Part shown: positions 1-64,000 of the stretch, one piece after another | Numbering within the stretch: the stretch's first letter is position 1 | How the letters are laid out: the number at the start of each line of letters is the position of its first letter | Assembly (NCBI RefSeq): GCF_014643835.1 | Contig: NZ_BMKD01000001.1 | Coordinates: 1,488,001-1,552,000 of the forward strand | Length of the DNA stretch: 64,000 nucleotides | Reading direction: 5' to 3' | DNA from: Mucilaginibacter rubeus | Lineage (GTDB): Bacteria; Bacteroidota; Bacteroidia; Sphingobacteriales; Sphingobacteriaceae | The notes under the pieces: model-generated | Database searches by the model: none | Seen by the model: only the letters and a program-made list of their open reading frames with translations | What the model was told of the DNA's origin: nothing | Made by a program: the position numbers and the translations under genes

Positions 1-264
1 CGTGCTGAATTCAGGAACAGGCAGTTTTCGGTTAACCACAACCAGCGAGGCCCTGTTATCATAACTTGCGGGCTGCCCCCATTGTAATCTTATTAGTTGA
101 TCTGTAAGAACGGTAAACCGCACGTTCCCGGATTGCACAACAGCTTTTGGGTCGGGCGTTAATTGATTATCATTTTGACCATATGAGTTACTTGCAAAAA
201 AGATTAGGAAGCAGGCTAATAGTTTAAAAAATGTTATTGTTTTATGTTTGTAGGACATTAGCAT
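1..264 (-). CDS. Glycoside hydrolase family 31, N-terminal part (cut by left window edge)
   Basis: The reading frame is open from the ATG at 264 to the window edge, giving 88 residues. It begins with a hydrophobic signal peptide (FFKLLACFLIFFAS), then NSYGQND. The next segment, AVVQSGNVRFTVLTDQLIRL followed by RASLVVVNRKLPVPEF, is typical of the N-terminal beta-domain of secreted Bacteroidota GH31 alpha-glycosidases (alpha-glucosidase or alpha-xylosidase type). The catalytic domain lies outside the window, so substrate cannot be read. It lies downstream of and on the same strand as susC and susD, so it is probably the enzyme of that locus, acting in the periplasm or on the surface. The 338 bases separating it from susD leave open whether it has its own promoter. 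Confidence 0.78.
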   Translation of the reverse strand, partial: MLMSYKHKTITFFKLLACFLIFFASNSYGQNDNQLTPDPKAVVQSGNVRFTVLTDQLIRLQWGQPASYDNRASLVVVNRKLPVPEFST

Positions 265-479
265 ATAAGTGAACTTTAAAACTGTGATCAGGAATAATCA
301 TAAGAGCTGAACGGGGGCGTATCCGACCAGATAATGTATTTATTTAGCTGACGAGCAGTTGTGAACGGGCATACAATAGCTTTCCGGTTTAAAGAATCCG
401 GTTTTGTTTGATATTAAAAAACAAGGGTGACTTAAAATTGATAACAGGTATCCTGCCGTTTACTTTTCGCTTATCAACG

Positions 480-535
480 GCCAGGCTAAAGCGATTGTCT
501 TATTCAAAACAACCGCTTTAGTTAGCCGTCCTGGC
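480..535. repeat. Imperfect inverted repeat between susD and the GH31 gene
   Basis: The arms GCCAGGCTAAAGCG (480-493) and CGCTTTAG (514-521) plus CCTGGC (530-535) pair, with an 8-base bulge on the right side and a 20-base loop. It lies 68 bases past the susD stop and could end or attenuate the susCD transcript before the GH31 gene. There is no clear T run. Nothing else stood out in the 265-602 gap. Confidence 0.45.
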
Positions 536-602
536 TTTATCTTTACACAGCGTTATTTGAAAACCGAAGGTAAGAGCAAGTCAGCCGATATAAGGGTTTA
601 GG

Positions 603-2471
603 TTACCATCCATAATTTTGTACCAGTGCCGGGTCGATATTAATCTCGGTCTGAGGTATTGGCATCAGGTAATGCCTGTCGGCAAAAACACGGGTTTGAT
701 CTACCACCGTTTTATAAAACACCGCAACACCTGCAGCTTCACTATTAGGATCTAAGCCGGTAGAGTTCAGCTCGCCAGGTGTAGGTCTCGCGTTCATGCC
801 GTGCATATTGCCGTTGTCTACAGTTTTAGCTATCAACCAACGGCGAACATCCCAAAAACGCTGATTTTCAAAGGCAAACTCCACACGTCTTTCATTTTGG
901 ATCCTTTTCCGCATACCTTCTTTTGTATTATCAGAAGCGATGATGGGTAAGCCCGGCATAGATACCCGGCTGCGTACGGCGTTTACAGCGTTATATACAT
1001 CGCTATTTGGCGCACCTAAATATTCATTCATAGCCTCAGCATAAATCAAATATATCTCGGCCAAACGGATAATCGGAAAGTTACGGTTTGCATCGCCGCC
1101 GCCTTTTAAATTAACATTAGGATCGGCCCATTTACGCCAGTTGTAACCTGTTTCGCAGTTGGTACCAGGTTTAGGCCAGCCGTCGCAACCACCGCCGTTA
1201 TTGCCAAACCAGGCAAATTTTAAAGGCCTCGCATTGTTGGTGTAATTCCAAACGTCGTACTGAAAAAATATAGTAGCGTAAAAACGGGGATCCCTGTTTT
1301 TATACATATTTGATATATTGGATACAGGCGTATTCCTTACACCGTCCCATAACTGGCCATTCCAAAAGCCCGTAGCTTGATAACCCGATTGAGGGTCTGT
1401 TATTGGCCTGCCATTATTCATTTCGTACGAATCAACTAATTCCTGGAATACACTCATTTTTCCGTTTCCGTTAACGGCATTGGCATCGCGGCCGTTAGGT
1501 AAATAATTACCTTCGAAATTTCTGTTGTTCCCCATAATATATGGCAATATGATCTCATCATAATTTCTGGTAAAAAACAACTGCGCATAGTTATCAACAG
1601 GGTTTGTTGGGTTGGGATTGGATAGTGAATAAGTATTCAGGTTTAGCACGGCTTTGGCTGCGTTGGCAGCCAGTAGCCATTTATTGTTGTCATAGGCCTG
1701 AGGAAATAACTGCGTTCCATCGGCATTTTTAATACCGGCATACATCGTGTTTCCGTTATATAACGGGCTGGCTGCATACAGTAGAGTACGGGCCTTTAAT
1801 GCTAACGCGGCGCCCTTGGTTATCCGCCCATAATCTGCTGAGCCACTGGCATAATTTACCGGTAAAATTTCCGCAATGGCGTCACATTCTGAGGTGATAA
1901 ATTTAACCACATCCTCAACGGTGTTTCTTGTTGTGGTGGTGGCAGCCGGATCTGTTGTGGCTAAAACTGTATTGATTAAAGGGACGGCACCGTACCTTCT
2001 GAATAATTCAAAATATTGATTAGCGCGCAGAAACCTCGCTTCCGCCTTGTAAAGCGGAATTCGCGGGGTGTAGTAATCACTCCTCGAAGCCGGGACGGGG
2101 GTTTTATCAATACTTGCCAGGAAAATATTTGCAGAACGGATATATTGGTAAGCCCTGCCCCAGATATCGAGTGAGTTATTGGTAGCGTTCCAGGCACCTG
2201 AATTAAACGGCAATTCGGGCACATTTTCCCAATGATTTTTACATTCATCAGTACAGGCCCCTAAAACTGTTCCCCCTCCGTAAATGAACTGTATATCATT
2301 ATTGTTTAGCGATGCGTATAAATGGTTCCAGGCACCTTCGGCATTTTGGATATTATTAAAAACAGCATCCTGCGTAACCAGCTCTGTTGGTACCACGTTA
2401 AGATATTTTTTGCAGGAAACCACAGAAATGCAGGCAATTAAAAACAGGTATATGAGTTTGTTGCTTTTCAT
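603..2471 (-). CDS. SusD/RagB family nutrient-binding outer-membrane lipoprotein
   Basis: This 622-residue surface lipoprotein would cap the SusC channel and bind glycan before import. The N-terminus MKSNKLIYLFLIACISVVSC has a lipobox (SVVSC) with Cys20 as the lipidated residue. The N-terminal helical TPR-like half contains the usual SYLxRANQYFELFRRYG-type segment near residue 150. The C-terminal half has FPIIRLAEIYLIYAEAMNE near residue 475 and RRVEFAFENQRFWDVRRW near 535, both hallmarks of SusD. Its ATG lies 10 bases from the susC stop, so the two are co-transcribed. Length is normal for the family. The transported glycan cannot be inferred from sequence, although the adjacent GH31 enzyme suggests an alpha-linked sugar or xyloglucan-type substrate. 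Confidence 0.93.
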   Translation of the reverse strand: MKSNKLIYLFLIACISVVSCKKYLNVVPTELVTQDAVFNNIQNAEGAWNHLYASLNNNDIQFIYGGGTVLGACTDECKNHWENVPELPFNSGAWNATNNSLDIWGRAYQYIRSANIFLASIDKTPVPASRSDYYTPRIPLYKAEARFLRANQYFELFRRYGAVPLINTVLATTDPAATTTTRNTVEDVVKFITSECDAIAEILPVNYASGSADYGRITKGAALALKARTLLYAASPLYNGNTMYAGIKNADGTQLFPQAYDNNKWLLAANAAKAVLNLNTYSLSNPNPTNPVDNYAQLFFTRNYDEIILPYIMGNNRNFEGNYLPNGRDANAVNGNGKMSVFQELVDSYEMNNGRPITDPQSGYQATGFWNGQLWDGVRNTPVSNISNMYKNRDPRFYATIFFQYDVWNYTNNARPLKFAWFGNNGGGCDGWPKPGTNCETGYNWRKWADPNVNLKGGGDANRNFPIIRLAEIYLIYAEAMNEYLGAPNSDVYNAVNAVRSRVSMPGLPIIASDNTKEGMRKRIQNERRVEFAFENQRFWDVRRWLIAKTVDNGNMHGMNARPTPGELNSTGLDPNSEAAGVAVFYKTVVDQTRVFADRHYLMPIPQTEINIDPALVQNYGW

Positions 2472-2481
2472 GTTTAATATT

Positions 2482-5400
2482 TTAAAATGTAAATCTTAAA
2501 CCCGCGTTGATCACTTTTTGCTGCGGATAAGTTCCAGTACCATTGTTACCAATTTCCGGATCGAAATTGAAATCTTTTAGCTTGCTCCATGTTAACAGGT
2601 TAATGCCATTAACAAAAACGCGGGCGTTCTCTATTCCTATCCTTTTCATCCATGTTGTGGGTAAGGTATAGCCCAGTTCAACGGTTTTTAAGCGCAGGTA
2701 ATTTGATGAATAGATCCAAAAGGTGGAGGCTTGCTGATTGTTCACGTTATCGGCCGATGAAATACGCGGGAACATATAATTGGCATCGGGATTTGAGGCT
2801 ACCCAGTGGTTATCAACCACCTGTACCAGCGAACTGGCAAAGCGCGAAAAGGCATAAACCCCTGATCCCGACAGTAAAGTAGAGCCGCCTAAACCACCTT
2901 GAAACAGGACACTTATATCAAAATTGGCATAATGATAGCCCAGCGCGACACCAAACTGCGATTTGGGATTGGCTACCTTTCCGGGAAGAAAACCGGCATC
3001 TAAACTGTTGATCACATTGTCGCCATTTAGGTCTTTATACTTAATATCACCCGGTTTGGTAACACCAAGGCTGGCTTGCGAAGGGCTGTTATCAATATCC
3101 TGCTGGCTCTTAAACAATCCGAGGGCGGTGTAACCGTAAATTTGGTTGATACTCGTACCTTTTAAAGCCTGCCATTCGCGACCGGGATAATCGGGTTGGG
3201 CATAAAAAAGGATCTTGTTGGTGGCATAGGCATAATTAACTGTAATACTATATCCCTGTTTTTTGCCAAACTCGTGCCTGTGGCTTAGCGAAATCTCGTA
3301 CCCCCGGTTATCTGTTATGCCCGCATTAACCGCCGGTATTTGCGGCAAGCCTATAAAAGAGGGGATCAACTGCGAGGTAGCCAGGATATTATTGCGGCGT
3401 TCTTTAAAAACATCTGCCGAAAGTGAGAACATCCCTTTCCATAAACTCAGGTCAAGGCCCAGGTTTATTTTCTTTGAGCGTTCCCAGGTTAATAAGGTAT
3501 TGCCGGCCTGACCTTCCAGGTAACCGGTGTAGCTATTTCCATTGCTGTTAAACCCAAATCTATATGAGTCACCGGTTACCCATGAACTTAAGTAGAGGAA
3601 CCGGCTTGACCCTATCTTATCATTACCTACAATACCGTATGATCCGCGCAATTTAATTTGATCGATAAAGCTAAGCGAGGGGTTATCTTTAATAAAGTGC
3701 TCGTTTGATGCTATCCAACCTGCAGAAACAGCAGGGAAAAAACCAAACCTGTGCCCTTCGGCAAAGTTTTCGGATCCGTTATAGCCAAAATTAAATTCAA
3801 CCAGGTAACGGTCATCATAAGCGTAGGCAGCGCGGCCTAAAACACCCTGGTATTTGTAGGGTAACCCTGCTCTCGCGTTTCCTACACCACCACCCACAGC
3901 ATCAAAAAAGCTCGACTGGTTGTAAATAGCCATCGCTTTTACCGAATGCTTGCCAAAGTCGCGGTCGTAGTTCATATAAGCTTCCAATACAGTGCGTCGT
4001 GATCCGTTGGCGTTCACCTGGTAATCAAGGGTACCGGTACCATTATTTACAATCACATAATGGCCATTAGCTGCCAGGTCGGTCTCAGTATCGGCAACTC
4101 CCTGGTTCAATAAATATTGGTAAGTGATATTGGATAACGGTCTGTTTACATTTCGGAAGTTATCATTATCAAATGATAACCGAACACGTGTACTCAAACC
4201 TTTTGTCAGCCAGCCTAAATCCCATTTAAAACCAGCGGTAGATTGCAGGGCGGTTTCAAAGTTTCGTTGATAACCTGACTGTGTCAGATCAACATACGGT
4301 GATTGATTAGTATTGGGCGCGGCACCCGGCGAACCATCCGGATTGGTTATTGGATAATACCATGCGGGTGTTTGTTTGATATCATTAAATATTTGTGAGG
4401 CATTTGCCCCGGGATAATTTCTATCATAAACAATAGCACCAAGATTCAGTTCCATCGACAGGTTTTTGGTAAGGTTCAGGTCAATATTCGACCGGAAGTT
4501 GTATTTATGGGTTATGGCCTGGATATCGTACTGGCTTACCGCGTCTTCGTAGTTATACAAACCGTTTTGCTGCAAATACGATAACGAGATAAAATATCTT
4601 GTTTTTTCGGTACCACCCGTAACGTTCAAATTGCCTTGCGAGAGGTATGAAAACGGCTTTAGCATTGTTTTTGTCCAGTTAACATTAGGGTACAGATATT
4701 GGTAGGCCGGATAGGTACGATCGCGGTATTTATTCAATAAAACATCGGTGTAAGCGTTGGTATCGGCAAACAGGCCATCGTTTATCAGGCCTTCTTTATA
4801 AAGCTTGCGACCAGTGTATGAATCAACATACTGAGGCAGGGAAGTTGGTGACTGCCAGCCATTTTGAGCGGTCGCCGAGATACGCGATGTGCCGATCTTT
4901 CCGCGTTTGGTAGTAACCAGTACAACGCCGTTAGCGCCTTGTATGCCATATATAGCGGTTGAAGCCGCATCTTTAAGGATGCTTACATTTTCTACCTCAT
5001 TGGCGTCTATACCACTAAAGTCCCTTTGGATACCATCAACCAACACCAGGGGAGCCGAATTGTTAGTCGTACCGAAGCCCCTGATGTTCAGAGACGAACC
5101 ATCGGCACCCGGCTCACCGCTGTTTTGGATGGTTAGCAAGCCTGGCAAGCGGCCGGCCAACGCATTACTTAAATTAGCAACAGGGCTTTGCTGCAGTTCT
5201 TTTGTACCTACAGATACTATTGAACCCGTTACGCGTTCTTTGCGCTGAGTTCCGTAACCTACCACAACAATTTCCTGCAAGCCTGTACCAGGAACAAGCG
5301 CAATAATCCCCAGGTCTTTCGCTGCTTTAACTTCTTTTGTGGTGTAACCGATGAAAGAGATGACCAGCGTACTGTTGTCAGGAATGTTTTTAAAGGCAAA

Positions 5401-5919
5401 TTCGCCTTTCTCATTGGTGGTCATCCCCTGCCCTGTGCCCTTAATTTTTACCGAAGCACCAGGTAAAGGTCTGCCGGCCTCATCTACCACGGTTCCTTTA
5501 ACCTCAATATTAGCTATGACCGCTTTATTTTCATTGAGATCCGGTTCAATGGTTTCACCATTGCCCTTAATGACAATGGTTTTTTCGGCAAAACTGTATG
5601 AAAGCGCCTGACCTTTTAATAAAATATCAAGTACCTCTTTAATATCGGCATCTTTAACATTGATAGATACTGATGGAGAATTTTGCAGCAACTTATTTTT
5701 ATAAAAGAAAGTATAGCCGCTTTGCTTATTGATATCTTTTAATACTTTTTCGAGCGATACCCCGTTTTCGGACAGGGTGATTTTTTGGGCGAACACATCC
5801 GCTTTAACCTGTAAAGCAAAAGCGATGGTTAACAAAATAATTAGCTTCATCACTAAAAATGTTCTTCGACTTAAAAACAGAAATTCGCAGTTTTTCAAAC
5901 TACGTAGATTAATTTTCAT
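2482..5919 (-). CDS. SusC/RagA TonB-dependent transporter with STN signalling domain
   Basis: An outer-membrane transporter of 1145 residues. In order: an N-terminal export signal ending around ADVFAQ (residue 45); an STN domain (about 47-118, SLEKVLKDINKQSGYTFFYK); a carboxypeptidase-like regulatory domain (about 139-210, VDEAGRPLPGASVKIKGT); a plug (about 216-340, with EIVVVGYGTQRKERVTGSI and SILKDAASTAIYG); then a long beta-barrel ending in an aromatic residue (LRFTF). The STN domain is the part that contacts a FecR-type anti-sigma factor. With fecR just upstream on the same strand, this marks it as a trans-envelope signalling SusC rather than a plain importer. susD follows by 10 bases. 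The 230-base leader before it contains an imperfect stem around 6010-6040 of unknown role. Confidence 0.95.
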   Translation of the reverse strand: MKINLRSLKNCEFLFLSRRTFLVMKLIILLTIAFALQVKADVFAQKITLSENGVSLEKVLKDINKQSGYTFFYKNKLLQNSPSVSINVKDADIKEVLDILLKGQALSYSFAEKTIVIKGNGETIEPDLNENKAVIANIEVKGTVVDEAGRPLPGASVKIKGTGQGMTTNEKGEFAFKNIPDNSTLVISFIGYTTKEVKAAKDLGIIALVPGTGLQEIVVVGYGTQRKERVTGSIVSVGTKELQQSPVANLSNALAGRLPGLLTIQNSGEPGADGSSLNIRGFGTTNNSAPLVLVDGIQRDFSGIDANEVENVSILKDAASTAIYGIQGANGVVLVTTKRGKIGTSRISATAQNGWQSPTSLPQYVDSYTGRKLYKEGLINDGLFADTNAYTDVLLNKYRDRTYPAYQYLYPNVNWTKTMLKPFSYLSQGNLNVTGGTEKTRYFISLSYLQQNGLYNYEDAVSQYDIQAITHKYNFRSNIDLNLTKNLSMELNLGAIVYDRNYPGANASQIFNDIKQTPAWYYPITNPDGSPGAAPNTNQSPYVDLTQSGYQRNFETALQSTAGFKWDLGWLTKGLSTRVRLSFDNDNFRNVNRPLSNITYQYLLNQGVADTETDLAANGHYVIVNNGTGTLDYQVNANGSRRTVLEAYMNYDRDFGKHSVKAMAIYNQSSFFDAVGGGVGNARAGLPYKYQGVLGRAAYAYDDRYLVEFNFGYNGSENFAEGHRFGFFPAVSAGWIASNEHFIKDNPSLSFIDQIKLRGSYGIVGNDKIGSSRFLYLSSWVTGDSYRFGFNSNGNSYTGYLEGQAGNTLLTWERSKKINLGLDLSLWKGMFSLSADVFKERRNNILATSQLIPSFIGLPQIPAVNAGITDNRGYEISLSHRHEFGKKQGYSITVNYAYATNKILFYAQPDYPGREWQALKGTSINQIYGYTALGLFKSQQDIDNSPSQASLGVTKPGDIKYKDLNGDNVINSLDAGFLPGKVANPKSQFGVALGYHYANFDISVLFQGGLGGSTLLSGSGVYAFSRFASSLVQVVDNHWVASNPDANYMFPRISSADNVNNQQASTFWIYSSNYLRLKTVELGYTLPTTWMKRIGIENARVFVNGINLLTWSKLKDFNFDPEIGNNGTGTYPQQKVINAGLRFTF

Positions 5920-6149
5920 AGTTTCGTTAGGTTTTTGGTTTGATTAAAATTGAACTGTGCTGGTTTTCTATTAATCTCTGATCCAGAAACTACCGCGCAA
6001 GCGGAACCTGCCGGCAGTGTTGGAAGCACTTCCGGCATTTTTTATGGATGAGAATTTTTAAAGGGAGCTTTTAAGTATCTGTTTTCTTCATCTTAAATTG
6101 GGTTTTGAGGTTAATAATTGGTATTGGTTTTTATAGGATGATGCAGGGG

Positions 6150-7298
6150 CTATTGAGAAACGATAAGCTTTCGCCCGTTTTGTTTTACATTAATATCATC
6201 AAGTTTCAGGATTTTCAGCACCTCAGAAAAAGCCGCGTTCCGGGGGATCTCACCGTTGTAGGTATCATTACCCAACTGGCCCTGATATTCCACCTCAACA
6301 TTATACCACCTGGAAATTTTGCGCATTACATCATGAATGTCTGCATTTTTAAATAAGATCACGCCCTTTTTCCAGGCCACAAACTCTTCTGCATCAACAG
6401 TTATTTTTGATAACCGGTCGTTTTTGAAAACAGCTTGTTCATTGGGTTTTATAATGATTTCAGGAAGAACCCCCGGAGTTTGATTTTTTCCATAAACTTT
6501 AACGCTCCCCTGCAGCAGGGTGGTTTTAACTGCGTTTTCGTCCTGGTAAGCGTTGATATTAAAATGAGTACCCAACACCTGCACCACCTGGCCGGCACCC
6601 GACACCTTAAATGGCCTGTTTCTATCATGGGCCACCTCAAAATACGCTTCGCCAGATAACTCAACCACTCTTTCCCTACTCGTGAAATTTATCGGAAACT
6701 TAATGGTACTACCGGCATTTAGCCAGACCTTCGTACCATCGGCCAGTGTAAGCTGGTATTTTCCACCTAAGGGCGTTGATAATATATTGTACGACTGTGA
6801 CGAACGGGAGATTCCGGCAGTGGTTTTCTGATAGGTCAGGCTGCTATCGATATCGTTATTAACGGCAACATCATTAAGCGTAAACAAGTATCCTTTGCGC
6901 AAACCATCAAGGATAATTTGCTTTCCGTCCGCAAGCGTTAATATGGCCTTATTACTGCCCGGTTTAACAATATTTCCATCGGATGCAATTTCGTGAGGTT
7001 TAGTAGTTCTGTCGAAATGCTTATTGACAACAAATAATCCACCAAGAGCAAAAATAACAGCCGCTGCCGCCCACCATCGGATCCTGATAAGAGGTTTTAT
7101 CTGGTTTTTAGATAGCCTGTTATGGAGATCTGTTTTCAGGCGTTTCTCAATTTCAGCTCTGTCACCAAAATCCGGGATCCAGGGCATATCCGATAAATCG
7201 AAGCTATCGCGATATTCTTCAAATAATTTTTGCTCTTCGGGCGTACAGTTACCTGACGTGCAACGCTCATATAATTCTTTAAATTCCTGGTACAACAT
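6150..7298 (-). CDS. FecR family anti-sigma factor with DUF4974 domain
   Basis: An inner-membrane anti-sigma factor relaying the SusC signal. From the chosen ATG at 7298 it has 382 residues: an N-terminal cytoplasmic anti-sigma region (MLYQEFKELYERCTSGNCTP), one transmembrane helix near residues 74-92 (WWAAAAVIFALGGLFVVNK), a periplasmic FecR domain (GGKYQLTLADGTKVWLNAGS, LSGEAYFEVAHD) and a C-terminal DUF4974 domain (IHDVMRKISRWYNVEVEY). The frame stays open upstream to 7349, but the extra 17 residues (MCELLPRKLSLLITVIA) do not resemble the family start, so 7298 is preferred. It lies upstream of susC on the same strand. Unusually, the partner sigma factor is divergent rather than upstream in the same operon. 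Confidence 0.92.
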   Translation of the reverse strand: MLYQEFKELYERCTSGNCTPEEQKLFEEYRDSFDLSDMPWIPDFGDRAEIEKRLKTDLHNRLSKNQIKPLIRIRWWAAAAVIFALGGLFVVNKHFDRTTKPHEIASDGNIVKPGSNKAILTLADGKQIILDGLRKGYLFTLNDVAVNNDIDSSLTYQKTTAGISRSSQSYNILSTPLGGKYQLTLADGTKVWLNAGSTIKFPINFTSRERVVELSGEAYFEVAHDRNRPFKVSGAGQVVQVLGTHFNINAYQDENAVKTTLLQGSVKVYGKNQTPGVLPEIIIKPNEQAVFKNDRLSKITVDAEEFVAWKKGVILFKNADIHDVMRKISRWYNVEVEYQGQLGNDTYNGEIPRNAAFSEVLKILKLDDINVKQNGRKLIVSQ

Positions 7299-7465
7299 GG
7301 CTATAACGGTTATTAGTAAAGACAACTTCCGCGGCAATAACTCACACACCTTTTTTATTTTTTTTAGATTTTTTGCAAACCATCCAAAATGACACCCAGC
7401 TATCCCTCAACAATAAAACTTTGTTATTACCTTGCATAGTTCAAGCTTAGCCCGGATTCTTTTAA

Positions 7466-8074
7466 ATGAACTACACTCAACAATCAGATGAAGATTTATT
7501 TGCCGCGGTGAAACGTAATGATAAAAAGGCGTTTACCCTGCTTTATGATCGTTACTGGGAGTTGGTTTATAAAAAAGCTTTTTCTTATTTGCATGATACC
7601 GACACCTGTATGGGCATTGTAAACGACATATTTGTTAATATTTGGGAAAAGCGGGATGCGCTCAAAATCATTACGTTTAAAAACTACCTGACCTCATCCG
7701 CACGATACCGTGTATATAACGCTATAAAAGCAAGCAATACCTCGCCGGTAAAATATGTCGCAGATTACGAAAAGCTCGATGACTTAAGTGTTGTGTACAA
7801 TCGCGCCGAAACCAGTTTTGAAGTTAACGAACTAAGCACCGACCTGGATAAATTGCTCGATAAACTACCTCCGCGATGTAAAGAAATATTCCTTTTAAGC
7901 AGGGTAAATCAATTAAGTAACACCGAGATTGCCGAACGACTATCTATTTCAAAAAGAGCGGTTGAAAATCAGATCTCGCTGGCTGTTAAACACCTTAAAC
8001 CTCATTTTAAACACTATCCAACGGTTATACTTGTTGCAAAATTGATTCTTTTACATAACCAACTTGGGTTATAG
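7466..8074 (+). CDS. ECF-type RNA polymerase sigma factor (Bacteroides expansion family type)
   Basis: A 202-residue sigma-70 family protein. Region 2 occupies about residues 10-77 (DEDLFAAVKRNDKKAFTLLY, then FVNIWEKRD). Region 4 occupies about 125-180 (LDKLPPRCKEIFLLSRVNQL, then NTEIAERLSISKRAVENQIS, the DNA-reading helix-turn-helix). A hydrophobic tail (TVILVAKLILLHN) is often seen in this Bacteroidota family. It should drive susC/susD expression when released by FecR. It is transcribed away from fecR across a 167-base shared intergenic region, which probably holds promoters for both. Confidence 0.93.
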   Translation: MNYTQQSDEDLFAAVKRNDKKAFTLLYDRYWELVYKKAFSYLHDTDTCMGIVNDIFVNIWEKRDALKIITFKNYLTSSARYRVYNAIKASNTSPVKYVADYEKLDDLSVVYNRAETSFEVNELSTDLDKLLDKLPPRCKEIFLLSRVNQLSNTEIAERLSISKRAVENQISLAVKHLKPHFKHYPTVILVAKLILLHNQLGL

Positions 8075-8402
8075 GTAAAAATGGCAGCCTCCCGTTTACA
8101 ATTGAACCGAAAAAAAGTAATCCGGAAAACTCCAGAGTATTTCCGTCTTTTTACTCTACTGAAATTATTTCATATGACTCATCTGCAAGTTCGAGTTCCG
8201 CTTGATTTGCCGGTCTTTGGATTTCAAACTGGCATGTATGTGATATTGTGGTCAAATCTTACGATATGCTCCCCAATAGAGCAATCAAATTGTAAACCAT
8301 CTACAAGGAGATTAACAGCACGTTAGAAAAAAAACAAGTAAAAACGAATATCCGTGACCATCGTGGCAAGGCAGGAAAGGGTTTAAGGATTTACACCGCG
8401 CA
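8075..8402. other. Intergenic stretch without a supported gene
   Basis: These 328 bases lie between the convergent sigma-factor and Fn3-lipoprotein genes. An 81-codon frame exists (8081-8326), but its protein is basic, lacks recognisable motifs and has a composition unlike neighbouring genes. No hairpin with a T run was found. Confidence 0.5.
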
Positions 8403-9104
8403 TCAATTTGTCTTGAACTCCGCCACATCCGAAGTCGAGGTATTATTATTACTATCGCGGGTAACGATTTTCCAGTAATAGGTAGTGCTGGGATTTACAC
8501 TTACATTGCTTATAGTGGGCGACTTGATGTGGCTTTTATAAAGCGGGGTTGATGCCGTTGTTCCAAAATATAAATCATAATCAACTATGTCATTATCGAC
8601 AGAGCCACCCTGCCAACTCAATGTAATTCCGGCGGATGATGGCACAGTAATTATCCGCCCCATTGCAGGACTTAAATTATCGGCTGGAAAAGGTGCATAA
8701 GTTGTTATTCCATCTCCGGAATTATAAAATTTCCAGGTTTCGCTTTTGGCGGTACTACTGCTTTGGTTAGATTTGGAAACAACATACCATGAATAAGGCG
8801 TATTTCGGCTCACTGTCACATCTGCACTGTTACCCGCCGCAGCTGTAGCCAGCGTATCGCCTGTAAGCAAATTTTTAACAACAACTGTATAACTATCGGA
8901 ATTACCACCATCGTTCCAGTGAAATTGAATCGTGCTGTTCAATTGCGAAACTACCGCACCTGATACACAAACCGCGTTCTGAGCCGGAAACACTAATATA
9001 GCACTCTTTGGTGCCGGTGGTGTGGGTGATACATTGTCTGTATGTTTTCCGGTGCAACCGGCTATTAATAAACTTAATACTATAAGTAAAAATGAATATC
9101 TCAT
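8403..9104 (-). CDS. Fibronectin type III-like repeat lipoprotein
   Basis: A 233-residue predicted lipoprotein. MRYSFLLIVLSLLIAGC is a classic lipoprotein signal (LIAGC, lipidated Cys17), followed by a Pro/Ser/Thr linker. Two Fn3-like beta-sandwich units follow, about 35-125 and 135-233. The first has SDSYTVVVKN and TPYSWYVVSKS; the second has ITLSWQGGSVDNDIVDYDLY and STTYYWKIVTRDSNNNTS. Such units are structural or ligand-binding; no enzyme motif is seen. Its ATG overlaps the stop of the giant repeat gene upstream by four bases (ATGA, 9101-9104), so the two are translationally coupled. I infer that they may act together at the cell surface. Confidence 0.85.
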   Translation of the reverse strand: MRYSFLLIVLSLLIAGCTGKHTDNVSPTPPAPKSAILVFPAQNAVCVSGAVVSQLNSTIQFHWNDGGNSDSYTVVVKNLLTGDTLATAAAGNSADVTVSRNTPYSWYVVSKSNQSSSTAKSETWKFYNSGDGITTYAPFPADNLSPAMGRIITVPSSAGITLSWQGGSVDNDIVDYDLYFGTTASTPLYKSHIKSPTISNVSVNPSTTYYWKIVTRDSNNNTSTSDVAEFKTN

Positions 9105-12100
9105 TGTTTTAATACTTTAAATATAACTGAGGTAGAGCCAAGAGTAACCCTTAGCACATAGGTACCGATCATAAAATTTGGCACGTACACTTGCAATTTA
9201 CCATTATTGTTTGCGGCTTGTTTATTATAAACTATTTTGCCAAATGAATCGCTAATAGTTATCCCTGCAGTTGATACCTTGCTCCCACCCAGGTCAATAT
9301 TCAATACATCGATAAATGGTACAGGGTAAACGGTAATCACATCCATATTAATTACCTTTTGTATAACGCCCTGACAGGCCTTATCAGTCTGAATCTGCAG
9401 CTGATTGGCACCGTTATTCAAAGGTAGATTTACTTGGCTGGCATTTGTTTGATAAGTTTTTCCGTTAAGATTAATGTAATAGGTATTAGCCCCTGCCAAA
9501 TCTATAGTTACTGTCCGTGAAGTTTGATTAACAACCGAATAAGCCGAAAGTAACTTTGGCTCGGTTACGTTTACCGAGTAACACCGTTGGAAAGTACTAT
9601 TTCCGGATATACCAATACATATATTATACACGCCTGTATCAAGGCTATTAATAGTTAGGTTATCAGTAAAGGAAAGATTCTTTGTAAAGCCGCCTGGGCC
9701 GGTGACTGTAACTGTGTAGTTTAATACATCCTGGGCTTTGATGCCAATAGAGCCATTCGCGCTGCCCCGACATGATGCACTGGTAACAGAAACCATAAAA
9801 TTACTGTCTGGTAAGGCTACTTTCCCTTGCTGTATAACAACATTCAAAACGGAGGATTTTTGCATATTCAACGCTTTGCTGGTTTCTACAACTGTAACCA
9901 GGCCATTACCTGGCTTGCCCCAGTTAACAGTAGCCTGGTTAGATGATGACTTAATACTAACATTGTTGGTTGCCGTCCAGCTAAAAGAGTTTGTACTCAC
10001 AGGAGTGGAATAAATTATATTAGCGGCATAATTTGCCACTGTATCCGGACCGGTTATCTCCGGAGCCGGCATATCTTCTACATCAACGGCTATTGTTCTG
10101 CTTTGTCCGTTGCTGCAGTTGTTATAAGGTGTAACTTGTAACGTATATTTGCCACCGTTTTTCCAGGATACGATGACTTGGTTATTATGATATTCTACAA
10201 ACTGAGCACCTGAAATATTCCATTTGTAATAGGTGTTTGGTACTGCTGCAACCGTATAAGCTGTTTTTATCCCCGAAACAACAACTGTATCTCCGGCAAT
10301 GTAACCTGCATTTACGGGCGGCAGGCTTATATTGTTCAATTTCATCAGCCAGCCGCTATATCCAGCAATGAACAGCTGTCCGTCATTTATCTGGAAGCTC
10401 GGGAAGCCATATCCATTTCCAGGTTGAAGTATCTGAGACCAGTTTAGGCCTCCGTCTACGGTTTCGTATATCTGCGTTCCCCCTTGTCCTTCATCGTATG
10501 CGGTATATGCATAACCATGCATATTGTCAACAAACTGCATATTCATAATATCCAGCTGCATTGACGTAGTTAGTTGTGTCCAGGTTTGGCCGCCATCGGT
10601 AGTTCGCAGCAAAAGGCCCTTAACTCCTCCTGCAAGCCCTGTTAATGCATCAAAAAAATGCAAAGAGAGTATAATCTGATCGTCTTGAAAATTTGTCGAT
10701 TTCCAGGTACTTCCTCCATCTGTAGATTTATAAAGAGGCATCTCAATACCTGTGGTATAAACTGTAAGCCGATCGGCAATGCTGATGTTTCGAAGGCCCA
10801 AACCAAGCGGCTTTAATACAGGAGACCATGTATCTCCGCCGTCATTTGTCCGGTATAGTGTTTGCCCATTTGCGTAGAAGCCTAAATTTGAATTATAAAA
10901 AGTAACAGGTACTGCAACAGGTGTGGTTGTATCTTTGTTTTTTAACACCCAGGTATTGCCTCCGTCTGTTGATTTATAAAGGTTATAATCATCTGCATAA
11001 AAACCGGTATCGGCATTTAAAAAAACACCGGTTGTTAAATAATCACCATATGGTATACTGATATTCATCGGCTTCCAGGTTGTGCCACCGTCCGTGGTCT
11101 TTAAACTTGTACTACCAAAAACATACCCGGTACCATTAGCAAACAGATTGCCCGCAACATAAGTGCTATTGCCAATATAAGATTGTTGTACCCATGTGCC
11201 TTTGCCGCTACCAGTGTAAATAACGCTTCCTTGCTGCGCAGTTGCTCCCAATCCGTCAGCATGCCCCACCAGGCAAAGATTCGTACCTTTGTTATCAAAA
11301 GCCAGTGCAGTAAATACACCTGCCTGGCCAACAGTTTGCATTGTCCAGGTATGCCCACCATCGGCAGTTACATATAAGTAAGCACTATTAAATCCTGCCA
11401 GCGCATAACCGTTGTTTGAATCGCGAAAGTAGATACGGTCTACTATTCCATCTGATTGCAAAACACCGCTGCGTGCCCATGTGTTGCCGCCATCTGTTGT
11501 TTGCAAAACATCGCCGTTATTACTGGTCATATAACCAACTTTAGCGCTAACAAAGGTGATGTTACTAAAGTCTGTACTTGATCCCACCGCACTTACAGAG
11601 ATAGCCTGCCATGTGTTTCCACCGTCGGTAGTGCGCACAAGCGTACCGGATGAACCGCAGATAAAGCCTGTATTTTTATCGGTAAACCATACGCCGTAAA
11701 AGTTACTTTCATAATTGGTGTAGGAAAGCTGATTCCAGTTATGTCCGCCGTCGGTTGTTTTGAATACCGAACTTGGATTGTATGCATTACTGTTTGTAAC
11801 TACATAACCAACAGAATCAGAAGCGAAATACATATTCGTAAAACCTGACGCATATTGCGGACTTGGCGGCCAGGTAAGCGGAAACCATGTATTTCCGCCG
11901 TCTTCGGTTTTAAGCATCGGTGGCGACTGGCCCGATATGTACCCTGTTTTACTGCTGGTAAATTGTACCCTGTAAAAATCATTCGTTATACCGCTATTTA
12001 CTTTTTTCCAGGTTTGCCCTGCATCATCCGACTTAAGGATTACACCACCCGTTCCCACTGCAACGATACGGGTACCTGCGTAAGTTGCATCATTAAGTGA

Positions 12101-14092
12101 ATAGGTTAAATTTTGAAATGATTTGGCGCAGGCTTCTGCCAGGTTAGCCTGCTGATTGCTTACCTTGATTGCAAATATTTTTTGAATAGTTGAGGTTCCC
12201 ATGGTAGCCTGTACCCGGATAGAATATGTATTTCTGATCGCAAAATTAAAGATTGAGGCAGATTGCAACGTTCCATTTACTATCGTAAAACTACCGTTAT
12301 CGGCACTACCGTTGCCTGCTACCAACTGGTATTGGTATCCGGAGCCATTAGTCACCCCGAAAGCTCCTATTGAGGTATTTACAGGTAACTTTTCGCTGAT
12401 GACCTTATTTGATAAGGTAAAAGCGGCATTGCTGTCGGCAAAAACAATCTCTTTATTAAGCCCCCCGGAAGGAACTACGGGCGTTTTCATCACTGTACCA
12501 GACGCCGTGCCGTTTAAATTATATATAAAGTCCGTTTCGCCGCTGTTATCATTACTTTTTATTGTTAGCAACGCGCCAACCTGTTCGGCTTTAAGTGGCG
12601 AATATAACAGGTTAAAACTTGTTTGGCCGCCCGGCGGTAAAGTTTGGGGCGGAGTACCATTTACATAAAAGGACGCTCCCGAAACGCTTATTTCGCTAAA
12701 AACAAGTGCATTGTTACCTGTATTGGTCAGATTTACCTGATTAGTCACCACGCTATCTGGTTTTGATGCAATAGCTGATGTAGCCCCATTAACCAGTTTT
12801 TGTTGTTTCATGCTAACTTGCAACTGTCCGGCCGGCTCATTATTCCAAAGCCCTACGGGATAATTTGAATTAATTGTAAAGTAAAGATGGCCGTTGCCAT
12901 CAAACAAACCTTGAGGCTGAGTTGGCTGATTGATGGCCTGACTGGCTGTAGTGCCGTTGTAACTCCATAATGCGCCCTGACTGCTAAAAAATAATTTACC
13001 GTTTGATACTACGGGCGTAATATTGTAGTCTACCATAGCATTTGCAGCTTGAACAGTACCTGCGGCAGTTCCATCCGAAGTATATAGCTTAGCATTAGAG
13101 GTAGCAGCAAAGTATAATTTGTTATTAAAATTGACAAAGTTGCGCATATTATTGTACGCAAGCCCCTGCGGCCAATCGTATGACCCAACTATTTTTGTAC
13201 CGGCTGGGGTGCAGTCACTCGTCCATAAAACATCAGTGCCGCTTGAACCTATACCGCTGGTGCGGATGGAGAAAAAAAAGTTGGATCCCACCGCGGTTAT
13301 GTTGTCGATAGTACTGGTAGAATAACCGCCCGGGTTAAATGACTGAAGCAGAACAGGCTTACTGCTTGATGGCGACAACGCATAAAGATTCACGTTCTGA
13401 AAGTAGTAGTTTTCATCAGTAATGAAAACCAGATTATTGTTTATATTGGTCAGCATACCAAGAATCTGGTTATTATCGACAGGGATTTGTTTAGTACCGG
13501 CAGCCGTACCGTCTGATGCCCAAAGCCCGTTTTTGCTAAAATATAACTTATTACCCGCCACTACTAACTGTGAAATAATAGAATAGTCATTTACAGTTAC
13601 CTGCACCGTACCATTTGATGTGCCATCAGTTTTCCAAAGCGAAAAGGTGATCCCATCGGATGTTCCTACAAAATAAAGAAGACCATTGTAAGTTGTAAAC
13701 AGCCTGGGTTGGAAACCGTAGCCTGTAGGTGTAGGGCCTACATTTTTAACCATCATTGTGCCATTGACTGTACCGTCGCTTCTCCACAACTGTGTGCCAT
13801 GAATACCATCATTGGCTGCGAAATAGGCGTTGCCTTTAAAAATGCCGATAGATGTTATGCCCGATCCGTTTGTGCCGGTGTAAATGTCTTTCACCATCAC
13901 CGTGCCGGCTACTGTACCATCTGTTTTCCATAATTCCGGTCCGTGTATGCCATCATCACCAGCAAACAACATCCCGTTGCCGAATTGTACAAAAGCCGAC
14001 ACCGAATTGAAATTCTTTATAAAATTTTGCGAATGAGCTTCGGTAACCCCAATAAAACAGGCAATAAAAAACAAGCCTAATTTTTTTATCAT
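9101..14092 (-). CDS. Giant secreted multi-repeat protein with T9SS type A sorting domain
   Basis: A 1663-residue secreted protein with signal peptide MIKKLGLFFIACFIGVTEAHS. Segments in order: about seven ELWKTDGT-type units (about 30-430); a choice-of-anchor-D/ASPM-Hydin-like Ig fold (about 440-530, NTGNNALVFSEISVSG); a cadherin-like unit (about 545-650); twelve BNR/Ycf48-type blades with a TTDGGxTW core (about 665-1290); PKD-like Ig units (about 1310-1460); an SprB-like repeat (about 1480-1560, CRGSANGSIGIKA); and a C-terminal T9SS sorting domain (about 1590-1663, VYPVPFIDVLNIDL, then IGTYVLRV). The blades suggest one or more beta-propellers. T9SS should export and anchor it on the surface or release it. 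No catalytic motif was found, so it is probably an adhesin or binding protein. It is coupled to the downstream lipoprotein gene. Confidence 0.9.
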   Translation of the reverse strand: MIKKLGLFFIACFIGVTEAHSQNFIKNFNSVSAFVQFGNGMLFAGDDGIHGPELWKTDGTVAGTVMVKDIYTGTNGSGITSIGIFKGNAYFAANDGIHGTQLWRSDGTVNGTMMVKNVGPTPTGYGFQPRLFTTYNGLLYFVGTSDGITFSLWKTDGTSNGTVQVTVNDYSIISQLVVAGNKLYFSKNGLWASDGTAAGTKQIPVDNNQILGMLTNINNNLVFITDENYYFQNVNLYALSPSSSKPVLLQSFNPGGYSTSTIDNITAVGSNFFFSIRTSGIGSSGTDVLWTSDCTPAGTKIVGSYDWPQGLAYNNMRNFVNFNNKLYFAATSNAKLYTSDGTAAGTVQAANAMVDYNITPVVSNGKLFFSSQGALWSYNGTTASQAINQPTQPQGLFDGNGHLYFTINSNYPVGLWNNEPAGQLQVSMKQQKLVNGATSAIASKPDSVVTNQVNLTNTGNNALVFSEISVSGASFYVNGTPPQTLPPGGQTSFNLLYSPLKAEQVGALLTIKSNDNSGETDFIYNLNGTASGTVMKTPVVPSGGLNKEIVFADSNAAFTLSNKVISEKLPVNTSIGAFGVTNGSGYQYQLVAGNGSADNGSFTIVNGTLQSASIFNFAIRNTYSIRVQATMGTSTIQKIFAIKVSNQQANLAEACAKSFQNLTYSLNDATYAGTRIVAVGTGGVILKSDDAGQTWKKVNSGITNDFYRVQFTSSKTGYISGQSPPMLKTEDGGNTWFPLTWPPSPQYASGFTNMYFASDSVGYVVTNSNAYNPSSVFKTTDGGHNWNQLSYTNYESNFYGVWFTDKNTGFICGSSGTLVRTTDGGNTWQAISVSAVGSSTDFSNITFVSAKVGYMTSNNGDVLQTTDGGNTWARSGVLQSDGIVDRIYFRDSNNGYALAGFNSAYLYVTADGGHTWTMQTVGQAGVFTALAFDNKGTNLCLVGHADGLGATAQQGSVIYTGSGKGTWVQQSYIGNSTYVAGNLFANGTGYVFGSTSLKTTDGGTTWKPMNISIPYGDYLTTGVFLNADTGFYADDYNLYKSTDGGNTWVLKNKDTTTPVAVPVTFYNSNLGFYANGQTLYRTNDGGDTWSPVLKPLGLGLRNISIADRLTVYTTGIEMPLYKSTDGGSTWKSTNFQDDQIILSLHFFDALTGLAGGVKGLLLRTTDGGQTWTQLTTSMQLDIMNMQFVDNMHGYAYTAYDEGQGGTQIYETVDGGLNWSQILQPGNGYGFPSFQINDGQLFIAGYSGWLMKLNNISLPPVNAGYIAGDTVVVSGIKTAYTVAAVPNTYYKWNISGAQFVEYHNNQVIVSWKNGGKYTLQVTPYNNCSNGQSRTIAVDVEDMPAPEITGPDTVANYAANIIYSTPVSTNSFSWTATNNVSIKSSSNQATVNWGKPGNGLVTVVETSKALNMQKSSVLNVVIQQGKVALPDSNFMVSVTSASCRGSANGSIGIKAQDVLNYTVTVTGPGGFTKNLSFTDNLTINSLDTGVYNICIGISGNSTFQRCYSVNVTEPKLLSAYSVVNQTSRTVTIDLAGANTYYINLNGKTYQTNASQVNLPLNNGANQLQIQTDKACQGVIQKVINMDVITVYPVPFIDVLNIDLGGSKVSTAGITISDSFGKIVYNKQAANNNGKLQVYVPNFMIGTYVLRVTLGSTSVIFKVLKQ

Positions 14093-14500
14093 AACAATAA
14101 TTGTAATAAGCTACTTAGTTAACAAGGTTATAATCAAACATGAGTAAATCACCGGAAACATAACAGGAATGATGTAATGCGTAGGATTAATAGGCGCAGT
14201 ACCTTTGTTAAGAATTGTGATAAATATATGTTTAGTTATGCGTACTAAGTTAAGTCATATTTTCATAATGTACAAAGGAGAACTTTTAACAGAAAAAGAT
14301 AACATTAAAGCATTCATCGGTATCCCGCATAAAATCTATAACGGCATGTAAATGACCAAAAAAACCAATCAGTATCAGTTGTTGGCAATACTTACAAATC
14401 TTGCGGGAAACATTTGGCAGAATTAATACCTAACTAACAACTTGAGTTAATTAATAAAAAGTCAGTTAAAATATCTTACAGCTACAGCTTGGTTATTTTG
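14093..14500. other. AT-rich intergenic region upstream of the giant T9SS protein gene
   Basis: About 400 bases separate the start of the repeat protein from the hsp20 terminator. It must hold the promoter for the minus-strand gene, but I could not place boxes with confidence. A 27-codon plus-strand frame (14268-14351) and an in-frame 24-codon frame right after it (14352-14426) are discussed in the findings. Confidence 0.5.
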
Positions 14501-14501
14501 C

Positions 14502-14530
14502 AAAAAAAAACCGCCCCATAACAGGGCGGC
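14502..14530 (-). terminator. Rho-independent terminator of hsp20
   Basis: Read on the minus strand, a CCGCCC/GGGCGG stem (14524-14529 with 14511-14516) with a 7-base loop is followed by a run of nine T. It lies 41 bases past the Hsp20 stop. Confidence 0.9.
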
Positions 14531-14570
14531 CTTCAAACCAAACTAACTACTTTATGAAAACAGTCTTTAA

Positions 14571-15011
14571 TTATTTTACAGCTATTTCTCTTGTTTGAAA
14601 TTTAGCTTCTTCTCTTTTTGCTACAGTAAGTTTCAAAATACCATCGGTATAATCTGCTTCAATTTTTGATTGATCGGCACTTTCAGGTAATGTGAATGAC
14701 CTTACAAATGAATTGTAGCTGTATTCACGTTTGCTAAATTTTTTACCTTCTTCAACATTTTCGGCTTTCTTTTCTGCAGCTACACTTAATACATTTTTGT
14801 CGAGATTGATTTTAAAATCTTCTTTCTTTAAGCCAGGTACAGCCAGTTCAACATGAAACTCATTTTCGGTTTCTGCGATGTTAGCTGCAGGCACACGGGC
14901 AATCAGTTTATCACTTAAAAATGAATCATTGATCAGTGAATCAAATACATCACTAAAAAATGGGTTAGCTGAAGTGTTTTTAAGGCCGTTGTTAAATTTT
15001 ACTAATGTCAT
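14571..15011 (-). CDS. Small heat-shock protein, Hsp20/alpha-crystallin family
   Basis: An ATP-independent holdase chaperone of 146 residues, the usual size. The alpha-crystallin domain covers about 38-140 (AETENEFHVELAVPGLKKED, then DGILKLTVAKRE with the conserved GILKL-type strand), and the C-terminal tail contains TREIAVK. The N-terminus MTLVKFNNGLKN resembles Bacteroidota Hsp20 proteins. The gene is monocistronic, with a strong terminator downstream and an unusually strong ribosome-binding site upstream. Confidence 0.95.
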   Translation of the reverse strand: MTLVKFNNGLKNTSANPFFSDVFDSLINDSFLSDKLIARVPAANIAETENEFHVELAVPGLKKEDFKINLDKNVLSVAAEKKAENVEEGKKFSKREYSYNSFVRSFTLPESADQSKIEADYTDGILKLTVAKREEAKFQTREIAVK

Positions 15012-15019
15012 TTTTATAT

Positions 15020-15025
15020 CCTCCT
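15020..15025 (-). promoter_or_regulatory. Canonical Shine-Dalgarno site of hsp20
   Basis: Read on the minus strand this is AGGAGG, followed by 8 bases and then the ATG at 15011. Full Shine-Dalgarno motifs are rare in Bacteroidota and are not obvious before the other genes here, so this one stands out and confirms the start. Confidence 0.85.
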
Positions 15026-15147
15026 AAAGTTTTGTTTTTTGTTAACTTCGTAACCTATTGATCAACTGCTGTACCAACAGCAAAACCGCCTATATTAAAC
15101 GACAAAAAGTCACTATTAAATATTTTAGGCAGACAAAATGACCGAAA

Positions 15148-15594
15148 ATGGCTGAAAAACTTACAGATTATAAATATAAAACCCTTATCCCTATCCGCTT
15201 TTCGGATATCGATTCATTTGGACACGTAAACAACGCAGTATATCTTACTTATTTTGAAATAGCCCGGATTGGTTATTGGAAGGAAATTATCAACTGGGAC
15301 TGGAGCAATACCGGCATTATCCTGGGCCGGTCGGAGATCAACTATCTTAAGCCTATTACTGTTCAGGATAATATTGCCTGCTATGTACGTACCATCCGCA
15401 TAGGCAACAGCAGTTTTGATATGATGCATGTATTGGTAAAAATAACCCCCAATGGCGAAGAAATTGTAACAACCGGCAAAACGGTTTGTATCAGCTACGA
15501 TTACTCGGCCAATAAATCTGTTTCTATCCCATCACCTGAAAGGCACAGGATGATCAATTATGACGAACCGAGGTTAATTCTGAATACGAATTGA
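15148..15594 (+). CDS. Acyl-CoA thioesterase, hotdog fold (4HBT/YbgC type)
   Basis: A 148-residue single-hotdog thioesterase predicted to hydrolyse acyl-CoA in the cytoplasm. The catalytic signature IRFSDIDSFGHVNNAVYLTY (about residues 16-35) carries the Asp and the HVNN turn typical of 4-hydroxybenzoyl-CoA thioesterase relatives, and the central helix continues with FEIARIGYW. The length fits the family. Chain-length preference cannot be read. It is convergent with the FAD oxidase gene, and a word-type inverted repeat fills the gap between them. Confidence 0.88.
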   Translation: MAEKLTDYKYKTLIPIRFSDIDSFGHVNNAVYLTYFEIARIGYWKEIINWDWSNTGIILGRSEINYLKPITVQDNIACYVRTIRIGNSSFDMMHVLVKITPNGEEIVTTGKTVCISYDYSANKSVSIPSPERHRMINYDEPRLILNTN

Positions 15595-15600
15595 TGTATT

Positions 15601-15738
15601 GATGTGCAAATTTCAAATGTGCAGATGAAACGTGTATTGTACAAGATTTCAAATGTACGAATATGCATATGTAGCTTATCTACGCTTACATATCTAATTC
15701 AAGCATTTGCACATTTGAAATCTGCATATTTGCACATC
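15601..15738. repeat. Intergenic inverted repeat built of TGCACATTTGAAATC-like words
   Basis: Outer arms 15601-15611 and 15728-15738 pair over 11 bases. Inner arms 15611-15627 and 15704-15720 pair at 16 of 17 positions. Further copies of the same word lie between and just after the arms. It sits between convergent genes, 21 bases from the stop of the minus-strand gene, and could act as a bidirectional terminator or transcript stabiliser. Confidence 0.75.
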
Positions 15739-15759
15739 CATAATCTGCACATCTGAAAT

Positions 15760-17157
15760 CTAAAATATCTTTCCCGGGTTCAAAATTCCTTTAGGATCAA
15801 ACACGTGCTTTATTCCTTTCCACAACGCAAAATGCATTTCCGAATATTTTATCGGCATAAACTCTTTTTGCACCAGGCCAATTCCGTGCTCACCCGACAA
15901 GGTGCCGCCAAGCAATACAGTTAATTCAAATATCTCCTGGATGCCGGATTTGAGCTTATTATTCCAATCTTCATCGCTCATGTTGGCTTTAATGATATTT
16001 ACATGCAGGTTTCCGTCGCCTGCATGGCCATAACAAACTGATTCAAAGCCGTATTTAGCACCCGTTTCTTTTATTCCTTTAATTAATTGTGGCAGTGCAG
16101 CACGCGGCACAACGGTATCTTCCTCTTTATAAACCGAGTTTGATTTCACCGATACTGCCATGGTACGCCTTAAACGCCAGAGTTCTTCTTTTTGAGCGGT
16201 CGAATCGGCAAACAACACATCGCGGCAGTCAAACTCTTCAAGCACTGCATTTATTTTTTCACAATCGGTAAAAATCACGTCCTGGTTGGTACCATCTACT
16301 TCAATCAATAAAAACGCTTCAATACCATCCTGCAAATCAAAAGCAATATCATCATGCTCCTTAACCCACTCCACTCCTCTTCGCTCCATAAATTCCAGTG
16401 CAGACGGGATGATCCCTGCCCTGAATATAGCCGAAACAGCTGCGCAAGCCATTTCATTGGTTGGGAATGAGGCCAGCATCAAAGCATCTAAAGTTGGAGC
16501 AGGAATAAGCTTTACCACAATTTTGGTAACAATGCCAAGAGTGCCCTCCGAACCAATCATCAATTGGGTTAAATTATAACCCGATGCATATTTAAGGGTG
16601 TTTGCACCCGTCCATATGATCTCGCCCGATGTTAAAACAACCTGTAAGTTCAACACATACTCCCTGATGGTACCATATTTAACAACGCGCGGCCCGCCTG
16701 AACCATGGGATACGTTGCCTCCAATAAAGCAACTGCCTTTACTGGCCGGGTCAACAGGGTATAACAAGCCTTTTGCAGCCACTGCGTTCATGAACTCCTC
16801 GGTTATAACACCGGGCTCGACAGTGGCCTGCAGGTTTTGTTCATCAATTTCAAGGATTTTATTAAAACGTTCCATGGCTATCAGCAAACCACCATTAACC
16901 GGCAGGGCGCCACCGCTTAAACCAGTACCTGCCCCGCGCGGCGTTACCGGGATCAGGTTTTCGTTACAGATTTTCAACAATGCAGCAACCTCTTCGGGGC
17001 TTTGCGGGCGGGCTACTACTTCCGGATAATAAACCAGGTCTTCGGTTTCGTCATGGCTGTACTTTTCAAGGCTTTCGTGGCCGGTTAAAACATTACCGGT
17101 GCCAACAATTGCGGTTATAGCCTCTAATATTTGAGCCGATATTTTATTGAATTCCAT
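15760..17157 (-). CDS. FAD-linked 2-hydroxyacid oxidase/dehydrogenase (GlcD type)
   Basis: A 465-residue flavoprotein of the GlcD/D-lactate dehydrogenase family, oxidising a 2-hydroxy acid such as glycolate or D-lactate. The FAD_binding_4 domain is at about 40-177 (PRGAGTGLSGGALPVNGG and GGNVSHGSGGPR bind FAD). The FAD-oxidase C-terminal domain is at about 215-462 (CYGHAGDGNLHVNIIKA and LSGEHGIGLVQKEF contain the conserved His residues). No glcE or glcF partner is adjacent, so a stand-alone D-lactate-type enzyme is as likely as a glycolate oxidase subunit. The start lies 2 bases after the folB stop, indicating one transcript. Confidence 0.9.
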   Translation of the reverse strand: MEFNKISAQILEAITAIVGTGNVLTGHESLEKYSHDETEDLVYYPEVVARPQSPEEVAALLKICNENLIPVTPRGAGTGLSGGALPVNGGLLIAMERFNKILEIDEQNLQATVEPGVITEEFMNAVAAKGLLYPVDPASKGSCFIGGNVSHGSGGPRVVKYGTIREYVLNLQVVLTSGEIIWTGANTLKYASGYNLTQLMIGSEGTLGIVTKIVVKLIPAPTLDALMLASFPTNEMACAAVSAIFRAGIIPSALEFMERRGVEWVKEHDDIAFDLQDGIEAFLLIEVDGTNQDVIFTDCEKINAVLEEFDCRDVLFADSTAQKEELWRLRRTMAVSVKSNSVYKEEDTVVPRAALPQLIKGIKETGAKYGFESVCYGHAGDGNLHVNIIKANMSDEDWNNKLKSGIQEIFELTVLLGGTLSGEHGIGLVQKEFMPIKYSEMHFALWKGIKHVFDPKGILNPGKIF

Positions 17158-17159
17158 GA

Positions 17160-17519
17160 TCAGGATTTCTTGTAATTTATAATAACAGCCGAATGCGCTA
17201 CCTTACCGCTTAAGGGCGGAGTAAGTTTTTTAATGGTAACCTCAATACTTTCAACAAACGGGTATTTCTTTTTTATACGATCGATAATTGCCTGACCAAC
17301 GGTTTCAATCAATTTACGTGGTTGTTTCATCTCTTCGCATGTTATAATATACACACGTTCATAATCAACAGTTTTGCTTAGATTATCTTCCAGCAAATCG
17401 CCGGGAGGCACAAAACCAACATTCACATCAACTAAAAAACGGCAACCTATTTTTTGTTCTTCGGGATAAAATCCATGGTACGCGAAAAACTCCGCGCCCT
17501 GCAAGGCTATATTGATCAT
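17160..17519 (-). CDS. folB: Dihydroneopterin aldolase
   Basis: Folate pathway enzyme converting 7,8-dihydroneopterin to 6-hydroxymethyl-dihydropterin and glycolaldehyde. From the ATG at 17519 it has 119 residues, the normal length. It opens MINIALQGAEFFAYHGFYPE with the conserved FxxHGxxxxE motif, and later has RKLIETVGQAIID and the lysine segment IKKLTPPL. The frame extends 12 codons upstream (MRFREGFFLFLA), which does not fit the family, so the inner ATG is chosen. The gene abuts the FAD oxidase gene, a neighbour with no obvious functional link to folate. Confidence 0.93.
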   Translation of the reverse strand: MINIALQGAEFFAYHGFYPEEQKIGCRFLVDVNVGFVPPGDLLEDNLSKTVDYERVYIITCEEMKQPRKLIETVGQAIIDRIKKKYPFVESIEVTIKKLTPPLSGKVAHSAVIINYKKS

Positions 17520-17705
17520 GGCCAAAAATAAAAAAAAGCCCTCTCTAAATCTCACTCTCTATAGAAAGACTTTTCAAAATATTTTTATTTCGGCTGATTT
17601 CCAGCACCTCAAAAAATATTTTGCAATCAAAAACATGCTTTAAACCGTTTAAACCTGCTTTTTACCATAAAGTGGCTTCACGCATCAAAAAACGGCCTTT
17701 TCGAC

Positions 17706-17738
17706 TTGCTTTTACCGGCGATAAATGCTTTATATTTG
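17706..17738 (+). promoter_or_regulatory. Bacteroidota-type promoter of the acyl-CoA dehydrogenase gene
   Basis: A perfect -7 box TATATTTG (17731-17738) with a TTG at 17706-17708, spacing 22, slightly long. It lies 18 bases before the ATG at 17757, which argues against starting the gene at 17706. Confidence 0.6.
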
Positions 17739-17756
17739 CCCACCAACTATAATATT

Positions 17757-18938
17757 ATGGCCAAAACAGATCTGTACGAAGCCCCCGATTATTATTTATT
17801 AGATGAGTTACTAACCGATGAGCATAAACTGATCCGCTCATCAGTTCGTGATTGGGTGAAGAAGGAATTGAGCCCCATTATTGAAGAATACGCTCAAAAA
17901 GCTGAATTCCCTTCACAGCTGTTAAAGGGCCTTGCCGAAATAGGCGCTTTTGGGCCTACCATACCGGTAGAATATGGCGGAGCAGGCTTAGATTATACTG
18001 CTTACGGCATTATTATGCAGGAATTGGAGCGCGGCGATTCGGGCATCCGTTCAACAGCATCTGTTCAGGGTTCGCTGGTGATGTATCCCATTTATGCCTA
18101 CGGCAGTGAAGAACAGCGTAAAAAATATCTGCCCAAGCTGGCGAACGGCGAATTAATGGGATGCTTTGGGCTTACCGAGCCCGATCATGGCTCAAACCCT
18201 GGTGGCATGACCACCAACATTAAAGATGCCGGCGACCATTATATCCTTAATGGCGCTAAAATGTGGATCTCCAATTCGCCTTTTGCTGATATTGCAGTTG
18301 TTTGGGCCAAGGATGAAGCTGGTAAAATTCGCGGGCTGATAGTTGAGCGCGGCATGGAAGGTTTCACTACACCTACAACCCATAATAAATGGTCGTTAAG
18401 GGCATCGGCAACCGGTGAGCTTGTTTTTGATCATGTTAAAGTCCCCAAAGAGAACCTGCTACCCAACGTAGCTGGTATAAAAGGCCCCTTGGGTTGTTTA
18501 AACCAGGCTCGTTATGGCATTGCCTGGGGTGCATTAGGCGCCGCGATGGATTGTTACGACACAGCCCTCCGTTACACCAAAGAACGTGAGCAGTTTGGCC
18601 GGCCAATAGCAGGATTTCAGCTTCAGCAAAAAAAACTGGCCGAAATGATAACTGAAATTACCAAAGGACAGTTGTTAGTTTGGCGCCTTGGGGTACTTAA
18701 AAACGAAAACAGGGCTACTCCTGCCCAAATATCAATGGCTAAGCGAAACAGCGTTGAAACGGCCATTACTATAGCCCGTGAAGCCCGGCAAATGCTCGGC
18801 GGTATGGGCATTACCGGCGAGTATCCTATTATGCGGCACATGATGAACCTTGAATCGGTAATAACTTATGAAGGTACGCATGATATCCACCTGCTTATTA
18901 CCGGTATGGATGTTACCGGACTCGATGCTTTTAAATAA
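17757..18938 (+). CDS. Glutaryl-CoA dehydrogenase-like acyl-CoA dehydrogenase
   Basis: An FAD enzyme of 393 residues. The acyl-CoA dehydrogenase N-terminal helical domain (about 10-130), middle beta-domain (MGCFGLTEPDHGSNPGGM; GAKMWISNSPFADIAVVWAK) and C-terminal helical domain (YTKEREQFGRPIAGFQLQQK) are all present. The C-terminus has ARQMLGGMGITGEYPIMRHM and the segment VITYEGTHDIHLLITGMDVT. The Glu in YEGTHDIH is the catalytic base position, and this motif is characteristic of glutaryl-CoA dehydrogenase (GcdH), which makes crotonyl-CoA in lysine/tryptophan degradation. The start is set by the promoter just upstream. It appears monocistronic. Confidence 0.9.
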   Translation: MAKTDLYEAPDYYLLDELLTDEHKLIRSSVRDWVKKELSPIIEEYAQKAEFPSQLLKGLAEIGAFGPTIPVEYGGAGLDYTAYGIIMQELERGDSGIRSTASVQGSLVMYPIYAYGSEEQRKKYLPKLANGELMGCFGLTEPDHGSNPGGMTTNIKDAGDHYILNGAKMWISNSPFADIAVVWAKDEAGKIRGLIVERGMEGFTTPTTHNKWSLRASATGELVFDHVKVPKENLLPNVAGIKGPLGCLNQARYGIAWGALGAAMDCYDTALRYTKEREQFGRPIAGFQLQQKKLAEMITEITKGQLLVWRLGVLKNENRATPAQISMAKRNSVETAITIAREARQMLGGMGITGEYPIMRHMMNLESVITYEGTHDIHLLITGMDVTGLDAFK

Positions 18939-18996
18939 TGGATAATCAATATACTTTGACTTTTAGCAGCGCCGGTGTTATTCATGCGCATAAATA

Positions 18997-19027
18997 TTGC
19001 TCATTATAATTATGAGCGTTATATTTG
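18997..19027 (+). promoter_or_regulatory. Promoter of the first TPR histidine kinase
   Basis: The -7 box TATATTTG (19020-19027) is perfect, and a TTG at 18997-18999 is 20 bases upstream. A TTG codon inside the -7 box could be taken for a start, but the ATG at 19043 is the sensible one. Confidence 0.55.
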
Positions 19028-19042
19028 TTGTGTAACCACTTA

Positions 19043-21139
19043 ATGTTGTCAACCCCTGATAGCCCAGTTAGTTTAAACAAACTGCTGGTCAACCATTTAA
19101 TTTGGCTGGCCCTCGCTTTTCTATTGATATTTAATTCCTGTGCAAATAGCATCAATGATACAGGCGATTACTCCAGGCAGTTTAAAACAATATTTGATAC
19201 GGTAAACCTGTATAATGGCGAAAGGTCTCAACCACATAAGGGCATTCGGTACCTTGACTCAGCTTACCGTACTATAAAAAACCCATTTGTAAGCGACAGG
19301 TTCCGTTTTTATGCCTTCCATTTTCTTTACAATTTAAAAGGGCTGCATGACCCTAAAAAAGCCATGCTTTATGCTGATACGATGCGGGCTGTGGCTACCG
19401 AAAGTGTTACCCCGGATCAGCATATTAAATTAACTGCCGAAGCCGATTTCGCTACCGGCGATGCCTATTCGGCCCTGGTAAGGTACGATCAGGCTTACAG
19501 GTATTTTTACAAGGGTTACTCTATCGGCAAAAACGCCATTGACGATGCCATCCTGGCCGAATACACCTACCGGATGGGGATGATCATGTTTAAACAGGGG
19601 CATTTTAGAGAAGCGGCCAATTATTTCAAGATCAGCCACAGGCAAAGCTATGCCTATCCCGATGATTTTCGCGCCTTTTACCAGCGACAAGAACTTTTGG
19701 ATAATATTGGCGAGAGCTATAAAAACAGTGGCGATATTGACAGCTCAAGCTTTTATTTAAATAAAGCGCTTGTTTATATCAATGAAAACAGTTCCAGGTT
19801 TGCCGAAAGAGCAAACCTGCTTGAAGTTGCAAGAGGTGTGGTATACGGCAACCAGGGCGATCTGGCTTTATTAACCCATAATTATAACCAGGCACACGAA
19901 TTACTGAAAAAAAGTATCGCCATTAATTTAAAACAAGGTTATGACAACCGCGATGCCGAATTAACCGAAATAAAACTTGCCCGGCTATATTTAATAACCA
20001 ATAAACCAAACGACCTTTTTGAACTGCTGAAAAGACTCCGCGCCCAGCTCGATGCTATCAAAAATGATGACGCTGAAACCAACTGGAATGGGTTAATGAG
20101 TACTTATTACCTGCAAAAAAAAGATTACCAGAATAGCTTGTTGTATTTAAAAAACTATTCATCATTAAAAGATTCGGCAACAAAAAGGACTTCATCGTTA
20201 AAACGGACGGATATTAATCAACAACAGGCCAATTTTGATAAAGAAAATCAGATAGAAGACCTTAAAAGCCACAATAAACTGCAATTGATATACATTTACC
20301 TTGCTGTGCTTTTTTCAGTGATGGCAGTGATCATTATCTTCCTTGTTTTTCGTAACCTTAAAAGGTCAAAAAGAGATATCGTAGCTATAAAAACACTAAA
20401 TGACCAAATTAAGCTGCAAAAAACGGAATTAGAAAACACACTTGAAGAAGTAAACCGGGGTAGCCGGGAAAAAGACCGAATTCTACGGGCTGTAGCACAT
20501 GACCTCCGCAATCCGCTCGGAGGAATAGCATCGTTATCGGCCTCAATGGTTGATGATGCACGTGATGAAGAACAAACAGACCTGATCAACCTCATAAAAG
20601 AAACTTCCTATAATTCCCTCGAACTCATTAATGAAATCTTAGAGGCGGCAAATACTGCCAACATGACTTTTAATAAAGAATGGGTTGAAATTAACAGCCT
20701 CATTAATAAAAGTGTTGATCTGCTGCGGTTTAAGGCGGCCGAAAAAGACCAGGATATCATGCTTAGCTTATTGGATACACCTACTGAAATATTGATAAAC
20801 AGGGAAAAAATATGGCGGGTTATCAGCAACCTTATCAGTAATGCCATAAAGTTTAGTCCCAAAGGTGCCGTTATTTATGTAATTGTAAACCAAAAACATC
20901 AAGGCGTTGAAATATGTGTTAAAGATTACGGTATAGGTATTCCTGATAAATTACAGCAACAGGTGTTTAATATGTTTACCGAAGCTAAACGGCCTGGCAC
21001 CGACGGCGAAAAATCATTTGGCCTCGGGCTTTCCATCTGCCGTCAAATAGTTGAAAAACATAGCGGCAGGATCTGGCTAAAAAGTGAATCAAATAATGGT
21101 TCAAGTTTTTACGTCTATCTTCCGGCTCAGGCGTCTTAA
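19043..21139 (+). CDS. TPR-containing sensor histidine kinase (first of a tandem pair)
   Basis: A membrane sensor kinase of 698 residues. The N-terminus has a hydrophobic export segment ending in a lipobox-like FNSC, then a periplasmic TPR array (about 50-400), one transmembrane helix (LIYIYLAVLFSVMAVIIIFL), a coiled coil and a cytoplasmic HisKA/HATPase module. The phospho-acceptor His is near residue 486 in ILRAVAHDLRNPLGGIAS. ATP-binding boxes are RVISNLISNAIKFSP (N), VKDYGIGIPD (G1) and SFGLGLSICRQIVEKHSG (G2). No receiver domain or response regulator is adjacent. It is 144 bases upstream of a close paralogue. The stimulus sensed by the TPR region is unknown. Confidence 0.92.
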   Translation: MLSTPDSPVSLNKLLVNHLIWLALAFLLIFNSCANSINDTGDYSRQFKTIFDTVNLYNGERSQPHKGIRYLDSAYRTIKNPFVSDRFRFYAFHFLYNLKGLHDPKKAMLYADTMRAVATESVTPDQHIKLTAEADFATGDAYSALVRYDQAYRYFYKGYSIGKNAIDDAILAEYTYRMGMIMFKQGHFREAANYFKISHRQSYAYPDDFRAFYQRQELLDNIGESYKNSGDIDSSSFYLNKALVYINENSSRFAERANLLEVARGVVYGNQGDLALLTHNYNQAHELLKKSIAINLKQGYDNRDAELTEIKLARLYLITNKPNDLFELLKRLRAQLDAIKNDDAETNWNGLMSTYYLQKKDYQNSLLYLKNYSSLKDSATKRTSSLKRTDINQQQANFDKENQIEDLKSHNKLQLIYIYLAVLFSVMAVIIIFLVFRNLKRSKRDIVAIKTLNDQIKLQKTELENTLEEVNRGSREKDRILRAVAHDLRNPLGGIASLSASMVDDARDEEQTDLINLIKETSYNSLELINEILEAANTANMTFNKEWVEINSLINKSVDLLRFKAAEKDQDIMLSLLDTPTEILINREKIWRVISNLISNAIKFSPKGAVIYVIVNQKHQGVEICVKDYGIGIPDKLQQQVFNMFTEAKRPGTDGEKSFGLGLSICRQIVEKHSGRIWLKSESNNGSSFYVYLPAQAS

Positions 21140-21282
21140 TATATCAGTTATTCCAAACCGATTTACTTTGAACGGATGATAAATAGATAAAAAAATTGGT
21201 AAAACGGCCTGGTCATTTTTATTTTTTTTATAGATTACCCTTGTTTTACAACTAACTCTAAACCTCGCATAATTTAATATTG

Positions 21283-23364
21283 ATGTTTATATACACAAGC
21301 TTCAGGCAAATATGGCTAACCGGTAATATACAGGGTTGTTTGCTTTTTGTTTGCTTTTTGCTGATAACCACTTCATGCGGGCAACAGTCAAAGGGCTTTC
21401 TTTCGTCTTCAGCATATAATAAAGCCGTTGACACTGCAACTATAATGTATGATAATGGGCATCATAAAGCAGCAGTAAATTATCTTGATTCAGCTTTCCG
21501 TCATTCAAGCAACCTTAGCTTCAAACAAGTTTATAATTACTATTATTTTATCTACAATTATGCTTCGCATATAAAGGCCGATCGAAAAATGGCTTTGCTG
21601 TACGCCGACAGTATGCTCAATGTTTTCGATACGCCGGAGAAGAAGCTAAAATTTACCAGTGAATATGGACAGGCTCATCTTGCCAAAGGAGACGTGTTAT
21701 TTGACGAACATCGTTACAACGAAGCTTACGGTTATTTTTACGAAGGGAAAGTAATTGCCAATAATAACCTTGATGAATGTACCATGGGTGATTATAGCTA
21801 TCGCATGGGCATGATACTATATAAGCAGGAACATTACAGCCGGGCCGCAGAATATTTTAAGGAAAGCTTTGATGAAACCAGGTCATGCGAAGGGAACTTC
21901 AATTATTTTTATCGCAGACAGGAATTATTGAATAATATAGGTTTAAGCTACAGTAAAATGTTGATGAATGATAGTGCCATGTATTTTTACAACAAGGCCC
22001 TTGATTACATTAATGATAACACAGCAAGGTTTAAAGACAGGCCCCAAATGGGGGAAGTATCCAAGGGCGTTGTATATGGCAATATGGCTGATATAAGTAT
22101 CAGGCAAAAAGATTATAACAAGGCTAAAAGCCTGCTTAGAAAAAGTATAGCTATCAATCTGCGCAAAGGAAACGATAATAATGACGCTCAACACTCCGAA
22201 TTAAAACTTGCATCTATATACGATCGGCAAAACTTAAATGACTCTTTATTAAACCTCCTCAATATTATCAGCCTCCAGTTTGATAGTGTTCAAAGTCGGG
22301 AAACCAAACAAAACTGGCACTTATTGATGTCAAATTATTTCGAGAAGCAGAATAATCATCAGCAGGCAATGACGCACTATAAGCAATACGATGAGCTTAA
22401 GGACATCATAGTAAATGAAAACAAAAAACTAAAAGAAGCCGACGTTGCAGAACAGGTTAAAAGCCTTGAAAAAGATAACGAGTTTAATAACCTTAAAAAA
22501 AACAATGAATTGCAGCATATTTATCTGAGAGTAACTGTTGTTTTTGCCCTGATGCTCATTATTATCATTTCCCTGGTATTTTTAAACTGGCAAAAATCAA
22601 AAAAGAACATTAAAACACTTGGAAGCCTTAATAACCAGATAAACCATCAAAACCACCACCTTGAAAGCGCCCTCCGTGATTTAAAACTCAATAACCAGGA
22701 AAAGGACCGGATTTTACGCACTGTTGCACATGATCTGCGCAACCCTATAGGCGGAATAGCCTCGCTTACCAGCGTAATGACAGAGGAAAATTACAGCGAC
22801 GAACAAAAAGAGCTGCTAAATATTATCCGGGAAACTTCATTTAACTCCATTGAACTAATCAATGAAATTCTGGAAGCCACTGAATCCGCTTCGGCTATAT
22901 TACATAAAGAAGCGGTTGAAGTTAATTCCTTATTGAGCAATAGTGTTGAGTTGATGCGTTTTAAGGCCGCTGAAAAGCAGCAGATTATCAATACTTTCCT
23001 GTTAAATTCACCACTCGAAATTTACATTAGCCGTGAAAAAATATGGCGGGTGATCAGCAATCTGATCAGTAATGCTATTAAATTCAGTCCGGAAGGATCG
23101 GCTATTTTGGTTATGGCCATTGATTTGGAAAACGAAATCCAGATTTCAGTAAAAGATCACGGTATAGGGATTCCCGAAAAGCTAAAAAACCAGGTGTTTA
23201 ACATGTTTACAGATGCCAAACGGCCCGGAACTGCGGGCGAAAAATCATTTGGCCTTGGCCTTTCCATCTGTAAGCAAATTATTGAAGATCATAACGGCCG
23301 TATCTGGTTTGAGAGCGATACCGAAAATGGCACGTCTTTTAATTTCACGCTCCCTAAAAACTAA
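21283..23364 (+). CDS. TPR-containing sensor histidine kinase (second of a tandem pair)
   Basis: This 693-residue kinase is clearly a paralogue of the preceding one. A hydrophobic N-terminus ends in LITTSCG (lipobox-like), then come a periplasmic TPR array, a transmembrane helix (VTVVFALMLIIIISLVFLNW), a coiled coil, HisKA with ILRTVAHDLRNPIGGIAS (His near 482), and HATPase with RVISNLISNAIKFSP, VKDHGIGIPE and SFGLGLSICKQIIEDHNG. The kinase halves are much more alike than the sensor halves, as expected of a duplication followed by sensor divergence. The ATG at 21283 is chosen over the TTG directly before it. Its stop lies 4 bases from the stop of the convergent GH1 gene, with no terminator between. 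Confidence 0.92.
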   Translation: MFIYTSFRQIWLTGNIQGCLLFVCFLLITTSCGQQSKGFLSSSAYNKAVDTATIMYDNGHHKAAVNYLDSAFRHSSNLSFKQVYNYYYFIYNYASHIKADRKMALLYADSMLNVFDTPEKKLKFTSEYGQAHLAKGDVLFDEHRYNEAYGYFYEGKVIANNNLDECTMGDYSYRMGMILYKQEHYSRAAEYFKESFDETRSCEGNFNYFYRRQELLNNIGLSYSKMLMNDSAMYFYNKALDYINDNTARFKDRPQMGEVSKGVVYGNMADISIRQKDYNKAKSLLRKSIAINLRKGNDNNDAQHSELKLASIYDRQNLNDSLLNLLNIISLQFDSVQSRETKQNWHLLMSNYFEKQNNHQQAMTHYKQYDELKDIIVNENKKLKEADVAEQVKSLEKDNEFNNLKKNNELQHIYLRVTVVFALMLIIIISLVFLNWQKSKKNIKTLGSLNNQINHQNHHLESALRDLKLNNQEKDRILRTVAHDLRNPIGGIASLTSVMTEENYSDEQKELLNIIRETSFNSIELINEILEATESASAILHKEAVEVNSLLSNSVELMRFKAAEKQQIINTFLLNSPLEIYISREKIWRVISNLISNAIKFSPEGSAILVMAIDLENEIQISVKDHGIGIPEKLKNQVFNMFTDAKRPGTAGEKSFGLGLSICKQIIEDHNGRIWFESDTENGTSFNFTLPKN

Positions 23365-23368
23365 CAGC

Positions 23369-24727
23369 TTATTTCAAAAATCCAGCATACCACCTGCCGG
23401 ATGCTTTAACCGTGCGCTGCTGGGTTGCATGATCAACATGGATCAGCCCAAAACGCGGATGATAACCTTCGGCCCATTCAAAATTGTCGGTGAGGGTCCA
23501 CACAAAATAGCCATTAACCTTACAGCCTTCATTTTTTGCCTTTAACACCTGTGCTATGTAATCCTTTAAATACTTTAATCTTTTGGGGTCATTTACTTCA
23601 CCATCAGTAACCTCGTCGGGAAAAGCTGATCCATTTTCCGTAACGATAATCTTTTTAACATTAGGATATGCATCATATTTTTTGATCATATGGTAAATAG
23701 AAGGCGGGTAAACCTCCCAGCGCATAGCTGTAAGATCAACGCCCCTCTTTTCGGCTTTGACCATACTTGCTTTGATATAGGGCGTAAAAAAAGAATATTT
23801 TACAATTTCGCGGGTGTAATTCTGTATGCCGATAAAATCAAAATCAAATCTCAGCTTATCCTCGTCGCCGGGGTAAAAATACTTTTTCAGGTCGTTAAGC
23901 GCAGGCAGGTCTTTTATTGGGTAACCCATGCCCAACAAAGGTTCAATATATAGCCGATTGATCAGCGCGTCGGCACGAACGGCGGCAGCTATATCCCTGG
24001 GTTTATCGGTATAAGGCTCTATTTGCGAACACGAAAATGTGGTACCTATTTGCGTTGTTGAGGACAGCAATCTTCGCAGGATCCTGCCACCTTCAGCAAT
24101 ACTCATGGTAACGTGATGTATGGCGGGTACAAAGTTTTTCATACCACTGCGTCCCGGCGCATGGATGCCAAAAAAATAGCCGGCTCCCGTAAAAACTACA
24201 GGCTCGTTCATTACCATCCAATGTTTTACCCTATCGCCAAAGTTTTGAGCACAGATAGTGATAAACTCACTAAACCAGGTTATTGCTTCACGATTTGTCC
24301 AGCCGCCTTTAACTTCAAGCACATGCGGAAGGTCCCAGTGATAAACAGTTAACCAGGGTTCAACGCCTTGCTTAAGGCAGTAGTTAATTACCCGGTTATA
24401 ATAATCAATGCCGGCCTGGTTAATTTTCCCGGTGCCTTCGGGCAAAATACGGGTCCAGGATATAGAAAAACGAAAATTGGGGATATTAAGTTCTTTTATG
24501 AGGTCGATATCACGCTCATACAAATTGTAAAAATCGCAAGCAGTTTGTGCATGGTCGCCATTCAGGATCTTTCCTTTTTTTGTGGTAAAAACATCCCACA
24601 CAGATTGTCCTTTTCCATCGGCATCATGAGATCCTTCTACCTGAAAAGCAGCAGTTGAAACGCCCCATTCAAAGTCGGCACCAAAAAGATCTTTGCTTAA
24701 ATGTATTTCCCGGTCAGTAAGTTCCAT
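23369..24727 (-). CDS. Beta-glucosidase, glycoside hydrolase family 1
   Basis: A retaining beta-glycosidase of 452 residues. FEWGVSTAAFQVEGSHDADG is the GH1 N-terminal signature. HWMVMNEPVVF near residue 174 contains the acid/base Glu (NEP), and KIIVTENGSAFPDEV near 364 contains the nucleophile Glu (TENG). NGYFVWTLTDNFEWAEGY near the C-terminus is the aglycone-site signature. There is no signal peptide, so it should act in the cytoplasm on imported disaccharides such as cellobiose. ATG 24727 is preferred over an upstream TTG at 24742. It stands alone, convergent with the histidine kinase. Confidence 0.95.
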   Translation of the reverse strand: MELTDREIHLSKDLFGADFEWGVSTAAFQVEGSHDADGKGQSVWDVFTTKKGKILNGDHAQTACDFYNLYERDIDLIKELNIPNFRFSISWTRILPEGTGKINQAGIDYYNRVINYCLKQGVEPWLTVYHWDLPHVLEVKGGWTNREAITWFSEFITICAQNFGDRVKHWMVMNEPVVFTGAGYFFGIHAPGRSGMKNFVPAIHHVTMSIAEGGRILRRLLSSTTQIGTTFSCSQIEPYTDKPRDIAAAVRADALINRLYIEPLLGMGYPIKDLPALNDLKKYFYPGDEDKLRFDFDFIGIQNYTREIVKYSFFTPYIKASMVKAEKRGVDLTAMRWEVYPPSIYHMIKKYDAYPNVKKIIVTENGSAFPDEVTDGEVNDPKRLKYLKDYIAQVLKAKNEGCKVNGYFVWTLTDNFEWAEGYHPRFGLIHVDHATQQRTVKASGRWYAGFLK

Positions 24728-25025
24728 TAATTTGAGCTGCAAAAGCCCAAAAGTGCAATTATATTTATAAATGAAGAATTATAAGTGATAACTTAATGTA
24801 TGAACGACGAACGCATACTTTTAAGCATAATCCACTGACGGAAATTGATCAGCAGTTTCGAAATATTGATAATGAATTTCATGCCCTTATGTTATTTAAC
24901 TTTAAAAATAAAGGTAACAAGCAGATGTTTGCTGAATGTGACAACTATGTTATTTAATTGTTAACCAGCATTTTCATAAATATACAAAATTGCTTTAATA
25001 CATTAGCCATTAATTTACAAACGCT

Positions 25026-25493
25026 ATGAAAACACACTTTATAAAAATGTTTGGTTATAACCTGTTTGCCAATCAGCAGTTGATACAGACAATGGAAGCA
25101 AACGGTTCGCCGGAGGTAACGCTTAAACTGATGGGCCATCTGCTGGCCGCCGAACAGGCATGGCTCGAAAGATGCAAACTTATCCCTTCTTCTCTGCCTA
25201 ACACATGGCCCGAAAATGTTACAATTGAGCAATGCAAAAAACAGGTACCGGAGCGTTATGAAGCATGGGTCACATTTTTACACGAAATCAATGAGGAAGA
25301 TCTGAATAACATAATTCCGTATCATAGCTTTACCGGCGACTATTTTGAAAACCAACTTGGCGATATTATTACGCAGGTTCTTAATCATGGTACACATACC
25401 AGGGCCCAAATTGGGCAACAGCTAAAGTTTGCGGGTACAAAAACTTTACCTGTTACAGACTATAGTTATTATTTAAGAGTGTTAAACAGCTAA
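25026..25493 (+). CDS. DinB family four-helix protein
   Basis: A 155-residue protein of the DinB/YfiT metalloenzyme superfamily, some members of which are thiol-dependent S-transferases. Helix 2 carries LMGHLLAAEQAWLER with a likely metal-binding His. The C-terminal helix carries TQVLNHGTHTRAQIGQQL with two further His, completing the usual metal triad. The PEVTLKLMGH and GDIITQVLNHGTHTRAQIG segments are standard for Bacteroidota DinB proteins. The specific substrate is unknown. It lies upstream of the SCO1 operon with its own 42-base spacer. Confidence 0.88.
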   Translation: MKTHFIKMFGYNLFANQQLIQTMEANGSPEVTLKLMGHLLAAEQAWLERCKLIPSSLPNTWPENVTIEQCKKQVPERYEAWVTFLHEINEEDLNNIIPYHSFTGDYFENQLGDIITQVLNHGTHTRAQIGQQLKFAGTKTLPVTDYSYYLRVLNS

Positions 25494-25535
25494 ACATTTA
25501 GCATATTTGCCAAGTTTTATCACGCATCAAAAACC

Positions 25536-25949
25536 ATGAAAAAACATCTATTCGCATCCGTGGGCGTTGCCCTGCTATTAGGTTGTACCGACACTAAAAA
25601 ACAGGAAAAAGATCTTTTGAACCAGGTAATTGCCGTACATGATAAAGTAATGGCCAATGACGAGCAATTGATGAAAAATAAGATGCTGCTGGATAGCCTT
25701 GTAAAAAACAATGCCCCAAATATCAATAAAGACACAGCAAAAGTGTATTTAAAACTGGTGGATGATGCCGATAATGCCATGAGCGACTGGATGCATAAAT
25801 TTGATGCGGAAAATAAAGGCAAATCGCACCAGGAAATTATGGACTATCTTGAAGCTCAAAAGAAGCTCATCAGCAAAATAGATACGCAAATAAATGTAGC
25901 TGTTACCGGCTCAACTAAATATATAACCCAAATACCGGCAAAAAAATGA
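25536..25949 (+). CDS. Small coiled-coil lipoprotein upstream of SCO1
   Basis: A 137-residue lipoprotein. MKKHLFASVGVALLLGC has a lipobox (LLLGC, Cys17), and the remainder is strongly helical and charged (NQVIAVHDKVMANDEQLMKN). I do not recognise a named family; similar proteins are often annotated as hypothetical or viral A-type inclusion-like. Its stop overlaps the start of the SCO1 gene by four bases (ATGA, 25946-25949), so it is translationally coupled to a copper/cytochrome-oxidase maturation operon and probably works with it in the periplasm. Confidence 0.8.
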   Translation: MKKHLFASVGVALLLGCTDTKKQEKDLLNQVIAVHDKVMANDEQLMKNKMLLDSLVKNNAPNINKDTAKVYLKLVDDADNAMSDWMHKFDAENKGKSHQEIMDYLEAQKKLISKIDTQINVAVTGSTKYITQIPAKK

Positions 25950-26593
25950 GGAAATTGTGGATAGGCATTGTGATATTAATGCTTTTCAATGCCTGCAAAT
26001 CAAATACTAAAACCGCCCTTCCCATATTGGGTTATAAAACTCCGGTAACTAAAACGGTTAATGGCAAAACAGTAACAGATACTGAGTACGCCACTATCCC
26101 ACCCTTCGAGTTTGTAAACCAGTATGCTGATACCATCACTCAGAAAAACCTGGATGGAAAAATTTATGTAGCCGACTTTTTTTTCACCACCTGCCCTTCT
26201 ATTTGCCCGGTGATGCACCGAAATATGCTTAATGTATACAAGGAGTTTAAGAATGATGATAACTTCAGGATCATTTCGCATACCATCGATCCCAAATATG
26301 ATACCGTGCCTGTATTAAAACGCTATGCGGATAAATTAGGGATTGCGGGCAATACCTGGTGGTTGCTGCATGGTGAAAAAGGCGATACTTATAAAATTGC
26401 CAAAAGCTACCTGCAAAGTGTATCTGAAAAAAATCCCAAAGGCGAATACATTCATGATGGCTTCTTTATTTTAATAGATAAACAGAAACGCCTTCGCGGT
26501 ACTTACGAAGGAACAGACCCGGCAGAAGTAACCAAACTGATTGCCGATATCAAAACCCTGAAAGCCGAACCTGACCAAATTGCCGCCAAATGA
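25946..26593 (+). CDS. SCO1/SenC family copper chaperone lipoprotein
   Basis: A thioredoxin-fold protein of 215 residues that delivers copper to the CuA site of cytochrome c oxidase or acts as a thiol reductase. The N-terminus MRKLWIGIVILMLFNAC is a lipoprotein signal (FNAC, Cys17). The copper-binding motif FTTCPSICPVM has Cys83 and Cys87, and the third ligand is the His in YIHDGFFILIDK. RIISHTIDPKYDTVPVLK is a standard SCO segment. ATGA overlaps at both ends couple it to the coiled-coil lipoprotein and the cytochrome c. No oxidase genes are in the window. Confidence 0.93.
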   Translation: MRKLWIGIVILMLFNACKSNTKTALPILGYKTPVTKTVNGKTVTDTEYATIPPFEFVNQYADTITQKNLDGKIYVADFFFTTCPSICPVMHRNMLNVYKEFKNDDNFRIISHTIDPKYDTVPVLKRYADKLGIAGNTWWLLHGEKGDTYKIAKSYLQSVSEKNPKGEYIHDGFFILIDKQKRLRGTYEGTDPAEVTKLIADIKTLKAEPDQIAAK

Positions 26594-27006
26594 AATTAAA
26601 GGTAATAGGCATTATAGCCATTTTGTTAGTTGTAGTTGGCGCATCATGCCAAAGCGATGATCAAATTGAGTTTAAACGCTATTACTCGGGCGGGAGCCTT
26701 GTTTACCAGCAGCATTGTCAAAATTGCCATGGCGATAAAGGACAAGGTTTATCGGCACTTATTCCTCCATTAACAGATTCAATTTATTTAAAAAATAATA
26801 AGAGAAAACTTGCCTGCTTTATCAAAAATGGCCTTAAGGGAAAAATAACCGTAGCAGGCCGCTCTTTTGACGACCAAATGCAGCCTGATGATATAGCCCC
26901 TCTTGAAATTGCTAAAGTGCTTACTTACGTTACAAATTCTTTTGGTAATAATATGGGAACTGTTACATTGCAACAGGTTCAGGATGATTTGAATAATTGT
27001 CAATAG
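26590..27006 (+). CDS. Mono-haem c-type cytochrome lipoprotein
   Basis: A 138-residue class I cytochrome c. The signal MKLKVIGIIAILLVVVGASC ends in a lipobox (GASC, Cys20). The haem-attachment site is CQNCH (Cys43, Cys46, His47) in YQQHCQNCHGDKGQG. A Met in DDQMQPDDIAP is the probable axial ligand, and the final helix is IAKVLTYVTNSFGN. It is the third gene of an ATGA-coupled trio with SCO1, suggesting a periplasmic electron carrier linked to respiratory-oxidase assembly. Confidence 0.92.
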   Translation: MKLKVIGIIAILLVVVGASCQSDDQIEFKRYYSGGSLVYQQHCQNCHGDKGQGLSALIPPLTDSIYLKNNKRKLACFIKNGLKGKITVAGRSFDDQMQPDDIAPLEIAKVLTYVTNSFGNNMGTVTLQQVQDDLNNCQ

Positions 27007-27011
27007 TTTTT

Positions 27012-27115
27012 GTTCATAGATGATAGTTCATGGTTCATAGTTTATGATAAATACCCTAAGCTATGAACCATGAACTACAAGCTTTTGCTATGATCTATGA
27101 ACCATCAACCATGAA
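27012..27115. repeat. Intergenic inverted repeat built of GTTCATGG/GTTCATAG words
   Basis: Arms 27024-27040 and 27061-27077 are perfectly complementary over 17 bases with a 20-base loop. The word GTTCATRG or its complement occurs about eight times with small changes across 27012-27115. It lies between the cytochrome c stop and the rnpB promoter and may terminate the operon before the RNA gene. Confidence 0.8.
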
Positions 27116-27150
27116 CTAAACTAATTTCCCTATCTTTACAACCGCAAAAC

Positions 27151-27530
27151 GTTCTATCGCTGCCAGCTTGTTTGGCGGAGGAAAGTCCGGGCAACACAGA
27201 GCATCCTGCTTCCTAACGGGAAGGCGCCGGCAGCCGGCGACAGCAAAGTGCCACAGAGAAAATACCGCCCGCTTAGGTGGGTAAGGGTGAAAACGTGAGG
27301 TAAGAGCTCACGGCGTAACCGGGCGACCGGATATGACGGTAAACCTCAGGAGTTGAAAAACCAAATAGGTCCTGAAAGCGGAGTTGCTCGCTCCCGTATT
27401 AGCCCAAGGGCTAATCGTTAGGATGGGTAGGTTGTTTAAATCTGTTAGTGATAACAGGGCCAGATAAATGATAGAAGTTGCCCTTTAACAAGGCAAAACA
27501 GAACCCGGCTTATAGGTTTGCTGCTGTATA
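27151..27530 (+). ncRNA. rnpB: RNase P RNA (bacterial class A)
   Basis: The catalytic RNA that trims 5' leaders from tRNA precursors. The universal P4 strands are present: GGAGGAAAGTCCGGGC at about 27177-27192 and ACAGAACCCGGCTTATAG at about 27499-27516. They pair as required. The P3 hairpin GCCAGCTTGTTTGGC precedes the first, and the GGGTAAGGGTGAAAACGTGAGG and GTAAACC segments between them fit class A. The ends are approximate, set by a TATCTTTAC -7-like box at 27131 and the terminator at 27531. It is followed by an intrinsic terminator. Confidence 0.96.
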
Positions 27531-27560
27531 ACCCCTTGCTGTAAAGCGAGGGGTTTCTTT
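27531..27560 (+). terminator. Rho-independent terminator of rnpB
   Basis: A stem of ACCCCTTGCT (27531-27540) and AGCGAGGGGT (27545-27554), with one G-T pair and a GTAA loop, is followed by TTCTTT. Confidence 0.9.
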
Positions 27561-27644
27561 ATTTACACCAATTTATTTTTAATAAATTTTTACAACCCCT
27601 GCAAACATTTATCCGCCTTAAACCTTTATAGCACATTAAAAGTG

Positions 27645-27674
27645 TTTGTTTTTCTATACAAACCCATATATTAG
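27645..27674 (+). promoter_or_regulatory. Probable promoter of the NtrC-type regulator
   Basis: TTTG at 27645-27648 and TATATTAG at 27667-27674 (one mismatch to TAnnTTTG) are 18 bases apart, 38 bases before the ATG. Confidence 0.4.
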
Positions 27675-27711
27675 CAAACAACAATTACATATCGGTACAT
27701 AATTACAAAAC

Positions 27712-29097
27712 ATGGCTAAAATTTTAATAATTGATGATGAACGGTCTATTCGTAACACGCTTCGCGAGATTTTAGAGTATGAAGATTACGAGGTTGAAGA
27801 TGTAGACAACGGGGTTGACGGCCTTCAGTTAATTGAAAAAAAAGACTATGACCTGGTACTGTGCGACATTAAAATGAACCGCATGGATGGTATGGAGGTA
27901 CTTACCGAAGGACTCGCCATTAAGCCCGATCTACCTTTTATTATGATATCAGGCCACGGCACGGTTGAAACCGCTGTTGAGGCCAGCAAAAAAGGCGCGT
28001 TTGACTTTATTTCAAAACCACCTGACCTTAACCGCCTGCTTATTACCGTTCGTAACGCGCTTGATAGGGGAAGCCTTGTTGTTGAAGCTAAGGTACTTAA
28101 ACGTAAAGTATCAAAAGTACGCCCCATTTTAGGCGAATCGCAGGCTATCCTCAAAATAAAAGAAACTATTGACCGGGTGGCCCCAACCGATGCCCGTGTA
28201 TTGGTTACAGGCGCCAATGGTAGTGGAAAAGAGCTGGTTGCACGCTGGCTCCACGAAAAATCAAATCGTTCAGCCGCACCCATTATCGAGGTAAACTGTG
28301 CTGCAATCCCTTCAGAATTAATTGAGAGTGAGCTATTTGGCCACGAGAAAGGCTCATTTACATCCGCCATCAAACAACGTATTGGCAAGTTTGAATCGGC
28401 AAATGGAGGAACGTTATTTTTGGATGAGATAGGTGATATGAGCCAGTCGGCCCAGGCTAAAGTTTTGCGTGCCTTACAGGAAAATAAGATTACGCGCGTA
28501 GGTGGCGAAAAGGAAATTGACGTTGATGTACGTGTAGTAGCGGCAACCAACAAGGACCTGCTAAAAGAAATTGAAGCCGGTAATTTCCGTATGGACTTGT
28601 ATCACCGCCTAAGTGTAATACTAATCCACGTACCACCGCTTATTGAACGCAAAGACGACATCCCGCTGTTAACTCAAAGCTTTTTGGATGAGATTTGCAA
28701 TGAATATGGCATGCCGGTTAAAAAGATCTCTGATGCTGCACTTGAGGCCCTTAAAGCCCTGCCATGGACCGGTAATATCCGTGAACTCCGCAACATGGTT
28801 GAGCGCTTGATCATCCTAAGTGATAAAGTTATTACAGATAACGATGTTAGAGCGTTTGCAAACCCATCTGCACCGGCAGCAGTCGGCACTGGCAGCACAG
28901 CCGCTCCTGCCCCGCAAACAGATTTTGATCAGTTCAATAACTTCCAGGAATATAAGGACTTCGCCGAGCGTGAATACATCAAATTCAAGCTGGAGAAAAA
29001 CAACTGGAATGTGTCAAAAACTGCTGATGATATCGATATTCAACGCAGTCACTTGTACAGTAAAATTGAAAAATTTGGCCTTAAACGCGGCGAATAA
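27712..29097 (+). CDS. NtrC-family response regulator with AAA+ domain
   Basis: A 461-residue three-domain regulator. The receiver (1-120) has the phospho-acceptor Asp near residue 52 in VLCDIKMNRMDG. The AAA+ domain (about 140-380) has Walker A GANGSGKE, Walker B GGTLFLDEIGD and the arginine-finger region FRMDLYHRLSV. The C-terminal Fis-type helix-turn-helix (about 415-461) has NNWNVSKTADDIDIQRSHLY. The loop that contacts sigma-54 reads GSFTSA near residue 213 instead of the canonical GAFTGA. No cognate kinase is adjacent. Dependence on RpoN is inferred from family only and is weakened by the altered loop. Confidence 0.93.
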   Translation: MAKILIIDDERSIRNTLREILEYEDYEVEDVDNGVDGLQLIEKKDYDLVLCDIKMNRMDGMEVLTEGLAIKPDLPFIMISGHGTVETAVEASKKGAFDFISKPPDLNRLLITVRNALDRGSLVVEAKVLKRKVSKVRPILGESQAILKIKETIDRVAPTDARVLVTGANGSGKELVARWLHEKSNRSAAPIIEVNCAAIPSELIESELFGHEKGSFTSAIKQRIGKFESANGGTLFLDEIGDMSQSAQAKVLRALQENKITRVGGEKEIDVDVRVVAATNKDLLKEIEAGNFRMDLYHRLSVILIHVPPLIERKDDIPLLTQSFLDEICNEYGMPVKKISDAALEALKALPWTGNIRELRNMVERLIILSDKVITDNDVRAFANPSAPAAVGTGSTAAPAPQTDFDQFNNFQEYKDFAEREYIKFKLEKNNWNVSKTADDIDIQRSHLYSKIEKFGLKRGE

Positions 29098-29120
29098 AAT
29101 AAACTTTTGAAATTATTTTA

Positions 29121-29157
29121 AAAAGCATCGGCAAATATGATAGCCGGTGCTTTTTTT
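29121..29157 (+). terminator. Rho-independent terminator after the NtrC-type regulator
   Basis: AAAAGCATCGGC and GCCGGTGCTTTT pair across a 10-base loop and are followed by a T run. It ends before the true start of the next gene at 29195, which excludes the longer frame that begins inside it. Confidence 0.9.
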
Positions 29158-29194
29158 ATGTTATTATTGTATCTCAATAACCTTTATTAACACC

Positions 29195-29662
29195 ATGAAA
29201 ACCTATTACTTAGCATCTTTTTTACTGTTCGCCCTATGCTCATGCGGTAACCAGCCAAAGGCAACTACAGAAACAACCGAACCGGCCGGTAAGCTTGACG
29301 GGACCTGGCATCTGATATCAAGTAAAAGCATTATGAAGGGCGATACTACAGTAACCACCCCTCCCAAAGACCAGGAAATGTTTAAGATGTTTAACGCCAC
29401 TAACTTCGCCTTCTTCACGCATGACCTGGTACACGGCAAAACAGCCAAACCGGTTTATTCGTCGGGCGCGGGCACTTATACCCTATCCGGCGATGATTAT
29501 ACCGAGCACCTGGCTTATTGCGATGCCCGCGATTGGGAAAACAGGGATTTCAAATTTAAGCTCACTATGAAAAATGACACCTTGACTCAAAAAGGAATTG
29601 AGAAGATAGACAGCCTCAAGGTTGATCATGAGATCATTGAAACTTATGTAAGAGTGAAATAA
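29195..29662 (+). CDS. Lipocalin-like lipoprotein of unknown function
   Basis: A 155-residue lipoprotein with signal MKTYYLASFLLFALCSC (lipobox LCSC, Cys17). After a Thr/Glu linker comes a small beta-barrel-like domain beginning KLDGTWHLISSKSIMKGDTT and continuing FAFFTHDLVHGK and GAGTYTLSGDDYTEHLAYCD. This pattern (W-x-L-x-S near the start, then GTYxLxGDxYTE) resembles lipocalin-like DUF4488-type proteins of Bacteroidota. Ligand unknown. ATG 29195 is chosen because the frame upstream runs into the preceding terminator. It is monocistronic between two terminators. Confidence 0.82.
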   Translation: MKTYYLASFLLFALCSCGNQPKATTETTEPAGKLDGTWHLISSKSIMKGDTTVTTPPKDQEMFKMFNATNFAFFTHDLVHGKTAKPVYSSGAGTYTLSGDDYTEHLAYCDARDWENRDFKFKLTMKNDTLTQKGIEKIDSLKVDHEIIETYVRVK

Positions 29663-29680
29663 ACCTTAAAACTTATATTT

Positions 29681-29706
29681 AAAGCCCGGCGTGTTCCGGG
29701 CTTTTT
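29681..29706 (+). terminator. Rho-independent terminator after the lipocalin-like gene
   Basis: AAAGCCCGG and CCGGGCTTT pair around a 6-base loop, followed by TT. Confidence 0.9.
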
Positions 29707-29953
29707 ATTTGCACAGTCCCGTCCTAAACGAACCGAACAGCATTTCACCTCTACAATAACAATAAATCGTAACCTGCGCGGTAACCCATTCGTTAAAACC
29801 TAAATTATCCCTGTTTATAATAAGTTAAACTTTATTGGAAAGCCTTCACAAAAAGTTAACCGGTTGTTGTTTGCAAACGATGGAATTTATCGGAGAAGTC
29901 TTTTTATCGGCCCGGATTTAATTGTAGTTTACCCGCTAAAAACCAGTCAGAGA

Positions 29954-31570
29954 ATGAAGCTGTTAATTAACCATAAGATGCTGTTAGTGTTATCGTTATT
30001 TACTTTTTCATTTAATCGCTGCCGGCCGCAAAAAAGCTCAGAAAGCATTACAACTATTAAATCTATTCACACAATTTCAGCTACGAGTTCAAATATTCCG
30101 CTTAAAAACATGTTTGGCATAAACGCGTATGAATGGAATTTTTTGCAGGATCCCGCCAATCCGGAGCAAAAAGGAGCCATTTACGAAACCAACATGAACC
30201 TTATCAAGTCATTCAGTGCAGTAAGGCATTATTTAGGCTGGGCCCGGATGGAAAGCACTAAAGGCAGCTATACCTTCAACCCCACTCATAAAGACAACTG
30301 GAACTATGATCTCATTTATAGCCGTTGCAAACAGGAAGGCATATTGGTTTTGGCAGATATAAAAAATTGTCCGCCATGGTTGGTTAATACTTATCCTAAC
30401 AATATGCGGGATCTTGAAAATGCGCCGCTTATTTATGGCTTAAGTAAGGCTGATCCGGCAAGCTATATTGACCAGGCGCACATGGCCTTTCAATTTGCCG
30501 CCAGGTATGGTTATAATACTAATATTAACAGGGCATTGATAAAAGTTGACACCAGCATGCGATGGGCAGATGACTCGCCTAACCAGGTAAAAGTGGGCAT
30601 GGGCCTTATAACTTACGTAGAGTGTGATAATGAGCGCGATAAATGGTGGAAAGGATCGGCAACACAACAAACCGCTGAAGAGTATGCAGCTAACATGTCG
30701 GCCTTCTATGATGGCAACAAGGGGAAGTTAGGAAAAAATGCCGGTGTAAAAAATGCTGATCCTAATATGAAAGTGGTAATGGGTGGATTAGCTACAGCCG
30801 ACATAAATTTTGTAAAGAAAATGGTAGAGTGGTGCCGCATCAACCGTGGTTACAGAGCCAACGGCAGTATCAATCTGTGTTTTGATATTATTAACTACCA
30901 CTATTACAACAATAACGGTAATATTTTAACACATCAGCCTGCCACGTTTGGCCTGCCGCCGGAATTGTCGATGGCGGGGCAAATTGCTGATTCGTTTGTT
31001 CAGTATGCAAATTCTTTTGTTAAACCAATCCCTGTTTGGGTAACCGAGTCTGGCTACGATATAAACAAGGGAAGCTATCAGAGAGCTTTAGATGTAGGGC
31101 AAAAGACATCGAAAAACACCCAGGCAGATTGGATTTTAAGAACTTCGCTTCTTTACATCAGGCATGGTATACAACGTGTATTTTATTACCAGCTTTTTGA
31201 CGATGCTCCTAATGTTGCTGTTCAATATGCTACATCTGGTTTAGCCGAAAATGGCAAACGCAGACCTGCTGCCGATTTTATATTGCAAACATCAAAATTA
31301 ATGGGTAACTACACCTACACAAGTACCATTAATGCCGATCCACTGGTTGATAAATATCTATCGGGATCACAAAGCATGTACATATTAACCATCCCTGATT
31401 ATCAGGCACGTACAGGTACATATACACTTAATCTTGGTACAGCTAAAGCAAATGTTTATACACTAAAAACAGGTGCCGGTAATGTTGTTAAAACAACCCT
31501 AAAAACAGTTAACGGGAAACTTATTGTTAAAGTAACCGAAACACCAGTCTTTGTACAGGGCACAAACTAA
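29954..31570 (+). CDS. Secreted clan GH-A glycoside hydrolase-like protein (GH39-like)
   Basis: A 538-residue predicted exported protein. After a hydrophobic N-terminus (MLLVLSLFTFSFNR) the catalytic barrel starts near GINAYEWNFLQDP. The putative acid/base Glu is near residue 225 in VECDNERDKWW (NE motif after strand 4), and the nucleophile Glu near 363 in PVWVTESGYD (after strand 7), the spacing expected for clan GH-A. A small C-terminal beta domain (TGTYTLNLGTAKANVYTLKT) follows. GH39-like assignment is tentative; substrate unknown. An upstream extension of 30 codons is possible but lacks a signal peptide. The stop overlaps the stop of the convergent kinase gene. Confidence 0.72.
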   Translation: MKLLINHKMLLVLSLFTFSFNRCRPQKSSESITTIKSIHTISATSSNIPLKNMFGINAYEWNFLQDPANPEQKGAIYETNMNLIKSFSAVRHYLGWARMESTKGSYTFNPTHKDNWNYDLIYSRCKQEGILVLADIKNCPPWLVNTYPNNMRDLENAPLIYGLSKADPASYIDQAHMAFQFAARYGYNTNINRALIKVDTSMRWADDSPNQVKVGMGLITYVECDNERDKWWKGSATQQTAEEYAANMSAFYDGNKGKLGKNAGVKNADPNMKVVMGGLATADINFVKKMVEWCRINRGYRANGSINLCFDIINYHYYNNNGNILTHQPATFGLPPELSMAGQIADSFVQYANSFVKPIPVWVTESGYDINKGSYQRALDVGQKTSKNTQADWILRTSLLYIRHGIQRVFYYQLFDDAPNVAVQYATSGLAENGKRRPAADFILQTSKLMGNYTYTSTINADPLVDKYLSGSQSMYILTIPDYQARTGTYTLNLGTAKANVYTLKTGAGNVVKTTLKTVNGKLIVKVTETPVFVQGTN

Positions 31571-32442
31571 CTAAATGCCGCAAGATTATCCCTTACCTCG
31601 TTGGCGTACGTACCGCCAAACAGGTTTACGTGAACCAACAGCGGATAAAGGTTCCAAAGTTTAAGACGCTGTTGCCAGCCAGGCCGTAACGGAAATTCCT
31701 GGTTATAAGCCTCATAAAAAAAGCGGTCAAAACCACCGAAAAGCGTGGTCATCGCAATATCAAACTCACGATTGCCATAACTAACCGCCGGATCGATCAG
31801 GTAAGGTTTGCCACTGGTATCAATCAAGTAATTACCTCCCCAAAGGTCTCCGTGCAGTAATGCGGGTGGTTCTTCCGTAAATAAACCTGGAAGCTTTTTA
31901 TAAAGCTGATCAAACTGGTGAATATCGGTCCGGGAGAGTTCCTTTTTGTCTACCGCCATTTTTACCATCGGCTGCAACCGCTGTTCAATGAAAAAATCGC
32001 TCCACGTAGCATACCAATTATTAGTTTGAATTAGCGAACCCATATAATTGTCAATATAAAAACCAAATCGGGTATTGGTTTTTTTATGCATTTGAGCAAG
32101 CTGCATTCCCAACTTAGAAGAAGCAGGCGCATTAGCAGAACCAACATTTATCCACTCTAAAACAAGGTAACTATCATTGCCTAACTCTCCCTGCAAAACA
32201 AACTCAGGAACTGCAATTGCATTAGTTTGGCGAATAGCCTTCAACCCCTGCTGCTCTTTCGCAAACATATTGGGGAACTTATACCTGTCATTTACTTTCA
32301 ATAAATAACTGTGATCGTCGCATTGCAAATGGTAGATATCGTTTATATCACCACCGCTCACTGCATTAACATTAATGATTTTAATATTGAGTTTACTTTG
32401 AATATAACTTAATAAAATATCGGGGATGAAGTTTTTAAACAT
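31567..32442 (-). CDS. Fructosamine kinase/aminoglycoside phosphotransferase family protein
   Basis: A 291-residue protein-kinase-fold phosphotransferase. Features are GGDINDIYHL (nucleotide loop), YLLKVND (invariant Lys), FAKEQQGLKAI (Glu of helix C), ALLHGDLWGGNYLID (catalytic HGDxxxxN) and KPYLIDPAVSYGNREFDIAM (metal-binding DPA with the family-specific YGxRExDIAM). The last segment is the fructosamine-3-kinase signature; bacterial homologues phosphorylate ketosamines on proteins for deglycation. ATG 32442 is chosen from the family start; ATG 32460 would add six residues. Confidence 0.9.
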   Translation of the reverse strand: MFKNFIPDILLSYIQSKLNIKIINVNAVSGGDINDIYHLQCDDHSYLLKVNDRYKFPNMFAKEQQGLKAIRQTNAIAVPEFVLQGELGNDSYLVLEWINVGSANAPASSKLGMQLAQMHKKTNTRFGFYIDNYMGSLIQTNNWYATWSDFFIEQRLQPMVKMAVDKKELSRTDIHQFDQLYKKLPGLFTEEPPALLHGDLWGGNYLIDTSGKPYLIDPAVSYGNREFDIAMTTLFGGFDRFFYEAYNQEFPLRPGWQQRLKLWNLYPLLVHVNLFGGTYANEVRDNLAAFS

Positions 32443-32553
32443 AGGCGATAATAAAATCATCAAATCTTACCAGGCTAAATTATTTGTTTTAGCACACAAT
32501 TAAATTGCAATAATTATATTCGTGTAATATTTAAGTCCTTATCACAAAATTAA

Positions 32554-33096
32554 ATGGAGAATCAAATTCCTGCAGCTGTTCAATTAACAGAAAACTGCGC
32601 ACACTGCAACACGCAAGCAAAGCCCGAAGACACCTTTTGCACCCAATGTGGCTATCCGCTAAAGGGGACTGAAGCCGAACAAAACATATTTATTTCAGAA
32701 CGGCAGGTTGAAGAAATAGACATGTTTACCTATAATAAAACGCTTAAACAGGCGGGTACAACATTATATTACCTGGCAGGAGTTTTTATTTTGAGCGGCC
32801 TGGTTTATTTTTTCATGCATAAAGATGAAGAAGATGTAGTAGCTGTAGTCATAACCGATTTAATAATGGCGGCTATGTTCTTGGTTTTGGGCGCTTACAG
32901 CAAAAAGAAACCCTTAGCCTGTCTCATATCAGGCTTGTCGCTGTATGTGATTGTCCAGTTGTTAAACGCCATAGTTGATCCTATATCTATTGCCAGGGGT
33001 ATCATCATAAAAATAGTGATTATTGGCTATATGATCAAAGGCATTAAATCGGCAATGGAAATAGAAAAAATCAGGAAAGAAAAACATATAGCTTAG
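32554..33096 (+). CDS. Zinc-ribbon membrane protein
   Basis: A 180-residue protein. An N-terminal zinc ribbon (Cys15, Cys18, Cys29, Cys32; CAHCNTQ and FCTQCGYPL) is followed by a charged linker and four hydrophobic segments (ACLISGLSLYVIVQLLNAIV is the third). It ends in a basic tail. I do not recognise a specific family or enzyme activity. The following CPBP protease gene starts 4 bases later and also begins with a zinc ribbon of the same type, so the two probably form an operon and a functional pair in the inner membrane. Confidence 0.8.
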   Translation: MENQIPAAVQLTENCAHCNTQAKPEDTFCTQCGYPLKGTEAEQNIFISERQVEEIDMFTYNKTLKQAGTTLYYLAGVFILSGLVYFFMHKDEEDVVAVVITDLIMAAMFLVLGAYSKKKPLACLISGLSLYVIVQLLNAIVDPISIARGIIIKIVIIGYMIKGIKSAMEIEKIRKEKHIA

Positions 33097-33100
33097 TCTT

Positions 33101-33859
33101 TTGCTGTCCGAACAACACCAAGCAACAGAAGCAGTACATTGCATACAATGTGGTGCATCAAACGCCGTCAACGTAAAGTTTTGCAGCAACTGCGGCTACC
33201 GGCAAGAGGATCCGGCAATCGATGAGACCGCCCATAACTGGCAATTGCTTAAGCAAGCTGCTTTGTTTTACGGGGTTTACATCGTGGTATGTGCATTGTC
33301 GTCGTTTGTTGACTACTTTAAAACAGTTGGCTGGTTCCTGGTAGTTGAAATTATCGGTGCCGGAACCGCGGTATTGTTTTTTACCTATAACTGGAATGAT
33401 TATAAAAAACAGCTCCGCTGGCCTTCATTTTCATGGCAAAAGTTAGCTGCTTATGGATCGATTGCAATGGCCAGCAACCTGCTGATCCATTACATTTCAA
33501 GTTGGATCAATATTATCATCTTCTCGCGAGACTATTACTATTACTCCATTTTTGCCGGCATGCCTGGCGCTGCCTATTTGATTATATTTTTCACTGCGAT
33601 AACTCCGGCTTTGTTTGAAGAACTTGGCTTTCGGGGATATCTGCTGCAATCGTTGTTAAATATTGCCGATACCGGGCAGGCTGTTTTCATTTCAGCTTTC
33701 TTGTTTGGTATTATTCACCTCAACTTCGTTTCCTTGTTCTGGTTAATCCCATTCGCTTTATTTCTCGGCTATGTTAGGGTAAAGGAAAACACTATCTGGT
33801 ATGGCGTATTCTTTCATTTTTGCTTTAATTTAACCGCTTGTTTATTTGAGTTACTATAG
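33101..33859 (+). CDS. CPBP family intramembrane protease with N-terminal zinc ribbon
   Basis: A 252-residue multi-pass glutamic-type membrane protease (CAAX prenyl protease 2/bacteriocin-processing superfamily). The zinc ribbon has Cys14, Cys17, Cys28 and Cys31. Motif 1 is [13 protein letters not shown] near residue 173 (EExxxR), motif 2 is [10 protein letters not shown] (FxxxH) and motif 3 is [11 protein letters not shown] (HxxxN). All catalytic residues are intact. No ATG precedes the zinc ribbon in frame; TTG 33101 is the best start, only 4 bases after the previous stop, consistent with re-initiation. In Gram-negatives the substrates are mostly unknown. Confidence 0.88.
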
Positions 33860-33917
33860 TGTTAAAGAAATAAAAAGCCAATTAAAAACTCAATACCAAA
33901 TTATCATCCTAAAAAGC

Positions 33918-33925
33918 TATTTTTG
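33918..33925 (+). promoter_or_regulatory. -7 promoter box of lepA, almost abutting the start codon
   Basis: TATTTTTG fits TAnnTTTG exactly and ends 7 bases before the ATG at 33933, implying a transcript with only a few leader bases. No clear -33 TTG was found. Confidence 0.5.
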
Positions 33926-33932
33926 CGGTTCA

Positions 33933-35720
33933 ATGGAGCACATTCGTAATTTTTGTATCATAGCACACATCGACCACGGTAAGAGCACACTTGCCGATAG
34001 GTTATTAGAATATACCAACACTATTACCCAGCGCGAATCGCAGGCACAATTGCTTGACGATATGGATTTAGAACGCGAACGCGGTATCACCATTAAAAGC
34101 CATGCCATACAAATGGATTATGAGCTCGATGGACAAAAATATGTGCTCAACCTGATCGATACGCCCGGGCACGTGGATTTTTCATATGAAGTATCACGTT
34201 CAATTGCTGCCTGTGAAGGTGCATTATTGATAGTTGATGCAGCACAGGGCATTCAGGCACAAACCATCTCAAACCTGTACCTGGCTTTAGAGAACGACCT
34301 GGAAATCATCCCTATCCTGAATAAAATGGACCTCCCCGGCGCTATGCCCGAGGAAGTAAAAGACCAGATAGTCGATCTTATAGGTTGCAAACGTGAGGAG
34401 ATCCTTGCCGCATCGGGCAAAACCGGCATGGGTGTTCATGATATTCTTCGCGCTATTGTTGAGCGTGTGCCCGCTCCGGTAGGTGATCCTAAAGCTCCGC
34501 TGCAGGCCCTGATCTTTGATTCGGTTTTTAACTCGTTCCGCGGTATTATAGCTTATTTTAAAGTTGTAAACGGTGAGATCCGAAAAGGCGATAAAGTAAA
34601 ATTCGTAGCCACCGAGAAGCAATATCTTGCTGATGAGGTTGGCACGCTTAAATTGCGCCCGTTAGCTAAAGACGTAATCAAAACCGGCGACGTAGGTTAT
34701 ATCATATCAGGTATAAAAGAAGCAAAAGAGGTTAAGGTTGGTGACACCATTACCCATGTTGACCGCCCTTGCGAAGAAGGTATACAAGGTTTTGAAGAGG
34801 TAAAACCAATGGTATTCGCAGGTATTTATCCTGTTGATACCGAAGATTATGAAGAACTTCGTGAGTCAATGGCTAAATTACAGCTCAATGATGCATCGTT
34901 GGTTTTTGAACCGGAGTCATCAGCGGCTTTAGGCTTTGGTTTCCGTTGCGGTTTCCTGGGCATGCTGCATATGGAAATCATCCAGGAGCGTTTGGAGCGT
35001 GAGTTTAACATGACGGTGATCACTACCGTTCCCAACGTGTCATACCTGGCCCATACTACAAAAGGCGACTCGTTCACTGTAAATAACCCTTCAGATCTGC
35101 CGGATCCATCAAAAATTGATTTTGTGGAAGAGCCTTACATCAAGGCTACTATCATCACCAAATCGGAATTTGTTGGCCCGGTAATGTCGCTTTGTATTCA
35201 GAAACGCGGCACCATCACTAATCAATCATATCTTACATCGGAGCGTGTTGAGCTGATCTTCGAGATGCCTATGGGCGAGATCGTATTTGATTTTTATGAC
35301 AAGCTGAAAACCATTTCAAAAGGTTATGCTTCGTTCGATTATCACCAGATAGGTTATCGTCAGTCAGATTTGGTTAAACTCGATATCCGCTTAAACAGCG
35401 AACCTGTTGACGCACTTTCATCCCTGATCTTCCGCGGTAATTCATATGATTTTGGTAAAAAGATCTGCGAAAAATTAAAGGAACTTTTACCCCGCCAGCA
35501 GTTTGAGATCATTATCCAGGCTTCTATCGGCGCTAAGATCATAGCCCGCGAAACAGTGAAGGCCTTACGTAAAGACGTAACCGCCAAATGTTATGGTGGT
35601 GATATTTCCCGTAAGCGTAAACTGTTGGAAAAACAGAAACAAGGTAAAAAACGCATGCGTCAGGTAGGTAACGTAGAGATACCGCAGTCGGCATTTATGG
35701 CAGTTTTAAAGTTGGATTAA
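33933..35720 (+). CDS. lepA: Elongation factor 4 (ribosomal back-translocase LepA)
   Basis: A translational GTPase of 595 residues, normal length. It opens [20 protein letters not shown] with the P-loop (HIDHGKST). Switch II is [15 protein letters not shown] and G4 is NKMDLPGA. Domain II, EF-G domain V and the LepA-specific C-terminal domain follow ([20 protein letters not shown] is the diagnostic LepA tail motif). The frame is open back to 33846, but this ATG matches the family start and follows a promoter box. It binds stalled or mistranslocated ribosomes. Confidence 0.98.
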
Positions 35721-35852
35721 TCTCTTAATTCCTTTGAAGGGGAGCGAGAGTGAATAAATTAATATATTCTGTACAGGTTAGTTACATATCTTACAGCAAC
35801 CGGATTTGTTAAACATATTCATTTAGGAGACTTTGTTTATGGCAAATGGATT

Positions 35853-36104
35853 GTGTACGATTCCAACGAACCGAAATATTACATTGATGCTTTCAATAAA
35901 GACGCAGATTCAAATAAAATTATATTTGAAATGCTCTTGAACAATAAAACAGAAACTATTGAAAGTATCATTAACAAGATCAATCAAAATCACACATTAA
36001 AACTATCCCTGGATAACAGGCCTTTTATAAGAATACGAGTAAAATCAGAGCCGGTAAATTTAAGTTTGCCTCCGTTGCCTGATCACTTGGTTAAACACAT
36101 TTAA
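35853..36104 (+). CDS. Small hypothetical protein upstream of folD
   Basis: An 83-codon frame starting at GTG 35853. The frame is open another 24 codons upstream without an ATG, so the start is uncertain. The residues ([20 protein letters not shown], then [20 protein letters not shown]) look like a real folded domain, and the stop is just 2 bases before the folD ATG, which argues for coupling. An ATG at 35839 lies in another frame. It may be an intact small gene with a non-ATG start or the 3' remnant of a longer one. I recognise no family. Confidence 0.45.
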
Positions 36105-36106
36105 TA

Positions 36107-36988
36107 ATGCAGCTTTTAGACGGAAAATACGTTTCAGAAAAACTTAAGGTTGAAATAGCTGAAGAAGCAGCTAAAATATTAGAAAAAACCGGCCGGAAGC
36201 CTCACCTGGTGGCAGTATTGGTTGGTCACGATGGTGGCAGTGAAACTTATGTAGCCAGCAAAATGAAGAACTGCGAAAAAGTTGGCTTCAAATCATCGCT
36301 GGTGCGTTATGAAGACGATGTTACTGAAGAAGAGTTGCTGAAAAAAGTTGAAGAGCTCAATGCTGATTCTGATATCGACGGTATTATCGTACAACTTCCG
36401 CTACCAAAACATATCGATCCCGAAAAAGTAACCGAGCGTATCGACCACCGCAAAGATGTTGATGGTTTTCACCCGGTTAACCTGGGCCGTATGCAACGCA
36501 ATTTACCATCGTTTATACCGGCAACGCCTTACGGCATTACTTTAATGCTTAAAGAATACGGTATTGAAACTGCCGGTAAACATTGCGTGGTTGTTGGCCG
36601 CAGCAATATCGTTGGCTCGCCAATGAGTATCCTCATGGCACGCAACACTATGCCGGGCAACTGTACGGTAACCATTTGCCACAGCCGTACACCCGATATC
36701 AAAAAATTCACCCTCGATGCAGACATACTGATCGTAGCTATCGGTAAAAAGAATTTCATTACGGCCGATATGGTTAAAGATGGTGTAGTAGTTGTTGATG
36801 TGGGTATGAACCGCGAAACCTCAACTACAACAAAATCGGGCTTTAAACTTTACGGCGATGTTGATTTTGAAAACGTAGCACCAAAATCATCATGGATTAC
36901 CCCTGTACCGGGCGGCGTAGGCTTGATGACCATTATCGGTTTGCTTAAAAACACATTAGCTTCGGCTAATAAAGAGGTTTATAAATAG
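36107..36988 (+). CDS. folD: Bifunctional methylenetetrahydrofolate dehydrogenase/cyclohydrolase
   Basis: A one-carbon metabolism enzyme of 293 residues interconverting 5,10-methylene- and 10-formyl-tetrahydrofolate with NADP. It has [15 protein letters not shown] (with the catalytic Lys of the YxxxK motif), [26 protein letters not shown], the NADP-binding [20 protein letters not shown] and the C-terminal [11 protein letters not shown]. Length and order match FolD. It is followed by an inverted repeat separating it from the convergent Rieske gene. Confidence 0.98.
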
Positions 36989-37002
36989 TAAGTAGTTTAT
37001 TG

Positions 37003-37057
37003 GGTTGATTAGGTGAATAGTTTTAGTTTATAGAATTAATTATTCACTTAATCAACC
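37003..37057. repeat. Inverted repeat between convergent folD and the Rieske gene
   Basis: Arms 37003-37019 and 37041-37057 pair at 16 of 17 positions around a 21-base loop. Related words extend outward on both sides. The right arm ends 2 bases before the stop codon of the minus-strand gene. Confidence 0.75.
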
Positions 37058-37059
37058 AT

Positions 37060-37398
37060 TTACTTAAACCCAGACTTCAGCTTGTCCCAAAGCGTGTTTA
37101 CACCTACGTACACACCATCGTCCCTTACTTCCACAGGATAAGTTTCAATAAAATCATTTTGCCCTTCGCCACCTTTTCCTGTTTCAAGATTATAAGTATG
37201 GCGATGATATGGACAAACTATCAGCTTCCTCACGCACAGGCCTTCGCTTAAATCAGCTCCGGCATGAGGACATTTAGCCGATACTGCATAAAGCTTACTT
37301 TCAAAATTTACGAGACAAATATTCTTGCTGCCTGCCTTAGCCTTTTTTATAAATGGGTTGCTGATATCCGAACTTAGTTCAATTTTATGCCACTTCAT
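37060..37398 (-). CDS. Rieske [2Fe-2S] ferredoxin-like protein
   Basis: A 112-residue soluble Rieske protein. Cluster ligands are Cys43/His45 (CPHAG) and Cys62/His65 (CPYHRH), the CxH-16-CxxH spacing of Rieske ferredoxins such as NirD or dioxygenase ferredoxins. There is no signal peptide or oxygenase domain, so it is likely a cytoplasmic electron carrier or regulatory subunit with an unidentified partner. It is 9 bases downstream of the unrecognised 240-residue gene and probably co-transcribed with it. Confidence 0.92.
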   Translation of the reverse strand: MKWHKIELSSDISNPFIKKAKAGSKNICLVNFESKLYAVSAKCPHAGADLSEGLCVRKLIVCPYHRHTYNLETGKGGEGQNDFIETYPVEVRDDGVYVGVNTLWDKLKSGFK

Positions 37399-37407
37399 TT
37401 GACCAGC

Positions 37408-38130
37408 TTATGAAATATATTCGAGCGAAGCTTGGAGATACTCGCTTCCTTGTAATAAACCAAAAACCTCATATGCGATACGCGATAATAATATTTTCAC
37501 TGCCGTAGCATCCTTAAAATCATTCATATCAAAAAAATAAACGATCCACTCTGACTCGCCCACTTTTTCAAATCCCATCTTTTTTAAGATAAAAAGCTCC
37601 CGTTCGTTGTCTTCGTCATCATAATTCTCTTTATCATATCCATACATTTCCATTATCTCTTGCGAACTCATGAAAATATTTAGCATGTTTCCAGCACTCA
37701 ATTCAAAATACATATATAGATCGCTTGGCTTATTTAGACAGAGCTTGAATTTCTTAAACTTCCCTTCGTATAAATTAAATAAAGCATCGTCAAGTACTTG
37801 AGTATCATTAAAATAATACCTTTTCGACTCACTTATTTTTATCTCACCTTCCTTTTCAGTTATTCTACGTCCGAAGCTGAACCTTACACGGTCATCCTCA
37901 GGAAATTTGTTAAACATGTCCCTCAATCTTTCAAGTTCTTGCTTTTTAAAATATAATGGATCCTTTAAATAATGCAAATGAGATAATTGCCTGTCAATTC
38001 GCCATAACTCCTCTTGTTGATAGTGAGCATACAGGTAATCTTTTTCTAAAAGATAATTATTGATTGAAGATGTAAGAGCAATTTTTTCACCTTCAAAATA
38101 TTCGATAATTTGGTCAAGGTCAGATTTCAT
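37408..38130 (-). CDS. Unrecognised 240-residue cytoplasmic protein
   Basis: No family is recognised. The sequence is acidic and rich in Tyr/Phe, without signal peptide or membrane segment. The N-terminal third is helical (KDYLYAHYQQEELWRIDRQL). A central part has SFGRRITEKEGEIKISES, and the rest looks alpha/beta with repeated aromatics (DLYMYFELSAGNMLNIFMSS). AT content and codon use look higher in A/T than in neighbours. It lies 9 bases upstream of the Rieske gene. It superficially resembles orphan immunity-type or phage-accessory proteins, but nothing specific supports this. Confidence 0.75.
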   Translation of the reverse strand: MKSDLDQIIEYFEGEKIALTSSINNYLLEKDYLYAHYQQEELWRIDRQLSHLHYLKDPLYFKKQELERLRDMFNKFPEDDRVRFSFGRRITEKEGEIKISESKRYYFNDTQVLDDALFNLYEGKFKKFKLCLNKPSDLYMYFELSAGNMLNIFMSSQEIMEMYGYDKENYDDEDNERELFILKKMGFEKVGESEWIVYFFDMNDFKDATAVKILLSRIAYEVFGLLQGSEYLQASLEYIS

Positions 38131-38208
38131 GAGTACAAGTTATGCACTGCAAGTTTCAAAATCTAATATTTACGCCAACATTTCTGAATCTTATTGAGCC
38201 AACCAATT

Positions 38209-38973
38209 TTAAAAATCAATTTTCAGATTCATCACATTTGGATTCTTAATTACCTCGTCCATGCTGGTAACAAGCGTGACTTCCCTCCTGTCGGCCGAGA
38301 GCATTGCCTTTGAATTATTGATCTTCTTTACCGGGTGAGCAAACCTCAGGATCACCTTATAAGGCATATCGATCAGCATCGCCTTTGCCATCATAAAAGT
38401 AGCCTGGGTTTTCTTTAAAAAAGCGTTAAACTTAGCTTTATCAATGATGCGGTAAAATTTATGAGGAGTTATATCATACGAGTAGTAGTCCTGCCCTCCT
38501 ACCATTTGCCGCGCATCAAATGGCTTATTCGTTTTATCGGTGGTAGTAATAGCGCTTATCTGGGTATTAAGTGCAATCTTTGATACATTTTGTAAATAAT
38601 ATTGCAGATCTGCTGCATTTTTGGCGGTATGATTAAGTGTTACTTTCATAACACTCTTTTTAAGGTTCATATTCACCGTTAGCTCACTGCTTTTGGCCAT
38701 TTCAACTTCTTCAGTTTTTAGTTTCTGCTGCGCACTGTCGGGTATTGCACTATAAAAGTTAAGCGTAGTGTCCTTAACCAAACTAAATTGAGGCGTTTCC
38801 TTAACCGAATCAGACATCAAATTAACCAATACCGATACTGCCCTACTCATATCAAAGGCGTAGGCAACTTTACAGGTTCCGTCGCTTTTAAAATCGTAAT
38901 GCTCTTCAATATCTACACATGAACTAAAACAAAGCACTGCCATTAAAAATAAAGGAAGGTAAAGCTTTTTCAT
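38209..38973 (-). CDS. Hypothetical periplasmic lipoprotein
   Basis: A 254-residue lipoprotein. MKKLYLPLFLMAVLCFSSC has a lipobox (FSSC, Cys19). The mature part begins VDIEEHYDFKSDGTCKVAYA, resembling the start of conserved Bacteroidota lipoproteins of unknown function, and is rich in beta strands (VNMNLKKSVMKVTLNH). It ends VMNLKIDF. No enzyme motif was found. It is transcribed divergently from queE across a repeat-containing region, and its partner genes are unclear. Confidence 0.8.
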   Translation of the reverse strand: MKKLYLPLFLMAVLCFSSCVDIEEHYDFKSDGTCKVAYAFDMSRAVSVLVNLMSDSVKETPQFSLVKDTTLNFYSAIPDSAQQKLKTEEVEMAKSSELTVNMNLKKSVMKVTLNHTAKNAADLQYYLQNVSKIALNTQISAITTTDKTNKPFDARQMVGGQDYYSYDITPHKFYRIIDKAKFNAFLKKTQATFMMAKAMLIDMPYKVILRFAHPVKKINNSKAMLSADRREVTLVTSMDEVIKNPNVMNLKIDF

Positions 38974-39090
38974 CTCCGGATATAAATTAAGCGTTAACGA
39001 TACAGTTATTGCATTTTACGAAAAGGGATTTAATTGGTTATCTTAAAATTAAAGTAATTATAACAATTATAAATGAAAATAAAAAAAGGC

Positions 39091-39263
39091 AAAAGGATAA
39101 AGGTGAAAGGCAAAAGGTATTTTAGCGTGTACTTTTATTTTTTTTATAATGTACTTTGATGATAAAGCCAAGACCTTTCACCTTTGGCCTTTTACCTTTC
39201 GCCTTATTAAGGTACTTCCATATTAGTGTAACCTTTTGGCTTTCACCTTTTAGCTTTCGCCTA
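39091..39263. repeat. Intergenic repeats of CCTTTCACCTTTGGCC-like words
   Basis: Arms 39091-39110 and 39174-39193 pair at 18 of 20 positions; a third degenerate copy runs from 39232 to 39263. It lies in the 321-base region between divergent genes, and the last copy ends just before the queE -7 box. Confidence 0.75.
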
Positions 39264-39271
39264 TATTTCAG

Positions 39272-39279
39272 TACCTTTG
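39272..39279 (+). promoter_or_regulatory. -7 promoter box of queE
   Basis: TACCTTTG fits TAnnTTTG and lies 15 bases before the ATG at 39295. It directly follows the last repeat word. Confidence 0.5.
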
Positions 39280-39294
39280 CACCCTCAAATAACT

Positions 39295-39918
39295 ATGGCA
39301 CACCAAATACCAAACGACGGCACGCTGCTTCCTTTAATGGAAGAGTTTTATACGATACAGGGGGAAGGGTACAATACGGGCAAAGCCGCATATTTTATTC
39401 GCCTTGGCGGCTGTGATGTAGGTTGCCATTGGTGTGATGTTAAAGAAAGTTGGGATGCCGAGTTGCATCCCCTTACCGCGGCTGATACAATTGTGAGCAA
39501 CGCCGCCCTTTATCCTGCAAAAGCTGTTGTGGTTACCGGCGGCGAGCCGCTTATTTACAACCTTGATTATTTGACCCACAACCTGCACGAAAAGGGAATA
39601 AAAACATTTATTGAAACTTCAGGTGCGTATCCGCTTTCAGGCGATTGGGACTGGATTTGCCTTTCACCCAAAAAATTCAAAGCGCCTACGCCAAACGTGG
39701 CCGAATGTGCCCACGAGTTAAAAGTGATCGTTTTCAATAAATCCGATTTTGAATGGGCCGAATATCACGCCAAAATGGTATCGCCCGACTGTAAGCTTTA
39801 CCTGCAGCCCGAATGGTCAAAATCCAAAGAAATGACCCCGCTGATTGTGGATTATGTAAAAGAAAACCCGCAGTGGGAAATTTCACTACAAACACATAAG
39901 TATCTGAATATTCCATAA
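39295..39918 (+). CDS. queE: 7-carboxy-7-deazaguanine synthase
   Basis: A radical-SAM enzyme of queuosine (preQ0) biosynthesis converting 6-carboxy-tetrahydropterin to 7-carboxy-7-deazaguanine; 207 residues. The N-terminus has EEFYTIQGEGYNTGKAAYFI, typical of QueE. The [4Fe-4S] motif is C40-x3-C44-x2-C47 (CDVGCHWC), and VVTGGEPLIYN is the SAM-binding GGEP segment. The ATG at 39295 is chosen; an in-frame TTG six codons earlier lies inside the promoter box. No other queuosine genes are in the window. Confidence 0.95.
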   Translation: MAHQIPNDGTLLPLMEEFYTIQGEGYNTGKAAYFIRLGGCDVGCHWCDVKESWDAELHPLTAADTIVSNAALYPAKAVVVTGGEPLIYNLDYLTHNLHEKGIKTFIETSGAYPLSGDWDWICLSPKKFKAPTPNVAECAHELKVIVFNKSDFEWAEYHAKMVSPDCKLYLQPEWSKSKEMTPLIVDYVKENPQWEISLQTHKYLNIP

Positions 39919-39956
39919 TCTTTGTAACTTACGGTATTAATTATCCTAAGTTACAA

Positions 39957-41861
39957 ATGAAAATTGCAGTATTATTGGTGCTTGCATTGTGTTTACCTGC
40001 TTTGCTTGGCGCCCAGCAGCAAACCCGGTATTCGTCATCCAATAAAGAAGCTGTAAAATATTTTGCTACCGCTTATCAAAACCTTGATGAACATCTTTAT
40101 GATGAGGCGATTCAAAACTCGCTTAAAGCTATTAGCGAAGATTCAAAGTTTATAGAAGCGCGGTTATTACTCGCCGACCTGTACCGAATGAAGCGCATGT
40201 ACAAGCCAGCTGTTGAGCAATACGCTAAAGTAATTTCACTTAGTCCGGAATTTAACAGGGGGGTGTACCTCAAAGCCGCTGAAATGGAAATCCACGATGC
40301 AAGCTACGCACAGGCTCAGCAACATCTCGAAAAATACCTTACTTACCCTGATATCAGCCCTCAAAACAATACCTACGCAAAAAAACTGCTTGCCGATGCC
40401 AAATTCAGCATCCAGGCGATGACACATCCTGTGCCATTTAAACCTATAAATATCGGCCCTGAAATAAACACTGCCAATGACGAGTACCTCCCGGTTGCTA
40501 CAGCCGACGAAGGCACGTTGATATTTACCCGAAAGATCAATAACAACGAAGATTTTTATAAAAGCGAAATGATAAATGGCAAGTGGAATACTGCCACTTA
40601 TTTAAGCAACCAAATTAATACTGAAAAATATAACGAAGGTGCGCAATCCATATCGCAGGATGGTAAATACCTGTTTTTCACGGGATGCAATCGCCCCGAC
40701 GGTTTAGGCCGTTGTGATATTTATATCGCTCAAAAACGGGGAAATGACTGGGGGAAACCTGTTGACCTGAACCCACCGGTAAATACGTCGGGCTGGGAAT
40801 CTCAACCCTCGATAAATGCCGATGGCCGCACGCTTTATTTTGTAAGCAACCGTAAAGGCGGTTATGGCGGATATGACATTTGGAAAAGCACGCTGGGTGA
40901 AAAAGGCTGGGGCGAACCTGAAAACCTGGGCCCCAATATTAATACCCCCTACAATGAATTATCACCGTTTATTCACCCTGATGACAGTACACTTTATTTT
41001 AGCAGCGATGGCTGGCCGGGTTTAGGCAGCAAGGACCTGTTTGTTAGCCGCATGGATAAAGACGGTAAATGGCAAAAACCCGAAAACCTTGGATATCCTA
41101 TCAATACCAGTGGTGATGAGGGCGGCTTATCATTAACTGCCGCCGGAGATTATGCTTTCTTTTCATCGGATAATTTAAAGGGGTTGGGCGGTTATGATAT
41201 TTATAAGTTCGAGCTGCCTGTAAAGTTGCGGCCCCATTTGGTAACGTATGTTAAAGGCTTTGTAAAAGACGTAAAGACGAAAGCCCCCCTTGAAGCTGCA
41301 ATTGAGATTATTGACCTGGAAAGTAATTTGCCGGTTTACCAGGATTACAGTGACGATGAACAGGGGGACTTTTTAGCCACACTAACGTCGGGCAAAAACT
41401 ATGCGCTTAATATTTCAAAAAGCGGATATCTGTTTTATTCCGAAAACTTTTCGCTTAAAAATTATAAGATTAAAAGCCCGTTTAACATTGTGGCACTGTT
41501 ATCACCCATTGAAATTGGCAATAAGGTAATCCTTAAAAATATTTTCTTCGATACCAATAAGTTTGACCTTGAAAAGGAATCAAAAGCCGAACTTGCCAAG
41601 CTCATTGAATTTTTAGGGATAAACTCAACTACCCGTATTGAGATCTCAGGCCATACAGATAATACAGGTAATCACCAGGGTAACCAAACCTTATCTGAAA
41701 ACAGGGCAAAGTCTGTTTATCAATATCTCGTGTCGAAAGGAATTGCCCCTACCCGCCTTGTTTACAAAGGATACGGTGAAACGCAACCGATAGCATCCAA
41801 TACAACAGAGGAAGACAGGGCAAAGAACAGGCGTACGGAATTTATGATCATAACTAAATAA
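39957..41861 (+). CDS. PorE-like OmpA-family protein with TPR and beta-propeller domains
   Basis: A 634-residue exported protein with signal MKIAVLLVLALCLPALLGAQ. Domains: TPR repeats (about 25-150), a PD40/WD40-type beta-propeller (about 165-420, SQDGKYLFFTGCNR, NADGRTLYFVSNRKGGYGGY, LYFSSDGWPGLGSKDLF), a carboxypeptidase-like regulatory domain (about 430-500) and a C-terminal OmpA peptidoglycan-binding domain (about 520-634, EISGHTDNTGNHQGNQTLSE). This order equals that of PorE, the T9SS component that links the secretion machinery to peptidoglycan, though similar paralogues occur outside T9SS. There is no lipobox, unlike PorE of Porphyromonas. Confidence 0.88.
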   Translation: MKIAVLLVLALCLPALLGAQQQTRYSSSNKEAVKYFATAYQNLDEHLYDEAIQNSLKAISEDSKFIEARLLLADLYRMKRMYKPAVEQYAKVISLSPEFNRGVYLKAAEMEIHDASYAQAQQHLEKYLTYPDISPQNNTYAKKLLADAKFSIQAMTHPVPFKPINIGPEINTANDEYLPVATADEGTLIFTRKINNNEDFYKSEMINGKWNTATYLSNQINTEKYNEGAQSISQDGKYLFFTGCNRPDGLGRCDIYIAQKRGNDWGKPVDLNPPVNTSGWESQPSINADGRTLYFVSNRKGGYGGYDIWKSTLGEKGWGEPENLGPNINTPYNELSPFIHPDDSTLYFSSDGWPGLGSKDLFVSRMDKDGKWQKPENLGYPINTSGDEGGLSLTAAGDYAFFSSDNLKGLGGYDIYKFELPVKLRPHLVTYVKGFVKDVKTKAPLEAAIEIIDLESNLPVYQDYSDDEQGDFLATLTSGKNYALNISKSGYLFYSENFSLKNYKIKSPFNIVALLSPIEIGNKVILKNIFFDTNKFDLEKESKAELAKLIEFLGINSTTRIEISGHTDNTGNHQGNQTLSENRAKSVYQYLVSKGIAPTRLVYKGYGETQPIASNTTEEDRAKNRRTEFMIITK

Positions 41862-41897
41862 AATTAAAGCCAACAGCAGTAATCAGGGGAAAAGCAA

Positions 41898-41928
41898 AAA
41901 GCCTTTAGAATTGAATCTAAAGGCTTTC
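41898..41928. terminator. Bidirectional terminator between the OmpA-family gene and recQ
   Basis: GCCTTTAGA (41901-41909) and TCTAAAGGC (41916-41924) form a perfect 9-base stem with a 6-base loop, flanked by A on the left and T on the right, so it can serve both convergent genes. Confidence 0.88.
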
Positions 41929-41949
41929 TTTATCAGAACTTTTACACCC

Positions 41950-44145
41950 CTAATTCCCCAACTCCGACATGAATTTGATACGCATTAACTGCACCTCTTC
42001 ACGGGTGTAATCATCACTGCCCAGTTCAGCTAAGGCTTCATCAATAGAGTCGGCTTCTGCAGTGCGGAAATAATCAAATACTTCTTCCTGCTTATCTTCG
42101 TCAATCACCTCATCAATATAGTAGTTCAGATTAAGCTTGGTTCCTGAGTTAACGATAGTTTCAACTTCTTTCAGGATCTCCTCATAAGTAAGACCTTTTG
42201 AAGCAGCAATATCATCAAGGTTTAAATGCCTGTCGATATTTTGGATAATGAACACTTTAAGCGCCGATTTATTGGCAGCACTCTTGATCACCATATCAAT
42301 TGGCCGGTCAATATCATTATCCTCTACATATTTCTGGATCAAATCCGTAAAAGGTTTACCAAATTTTAGCGCCTTGCCTGCACCAACACCCGAAATTTGT
42401 TTAAGCTCTTCGGTGTTGATCGGATAATGGGTGCACATCTCTTCTAACGAAGGATCCTGGAATATTACAAACGGTGGCAATCCTTTTTGTTTGGCCAGCT
42501 TTTTACGCAGCTCTTTAAGCATTTGCAGCAACTGGGTATCAAGTGCACCGCCACTTTGTTTTGGTCCGTCGTCATCGTTGTCATCGTCAGCAGCCTCCAT
42601 TACCTTATTCAAAACAAAACGGATACTGTGCGGATTCTCAATAAAGCCAATGCCACTTTTGGTGAGCCTTAAAAGCCCGTATTGATCAATGTCTTTTGAA
42701 ATGTAATTGTTGAGTAACGCCTGCCTTAAAAGCGAGTTCCAAAGATTTTTACCTTGTTCTTTGCCCGAGCCGTAATAGTCAAGCTGATCATGCTCATAAT
42801 TTTTGATCTGAGCATTTTCCTCACCCATTAATATGCTGAGGATATGGTGGTCGTCAAACTTTTCGCCAATATGCTTAATCAAACTTAATGCCCTGTGCAG
42901 GTGCTCCTCCCCATCAAAATGTTCTTTATGGGTACAGCAATTATCGCACATGTTATTACAGCCTGCTTCATTAAAGTTTTCGCCAAAATAATGCAATAAT
43001 TGTTTACGGCGACAAACCGACGACTCGCAATAATCGATAACTTCCTTAAGTATCTGAGTACCTATTTCACGTTCTGAAACAGGCTTGTCTTTCATAAATT
43101 TCTGAAGCTTATCAATGTCCTTCTCCGAATAAAAAGCCACGCAAACACCTTCTCCTCCGTCACGCCCGGCCCTTCCTGTTTCCTGGTAGTAGCCCTCCAT
43201 ACTTTTAGGCACATCATGGTGTATAACATAGCGAACATCGGGTTTATCAATACCCATACCGAATGCAATCGTAGCAACAATAACATCAACATCTTCCATC
43301 AGGAATTTGTCCTGCGTTTCTGCACGCACTTTAGGATCAAGCCCTGCATGATAGGGCAATGCCCTTACCCCGTTAAGGTTCAACGCCTCGGCTACTTCCT
43401 CAACCTTTTTGCGGCTAAGGCAATACACAATTCCCGATTTGCCCTGGTTTTGTTTTACAAATTTTACAATCTCTTTGATAACATTACGCTTGGCCCTAAC
43501 TTCATAAAACAGGTTACCCCGGTTAAATGACGATTTAAATACGGTTGCGTTATTCATTTGCAGGTTTTTTTGAATATCCTGCTGAACTTTTGGGGTAGCT
43601 GTAGCTGTTAGAGCAATTATGGGGATATTTTCGCCTATGTTACTGATCACCTGGCGTATTTTACGGTATTCGGGCCTGAAATCATGCCCCCACTCCGAAA
43701 TGCAATGCGCTTCATCTACCGCCACGAATGAAACGTGGTTAAGGCGTAAGAAATCAATATTTTCCTGCTTGGTTAACGATTCGGGTGCCACGTATAATAA
43801 CTTGGTTTTCCCCGCAAGTACATCTTCCTTAACCTTGCCTATCTCTGATTTTGTAAGTGATGAATTTAAAAAATGGGCTATACTATCTGATCCTCCAAAC
43901 GCCCTGAGCTGATCTACCTGATTTTTCATCAGGGCTATCAATGGTGAAATTACGATTGCCGTGCCATCGCTCATCAAAGCTGGTAACTGATAACACATCG
44001 ATTTGCCGCCACCGGTAGGCATAATAACGAATGTATCATTACCGGCCAGGATGTTGGTTATTATCGCTTCCTGTTCTCCCTTAAAATTATCAAACCCGAA
44101 AAAATTCTGGAGATTGTCAAATAGCGATTTCTTTGTTTCTATCAT
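41950..44145 (-). CDS. recQ: ATP-dependent DNA helicase RecQ
   Basis: A 3'-5' DNA helicase of 731 residues for recombination and fork repair. Motifs: FKGEQEAIITNIL (motif 0), MPTGGGKSMCYQLPAL (Walker A), VAVDEAHCISEWGHDFRPEY (DEAH with the RecQ aromatic loop), ALTATAT (III), IAFGMGIDKPDVRYVIHHD (V) and QETGRAGRDGGEGVC (VI). A zinc-binding RQC region follows (CNNMCDNCC), then winged-helix and HRDC segments (ELRKKLAKQKGLPPFVIFQD). A C-terminal extension of about 130 residues after HRDC is common in Bacteroidota RecQ. Confidence 0.97.
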   Translation of the reverse strand: MIETKKSLFDNLQNFFGFDNFKGEQEAIITNILAGNDTFVIMPTGGGKSMCYQLPALMSDGTAIVISPLIALMKNQVDQLRAFGGSDSIAHFLNSSLTKSEIGKVKEDVLAGKTKLLYVAPESLTKQENIDFLRLNHVSFVAVDEAHCISEWGHDFRPEYRKIRQVISNIGENIPIIALTATATPKVQQDIQKNLQMNNATVFKSSFNRGNLFYEVRAKRNVIKEIVKFVKQNQGKSGIVYCLSRKKVEEVAEALNLNGVRALPYHAGLDPKVRAETQDKFLMEDVDVIVATIAFGMGIDKPDVRYVIHHDVPKSMEGYYQETGRAGRDGGEGVCVAFYSEKDIDKLQKFMKDKPVSEREIGTQILKEVIDYCESSVCRRKQLLHYFGENFNEAGCNNMCDNCCTHKEHFDGEEHLHRALSLIKHIGEKFDDHHILSILMGEENAQIKNYEHDQLDYYGSGKEQGKNLWNSLLRQALLNNYISKDIDQYGLLRLTKSGIGFIENPHSIRFVLNKVMEAADDDNDDDGPKQSGGALDTQLLQMLKELRKKLAKQKGLPPFVIFQDPSLEEMCTHYPINTEELKQISGVGAGKALKFGKPFTDLIQKYVEDNDIDRPIDMVIKSAANKSALKVFIIQNIDRHLNLDDIAASKGLTYEEILKEVETIVNSGTKLNLNYYIDEVIDEDKQEEVFDYFRTAEADSIDEALAELGSDDYTREEVQLMRIKFMSELGN

Positions 44146-44402
44146 TATTTTAACAAATTCTTAAATTGTATTTAAAAGTTTAAAGTAACAAAATTTTCTA
44201 AATAAACGATGGATTTACTTTTAAATTTTGTGCAAAAATGATGATTAGATGAAAAACAATTTCATTGCTTGTTCATTTAAAGAACCAGACAAATTTGTGG
44301 TTATGCCCACCGTTAAATTATTTAGCTACACTTAATGGATAATTAACAAATTATTACACATTTTTACGGTTGATATACCAAATTAAAATTCTTTACTTGC
44401 TC

Positions 44403-45488
44403 ATGAATAAAAACTATTATGCGATAATTATGGCTGGAGGGATTGGAAGCCGCTTTTGGCCGATAAGCCGTACATCGCACCCCAAACAGTTTATAGATAT
44501 ACTTGGTACCGGTAAAACCTTAATACAAAATACCTACGAACGTTTCCTGAAAGTTTGCCCCAAAGAAAATATTTACGTTGTTACTAACGAAAACTACACC
44601 AAACTGGTAAAACAACAATTGCCAGATATGGAGGATCAGCAGATCCTTACCGAACCGGTAATGCGAAACACCGCACCTTGTGTTGCCTATGGCTGTTTTA
44701 AAATTGAAAGTCTTAACCCTGATGCCGCCATTGTTGTAGCCCCTTCCGATCAGCAGATCCTGGATGAGGATGCTTTTATTGCCGCTATCGAAAAATCATT
44801 GCAAACCGCCGCTTCAAATGATTATCTGATAACCTTGGGCATTAAACCATCAAGGCCCGATACCGGTTACGGATATATCCAATACACTGATAACGTTATC
44901 AATGATGAGTTTCATAAAGTAAAAACCTTTACCGAAAAACCCACTCTTGAAATAGCTAAAACCTTTATTCAAAGCGGCGACTTTTTATGGAACGCCGGCA
45001 TCTTTGTTTGGTCGGCCAAAACTATTGTTAAGGCCTTTAGCCAGTACCTGCCCGAAATGCATGAGATCTTTGCTGATGCAAAACCGGTTTATAACTCGGA
45101 CGATGAAAAGTCTTATATACACAAGGCTTACCAGCAATGCGTTAATATCTCGATAGATTATGGCATTATGGAAAAAGCAGATAATGTATATGTATTACCT
45201 TCGGATTTTGGGTGGAGCGATCTGGGTACCTGGGCATCAATATATGACCTTGCCGAAAAGGATTATGTAGGCAATGCCGTTATCCCTGCCGAAAAAGTGA
45301 TCATGTATGACTCTTCAAACTGCATGGTAAACGTGCCGGGCGAAAAACTGGTAATATTGCAGGGCCTGCATGATTATATCGTGGTAGAATCGAACAATTC
45401 CCTGCTCATTTGCCCCCGCGACCAGGAACAAAACATCAAGCAGGTTGTGGCTGATGTAAAAAGTAAATTTGGAGCGAAGTATATTTAG
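44403..45488 (+). CDS. manC: Mannose-1-phosphate guanylyltransferase
   Basis: A 361-residue nucleotidyltransferase making GDP-mannose from mannose-1-phosphate and GTP for exopolysaccharide or glycoprotein synthesis. The signature MAGGIGSRFWPISRTSHPKQ holds the GTP-binding loop and catalytic Lys. Further markers are VVAPSDQQI, FTEKPTLE, FLWNAGIFVW and YVLPSDFGWSDLGTWAS. It lacks the C-terminal isomerase domain found in bifunctional enzymes. ATG 44403 is preferred over a TTG at 44370. Confidence 0.95.
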   Translation: MNKNYYAIIMAGGIGSRFWPISRTSHPKQFIDILGTGKTLIQNTYERFLKVCPKENIYVVTNENYTKLVKQQLPDMEDQQILTEPVMRNTAPCVAYGCFKIESLNPDAAIVVAPSDQQILDEDAFIAAIEKSLQTAASNDYLITLGIKPSRPDTGYGYIQYTDNVINDEFHKVKTFTEKPTLEIAKTFIQSGDFLWNAGIFVWSAKTIVKAFSQYLPEMHEIFADAKPVYNSDDEKSYIHKAYQQCVNISIDYGIMEKADNVYVLPSDFGWSDLGTWASIYDLAEKDYVGNAVIPAEKVIMYDSSNCMVNVPGEKLVILQGLHDYIVVESNNSLLICPRDQEQNIKQVVADVKSKFGAKYI

Positions 45489-45658
45489 CCCCCTCCGCCC
45501 CCTAAAGGGGGTACCTACTTACAATCACTCTTTAGCTGTAATGCTAAACAAGAAAAGCTTTGCCACGGCAAAGCTTTTCTTGTTTAAATACTTTTAAGTT
45601 TAATACGACAGATAAAAACCAGCCGTAAGTAAGCACCCCCTTTAGGGGGCGGGGGGGG
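45487..45658. repeat. Nested inverted repeat between manC and rlmB
   Basis: Outer arms 45487-45521 and 45625-45658 pair over 34 bases with three mismatches, and each arm itself contains a small CCCCCTAAAGGGGG-type palindrome. Inside lies a perfect hairpin (45545-45563 with 45568-45586, loop CACG) of sequence AACAAGAAAAGCTTTGC and its complement. The left arm begins at the manC stop and the right arm encodes the last residues of rlmB. It could be a two-way terminator. Confidence 0.88.
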
Positions 45659-46412
45659 TTCTCTGCCTCACTGCCTCATACAAAATCACCCCGGTTGATA
45701 CCGATACATTCAACGATTCAATTTCGCCGAACATAGGAATCTTGGCCAGGTGATCGGAGATCCGGATGATCTCGTTACGGATTCCGTCTTCTTCCGATCC
45801 CATAACGATGGCCGTAGGTACGGTATAATCCGGAGTGTAAATATTGTCCTGTGTTTTTTCGGTGCAACAAACCAGTTGCAAGCCCGATTCCTGGAGGAAG
45901 CGTACAGTTTGCATAAAATTATCATGCCGGCAAACAGGGATTTTGTATAATGCGCCGGCCGATGTTTTAATGGCATCAGGATTTATCTGCGCCGAACCTT
46001 TGGCTGGGATCACGATGGCATGCACACCGGCACATTCGGCAGTACGGGCAATGGCACCCATGTTCCTTACATCAGTAATGCTGTCTAAAACTAAAATTAA
46101 TGGAGTTTCCCCCCTCTCAAATATTTCCGGAATAATGTTCTCTATCTTTTGATAAACAATAGGCGAAATCACAGCTATAACTCCTTGGTGATTTTTCTGG
46201 GTAATGCGGTTTAGTTTTTCAACCGGGACCTGCTGTGCAGTTATCTGATATTCGTTCATCAGTTCTTTAAGCTCCTGTATCAGGCCGCCGCTTATGCCTC
46301 GCTGTATAAATAACGCCTCAATCTCTTTACCCGAACGGATCGCTTCTACTACCGCCCTGATACCAAAAACCATTTGATTGCTTTCACGCTGAGGCCTTGA
46401 ATTAAATGCCAT
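45642..46412 (-). CDS. rlmB: 23S rRNA 2'-O-ribose methyltransferase RlmB (SpoU/TrmH family)
   Basis: A SPOUT-class rRNA methyltransferase of 256 residues modifying G2251 of 23S rRNA. The N-terminal substrate-binding domain starts QMVFGIRAVVEAIRSGKEIE. The catalytic part has LDSITDVRNMGAIARTAECA, ALYKIPVCRHDNF, AIVMGSEEDGIRNEII and IESLNVSVSTGVILYEAVRQ, the SpoU motifs that form the SAM-binding knot. The last five residues (TPPAP) are encoded by the arm of an intergenic repeat, so the C-terminus was probably altered by it. Confidence 0.94.
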   Translation of the reverse strand: MAFNSRPQRESNQMVFGIRAVVEAIRSGKEIEALFIQRGISGGLIQELKELMNEYQITAQQVPVEKLNRITQKNHQGVIAVISPIVYQKIENIIPEIFERGETPLILVLDSITDVRNMGAIARTAECAGVHAIVIPAKGSAQINPDAIKTSAGALYKIPVCRHDNFMQTVRFLQESGLQLVCCTEKTQDNIYTPDYTVPTAIVMGSEEDGIRNEIIRISDHLAKIPMFGEIESLNVSVSTGVILYEAVRQRTPPAP

Positions 46413-46677
46413 TTTATGATTTAAATTTTGGCAAAAGTAGCTATATTAATTGATTAAGCCGTTATTGAACTGATAACCCTTTTGGGTTTACCGAGGTTTG
46501 AGTGCAGATGCTATCAACACTTCAAAACTTTATTAACATTGGCTCAATTAGCTGAAAATCAACCAGCCCAAATTTCGTTAAAAAGTTATCAACATTGAGG
46601 TGTTTATTAAAAACCTTAAAATTATCATCCTGTGTATGATTATTTTAAAATGCCGATACACTATGTTAGGTGTTTCC

Positions 46678-46710
46678 TTTGCCTGTCGAAGCATTTTTTG
46701 TATATTTTTG
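46678..46710 (+). promoter_or_regulatory. Promoter of dnaB
   Basis: TTTG at 46678-46681 and TATTTTTG at 46703-46710 (exact TAnnTTTG) are 21 bases apart. The -7 box ends 7 bases before the ATG at 46718, again a very short leader. The rest of the 305-base gap to rlmB shows no gene or strong hairpin. Confidence 0.55.
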
Positions 46711-46717
46711 TACCCTT

Positions 46718-48283
46718 ATGAGTTTTGAGAATAACAACCAGTATAACAAGCCGAATACTTTTGAACGCCGCAGCCGGATCCCAAATCCTACGCCATTCAT
46801 TGCAGGCGGAAAATTGCAGCCGCAGGCTACTGATTTGGAGGAAGCCGTTTTAGGTGCCCTTATGCTGGAGAAAGACGCCCTTTCATCTGTTATAGATGTT
46901 TTAAAACCCGAAGTTTTTTATCAAACCAATCATCAAAAGATTTTTTCTGCAATAAAAATCTTGTTTGAAAAAACACAGCCTGTAGATATCCTTACCGTGA
47001 CTGCCGAATTGCGCAGGCTGGGCGAGCTTGAAATGGTTGGCGGTGCTTACTATATCACTGAACTTACAAGCCGCGTTGCATCGGCCGCCAATATCGAATT
47101 CCATTCGCGCATTATCATTCAAAAATTTATCCAGCGCGAACTGATCCGCATTTCTACAGAGGTGATCAACAATGCATATGAGGATACCGCCGATGTATTT
47201 GACCTGCTGGATATGGCCGAAAAAAATCTGTTTGAAATAGCTCAGAGCAATTTACGCCGAGATGCCCGTAATATGGACGATCTCGTTCATGAGGCCCTGC
47301 GCGATATTGAAGCCCTGAAGGATAAAAAGGATGGCTTAACAGGTGTTGCCTCTGGCTTTACCAACCTTGACCGGATGACCTCAGGCTGGCAAAAATCAGA
47401 TCTGGTGATCATTGCGGCACGTCCGGCGATGGGAAAAACAGCTTTTGTATTAAGCTGTGCCCGTAATGCAGCCGTTGATTTTGACAAGCCAGTTGTGGTA
47501 TTTTCGCTGGAGATGTCGTCTGTACAGTTAGTTAACCGTTTGATAGCCGGCGAAGCAGAAATTGAGCAGGAAAAAATCCGTAAAGGCACGCTTGAAGAAT
47601 GGGAATGGCAGCAGGTACACTCTAAAATTGGCAGGCTTGAAAAAGCAACGTTCATCATTGATGATACACCTGCCCTAAACATCTTTGAGTTCAGGGCAAA
47701 ATGTCGTCGTTTAAAATCGCAATATGATATCCAGCTTATCATTATCGACTACCTGCAGCTGATGCATGGCAAAGCTGAAGGCAAAGGTGGCGGGGGTAAC
47801 CGTGAGCAAGAGATCAGCAGTATTTCACGTGCTTTAAAGTCGGTTGCCAAGGAGCTCAACGTACCGGTTATCGCACTTTCGCAGTTAAGCCGTGCGGTTG
47901 AAAGCCGGCCGGGCAACTCAAAAAGGCCAATGCTTTCAGACTTACGTGAATCGGGCGCTATTGAGCAGGACGCCGACATGGTATTGTTCCTTTATCGTCC
48001 CGAATATTACGGCCTGACCGAAGATGAGGACGGTAACCCTACCCAGGGCGTAGGCGAGGTAATCATAGCCAAGCACCGTAATGGTGAAACAGGTACTGTT
48101 CGACTTAAATTTGTGGGCAAATATGTTAAGTTCGCAAATCTTGAAGAAGGTATGGATGGCTTCCCTCCTCCGGCAGGTAACGCTTTCGCAGGCCTTGCCC
48201 CTTCACAGGATTTTGAAAAGCAGAGTAACTTCATTATACGTCCTTCAAGAATGGACGACATAGATGATGAGCCTCCGTTTTAG
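46718..48283 (+). CDS. dnaB: Replicative DNA helicase DnaB
   Basis: The hexameric fork helicase, 521 residues. The N-terminal DnaB domain (about 45-150, EEAVLGALMLEKDALSSVID) is followed by a linker and a RecA-like domain. That domain has Walker A IIAARPAMGKTAFVLS, FSLEMSSVQLVNRLIAGEA, Walker B IIIDYLQLM, SQLSRAVESRPGNSKRPMLS and the arginine-finger segment AKHRNGETG. No intein interrupts it. ATG 46718 follows the promoter; the upstream 16 codons lie within it. A perfect palindrome follows the stop. Confidence 0.98.
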   Translation: MSFENNNQYNKPNTFERRSRIPNPTPFIAGGKLQPQATDLEEAVLGALMLEKDALSSVIDVLKPEVFYQTNHQKIFSAIKILFEKTQPVDILTVTAELRRLGELEMVGGAYYITELTSRVASAANIEFHSRIIIQKFIQRELIRISTEVINNAYEDTADVFDLLDMAEKNLFEIAQSNLRRDARNMDDLVHEALRDIEALKDKKDGLTGVASGFTNLDRMTSGWQKSDLVIIAARPAMGKTAFVLSCARNAAVDFDKPVVVFSLEMSSVQLVNRLIAGEAEIEQEKIRKGTLEEWEWQQVHSKIGRLEKATFIIDDTPALNIFEFRAKCRRLKSQYDIQLIIIDYLQLMHGKAEGKGGGGNREQEISSISRALKSVAKELNVPVIALSQLSRAVESRPGNSKRPMLSDLRESGAIEQDADMVLFLYRPEYYGLTEDEDGNPTQGVGEVIIAKHRNGETGTVRLKFVGKYVKFANLEEGMDGFPPPAGNAFAGLAPSQDFEKQSNFIIRPSRMDDIDDEPPF

Positions 48284-48320
48284 CCTCTCGGCTCCCCTAA
48301 AAGAAGAGTGTCAAAAGATA

Positions 48321-48366
48321 TACAAACAAGAAAAGCTTTGCAATTGCAAAGCTTTTCTTGTTTGTA
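48321..48366. repeat. Perfect 46-base palindrome downstream of dnaB
   Basis: Bases 48321-48343 are exactly complementary to 48344-48366. The core ACAAGAAAAGCTTTGC and its complement are the same as in the inner hairpin at 45545-45586. It lies 38 bases past the dnaB stop, between it and the convergent GH110-like gene, and likely terminates transcription both ways. The remaining bases to 48540 show nothing recognisable. Confidence 0.9.
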
Positions 48367-48540
48367 ATAGTGAAAACAAACCCGCATATATATCATTTCA
48401 AAAGTTAGAGGTCGAGTTTATCCACTTAGGTTATAAAGTCACAAAACTGGCACAAGCTCCATCAAAGTTTGGAGGAGTAATCTACCCGGTACTCGCTGTC
48501 AAATAAACTACCATTCTGTTGGCACCTGTTCATCTTCCAA

Positions 48541-50394
48541 TTACTCTTTTTGCTTTGTTAGCTGATTGTTATAAACCCTGGTGTCCTGACAGTCTTTTAA
48601 ACTTATCAACTGATCAATATTTTTAATACTACCAGTTGTGGTTATTTTATTCCCTGTAACTTTAATTCCGGATGTACTTGAAGCCTCAAAAAACTGAGCG
48701 TCCTTTAAAGTTATTTTATTACGGATTACCTGGATTCCGGAATGAACCCGAGCTGTTGATTTCACTCTGTTTTCCGGTGACAAGGCTATAACCGGCCCTC
48801 CACATTTATAAAACGTATTGTTTTTAATAGTAACATCTTTTACCGCTCCTGATTCATACCAGCTTGACGCATCGTCATTGATCATGATTGCGCTGTTGTG
48901 GGTCCGGTTAATGATATTGTTTTCAATTACTACTTTCCTGGGAGTGGTAACCAGGATACCCCTTGTCGGGATCTTTTCAATGGTATTGTGATGGATCCAT
49001 ACCCGTGGCGTGGCGGTAATGTTCTCCACCACATCTCCTGTTTGCATATCATCGGGCATCGGGTTGCTAAAATTTAGCAAAAATTCCCTGTTATTAAGCT
49101 TCTCAACTTTCGATACCTTATTATTTTGATAAGTAAGCAGGTTCGCCGGGTGAACAAGACCAATACTGTCATTAGCTGCAAAAGCATCAAATCCGTAAGT
49201 TTGATCATGCATGAACCTTACTTTGACCTGAGTTAAGGAAAGTTTTTCTGTTATTTTAAGAAAAGTGCCATGCACATTAATTGCATCGTCATTTGCTGCC
49301 GACAGGTATGAGCCTCCAATTTCAATTTTGCCACTACAACCCGAAAAATGCAGAATATCTGCCCAGGCAGCACACGTGCGGCCATCTTTAGCCTTTACTA
49401 CAACATGATTGAAACTTAGATTCTTGCTAAACTGGCTTACTATTCCCATGCCATGCATAAAGTAAATACGGATGTTGTTTAAATTGATATTGCTGCTTTT
49501 TTGTATGAAAAAACCGGCACAATCACGGGTGACATCACGATTTTGATAGGTTAAGCCTTTTTTAAAGCCCGGATTGTTCTTGAAAAATATTCTCAGGCTA
49601 TGCTCTCCTGTGGCTTCATAGCGGAGCCCCTCCTGAGGGATTTCCATTCTCGATAATTCGTTGGTGGCATGGTTATACACCTGCCAGTATGACCCGGGCT
49701 GATAACTCCAGCCTTCTCCAAGCCATGTTAATGTACTGTCTTTAATACTGAATTTGTATTCGGTGTTAACCGCAGCATCGGCATATTTTGATGTGGTTGT
49801 TACCACACTGAACTCGGAAACCGTTGGACGCTGGTAATCAAAACTCAAATCGTTCAATTTAATATGATGACTGTTATTGATATATGTTTCGATCATTTTT
49901 CCGCGAAGGCCTACTGTTGCGCCGGCACCGTCAATATCCACAAACCTGCTACTATCAAGCATTAATGCAATTGCTTTTAATCCGTAAGGAACATCGTTGG
50001 TATTGGAAATCTGCAATTGGGCTTTGTAAGCGCCGTCCGGAAAAAAATCATACCACCCGGGGGCAAACCAGATCTTTACCGGCCTGTCTTTCGTTCCGTG
50101 GGCCATAATTGACAACGTTTCGAAAAACCCTCCCGGCGATAGTATTTCCACAACATCACCCGGCGATAAAATAAGCCGGTTGATACCTTTAAATGTTTTC
50201 CATGGCTTTAAACTGGTTAACCCGGTGTTGCCATCATTGCCCTTAACAGGATCGATATAATAGGTTCGATTGCCCGGAGAAACACTTCTTCCGGATGGAG
50301 CTAAATATTCAACAAGTTTATTTTGAGCTTTTAATACGTTGCATATCAGAAACGGACTTAAAAGTAACAGGCATTTTATTGTAAAATATCTCAT
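48541..50394 (-). CDS. Secreted right-handed beta-helix enzyme, GH110-like (alpha-1,3-galactosidase family)
   Basis: A 617-residue exported protein with signal MRYFTIKCLLLLSPFLICNV and cleavage near LKAQ. A parallel beta-helix follows YYIDPVKGNDGNTGLTSLKP. Central segments WADILHFSGCSGKIEIG and ANDDAINVHGTFLKI (near residue 365), PTRGILVTTPRKVVIENN and NDDASSWYESGAVKDVTIKN match the GH110 alpha-1,3-galactosidase pattern as I recall it; the paired Asp in NDDAINVHGT fits an inverting active site. It would remove terminal alpha-1,3-galactose. If not GH110 it is a related beta-helix carbohydrase. ATG 50394 is chosen for the signal peptide. Confidence 0.75.
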   Translation of the reverse strand: MRYFTIKCLLLLSPFLICNVLKAQNKLVEYLAPSGRSVSPGNRTYYIDPVKGNDGNTGLTSLKPWKTFKGINRLILSPGDVVEILSPGGFFETLSIMAHGTKDRPVKIWFAPGWYDFFPDGAYKAQLQISNTNDVPYGLKAIALMLDSSRFVDIDGAGATVGLRGKMIETYINNSHHIKLNDLSFDYQRPTVSEFSVVTTTSKYADAAVNTEYKFSIKDSTLTWLGEGWSYQPGSYWQVYNHATNELSRMEIPQEGLRYEATGEHSLRIFFKNNPGFKKGLTYQNRDVTRDCAGFFIQKSSNINLNNIRIYFMHGMGIVSQFSKNLSFNHVVVKAKDGRTCAAWADILHFSGCSGKIEIGGSYLSAANDDAINVHGTFLKITEKLSLTQVKVRFMHDQTYGFDAFAANDSIGLVHPANLLTYQNNKVSKVEKLNNREFLLNFSNPMPDDMQTGDVVENITATPRVWIHHNTIEKIPTRGILVTTPRKVVIENNIINRTHNSAIMINDDASSWYESGAVKDVTIKNNTFYKCGGPVIALSPENRVKSTARVHSGIQVIRNKITLKDAQFFEASSTSGIKVTGNKITTTGSIKNIDQLISLKDCQDTRVYNNQLTKQKE

Positions 50395-50750
50395 GGTAAA
50401 TATCAGGTTACTAATATATGGCGTATATGGTATAACATTTACGCTTAACATCTATAATTTTGGCCATCCACAACCAGCATTTAAAAATTACCTTGTCTTT
50501 ACTCCATAACTTATGGTTAAAACAGCGATCCCTCTTTTATATAATATCCCATACATTTAACATAAGCGAAAATCATTCATTAAAATATAGGTTAAATATT
50601 TACCCCTGCACCAAAAGGCACTGACAGTCAAACGTGATGTCCATCGGTGATTATATTATTTTTATCATTATCATTGTTCTTCAAAACCATTAGCAACGAC
50701 GGTATCAATTTCAGATTGACACCAGCCGGAACACTGATGAAAATAACTAT
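50395..50750. other. Divergent promoter region between the GH110-like gene and a histidine kinase
   Basis: These 356 AT-rich bases must hold start signals for both genes. I found no hairpin, repeat or convincing promoter pair. Confidence 0.4.
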
Positions 50751-52442
50751 ATGAACGTTTTATCAAGAAAGATACTGCTTGCTTTTTTAGCCTTTACCAT
50801 AATTTTAGTTATCGCTGCCCTTTTTGTAAGAGACAAGATCACAGAAAGATTAGCCCATACGGCACAGATCTCGCACCTTATGGACCTTAATAATTCCAGG
50901 CCCCAGCAGGCGCTGCTTTTACTTCACCAGGCCGAGGATTTATTTCAATCCTCACTCGTAGATGCCGACGCTACTAAGGCTCAGGCTTATCAGGCCAAAC
51001 TTTCACTGGCTTTTGCTGAAATTGATACCCTGTTAAACATGCAGCATGACACTACCAAACTAAATGCCGAACAGCGTTCTCAACTTCATACATGGCACAA
51101 CCAAAAGGTAAAACTATCTGCCGATCTTCTTTCTGCCCGGCACGACTTTGATTCCCTGCTCACAACCTATTCAGATTACAGCACAGCGACCGTTCAAAAT
51201 AAACTTGCCGTTAAAAGTAGCCGTACGGTACAAAACAGCAGCGACACCTTAACCCAACCCGGCCAGGTAAAACGAAAAGGTTTTTTTGCAAGAATTAAAG
51301 AAGCCATAAAGAACAAAAACGCCTATGCAACCAATTCGGGAGGTGTTGTTATCAACCACCGGACCCGAATTTATGTCGACTCGGTTACGCAAAAACTCCG
51401 CAATAAAGATCAATCCAACTATCTCAATAAAATCAGGCAATTACAACAAAGCAACCACAAATTACAGGAAGCGCAAAGACAGCTCATCGCCCTTAATATG
51501 CGCATTACCCATAAAATGGAGCAGTTAATTAGTACCATTAAGGATATAAATTACAGCATGACCGATGCCTTTAAGGGTTTAGCCTTTAACAGTTACCTGG
51601 AAACAACACGTTTGCTAAACAGGCTTTACCTTGTTGCACTTTTGTTGCTTCTGGCTTTTGCAGTGTTGTTGATTGTGTTTGTTATTAAGCTGGGGCGATC
51701 TGAAGAGCTTTTGCTGAAGGAGAACGAACGGGCCGTAATGATAGCGCGTCAAAAAATGGACCTGCTGCTGCACATGAGCCATGAAATCCGTAATCCGCTC
51801 ACATCTATAAATGGTTTTTTATACATTTTCAGCAGAACGACGCTCACTCCAAAACAATCAGAAATGTTGGGAACAGTGCGGGCATCATCCGATTTGCTAC
51901 TGCAAACGCTCAATGATACCCTTGATGCCGCAAAAATGGAAAGCAGCGAACTCAAGATCCATCATGATCCTTTTTGCCCGGATAAAACGTTAAAAGAAGT
52001 AATTGAAAGCATGGCATTTAGTGCTGATAAAAAACAATTGGAATTAAATTATCATTTTGAAGGCGATCCGGAAGCTGAAGTTTTGGGTGATAGTTTCAGG
52101 TTAAAGCAGATTATCGTAAACCTTGTTAGCAATGCTATCAAATATACCGATACAGGAAACGTAAAGATCAAAGCAGCGCTAAAATTATCCGACAGCAAAG
52201 GCGGACTAACAGTTGATATTAGCGATACAGGAGCCGGTATAAGCCAGGAACAACAGATTAACCTGTTTTCAAAATATTACCAAACCAATTCGGCAAAAGG
52301 AAATACCGGTACAGGTCTTGGTTTATACATTTGCAAACAATTGATTGAATTGCAAAAAGGTAATATCACCGTAAAAAGCGATGCGGGCAAAGGAAGTACT
52401 TTTAGTTTTGAAATCCCTTACGAAAAGTATAAAATAGATTAA
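50751..52442 (+). CDS. Membrane sensor histidine kinase
   Basis: A 563-residue kinase. One transmembrane helix is at about 7-25 (ILLAFLAFTIILVIAALFV). A long helical periplasmic domain of about 260 residues follows, then a second helix at about 289-312 (LVALLLLLAFAVLLIVFVIK). The cytoplasmic part has HisKA with LLHMSHEIRNPLTSINGF (His near 343) and HATPase with IIVNLVSNAIKYTD, VDISDTGAGISQ and TGTGLGLYICKQLIELQKG. There is no receiver or PAS domain and no regulator gene adjacent. The sensor domain has no recognisable family. Confidence 0.92.
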   Translation: MNVLSRKILLAFLAFTIILVIAALFVRDKITERLAHTAQISHLMDLNNSRPQQALLLLHQAEDLFQSSLVDADATKAQAYQAKLSLAFAEIDTLLNMQHDTTKLNAEQRSQLHTWHNQKVKLSADLLSARHDFDSLLTTYSDYSTATVQNKLAVKSSRTVQNSSDTLTQPGQVKRKGFFARIKEAIKNKNAYATNSGGVVINHRTRIYVDSVTQKLRNKDQSNYLNKIRQLQQSNHKLQEAQRQLIALNMRITHKMEQLISTIKDINYSMTDAFKGLAFNSYLETTRLLNRLYLVALLLLLAFAVLLIVFVIKLGRSEELLLKENERAVMIARQKMDLLLHMSHEIRNPLTSINGFLYIFSRTTLTPKQSEMLGTVRASSDLLLQTLNDTLDAAKMESSELKIHHDPFCPDKTLKEVIESMAFSADKKQLELNYHFEGDPEAEVLGDSFRLKQIIVNLVSNAIKYTDTGNVKIKAALKLSDSKGGLTVDISDTGAGISQEQQINLFSKYYQTNSAKGNTGTGLGLYICKQLIELQKGNITVKSDAGKGSTFSFEIPYEKYKID

Positions 52443-52510
52443 CTGCCGGCGTTTTACTTAAAATTGACGTATATACCCAGAATCTTAAAAACTCTTTATT
52501 CTCCAGCTAA

Positions 52511-54706
52511 TTATAAGTTACACCAGTACGTCCATTTTAACGTTAACTGTCTGTTTTTTACTGTATACGGTGATGGCGTGGTATTATCGCCGTAAACAAT
52601 AAACAGGTCGGACGCAGGCTTATAGCGCCATTGCAGGCGGGTATTAATGTTGATATTATCCACCTGCTTATTATATTGTATATAGGTGGTAAAATACAAG
52701 CTATTGGTGAAGGTAACATCAATTTTTGGCCCTACCAGCCAGAACGTATTATGGCCAAATGGCTGCGGCAACCTTAAATCATTGAAGGAGGTATTGATAG
52801 CAATATTTACATAAGGTTGAAAACGATAGCCTATTAAACTTGTAACGCTATTGCGTACGCCCTTATCATAATACCCACCGTGCGATGCTTCCAGCAAATA
52901 GGTAAACACATTTTGCGGCTTCGATACAAACTGCACATCAATAGTGTTCCAGTTATGCTCAGAGCCGGTAGGTAATAAACCTTTACCGATATTAGTTGGA
53001 TCATAAGGCCTCAGAAGGCGCACATAATCATTTATACCGGACACCGACAGTGTTGCCCGGTTACGGAATGTGATCAAATATGACAGGATACTTTCATTAT
53101 CAGTACGGTGAAACGACTCATCGAAGAAATAATTAGAGGTAAGCTGGATGCCATGGCTTAGAATATTACCTTGCTTAGGAAAAAAATTACGGAGTAACAG
53201 CGGGCTTAACTTCACATAACCAACACGGGGAACATAGCCTACTTCGGCATTGTAATTTTTACCTACGTACTCCTCCTGCATATAAAGCGTCCAGTATTTG
53301 CTCAGGTATTGGAAATGATCGGATACCACGTAATCATGCCCGCTCACGCCGGGCGTAAATGATTTAAGGGCCAGTACTTTGCCTGTCCAGATATTACTGC
53401 GCGAGGCAAGGTTAAACTCTGCGCCTATATTACGGTTATAGGCAGTTGAACCGGTATTGGTGCCGGGAATATTGGCAGTAGCGTCCTTATTTACAAACAG
53501 GAAAGCGATGTTTGAGCGATCAAGGATCCGTCTTTGCAGGGTAATGATGCCATAATTTTCAGAAGCCTGCTGGGCGCTGCCCGAGCCGCCTGTTTGAATA
53601 TCCATAGCGCCAATACGCCAGTCCTTATCTAATTTGCCGGTCAATCTTGCTCCAAAATCAATCGGTACGTTGAGGCCTATCCGCCTTGAAAAAAAAGGGC
53701 GAATATCAGAGTAACCAAAGTTGGCAAACAGGTCACCGTTTTCTAAAAAGAATTGCCGTTTTTCGGGGAAGAAAAGTTCGTATCTGTTGATGTTGATCAC
53801 CTGTTGATCAACATCAACCTGCGAAAAATCGGGATTGACTGTTAAATCGAGGTTAAGGGCTGGTGTAACGGAGATCTTGGCGTCCCCTCCTATTTCATGT
53901 TTATATTCGGTTTTGGTATTATGCTGATAATCTTTAGATAAACCCGTAAGCGCGTATGGGATTATAGATACGTTGCTGCTGGCTGTTGGGGGCGCTTCGT
54001 CCCAAACAAGTGTGCCGGTATAAGCCAATGAAGCTGTAGGGAATTGCCGTGGGATGGGTGTCCAGCTTGATTTTTCGGCAGTCTTGAGATCATTACGGCT
54101 AAAGTTGATCCCCCATTCCTTTATGCCTTTTTTATAACGGATACTCTTAAATGGGATGGATGCTTCCCAAACCCATTTATCAGGATAATTTTTTACTGCC
54201 GAATACCAGCGGTTATCCCAGCTCAGGTCAACCTTGCCGCCTTCATACATGCTGCCGTCCCACTGCCCTCCCGCCGCGTTGGCACCAAAACTAAAGCCAT
54301 CGGTGCGGGCATCAAATGGATCCATGAAAATCAGGAAGTTATCATTTTTTACAAAACTGAAATCACGTTTTAACGATTCAACCATGTAAGGCCCCGGTAC
54401 CGAATTATAATTGATAGCTATGATGTACAGGTTTTTATCATCGTAGGTCATCCGCACCTCGGTTTTAACAGTAGCCTTGCTGGTATCCATCGGCAGCACC
54501 ATGAAAAAATCTCCCGCCGAATCAGCCTGCATCCAGGCTTGCTCATTCATCACTCCGTCTATATTAATAGCCGAAGCAGCCCTGCGGATATGGTACTTAT
54601 ACCCCGCGTTCTTTTTTTGAGCCGATGCATAAAAGGAGGTTATACAGCATAAGATGATGAGCAAGAATGTTTTTGCCGAAAGCCAGCAGTAGCGTTTTAA
54701 GGGCAT
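52511..54706 (-). CDS. Outer-membrane protein with CBM9-like domain and DUF5916 barrel
   Basis: A 731-residue exported protein (signal in MPLKRYCWLSAKTFLLIILC, cleavage near YASAQ). The N-terminal family 9 carbohydrate-binding-like domain spans about 40-235 (AINIDGVMNEQAWMQADSAG, VWEASIPFKSIRY). The rest is DUF5916, probably a C-terminal beta-barrel (NPDFSQVDVDQQVININRYE, FPEKRQFFLENGDLF). Such proteins are common in Bacteroidota with unknown function. The domain pairing suggests a surface glycan-binding barrel. It is downstream of argE on the same strand, separated by strong hairpins, so it is likely transcribed separately. Confidence 0.88.
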   Translation of the reverse strand: MPLKRYCWLSAKTFLLIILCCITSFYASAQKKNAGYKYHIRRAASAINIDGVMNEQAWMQADSAGDFFMVLPMDTSKATVKTEVRMTYDDKNLYIIAINYNSVPGPYMVESLKRDFSFVKNDNFLIFMDPFDARTDGFSFGANAAGGQWDGSMYEGGKVDLSWDNRWYSAVKNYPDKWVWEASIPFKSIRYKKGIKEWGINFSRNDLKTAEKSSWTPIPRQFPTASLAYTGTLVWDEAPPTASSNVSIIPYALTGLSKDYQHNTKTEYKHEIGGDAKISVTPALNLDLTVNPDFSQVDVDQQVININRYELFFPEKRQFFLENGDLFANFGYSDIRPFFSRRIGLNVPIDFGARLTGKLDKDWRIGAMDIQTGGSGSAQQASENYGIITLQRRILDRSNIAFLFVNKDATANIPGTNTGSTAYNRNIGAEFNLASRSNIWTGKVLALKSFTPGVSGHDYVVSDHFQYLSKYWTLYMQEEYVGKNYNAEVGYVPRVGYVKLSPLLLRNFFPKQGNILSHGIQLTSNYFFDESFHRTDNESILSYLITFRNRATLSVSGINDYVRLLRPYDPTNIGKGLLPTGSEHNWNTIDVQFVSKPQNVFTYLLEASHGGYYDKGVRNSVTSLIGYRFQPYVNIAINTSFNDLRLPQPFGHNTFWLVGPKIDVTFTNSLYFTTYIQYNKQVDNININTRLQWRYKPASDLFIVYGDNTTPSPYTVKNRQLTLKWTYWCNL

Positions 54707-54876
54707 TAAGATAAGGGTATATAAACTTATTGGTTCACGAATTTTAAAACTACATTTTTTTAGTAAAAATCAACGCCTTGTATCATATAATTTACGGCCT
54801 GGGTTCTACACAAACAATTACATATCTGACAATCAGTACATTACGCACAATTCGTATAAAGTAGAGTTAATCTTAT

Positions 54877-54920
54877 AACCAACAGCCCGCTTAACCGATT
54901 GGTTAAGCGGGCTGTTGGTT
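54877..54920. repeat. Perfect 20-base-pair hairpin downstream of the ArgE-like gene
   Basis: Bases 54877-54896 are exactly complementary to 54901-54920 around a GATT loop. No T run follows on either strand. It lies in the 353-base gap between two minus-strand genes. Confidence 0.88.
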
Positions 54921-54977
54921 ACCCGTTATCATATGTTTGAAATCCTGCGGGCTTTGAAAGGCAATAACAAAGCCGAA

Positions 54978-55021
54978 GAATCCAGACTTACGAAGTTTGA
55001 AAAGTTCTTAAGTCTGGATTC
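54978..55021. repeat. Second hairpin downstream of the ArgE-like gene
   Basis: Arms 54978-54990 and 55009-55021 are complementary over 13 bases, with three further pairs inside after one mismatch. It is 39 bases past the ArgE-like stop on the minus strand and probably acts as its terminator or 3' stabiliser. Confidence 0.8.
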
Positions 55022-55059
55022 TGCAACAGAATTATGGGTAACTTTTTATTTTTAAAATG

Positions 55060-56124
55060 TTAATTAATACTTTCCAACATCTTAATATACAACTCAATGC
55101 CTTCCCTGATCTCATCTACATAAACAAACTCATCGGCAGTATGTGAACGTGCGGAATCGCCGGGGCCAACTTTAATGGACGGGATATCCAGCAATGATTG
55201 ATCGGATGTTGTCGGTGAGCCATAGGTGATACGGCCAAGAGCTACGCCAGCCTGAACTATGGGATGTTCCTTAGGGATAGATGATGGTTTTAACCTGATA
55301 GAACGCGGTTTTACATCGCTGGCAACATGCTCACGGATAATCTCCAGTACTTCCTCATTACGATAAGCATCGGTTACACGCACGTCAACAGTATACACGC
55401 AGTTGGCAGGCACAACGTTGTGTTGTGAGCCGGCATTAATAATAGTCACCGACATTTTTATCGGTCCAAAAACTTCTGATTCTTTCGGAAATTTAAAAGT
55501 ACGGAACCATTCAATATCTGTTAACGCTTTGTAGATAGCGTTCTCCCCTTCTTCGCGGGCGGCATGGCCGGCACGCCCATGAGCGGTACAATCCAACACC
55601 ATTAAACCCCGTTCGGCAATTGCCAACTGCATCAGGGTTGGCTCACCTACTATACCAAAAGATAGTTGCCCCAAATCGGGAATAATCAGTTCTAGACCAT
55701 TTACGCCTGAAATTTCTTCTTCAGCGGTAGTCGCCAGGCAGAAATTATATTTCAGGTTTCCCTTATCATGAAAATAAAGAAATACCGCTATAAGTGAAAC
55801 AAGACAGCCTCCGGCATCATTACTACCAAGGCCATATAATTTACCATCTTCAATTTTGGCATCGTAAGGATCGCGTGTATAGCCCGAATTGGGTTTAACG
55901 GTATCATGATGTGAGTTAAGGAGGATAGTTTCTTTAGCCGGGTCGAAATGTTTATTCCAGGCCCAGATATTGTTAAGCTTACGATGAGTGGTTACCCCAT
56001 GCGACTGCAGGAATTCGTTGATCAGATCGGCGGTGCGGTCTTCCTCTTTACTAAACGATGGAATGGATATTAGTTGTTGCAGTAATGTTACCGCCAGTTG
56101 AAATAAATTGCTTGTGTCAGTCAT
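55060..56124 (-). CDS. M20 family deacetylase, probably N-acetyl/N-succinyl-ornithine or -citrulline deacetylase
   Basis: A zinc peptidase-fold amidohydrolase of 354 residues. Metal-binding segments are LLNSHHDTVKP (His, with the catalytic Asp two residues later), GLGSNDAGGCLVSL (bridging Asp), TTAEEEISGVNG (catalytic Glu and metal Glu) and GIVGEPT. The C-terminal GPGDSARSHTADEFVYVDEI has the last metal His. The sequence resembles the ArgE' deacetylases of the Bacteroidota arginine pathway, which act on acetylated or succinylated citrulline/ornithine. No other arginine genes are adjacent, so the substrate is inferred. Confidence 0.88.
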   Translation of the reverse strand: MTDTSNLFQLAVTLLQQLISIPSFSKEEDRTADLINEFLQSHGVTTHRKLNNIWAWNKHFDPAKETILLNSHHDTVKPNSGYTRDPYDAKIEDGKLYGLGSNDAGGCLVSLIAVFLYFHDKGNLKYNFCLATTAEEEISGVNGLELIIPDLGQLSFGIVGEPTLMQLAIAERGLMVLDCTAHGRAGHAAREEGENAIYKALTDIEWFRTFKFPKESEVFGPIKMSVTIINAGSQHNVVPANCVYTVDVRVTDAYRNEEVLEIIREHVASDVKPRSIRLKPSSIPKEHPIVQAGVALGRITYGSPTTSDQSLLDIPSIKVGPGDSARSHTADEFVYVDEIREGIELYIKMLESIN

Positions 56125-56285
56125 AAATTTAAGGGTTATCCCTTGTAATGAACGGGCAAAATTAACACTTTTTATTTATGTGGATGAAATACATTTCCTG
56201 AACATTAAGTCACTTTAATAGATTTACAAGTAACTTAATATTCACCTAACGCAAACATTACATATCATTTGTAATCTGCACATTT

Positions 56286-57596
56286 TCAAATCTGCTCATC
56301 TTCCATTTTTGAATGTTTGCGGGTATCATTCATGGTGATATATAAAACCAACGATAGCCCGATACAAACAGTTACATACCAATAAAACCATTGCGCATGA
56401 TGTTCATTTTTGAACCACAGGGCAATATATTCGGCAGTGCCGCCAAACAGGGATACGGCTATTGCATAAGGAAAACCTACGCCCAGGGCGCGCACATTGG
56501 CCGGAAAAAGTTCGGCCTTAACAACAGCATTGATCGAGGTATAGCCGCTTACAATGACCAGCGCGCAAAGGATCAGCGCGAATGCAACCCATACATCTTT
56601 AGTATGGCTTAGCAATGTCATGATAGGAATTGTACAAAGCGTACCCAATATGCCGAAACCAATTAATAATGGTTTCCGGCCAACTTTATCCGACAGTAAG
56701 CCAAATAAAGGTTGTATCACCATAAATACAGCTAATGTTAAGGTTGAGATGAGCGTAGCGGCGCTCTTACTGAAGCCGGACGTATTAACTAAAAACTTTT
56801 GCATATAGGTGGTAAAGGTGTAAAACGACAGTGTACCGCCAATGGTTAATCCAATTACCGTAAAAACAGCTTTAGGGTGCTTTGCTAAAGCTTTTATAGT
56901 GCCATTCAGGGCATCAGCTTTTTTACTTTCTTTATCAAACGATGCCGATTCCTGTAAGCTTCGCCTTAAATACATAGTGGTGACAGCCAGTATTGCCCCG
57001 ATTCCAAACGGAATGCGCCAACCCCAGTCATGCAATTGTTTTTCAGATAAAAACGCTCTTTGCAGCAAAACCAAAACACCCAATGCCAGTAATTGCCCCA
57101 TAATGAGCGTTACATATTGAAAGCTTGAGTAAAAACCACGGTGCTTTTTTGTAGCCATTTCACTCAGGTAAGTGGCGCTGGTTCCATACTCCCCTCCTAC
57201 ACTCAGGCCCTGGATAATGCGGGCCAACACCAGCAGTATAGGTGCAGCAACTCCGATGGTTTTGTAGCCAGGTGTTATAGCAATGATCAATGAACCAACG
57301 CTCATAAGCAATACAGAAAATGTAAGCGCAGTTTTACGGCCGCGCTTATCCGCAAAGGTCCCCATTACCCAACCGCCTATAGGGCGCATTAAAAAGCCGA
57401 TGGCAAAAATACCGGCTGCGTTTAAAAGCTGTACGGTTTGATTATCTGAAGGAAAAAAAGCATCTGAAAAATAAAGGGAAAAGGCAGTGTAAGCATACCA
57501 ATCATACCATTCAACCAAATTTCCCAGCGATCCGCCGATGATGGACTTGATGCGTCCGCCCGTGGTTTGGGGTATTGGTGATTTTATTTCATTCAT
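56286..57596 (-). CDS. MHS-family major facilitator transporter (KgtP/ProP-like)
   Basis: A 12-helix inner-membrane symporter of 436 residues. The N-terminus has GGSLGNLVEWYDWYAYTAFS, the MHS-family signature. Loop 2-3 has FADKRGRKTALTFSV, and LARIIQGLSVGGEYGTSATY is strongly conserved among alpha-ketoglutarate, proline/betaine and citrate transporters. Loop 8-9 has LLSDKVGRKPLLIGF. The likely substrate is a dicarboxylate or osmolyte with H+. ATG 57596 is chosen over a longer frame from 57701. The last residues (MEDEQI) are encoded by a repeat-like intergenic sequence. Confidence 0.92.
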   Translation of the reverse strand: MNEIKSPIPQTTGGRIKSIIGGSLGNLVEWYDWYAYTAFSLYFSDAFFPSDNQTVQLLNAAGIFAIGFLMRPIGGWVMGTFADKRGRKTALTFSVLLMSVGSLIIAITPGYKTIGVAAPILLVLARIIQGLSVGGEYGTSATYLSEMATKKHRGFYSSFQYVTLIMGQLLALGVLVLLQRAFLSEKQLHDWGWRIPFGIGAILAVTTMYLRRSLQESASFDKESKKADALNGTIKALAKHPKAVFTVIGLTIGGTLSFYTFTTYMQKFLVNTSGFSKSAATLISTLTLAVFMVIQPLFGLLSDKVGRKPLLIGFGILGTLCTIPIMTLLSHTKDVWVAFALILCALVIVSGYTSINAVVKAELFPANVRALGVGFPYAIAVSLFGGTAEYIALWFKNEHHAQWFYWYVTVCIGLSLVLYITMNDTRKHSKMEDEQI

Positions 57597-57741
57597 AGGT
57601 TTGGCAGATATTGTTGGTTTCCGTAATATTAGGAATTTTAAAATAGAGGCGCAATACCAATATAATAACCGGCATATTTGCTTTAATAAAAACTTATTCA
57701 ACCTAATCTAATACGCTCAACCATTCACCCAAACCACAACC

Positions 57742-59028
57742 ATGCTTTTCACCGAAGATTTTTTGCATTACATCTGGAAATTCAGGCTTTTTGAGCGCGA
57801 AAACCTTCAAACTATAGATGGTGAGGAACTGGAGATCTTTTCGGCAGGGCTGCACAATTCAGATTCAGGTCCCGATTTTCATAATGCGAGGATCCGTATT
57901 GGCGAGACTGTTTGGGCAGGTAATGTAGAAGTGCATCTTTCCGCGTCCGACTGGCAAAAGCATGGCCATACTAATGATGGCGCTTATGATAATGTGATAT
58001 TACATGTGGTTTATCGTAACGATATACAGTTGTTTTTACCAAACGGGCGCAAAGTTCCAACACTTGAACTGCAAAGCCGTATTAGTGAAGAGCTTTATAA
58101 CAAATATCATAAGCTGGTTTTCGGTAACCAGAGTTTTATACCCTGCGAAAACGGCATCGCTACAGTGGATGCCCTCACCATGCAAAACTGGCTTACCCGC
58201 GTGCTGGTTGAGCGGATGGAAAAACGATCGGCAAATGTGGCAGCGGCTCTGGCACTTAATAAAGGCGATTGGGAGGAAACTTTTTACCAGTTTTTAGCGG
58301 CAAACTTTGGTTTTAAAGTAAACGCCCTACCGTTTGAGCTGATGGCTAAATCGCTGCCTCAGCTTATCCTTGCCAAAAACAAAAACAGCCCGATGCAAAT
58401 TGAAGCCTTGATATTTGGGCAGGCAGGCTTTTTAGAGGGTGAATTTAAAGATGATTATCCCCTCAAACTTCAAAAGGAGTATGAATATCTGCGTAAAAAA
58501 TACAACCTTAAACCTATAGAAAGCCACCTGTGGAAGTTTATGCGGCTAAGGCCCCAAAACTTTCCAACCATCAGGCTGGCGCAATTTGCCGCGCTTATCG
58601 TACAGTCAAACCACCTGTTATCTAAAATATTAGAGATTAAAGAGGTAAAAGCACTGCGTAGTTTATTTACAGAGATCAAAGTAAACGATTACTGGGAGGA
58701 CCATTACCGGTTTGATGTGCAATCCAAGCCGTCATCAAAAAATATGGGCGATGGTTCTGTTGATATTTTGCTGCTCAATGCAGTGACCTTGTTCCTGTTT
58801 AGTTACGGCAAGCAGCATCAGCAGCAACATTATATTAGCCGTAGTCTTAAATTGTTAGAAAATTTACCGGCCGAAAAAAACAATATTATTGCTGATTTTG
58901 TTAACTTAGGAGTGAAAATTGAAACTGCGTTTGAATCACAGGCATTGCTTGAGTTAAAAAATAATTACTGCAATTATAAGAAATGCCTGCAATGCGGCGT
59001 TGGTAATAAGATACTAAAACTGGCCTGA
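57742..59028 (+). CDS. DUF2851 family protein
   Basis: A 428-residue conserved Bacteroidota protein of unknown function. Family landmarks are FLHYIWKFRLFERENLQTID at the start, GLHNSDSGPDFHNARIRIGE and VEVHLSASDWQKHGHTNDGA in the N-terminal beta-rich domain, and a C-terminal cysteine pair (CLQCGVGNKILKLA). The His/Asp-rich N-terminal domain looks enzyme-like, but no activity is established to my knowledge. It sits 4 bases upstream of a PspC gene, an association consistent with an operon. Confidence 0.92.
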   Translation: MLFTEDFLHYIWKFRLFERENLQTIDGEELEIFSAGLHNSDSGPDFHNARIRIGETVWAGNVEVHLSASDWQKHGHTNDGAYDNVILHVVYRNDIQLFLPNGRKVPTLELQSRISEELYNKYHKLVFGNQSFIPCENGIATVDALTMQNWLTRVLVERMEKRSANVAAALALNKGDWEETFYQFLAANFGFKVNALPFELMAKSLPQLILAKNKNSPMQIEALIFGQAGFLEGEFKDDYPLKLQKEYEYLRKKYNLKPIESHLWKFMRLRPQNFPTIRLAQFAALIVQSNHLLSKILEIKEVKALRSLFTEIKVNDYWEDHYRFDVQSKPSSKNMGDGSVDILLLNAVTLFLFSYGKQHQQQHYISRSLKLLENLPAEKNNIIADFVNLGVKIETAFESQALLELKNNYCNYKKCLQCGVGNKILKLA

Positions 59029-59032
59029 CACC

Positions 59033-59254
59033 ATGCTACAGCGGATACTTACTTTTTTTGAACGGTACTCTTTTGGTGTATGCACCTACCTTGGCGAACG
59101 CTTTAATATCTCGATCTCCAAGATCAGGCTTTTCTTTATCTACTCCTCATTCCTGGCGGTAGGCTTCCCGCTTATATTTTATTTTTTTGCGGGTGTTGTA
59201 TTGGATATCCGGAACTTCATTAAACGCAAGCATACCGGGGTTACTGATCTTTAA
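59033..59254 (+). CDS. PspC-domain small membrane protein
   Basis: A 73-residue inner-membrane protein. The single PspC domain includes FGVCTYLGERFNISISKIRL and a membrane helix (FLAVGFPLIFYFFAGVVLDI). PspC-type proteins sense or respond to envelope stress in other bacteria. It starts 4 bases after the DUF2851 stop and is likely co-expressed. Confidence 0.88.
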   Translation: MLQRILTFFERYSFGVCTYLGERFNISISKIRLFFIYSSFLAVGFPLIFYFFAGVVLDIRNFIKRKHTGVTDL

Positions 59255-59360
59255 CCGCTGATCATTTCTGATTACGTTGATTTCGCTTATTTTTATTGGG
59301 AGATTTCACCGATTATTCCCTGCTTTCACCGATTTTGATTAGTGAAAGCACATCTTCTCA

Positions 59361-59720
59361 TTAAACCAATTTGCCAGTTTTTACAGCATCTTGTAAGTTG
59401 CGCACCTTAAATTTGGGAGTATAGCAATATTGGGCCAGTTGTTTAACCCATGTAGTATTGTAGCCAAACATCAGTTTAATAACTTTTACCCGGGTTGAGC
59501 CTTTGGGATAGCCATATTTATACCAACTGAATTTAGATGGATCTATATTGAACTGTTCGGCAAAATCAGCAAGAAAAAGGTCTATCTCAATGTCAAAAAT
59601 ATCCAGATCAAGATCGATACTGGTATCGAGGTTCAGGCTACGCGGATCAACCTTATGGATCTTATACCTGTTGCAATAATCAACTATAAATTCTTTTAAG
59701 GGTGGCAGTATCTCTTCCAT
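59361..59720 (-). CDS. DUF1493 family acyl-carrier-like small protein
   Basis: A 119-residue acidic protein of the DUF1493 family (SLNLDTSIDLDLDIFDIEID, then FLADFAEQFNIDPSKFSWYK), whose N-terminal part resembles an acyl carrier protein helix bundle. Where ACP has the DSL serine, this protein has DIF, so the phosphopantetheine site is absent. Function unknown. It is convergent with the PspC gene, and no partner is evident. Confidence 0.82.
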   Translation of the reverse strand: MEEILPPLKEFIVDYCNRYKIHKVDPRSLNLDTSIDLDLDIFDIEIDLFLADFAEQFNIDPSKFSWYKYGYPKGSTRVKVIKLMFGYNTTWVKQLAQYCYTPKFKVRNLQDAVKTGKLV

Positions 59721-59925
59721 TTAAACGAATGTTAATTTGACCATTTAAGTTATGAGACGTAGCTTTTTAAATAAGGTTGCATACAAATTTACTTTATTTT
59801 TAAATCGTTTAAATTGAACCTGATAGTTAATAAATGTTAAATATTTATTGCTGTACAATGGAGCTTTATGCTACTAAAATCAACCTGATGTATTATTATT
59901 GCACCAGGTAAACCAGATACTTCAA

Positions 59926-60615
59926 ATGAACCTAAAAGTAATTGCCTTTGATGCCGACGACACCCTTTGGGTAAATGAACCTTACTTTCAAGCCACCGAA
60001 GAAAGGTTTTGCAGTCTGCTCGAAAATTTTTCGCCACAACACACCATTTCCAAAGAGCTTTTTAAAGTTGAGGTTGATAACCTCCCACTTTATGGCTACG
60101 GGATAAAAGGCTATATCCTCAGCATGATAGAGGCTGCGTTAAGCATTTCTGAAAAAAATATCAGTGTTGATGTAGTGGAAACCATATTACAATATGGTAA
60201 GGACATGCTCAACCAACCGATAGAGTTACTGAACGAGGTAGAACATGTTTTATCCTCATTAAAAGATCATTACAGGCTGGTGGTAGCCACCAAAGGCGAT
60301 CTGCTTGACCAGGAGCGGAAGCTCAAAAAATCAGGGCTGGCACATTACTTTCACCATATCGAAATTATGAGTGATAAAAAGGAGGATGATTATATCAAGC
60401 TGATCAAACACCTTGACATCAATCCCGATGAGTTTATGATGATCGGCAATTCCTTAAAATCAGATGTAATGCCCGTGATCAACATTGGCGGGCATGCTGT
60501 TCACGTACCCTATCATACAACCTGGGCGCACGAACACGTAGAAACCGTTTTAACACACGAAAACTTCAAACATGTGCATAAGATCAGTGAAGTATTGGAA
60601 TTTGTGAAGTTCTAA
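59926..60615 (+). CDS. HAD-superfamily hydrolase
   Basis: A 229-residue phosphatase-like protein. Motif I is VIAFDADDTLW (nucleophile and acid/base Asp), motif II is VVATKGD, motif III is the Lys in KSGLAHYFHHI, and motif IV is DEFMMIGNSLKSDVMPVINI. The helical cap domain falls between motifs I and II. Substrate unknown. ATG 59926 is chosen over an upstream TTG at 59899. The stop codon lies inside the left arm of an inverted repeat. Confidence 0.9.
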   Translation: MNLKVIAFDADDTLWVNEPYFQATEERFCSLLENFSPQHTISKELFKVEVDNLPLYGYGIKGYILSMIEAALSISEKNISVDVVETILQYGKDMLNQPIELLNEVEHVLSSLKDHYRLVVATKGDLLDQERKLKKSGLAHYFHHIEIMSDKKEDDYIKLIKHLDINPDEFMMIGNSLKSDVMPVINIGGHAVHVPYHTTWAHEHVETVLTHENFKHVHKISEVLEFVKF

Positions 60616-60669
60616 GTCTTGAGTCCTAAGTCGATTATACCAATTTAACTTTTGACTCAAGACTTAGAA
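60610..60669. repeat. Inverted repeat of AAGTCTTGAGTCCTAAGTC-like words overlapping a stop codon
   Basis: Arms 60610-60625 and 60654-60669 are perfectly complementary over 16 bases; further word copies continue to 60679. The left arm contains the HAD stop codon (60613-60615), and the copies reach the stop of the convergent GNAT gene (60678). Confidence 0.85.
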
Positions 60670-60677
60670 CTTAGGAC

Positions 60678-61190
60678 TTAAACGCTCTTCTCCATTACAA
60701 TTAGCTCAATATGCTGTTTGGCGTCACCAAAACGGCCATGCGCATGAAAAGGCTGGATTTCGCCGGTTGGTTTGTAGCCGCGGCGCTCATACCAGCTTAT
60801 CAGTTCGGAACGGATGCTGATTACTGTCATAGCTAAAGTATTGCAGTTATGCTTACGCGCGTAAACTTCTGCTTCTTCTATCAGTGCGCGGCCCACACCT
60901 TTATTCTGCAATAGTGGCGACACACTAAACATGCCAACATACAACTTTGGAGTTCTGACTTCAAGATAAACAGTACCCGTAATATTGCCATCCTCATCAG
61001 TATGCTTTAAAATGATAATATTTTCATTATTCATATACCCTGCAAGAGTTTGTTCATCAATGCGGGCACCACCAATTAAGTCGGCCTCAGTTGTCCAACC
61101 CCGTTTGGAGCTTTCACCACGGTAAGCGCTGTTTACTAAAACATTAAGTTCGGGTACGTCGGTAAGTGTAGCTTGGGTTATTACAGGCAT
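60678..61190 (-). CDS. GNAT family N-acetyltransferase
   Basis: A 170-residue acetyl-CoA-dependent acyltransferase. Motif A is KLYVGMFSVSPLLQNKGVGR, with the Q-x-x-G-x-G/A pyrophosphate loop (QNKGVGRALI near residue 105). Motif B is RSELISWYERRGYKPTGEIQ. The closing HIELIVMEK strand is also standard. The substrate cannot be read. Confidence 0.9.
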   Translation of the reverse strand: MPVITQATLTDVPELNVLVNSAYRGESSKRGWTTEADLIGGARIDEQTLAGYMNNENIIILKHTDEDGNITGTVYLEVRTPKLYVGMFSVSPLLQNKGVGRALIEEAEVYARKHNCNTLAMTVISIRSELISWYERRGYKPTGEIQPFHAHGRFGDAKQHIELIVMEKSV

Positions 61191-61290
61191 ATGATTAATT
61201 TAAGAATGCCAAAGGTAATGGTTGTACGTTCTAAATAAAAGGCCTCAAATTACCATTTTGAAGTTTGTACCTTAATTAATTCTGCTTAAT

Positions 61291-61887
61291 TCATAAATCA
61301 GCAACCTTTCGGCGCTTCACAAAGCCTATCCCGATAATCGTTAAAGGCAATAACAATAATACATCGGCCACATGGGCTAACAATAAGATCCTTAAAATCC
61401 GGCTTACCGGGAAAGCTACAGCTGCAAGGCCTACCAGCAAACCAAGCCAAACAGGTACTGCTTTTTTACGGACAAGGTTTATAGCTAACACCAATAGACT
61501 TAACGGGAACAACGGGCCTGCCCAAAAAAGCAACAAACCCGAACTGACGGGATATTGCTGTAAAACACCGAGATAATTATGATGAGAAATTTTAAATATA
61601 GTTGATAAATATCCCAACATGCCAAACCCTATCCCACCCATACAGCATCCATAAATCGCTATCAACAAACCTATCGCTGAATAAAACGGCATGTTGTGCT
61701 TTAACAAGCCAAATAACCCATACAAAGCCGGGATCCAAAATACTGTTGACAGGCAGATCAGCGTTGCGGCCGTTACCCCGTATTGTCCATCTACCCAAAA
61801 AAATGTTGATATGCAAAACAGCAATGGTGCTGTAATAAGGCACAAGCCAGGCAATATTTGTTGCTGGAAATCAATTTCGGCTTTCAT
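61291..61887 (-). CDS. Hypothetical multi-pass membrane protein
   Basis: A 198-residue protein with about six hydrophobic helices (LPGLCLITAPLLFCISTFFW, YSAIGLLIAIYGCCMGGIGF, SGLLLFWAGPLFPLSLLVLA) and a positively charged C-terminus (VKRRKVADL). I recognise no family. It is in a monocistronic position between the GNAT and DnaJ-type genes. Confidence 0.78.
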   Translation of the reverse strand: MKAEIDFQQQILPGLCLITAPLLFCISTFFWVDGQYGVTAATLICLSTVFWIPALYGLFGLLKHNMPFYSAIGLLIAIYGCCMGGIGFGMLGYLSTIFKISHHNYLGVLQQYPVSSGLLLFWAGPLFPLSLLVLAINLVRKKAVPVWLGLLVGLAAVAFPVSRILRILLLAHVADVLLLLPLTIIGIGFVKRRKVADL

Positions 61888-62030
61888 AATTTAAAAGATT
61901 TACCAGCTATGACCGTAACATGCTATCGTAGGTTACACTTATATCAAATGACATTAAAAAAGCCATAAGTTTTAAAACCAAGCTGTATATTTAGTAGTTA
62001 ATAACACATCTGTTTATATTAAACCCCGCC

Positions 62031-62954
62031 ATGGCTTTTATAGATTATTACAAAGTATTAGAGCTCGACAAAAATGCATCCGAAAAGGATATTAAAAATG
62101 CTTACCGTAAACTGGCCCGCAAATATCACCCCGATCTTAACCCTAATGACGAAGATGCCCACAAAAAATTCCAGCAGCTAAACGAAGCAAATGAAGTATT
62201 AAGTGACCCGGAAAAGCGAAAGAAGTACGACAAATATGGCGAAAACTGGCAGCATGGCGAAGCATACGAACAACAGGCGCGCCAACAGGCCGGTGCACAA
62301 GGAGGTTTTGGTGGCTATGGGGGCTTTAACGGAGCCGAAGGATTTGGTAGCGCCGAAGGGTTTGGAAGTGACGATTTTTCAGATTTCTTTCAATCGATGT
62401 TCGGCGGTGCAGGAGGCGCGCGTAGCGGCAGGCAGGCAAAATACCGCGGGCAGGACTATAACGCCTCGTTAAGTTTAAACCTTCGAGACGTTCTTGAAAC
62501 ACATAAGCAAACGTTGACTGTCAATGGCAAAAACATCCGGATAACTATACCCGCAGGTATTGAAAACGGGCAAACTATCAAAATAGCCGGGCATGGCGCC
62601 CCGGGTGTAAACGGCGGCCCCGCCGGAGATCTGTATATTCAGTTTAATGTTGCACCTGATGCAAATTTTAAGCGTGATGGTAATAATTTGTACACCACGT
62701 TGAAACTTGACCTGTACACTGCAGTTTTAGGTGGAGAAATAACTGCCGATACATTAAACGGCAAAGTTAAAGTGAAAGTAAAACCTGAAACTCAAAACGG
62801 CACTAAAGTAAAACTCAAAGGCAAAGGTATGCCCGTTTATAAAAAAGAGAATGAATTTGGCGATCTGTACCTGACCTATGATATCCAAACCCCTACCAAC
62901 CTTACCGAAAAGCAGAAACAATTATTTGAAGAACTGGCAAAATCCTCAGCCTAA
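62031..62954 (+). CDS. cbpA: DnaJ-like co-chaperone, CbpA type
   Basis: A 307-residue Hsp40. The J domain spans 1-70 with the HPD motif at 33-35 (KYHPDLNP). A Gly/Phe-rich linker spans about 80-145 ([20 protein letters not shown]). The C-terminal substrate-binding barrels ([40 protein letters not shown]) lack the zinc-finger CxxCxGxG repeats, which identifies CbpA rather than DnaJ. It stimulates DnaK. It is followed 12 bases later by a CbpM-like modulator. Confidence 0.94.
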
Positions 62955-62966
62955 ATTAAAAACATT

Positions 62967-63254
62967 ATGAAAACAGCAGAATTAATAGCAGCAAACGATT
63001 TTTGTGTATATCATAATGTTGAATACACGTTCATCACATCTTTACATGAAGCAGGCCTGGTTGAGGTAACCACCATTAATGAAATCGTCTTCATTCCTCA
63101 AACTGAACTTCAAAAGCTGGAAAAACTGGTGAGCTTGTACGAATTGGATATTAACGTAGCCGGCATTGAAGCTATCTCCCATTTGCTTGACCGGGTTGAA
63201 AAATTACAGGAAGATATGCGGTATTTAAAAAACAGGTTGAGCTTATATGAATAA
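62967..63254 (+). CDS. CbpM-like chaperone modulator
   Basis: A 95-residue helical protein. The N-terminal MerR-like half (LIAANDFCVYHNVEYTFITS, LHEAGLVEV) and C-terminal helix (ISHLLDRVEKLQEDMRYLKN) match the CbpM/YccD fold, which binds the CbpA J domain and inhibits it. Position directly after cbpA supports the role. Confidence 0.88.
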   Translation: MKTAELIAANDFCVYHNVEYTFITSLHEAGLVEVTTINEIVFIPQTELQKLEKLVSLYELDINVAGIEAISHLLDRVEKLQEDMRYLKNRLSLYE

Positions 63255-63277
63255 GAAAGCTTTTTTTTCAGGAATGC

Positions 63278-64000
63278 TTAAACCAAATATTTATTCATCA
63301 TCCGCTCGCTTACAATATTTGCTTCATCGATAACAGGTTCTGGATATCCCATGGATTTGAGTATGGCGATTCCGTTAGTGTTTTTAAGCAGGCCCTGCTT
63401 CAGGATATAGTCAAATACCAGCATGCGCCCGTCTTTTGATTCTGAAAAGGAATATACAACAAAATCTTCGTCGAGCAGTTCGGCCAGTTCAAGGTCATGG
63501 GTTGATACAAAAACAAAATTTTGGTTAGCGGTAATGTACGAAAGCACAGACTTAGCCGCCGCTATACGTTCGATGGTATTGGTACCCCTGAAAATCTCAT
63601 CGATGATCACAAGGCTTTTTATATCCTCTTTCTGAGAACTGTTATCAATGATATCTAAAATAGCTAAGGCCTGTGCCTGAAAATAACTCTTGTGTTCATC
63701 AATGTTATCGCTGGTTTTGATGCTGGTTTGTATTTTGAGAAAAGGAGCCTTATAGGCCTTTGCACAACTTGTAAATATAGTTTGCGATAGCAGCGTATTT
63801 AATGCCAGCGCTTTAATAAATGTAGTTTTGCCAGACATGTTTGACCCTGTGATCAATGCGCCCCTGTCTGCATCAGTTGTATAAAGGGAGTTGGTTACAC
63901 AGTTAGCTACTAATGGGTGAAATAGTTCGGTAATCTCTATTTTGCCATCAACACCCGTAAACGCGGGTTTTGAATAAAAAGGAATACCGTCACGTATTGA
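63278..64000 (-). CDS. MutS-family DNA mismatch-repair-like ATPase, C-terminal part (cut by right edge)
   Basis: The frame is open from the right window edge to the stop at 63278, giving the last 240 residues. It holds the MutS domain V ATPase: Walker A GSNMSGKTTFIKALALN, a Q-loop region, Walker B LVIIDEIFRGTNTIE and the signature His in FVSTHDLELAELLDED. The segment before it (ELFHPLVANCVTNSLYTTDA) matches the usual MutS lead-in. The Bacteroidota MutS-related proteins with an integral membrane N-terminus are the closest pattern; MutS itself and MutS2 are less likely because no Smr or clamp tail is seen. Confidence 0.92.
   Translation of the reverse strand, partial: SIRDGIPFYSKPAFTGVDGKIEITELFHPLVANCVTNSLYTTDADRGALITGSNMSGKTTFIKALALNTLLSQTIFTSCAKAYKAPFLKIQTSIKTSDNIDEHKSYFQAQALAILDIIDNSSQKEDIKSLVIIDEIFRGTNTIERIAAAKSVLSYITANQNFVFVSTHDLELAELLDEDFVVYSFSESKDGRMLVFDYILKQGLLKNTNGIAILKSMGYPEPVIDEANIVSERMMNKYLV

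Follow-up and report, generated by a model that had tools for sequence, protein, structure and literature searches.

The word-built inverted repeats found in the window (the whole 64-kb stretch analysed here, from the genus Mucilaginibacter) are, on balance, best read as copies of several dispersed, non-coding, REPIN-like hairpin families, in which arms of degenerate words have spread and which have a possible role at transcription ends. An inverted repeat is present at each of the coordinates listed by the first-pass annotation, which had described them all as word repeats. That description stands for 15601, 27012, 37003, 39091 and 60610, whereas 45545, 48321 and 54978 proved to be compact hairpins and 45489/45658 a C/G-rich pair. 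An ungapped inverted-repeat scan (arm score of at least 15, arms at most 160 nt apart) recovered 8 inverted repeats in the window, 8/8 of them intergenic and 0 in genes, and 0 matches remained when each part was dinucleotide-shuffled once; the repeat at 37003, with an arm score of 14, is recovered only with a looser cut-off. An Rfam search of the window returned RNase P RNA only.

Site A (15590..15759; this and all further features are unstranded) is a TGCACATTTGAAATC-type word inverted repeat with arms at 15590-15627/15704-15741 and 15644-15662/15705-15723, in the convergent gap between a thioesterase-like gene (15148-15594, + strand) and a FAD-linked oxidase gene (15760-17157, - strand; Pfam). 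The GTTCATR/GTTGATR heptad inverted repeat of site B (27013..27118; period 7; arms 27024-27062/27080-27118 and 27024-27049/27052-27077) lies between a cytochrome gene (26590-27006, + strand) and rnpB. Two further sites occupy convergent gaps: site C (37003..37057), a GTTGATTAGGTGAATG inverted repeat between a folD-like gene (36107-36988, + strand) and a Rieske protein gene (37060-37398, - strand; Pfam), and site G (60607..60672), a AAGTCTTGAGTCCT heptad inverted repeat with arms at 60607-60631/60648-60672 between HAD hydrolase (59899-60615, + strand) and GNAT (60678-61190, - strand; Pfam) genes. The left arm of site G contains the TAA stop of the HAD hydrolase gene, in agreement with the earlier remark that some repeats include stop codons. 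Site D (39081..39268), with AAAGGNN heptad inverted repeats (arms 39081-39118/39231-39268 and 39085-39110/39174-39199), adjoins the start of a radical-SAM gene (39277-39918, + strand). The placement at 3' ends or between convergent genes noted previously is borne out for 15601, 37003 and 60610, which are convergent, and for 27012, which follows the cytochrome gene; 39091 lies in a divergent gap and so has no 3' end beside it.

The remaining features are not word elements. The outer pair of site E (45489..45658) has CCCCCTAAAGGGGG-type arms with a C-rich 5' arm, and within it lies a compact two-sided terminator-like hairpin (45545..45586), which has a AACAAGAAAAGCTTTGC arm in common with the compact terminator-like hairpin at 48321..48366, 3' of a dnaB-like gene (46670-48283). 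A terminator scan of 44001-64000 gave 26 matches, as against 20.1 +/- 4.3 in shuffles, with these two hairpins as its top terminator-like matches. It gave no match for a perfectly paired compact hairpin separating two minus-strand genes in tandem (54876..54921) or for a compact hairpin with a 2-nt loop (54977..55022) near the 3' end of an M20 peptidase gene (55060-56124, - strand).

The word elements consist of degenerate 7- or 8-mers, with 19 runs of 7-nt periodicity (2.4 in shuffled sequence) and 9 runs of 8-nt periodicity (2.8 shuffled). In the two families that were measured, arms of at least three words hold exactly four words in 61/69 and 56/87 cases. Neighbouring arms in these families occur in the +- order 22 and 26 times (22/23 and 26/33), as against 1 and 7 in other orders, with -+ never seen. 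The 5' arm is the G-rich one in 74 wide elements versus 14 (p=5e-11), and on either strand the G-rich word, read 5' to 3', points at the loop; compact hairpins are without such polarity (36 versus 37).

Within one element, the two arms are offset from each other by one word, as checked in two families. In register, the purine letters of the two arms agree at 24% and 30% of positions versus about 50% with shuffled partners, the ATTTGARR unit adjoining the loop being omitted (P=0.0025 and 0.0027 once identical code pairs are collapsed). When the arms are shifted by one word, agreement is 83%/73% and 65%/56%, one of the two shifts not being significant for GTTSATR. This phase shift describes the data better than a rule of opposite purines between arms, which it replaced. 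The AAGTC and AAAGG arms appear less regular. Adjacent ATTTGARR units are identical in 1 and 0 cases versus 16.2 and 17.3 expected, figures that may be inflated by copies of a single founder; the arm test was repeated twice with shuffled partners, in one case also with identical code pairs collapsed. Among GTTSATR neighbours in the genus 47/237 are identical.

The loops of one family that bloomed in G021 seem unrelated: their mean best score is 7.25 versus 6.82 for shuffled loops, a comparison of 11 of 12 loops (one shorter than 15 nt being omitted) made without a formal test. Copying of the whole element, loop included, was accordingly set aside, as these loops lack mutual resemblance. A search for inner terminators found a compact hairpin inside only 4/70 wide loops of at least 20 nt.

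The words recur across the genus in species-specific "dialects", individual words having bloomed in individual genomes. For instance, a triple ATTTGARR pattern has 84 matches in G021 and 63 in G232, the 59 other genomes having no more than 5 apiece and its backwards control having 0. Likewise, GTTCATRGTTSATRGTTCATRG has 191 matches in G016, 79 in G062 and 78 in G225 and none in 22/61 genomes, while its backwards control has at most 1 match per genome except for 7 in G231. GTTGATTRRGTGARTGGTTGATT, with one mismatch allowed, is present in 43/61 genomes. AAGTCYTRAGTCYTRAGTC is present in 19/49 genomes of the genus and 0/31 others, and in a phylum sample in 2/2 genus genomes and 0/146 others. The GTTCATR heptad is found outside the genus too (66 sites, 17/66 in +- order); hence, this word is not private to Mucilaginibacter. 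The first-pass annotation had the word differing at nearly every site, which is true of the window while the words recur beyond it. It had also suggested that words might be copied locally; the genus-wide counts rule out purely local invention and point to dispersed words blooming in particular species, yet a 7-nt unit change at 60610 does indicate some local change. In the literature searches that were run, on six words as letters and on the element class, we found no published description, and only the papers cited here proved relevant.

To examine placement relative to genes, we surveyed 925 gaps of 40-1000 nt from six genomes for inverted repeats of any class at a cut-off of 13, with genes called by a simple longest-ORF method. 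Such repeats occur in 88/178 convergent, 102/535 tandem and 19/212 divergent gaps; 11/94 wide elements lie in divergent gaps. In tandem gaps the elements lie a median of 10 nt past the upstream stop, with 34/49 closer to the 3' end. Elements are commonest in convergent gaps and close to stop codons. The earlier annotation is supported in treating the repeats as a second class apart from compact terminators, with one architecture, different words and a concentration at 3' ends and in convergent gaps. Contrary to the outcome that it had named as refuting, the words extend beyond single sites and a 3' excess is present.

The alternative that survives best, with an appreciable though minor chance of being right, is that these are primarily functional hairpins that end transcription in both directions or protect RNA 3' ends, in which selection acts on pairing only and words turn over freely. 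The enrichment at 3' ends and in convergent gaps favors this, as do the strong folds predicted for either strand, with a median z of about -6 for 57 of the 94 wide elements, although the set was chosen for pairing. Moreover, extra compact hairpins are fewer in convergent gaps with a word element (2/32) than in those without (39/124), and length-matched pieces put the expected number for the former at 6.1 (P=0.04); the with-versus-without comparison is not significant in tandem gaps (p=0.12). However, a T-run (at least 5 T in 9) follows the 3' arm in 16% of 117 wide-element tails versus 17% of random intergenic positions, which is no excess. In compact-hairpin tails the figure is 24% of 123, an underestimate since the stems take in the T-run. 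The compact G+C-rich stem followed by a T-run that marks intrinsic terminators is lacking in the wide word elements, while the hairpins at 45545 and 48321 score as terminators. RNA-level selection visible as a G.U bias was likewise rejected, as G.T versus A.C on the transcribed strand stands at 21 versus 16. In addition, pairing alone leaves the shared words, the dialect blooms and the four-word arms unexplained. A terminator role of the word elements is possible, but they show neither a T-run excess nor a G.U bias on the transcribed strand. An unlikely variant holds that they are two-sided Rho-dependent terminators. Rho prefers to load on C-rich, G-poor RNA, and a transcript entering from either side would meet the G-rich arm and then the C-rich, G-poor arm as a putative loading site. 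The shared polarity on both strands noted above fits this idea; against it, the C-rich arm could be hidden by pairing with the G-rich arm, and composition imposes no sharing of words between the two arms.

At orthologous gene ends, the word is retained in some species and exchanged for a different word or a REP in others. At site A, among 30 relatives inspected by eye after the FAD-oxidase gene, 6 have TGCACAT-type words, 2 ATTTGARR words and 3 a CGTC REP, the rest having something else or nothing; a scan gave an inverted repeat in 13/30. Similarly, the folD 3' end of site C shows several word families and REPs in 24 relatives, 23 of them usable (by eye). The words of site B are greatly altered yet of the same kind in G001, G014 and G018, with the change adjoining conserved flanks; G021 has the right arm only and G023 lacks the site. 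Site D is nearly identical in G001 and smaller in G014 and G018, and none was seen in G021 or G023. The 174-nt gap of site E is identical in G001, and its place in G014, G018 and G023 is occupied by GTTGATT/GTGAGTG words. At some gene ends, gap 19048 for one, a single word is kept across species, which counts against dispersal since ordinary descent would give such retention. Concerted evolution of the arms, tried at 7 orthologous sites, had a mixed outcome that was clear at one gap only: arms match better within their own element 104 times and worse 62 times, and at 3/7 sites the mean for self comparisons fails to exceed that for cross comparisons. Neither a pair of filled and empty sites nor a target duplication was seen among the relatives compared, all of which are distant.

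That replication slippage and fold-back template switching left the repeats as local scars, with no dispersal, is quite unlikely. The gap of site G has one extra 7-nt unit in G001 relative to the window, and this, like the alteration of site B next to conserved flanks, is what slippage might leave behind. Such scars do not account for one word blooming at many sites of a particular genome; neighboring ATTTGARR units hardly ever match exactly, whereas fresh slippage would make them alike (GTTSATR having 47/237 identical as above), and the arms within a site are not in-register copies of one another.

As regards a spreading enzyme, there are 37 Y1_Tnp (PF01797) matches in six genomes, and 30/37 loci were inspected together with 1.5 kb of flank on either side, contig ends permitting. 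Two ATTTGARR units beside a Y1_Tnp gene were found at 0/4 loci of G021 and 0/6 of G232, and two GTTSATR units at 0/5 of G016. A word element, GTTGATT, is present at only 1/30 loci, in G014; the TGCACAT pattern, a loose one of 7 bases with a single match at 13/30 loci, was left out of this count. Many Y1_Tnp loci carry other palindromes near the gene. It is therefore very unlikely that these are ordinary REPINs moved by RAYT (Y1) transposases, even though they share with those described in PMC3116915 the inverted doublets, variable spacers, intergenic location and lineage specificity: the bloomed words are absent beside the Y1_Tnp genes inspected in the very genomes that are rich in them. The faintest candidate is a telomerase-like, repeat-adding reverse transcriptase whose products are captured at breaks. 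Such a source would account for the polarity and for loops that are unrelated, fits the element geometry and has a precedent in DRT10 (PMC12632851), but RVT_1 (PF00078) has 0 matches in the word-rich G021 and G014. In the other four genomes, which have 2 matches each, the 8 RVT_1 loci (two in one gene) are devoid of all five word patterns examined and of tight 7-9-nt arrays; moreover, adjacent ATTTGARR units differ. No mobilizing gene was found in the PF01797 and PF00078 families that were searched.

Returning to the dispersed hairpin families, an element comprises two inverted arms of degenerate 7- or 8-nt words flanking a loop, of which the arms and not the loop are probably copied. Copying could proceed via a trans-acting system, one other than RAYT and independent of reverse transcriptase; alternatively, arrays might undergo ectopic conversion, which would spread words as well. 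Copies would persist where genes stay unbroken, and the foldable arms, once in place, may act as transcription-end hairpins for both neighbors, in which case words would be exchangeable without loss; arms out of phase would still pair yet avoid a perfect palindrome. More tentatively, it is conceivable that they form a self-spreading class defined by a word code, with four words per arm, a one-word phase shift, free loops, species-specific blooms and a word-recognizing system that is neither RAYT nor reverse transcriptase. If true, part of the sequence that follows genes in these bacteria would be a turnover system, with a given gene end carrying one word hairpin as its cap in one species and another elsewhere. 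This would provide a natural experiment on the requirements of a bacterial gene end. The elements would also be a dispersed repeat of a new kind, whose arm rule can be measured and whose machinery might be traced via genes that track the favored words of each species.

Among known systems, DRT10 synthesizes tandem-repeat DNA from short templates that vary and in one system measure 9 nt (PMC12632851). The word elements resemble its products in their short variable units and differ in being chromosomal and in occurring in two word-rich genomes (G021 and G014) without a reverse transcriptase of the RVT_1 family. Like intrinsic bidirectional terminators, they place a hairpin between convergent genes, but their loops are wide, their arms A+T-rich and their words shared, with no T-run excess. 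The cyanobacterial STRR sequences are heptamer direct repeats. TAACTGA heptamers occur in Beggiatoaceae, cyanobacteria and five Bacteroidetes, and in the main genome of that study are mainly direct and upstream of start codons (PMC4679880). The word elements share with them a 7-nt unit, intergenic location, patchiness among species and change by 7-nt steps; however, instead of direct tandem units upstream of start codons they have degenerate, inverted ones mostly near 3' ends. A further close comparison is with the REPINs of the REP/REPIN-RAYT literature (PMC3116915; PMC3733652; PMC2817692). In common with these, the word elements have two inverted, spaced copies able to fold, a variable spacer and lineage-specific amplification in intergenic regions. 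They differ in lacking a cognate flanking Y1 transposase gene, or any RAYT link at the loci examined in six genomes, and the GTAG/CGTC end tag, the arms of the two families read closely starting with AATTTGA or GTTCAT. The same genomes do contain a CGTCATTGCGAGG element, distinct from these, that bears the CGTC letters. Finally, in place of the single palindromic core of a REPIN, the arms of the word elements are strings of degenerate 7-8-nt words, and many such word families coexist within Mucilaginibacter.

The inverted repeats reported in the first-pass annotation are present in the window at every coordinate listed there. A strict scan (arm score of at least 15, arms at most 160 nt apart) recovered eight, all intergenic, with none inside genes and none in one shuffle per part; in a 400 kb sample of the relative G014 it found 34 in intergenic DNA (56 kb) versus 4 in genes (344 kb), and none after shuffling. 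The single architecture proposed for all the sites holds for those at 15601 (15590..15759), 27012 (27013..27118), 37003 (37003..37057, after folD), 39091 (39081..39268) and 60610 (60607..60672), which are built of words, i.e. 7- or 8-nt units that form the arms around a loop. It does not extend to 45545, 48321 and 54977, which are compact hairpins, or to the inverted pair 45489/45658, which is of a C/G-rich palindrome type and not word-built. Both 45545-45586 and 48321-48366 are terminator-like, being the best hits of a terminator scan over 44001-64000, and have a common AACAAGAAAAGCTTTGC arm that is perhaps a dispersed terminator sequence; the compact hairpins at 54876 and 54977 had no match in that scan. 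The word site at 27013..27118 lies directly upstream of a class A RNase P RNA (27141-27528, + strand), the sole Rfam match of the window. The adjacent genes 19025-21139 and 21280-23364 are paralogue-like, and window parts cross-match at ~69% in relatives. The stretches compared from G001 (the nearest genome available), G014, G018, G021 and G023 lose synteny with the window just past a dnaB-like gene, at ~48283. G001 belongs to one genus with G225 and G232, of which 2,000-base pieces are identical to sequences of Mucilaginibacter phenanthrenivorans and M. dorajii; the genus is thus Mucilaginibacter.

The words are degenerate (e.g. GTTCATA/GTTGATG, AAGTCTT/GAGTCCT, AAAGGTG/AAAGGCA and ATTTGAGA/ATTTGAAG). 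Between the genes of the G014 sample, three-unit near-repeats numbered 19 versus 2.4 shuffled at lag 7 and 9 versus 2.8 at lag 8, and their density at lag 7 was 42.9 per 100 kb there versus 2.6 in genes.

Two families were analysed closely for the anatomy of the arms. Twenty ATTTGARR (R, purine) stretches read from G021 give the arm consensus AATTTGARR ATTTGARR ATTTGARR ATTTGAAAATG, with the loop-proximal octad mostly ending in AA, while the loops of 11 elements compared pairwise have a mean best score of 7.25 versus 6.82 shuffled. When 20 G232 stretches are added, duplicates removed and arms of at least three units taken, 61/69 arms consist of exactly four octads, and neighbouring arms are ordered +- in 22 cases, -- in one and -+ in none. 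For GTTSATR (named loci and samples), exactly four heptads occur in 56/87 arms, and the neighbour orders are +- 26, ++ 5, -- 2 and -+ 0. Compared arm against arm in register, the variable purines are the same in just 28/117 cases for ATTTGARR (omitting the nearly fixed loop-adjacent unit) and 26/87 for GTTSATR, against about half for shuffled partners; with identical code pairs collapsed (17 and 21 elements), this disagreement has P=0.0025 and P=0.0027, respectively. One word off register, agreement reaches 83% (shift -1) and 73% (shift +1) for ATTTGARR, and 65% (shift -1) and 56% (shift +1; not significant) for GTTSATR. Hence, in these two families, to which the formal test applies, the arms are one word out of phase.

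We surveyed six genomes (the window, G014, G001, G018, G021 and G023), which gave 925 gaps 40-1000 nt long; the cut-off was 13, and each orthologous site was counted in its own right. Inverted repeats of any class occur in 88/178 convergent, 50/275 and 52/260 tandem, and 19/212 divergent gaps. Of the 224 repeats, a hand-made pattern list put 94 in a wide class (loop >9 nt), 92 in a compact one and 38 in a REP-like one. The wide elements number 34 in convergent, 49 in tandem and 11 in divergent gaps; in tandem gaps their median distance to the upstream stop is 10 nt and to the following start 46 nt, the 3' end being nearer in 34/49 (p=0.015). This bears out the earlier placement of the sites mostly at gene 3' ends, but the word site at 39091 sits in a divergent gap. 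The wide elements also have a polarity: G exceeds C in the 5' arm of 74 and falls below it in 14 (p=5e-11), the corresponding counts being 36 and 37 for compact hairpins and 18 and 14 for REP-like repeats. Since an inverted repeat reads alike from either strand, the polarity belongs to the element and not to the adjacent gene. All five word sites of the window follow the G-rich 5' arm; the 45489 pair is opposite.

Whole genomes were searched with patterns of about three words, each with a backwards control. Three running ATTTGARR words occur 84 times in G021, 63 in G232 and at most five times in each of 59 others (present in 9/61 genomes; control 0). GTTCATRGTTSATRGTTCATRG is found in 39/61 genomes (191 in G016, 79 in G062, 78 in G225, 69 in G006) and is absent from 22, with a control of 0 or 1 per genome save 7 in G231; GTTGATTRRGTGARTGGTTGATT, with one mismatch allowed, is found in 43/61 (control 0). 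The AAGTC pattern AAGTCYTRAGTCYTRAGTC occurs in 19/49 genus genomes versus 0/31 others, and in a phylum sample in 2/2 genus versus 0/146 other genomes. Its control gave 0 in the genus and 42 in G081, of another Bacteroidota family, where it matched a different heptad array, CTGAATT (L314-L343), which came to light only for that reason. Confinement of the words to single sites, which the first-pass annotation had named as counting against its reading, is thus contradicted by three-word patterns recurring in many genus genomes: the distribution of the words is wider than single sites, though uneven. Not every word is private to Mucilaginibacter: among the matches listed, GTTCATR has at least 119 stretches, 40 of them from this genus and the others mainly from Prevotella, Saprospiraceae, other Bacteroidota and cyanobacteria. 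Among these matches, Mucilaginibacter sites are +- in 28/43, with identical neighbouring units in 47/237, and four other groups pooled give 17/66 and 207/420. The cyanobacterial arrays listed (Symploca, Coleofasciculus; L110, L115, L138, L140, L169, L181, L205) comprise eight sites: + only 4, - only 1, +- 2 and -+- 1.

The same gene end can carry different words in different genomes. The gap 15595-15760 has TGCACAT-type words in the window and G001, a CGTCATTGCGAGG REP in G014 and G018, and ATTTGARR words in G021; the gap 45489-45662 has the C/G pair and hairpin in the window and G001, and GTTGATT/GTGAGTG words in G014, G018 and G023. After folD, 23 usable relatives classed by eye include four GTTGATT-type, three GGTTGTAAAGG-type and one GGTTATTAGG-type, one pair of the AGTCGATGGTC type flanking an inner palindrome and two CGTC REPs, the remainder having other palindromes, terminators or nothing. 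After the FAD oxidase gene, 30 relatives include six TGCACAT-type, two ATTTGARR and three CGTC REP, the remainder other or nothing; the scan gave an inverted repeat in 13/30. The HAD gene is a weaker case of word switching: AAGTC-type words follow it in G001, G018 and G048, and G014 and G044 have related CGGACTT words on one side, with an inverted repeat in 4/30 relatives and the next gene immediately adjoining in many. Some gaps retain one word, as at G001 gap 19048 (AAATCCGAAATCG-type on both sides in G001, G014, G018 and G023). At 60607..60672, G001 has one 7-nt unit absent from the window.

The reading that remains best is that the word sites are a dispersed REPIN-like, word-built hairpin class, which would have been spread by some system or by inter-array conversion; the hairpins would be tolerated at gene ends and may serve a purpose there. 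A gene-end function is weakly favoured by the scarcity of extra compact hairpins in convergent gaps, 2/32 with a word element versus 39/124 without, and 2 versus the 6.1 that length-matched pieces would predict (P=0.04); tandem gaps show no significant difference. Spread by RAYT (Y1 transposase) transposition was not supported by examination of 30 of the 37 Y1_Tnp matches in six genomes. Many Y1 loci of the genus (L364-L393) have their own palindrome pair nearby, differing from locus to locus, and hence several REP-like systems may coexist. A reverse transcriptase source of the words, of the kind of the repeat-making DRT10 (PMC12632851), was likewise not supported: RVT_1 has no match in the word-rich G021 and G014, and the eight RVT_1 loci of the four other genomes hold none of five word patterns. 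Neither plain intrinsic termination (the T-run excess is absent) nor RNA-strand selection (21 G.T to 16 A.C) is supported.

Searches of the open literature, outside which most subscription papers lie, by six words and by the class turned up no account of inverted repeats built of words in Bacteroidota. The closest published counterparts are REPINs (PMC3116915), the GTAG/CGTC-tagged REPs (PMC3733652) and the TAACTGA heptamer direct repeats (PMC4679880).
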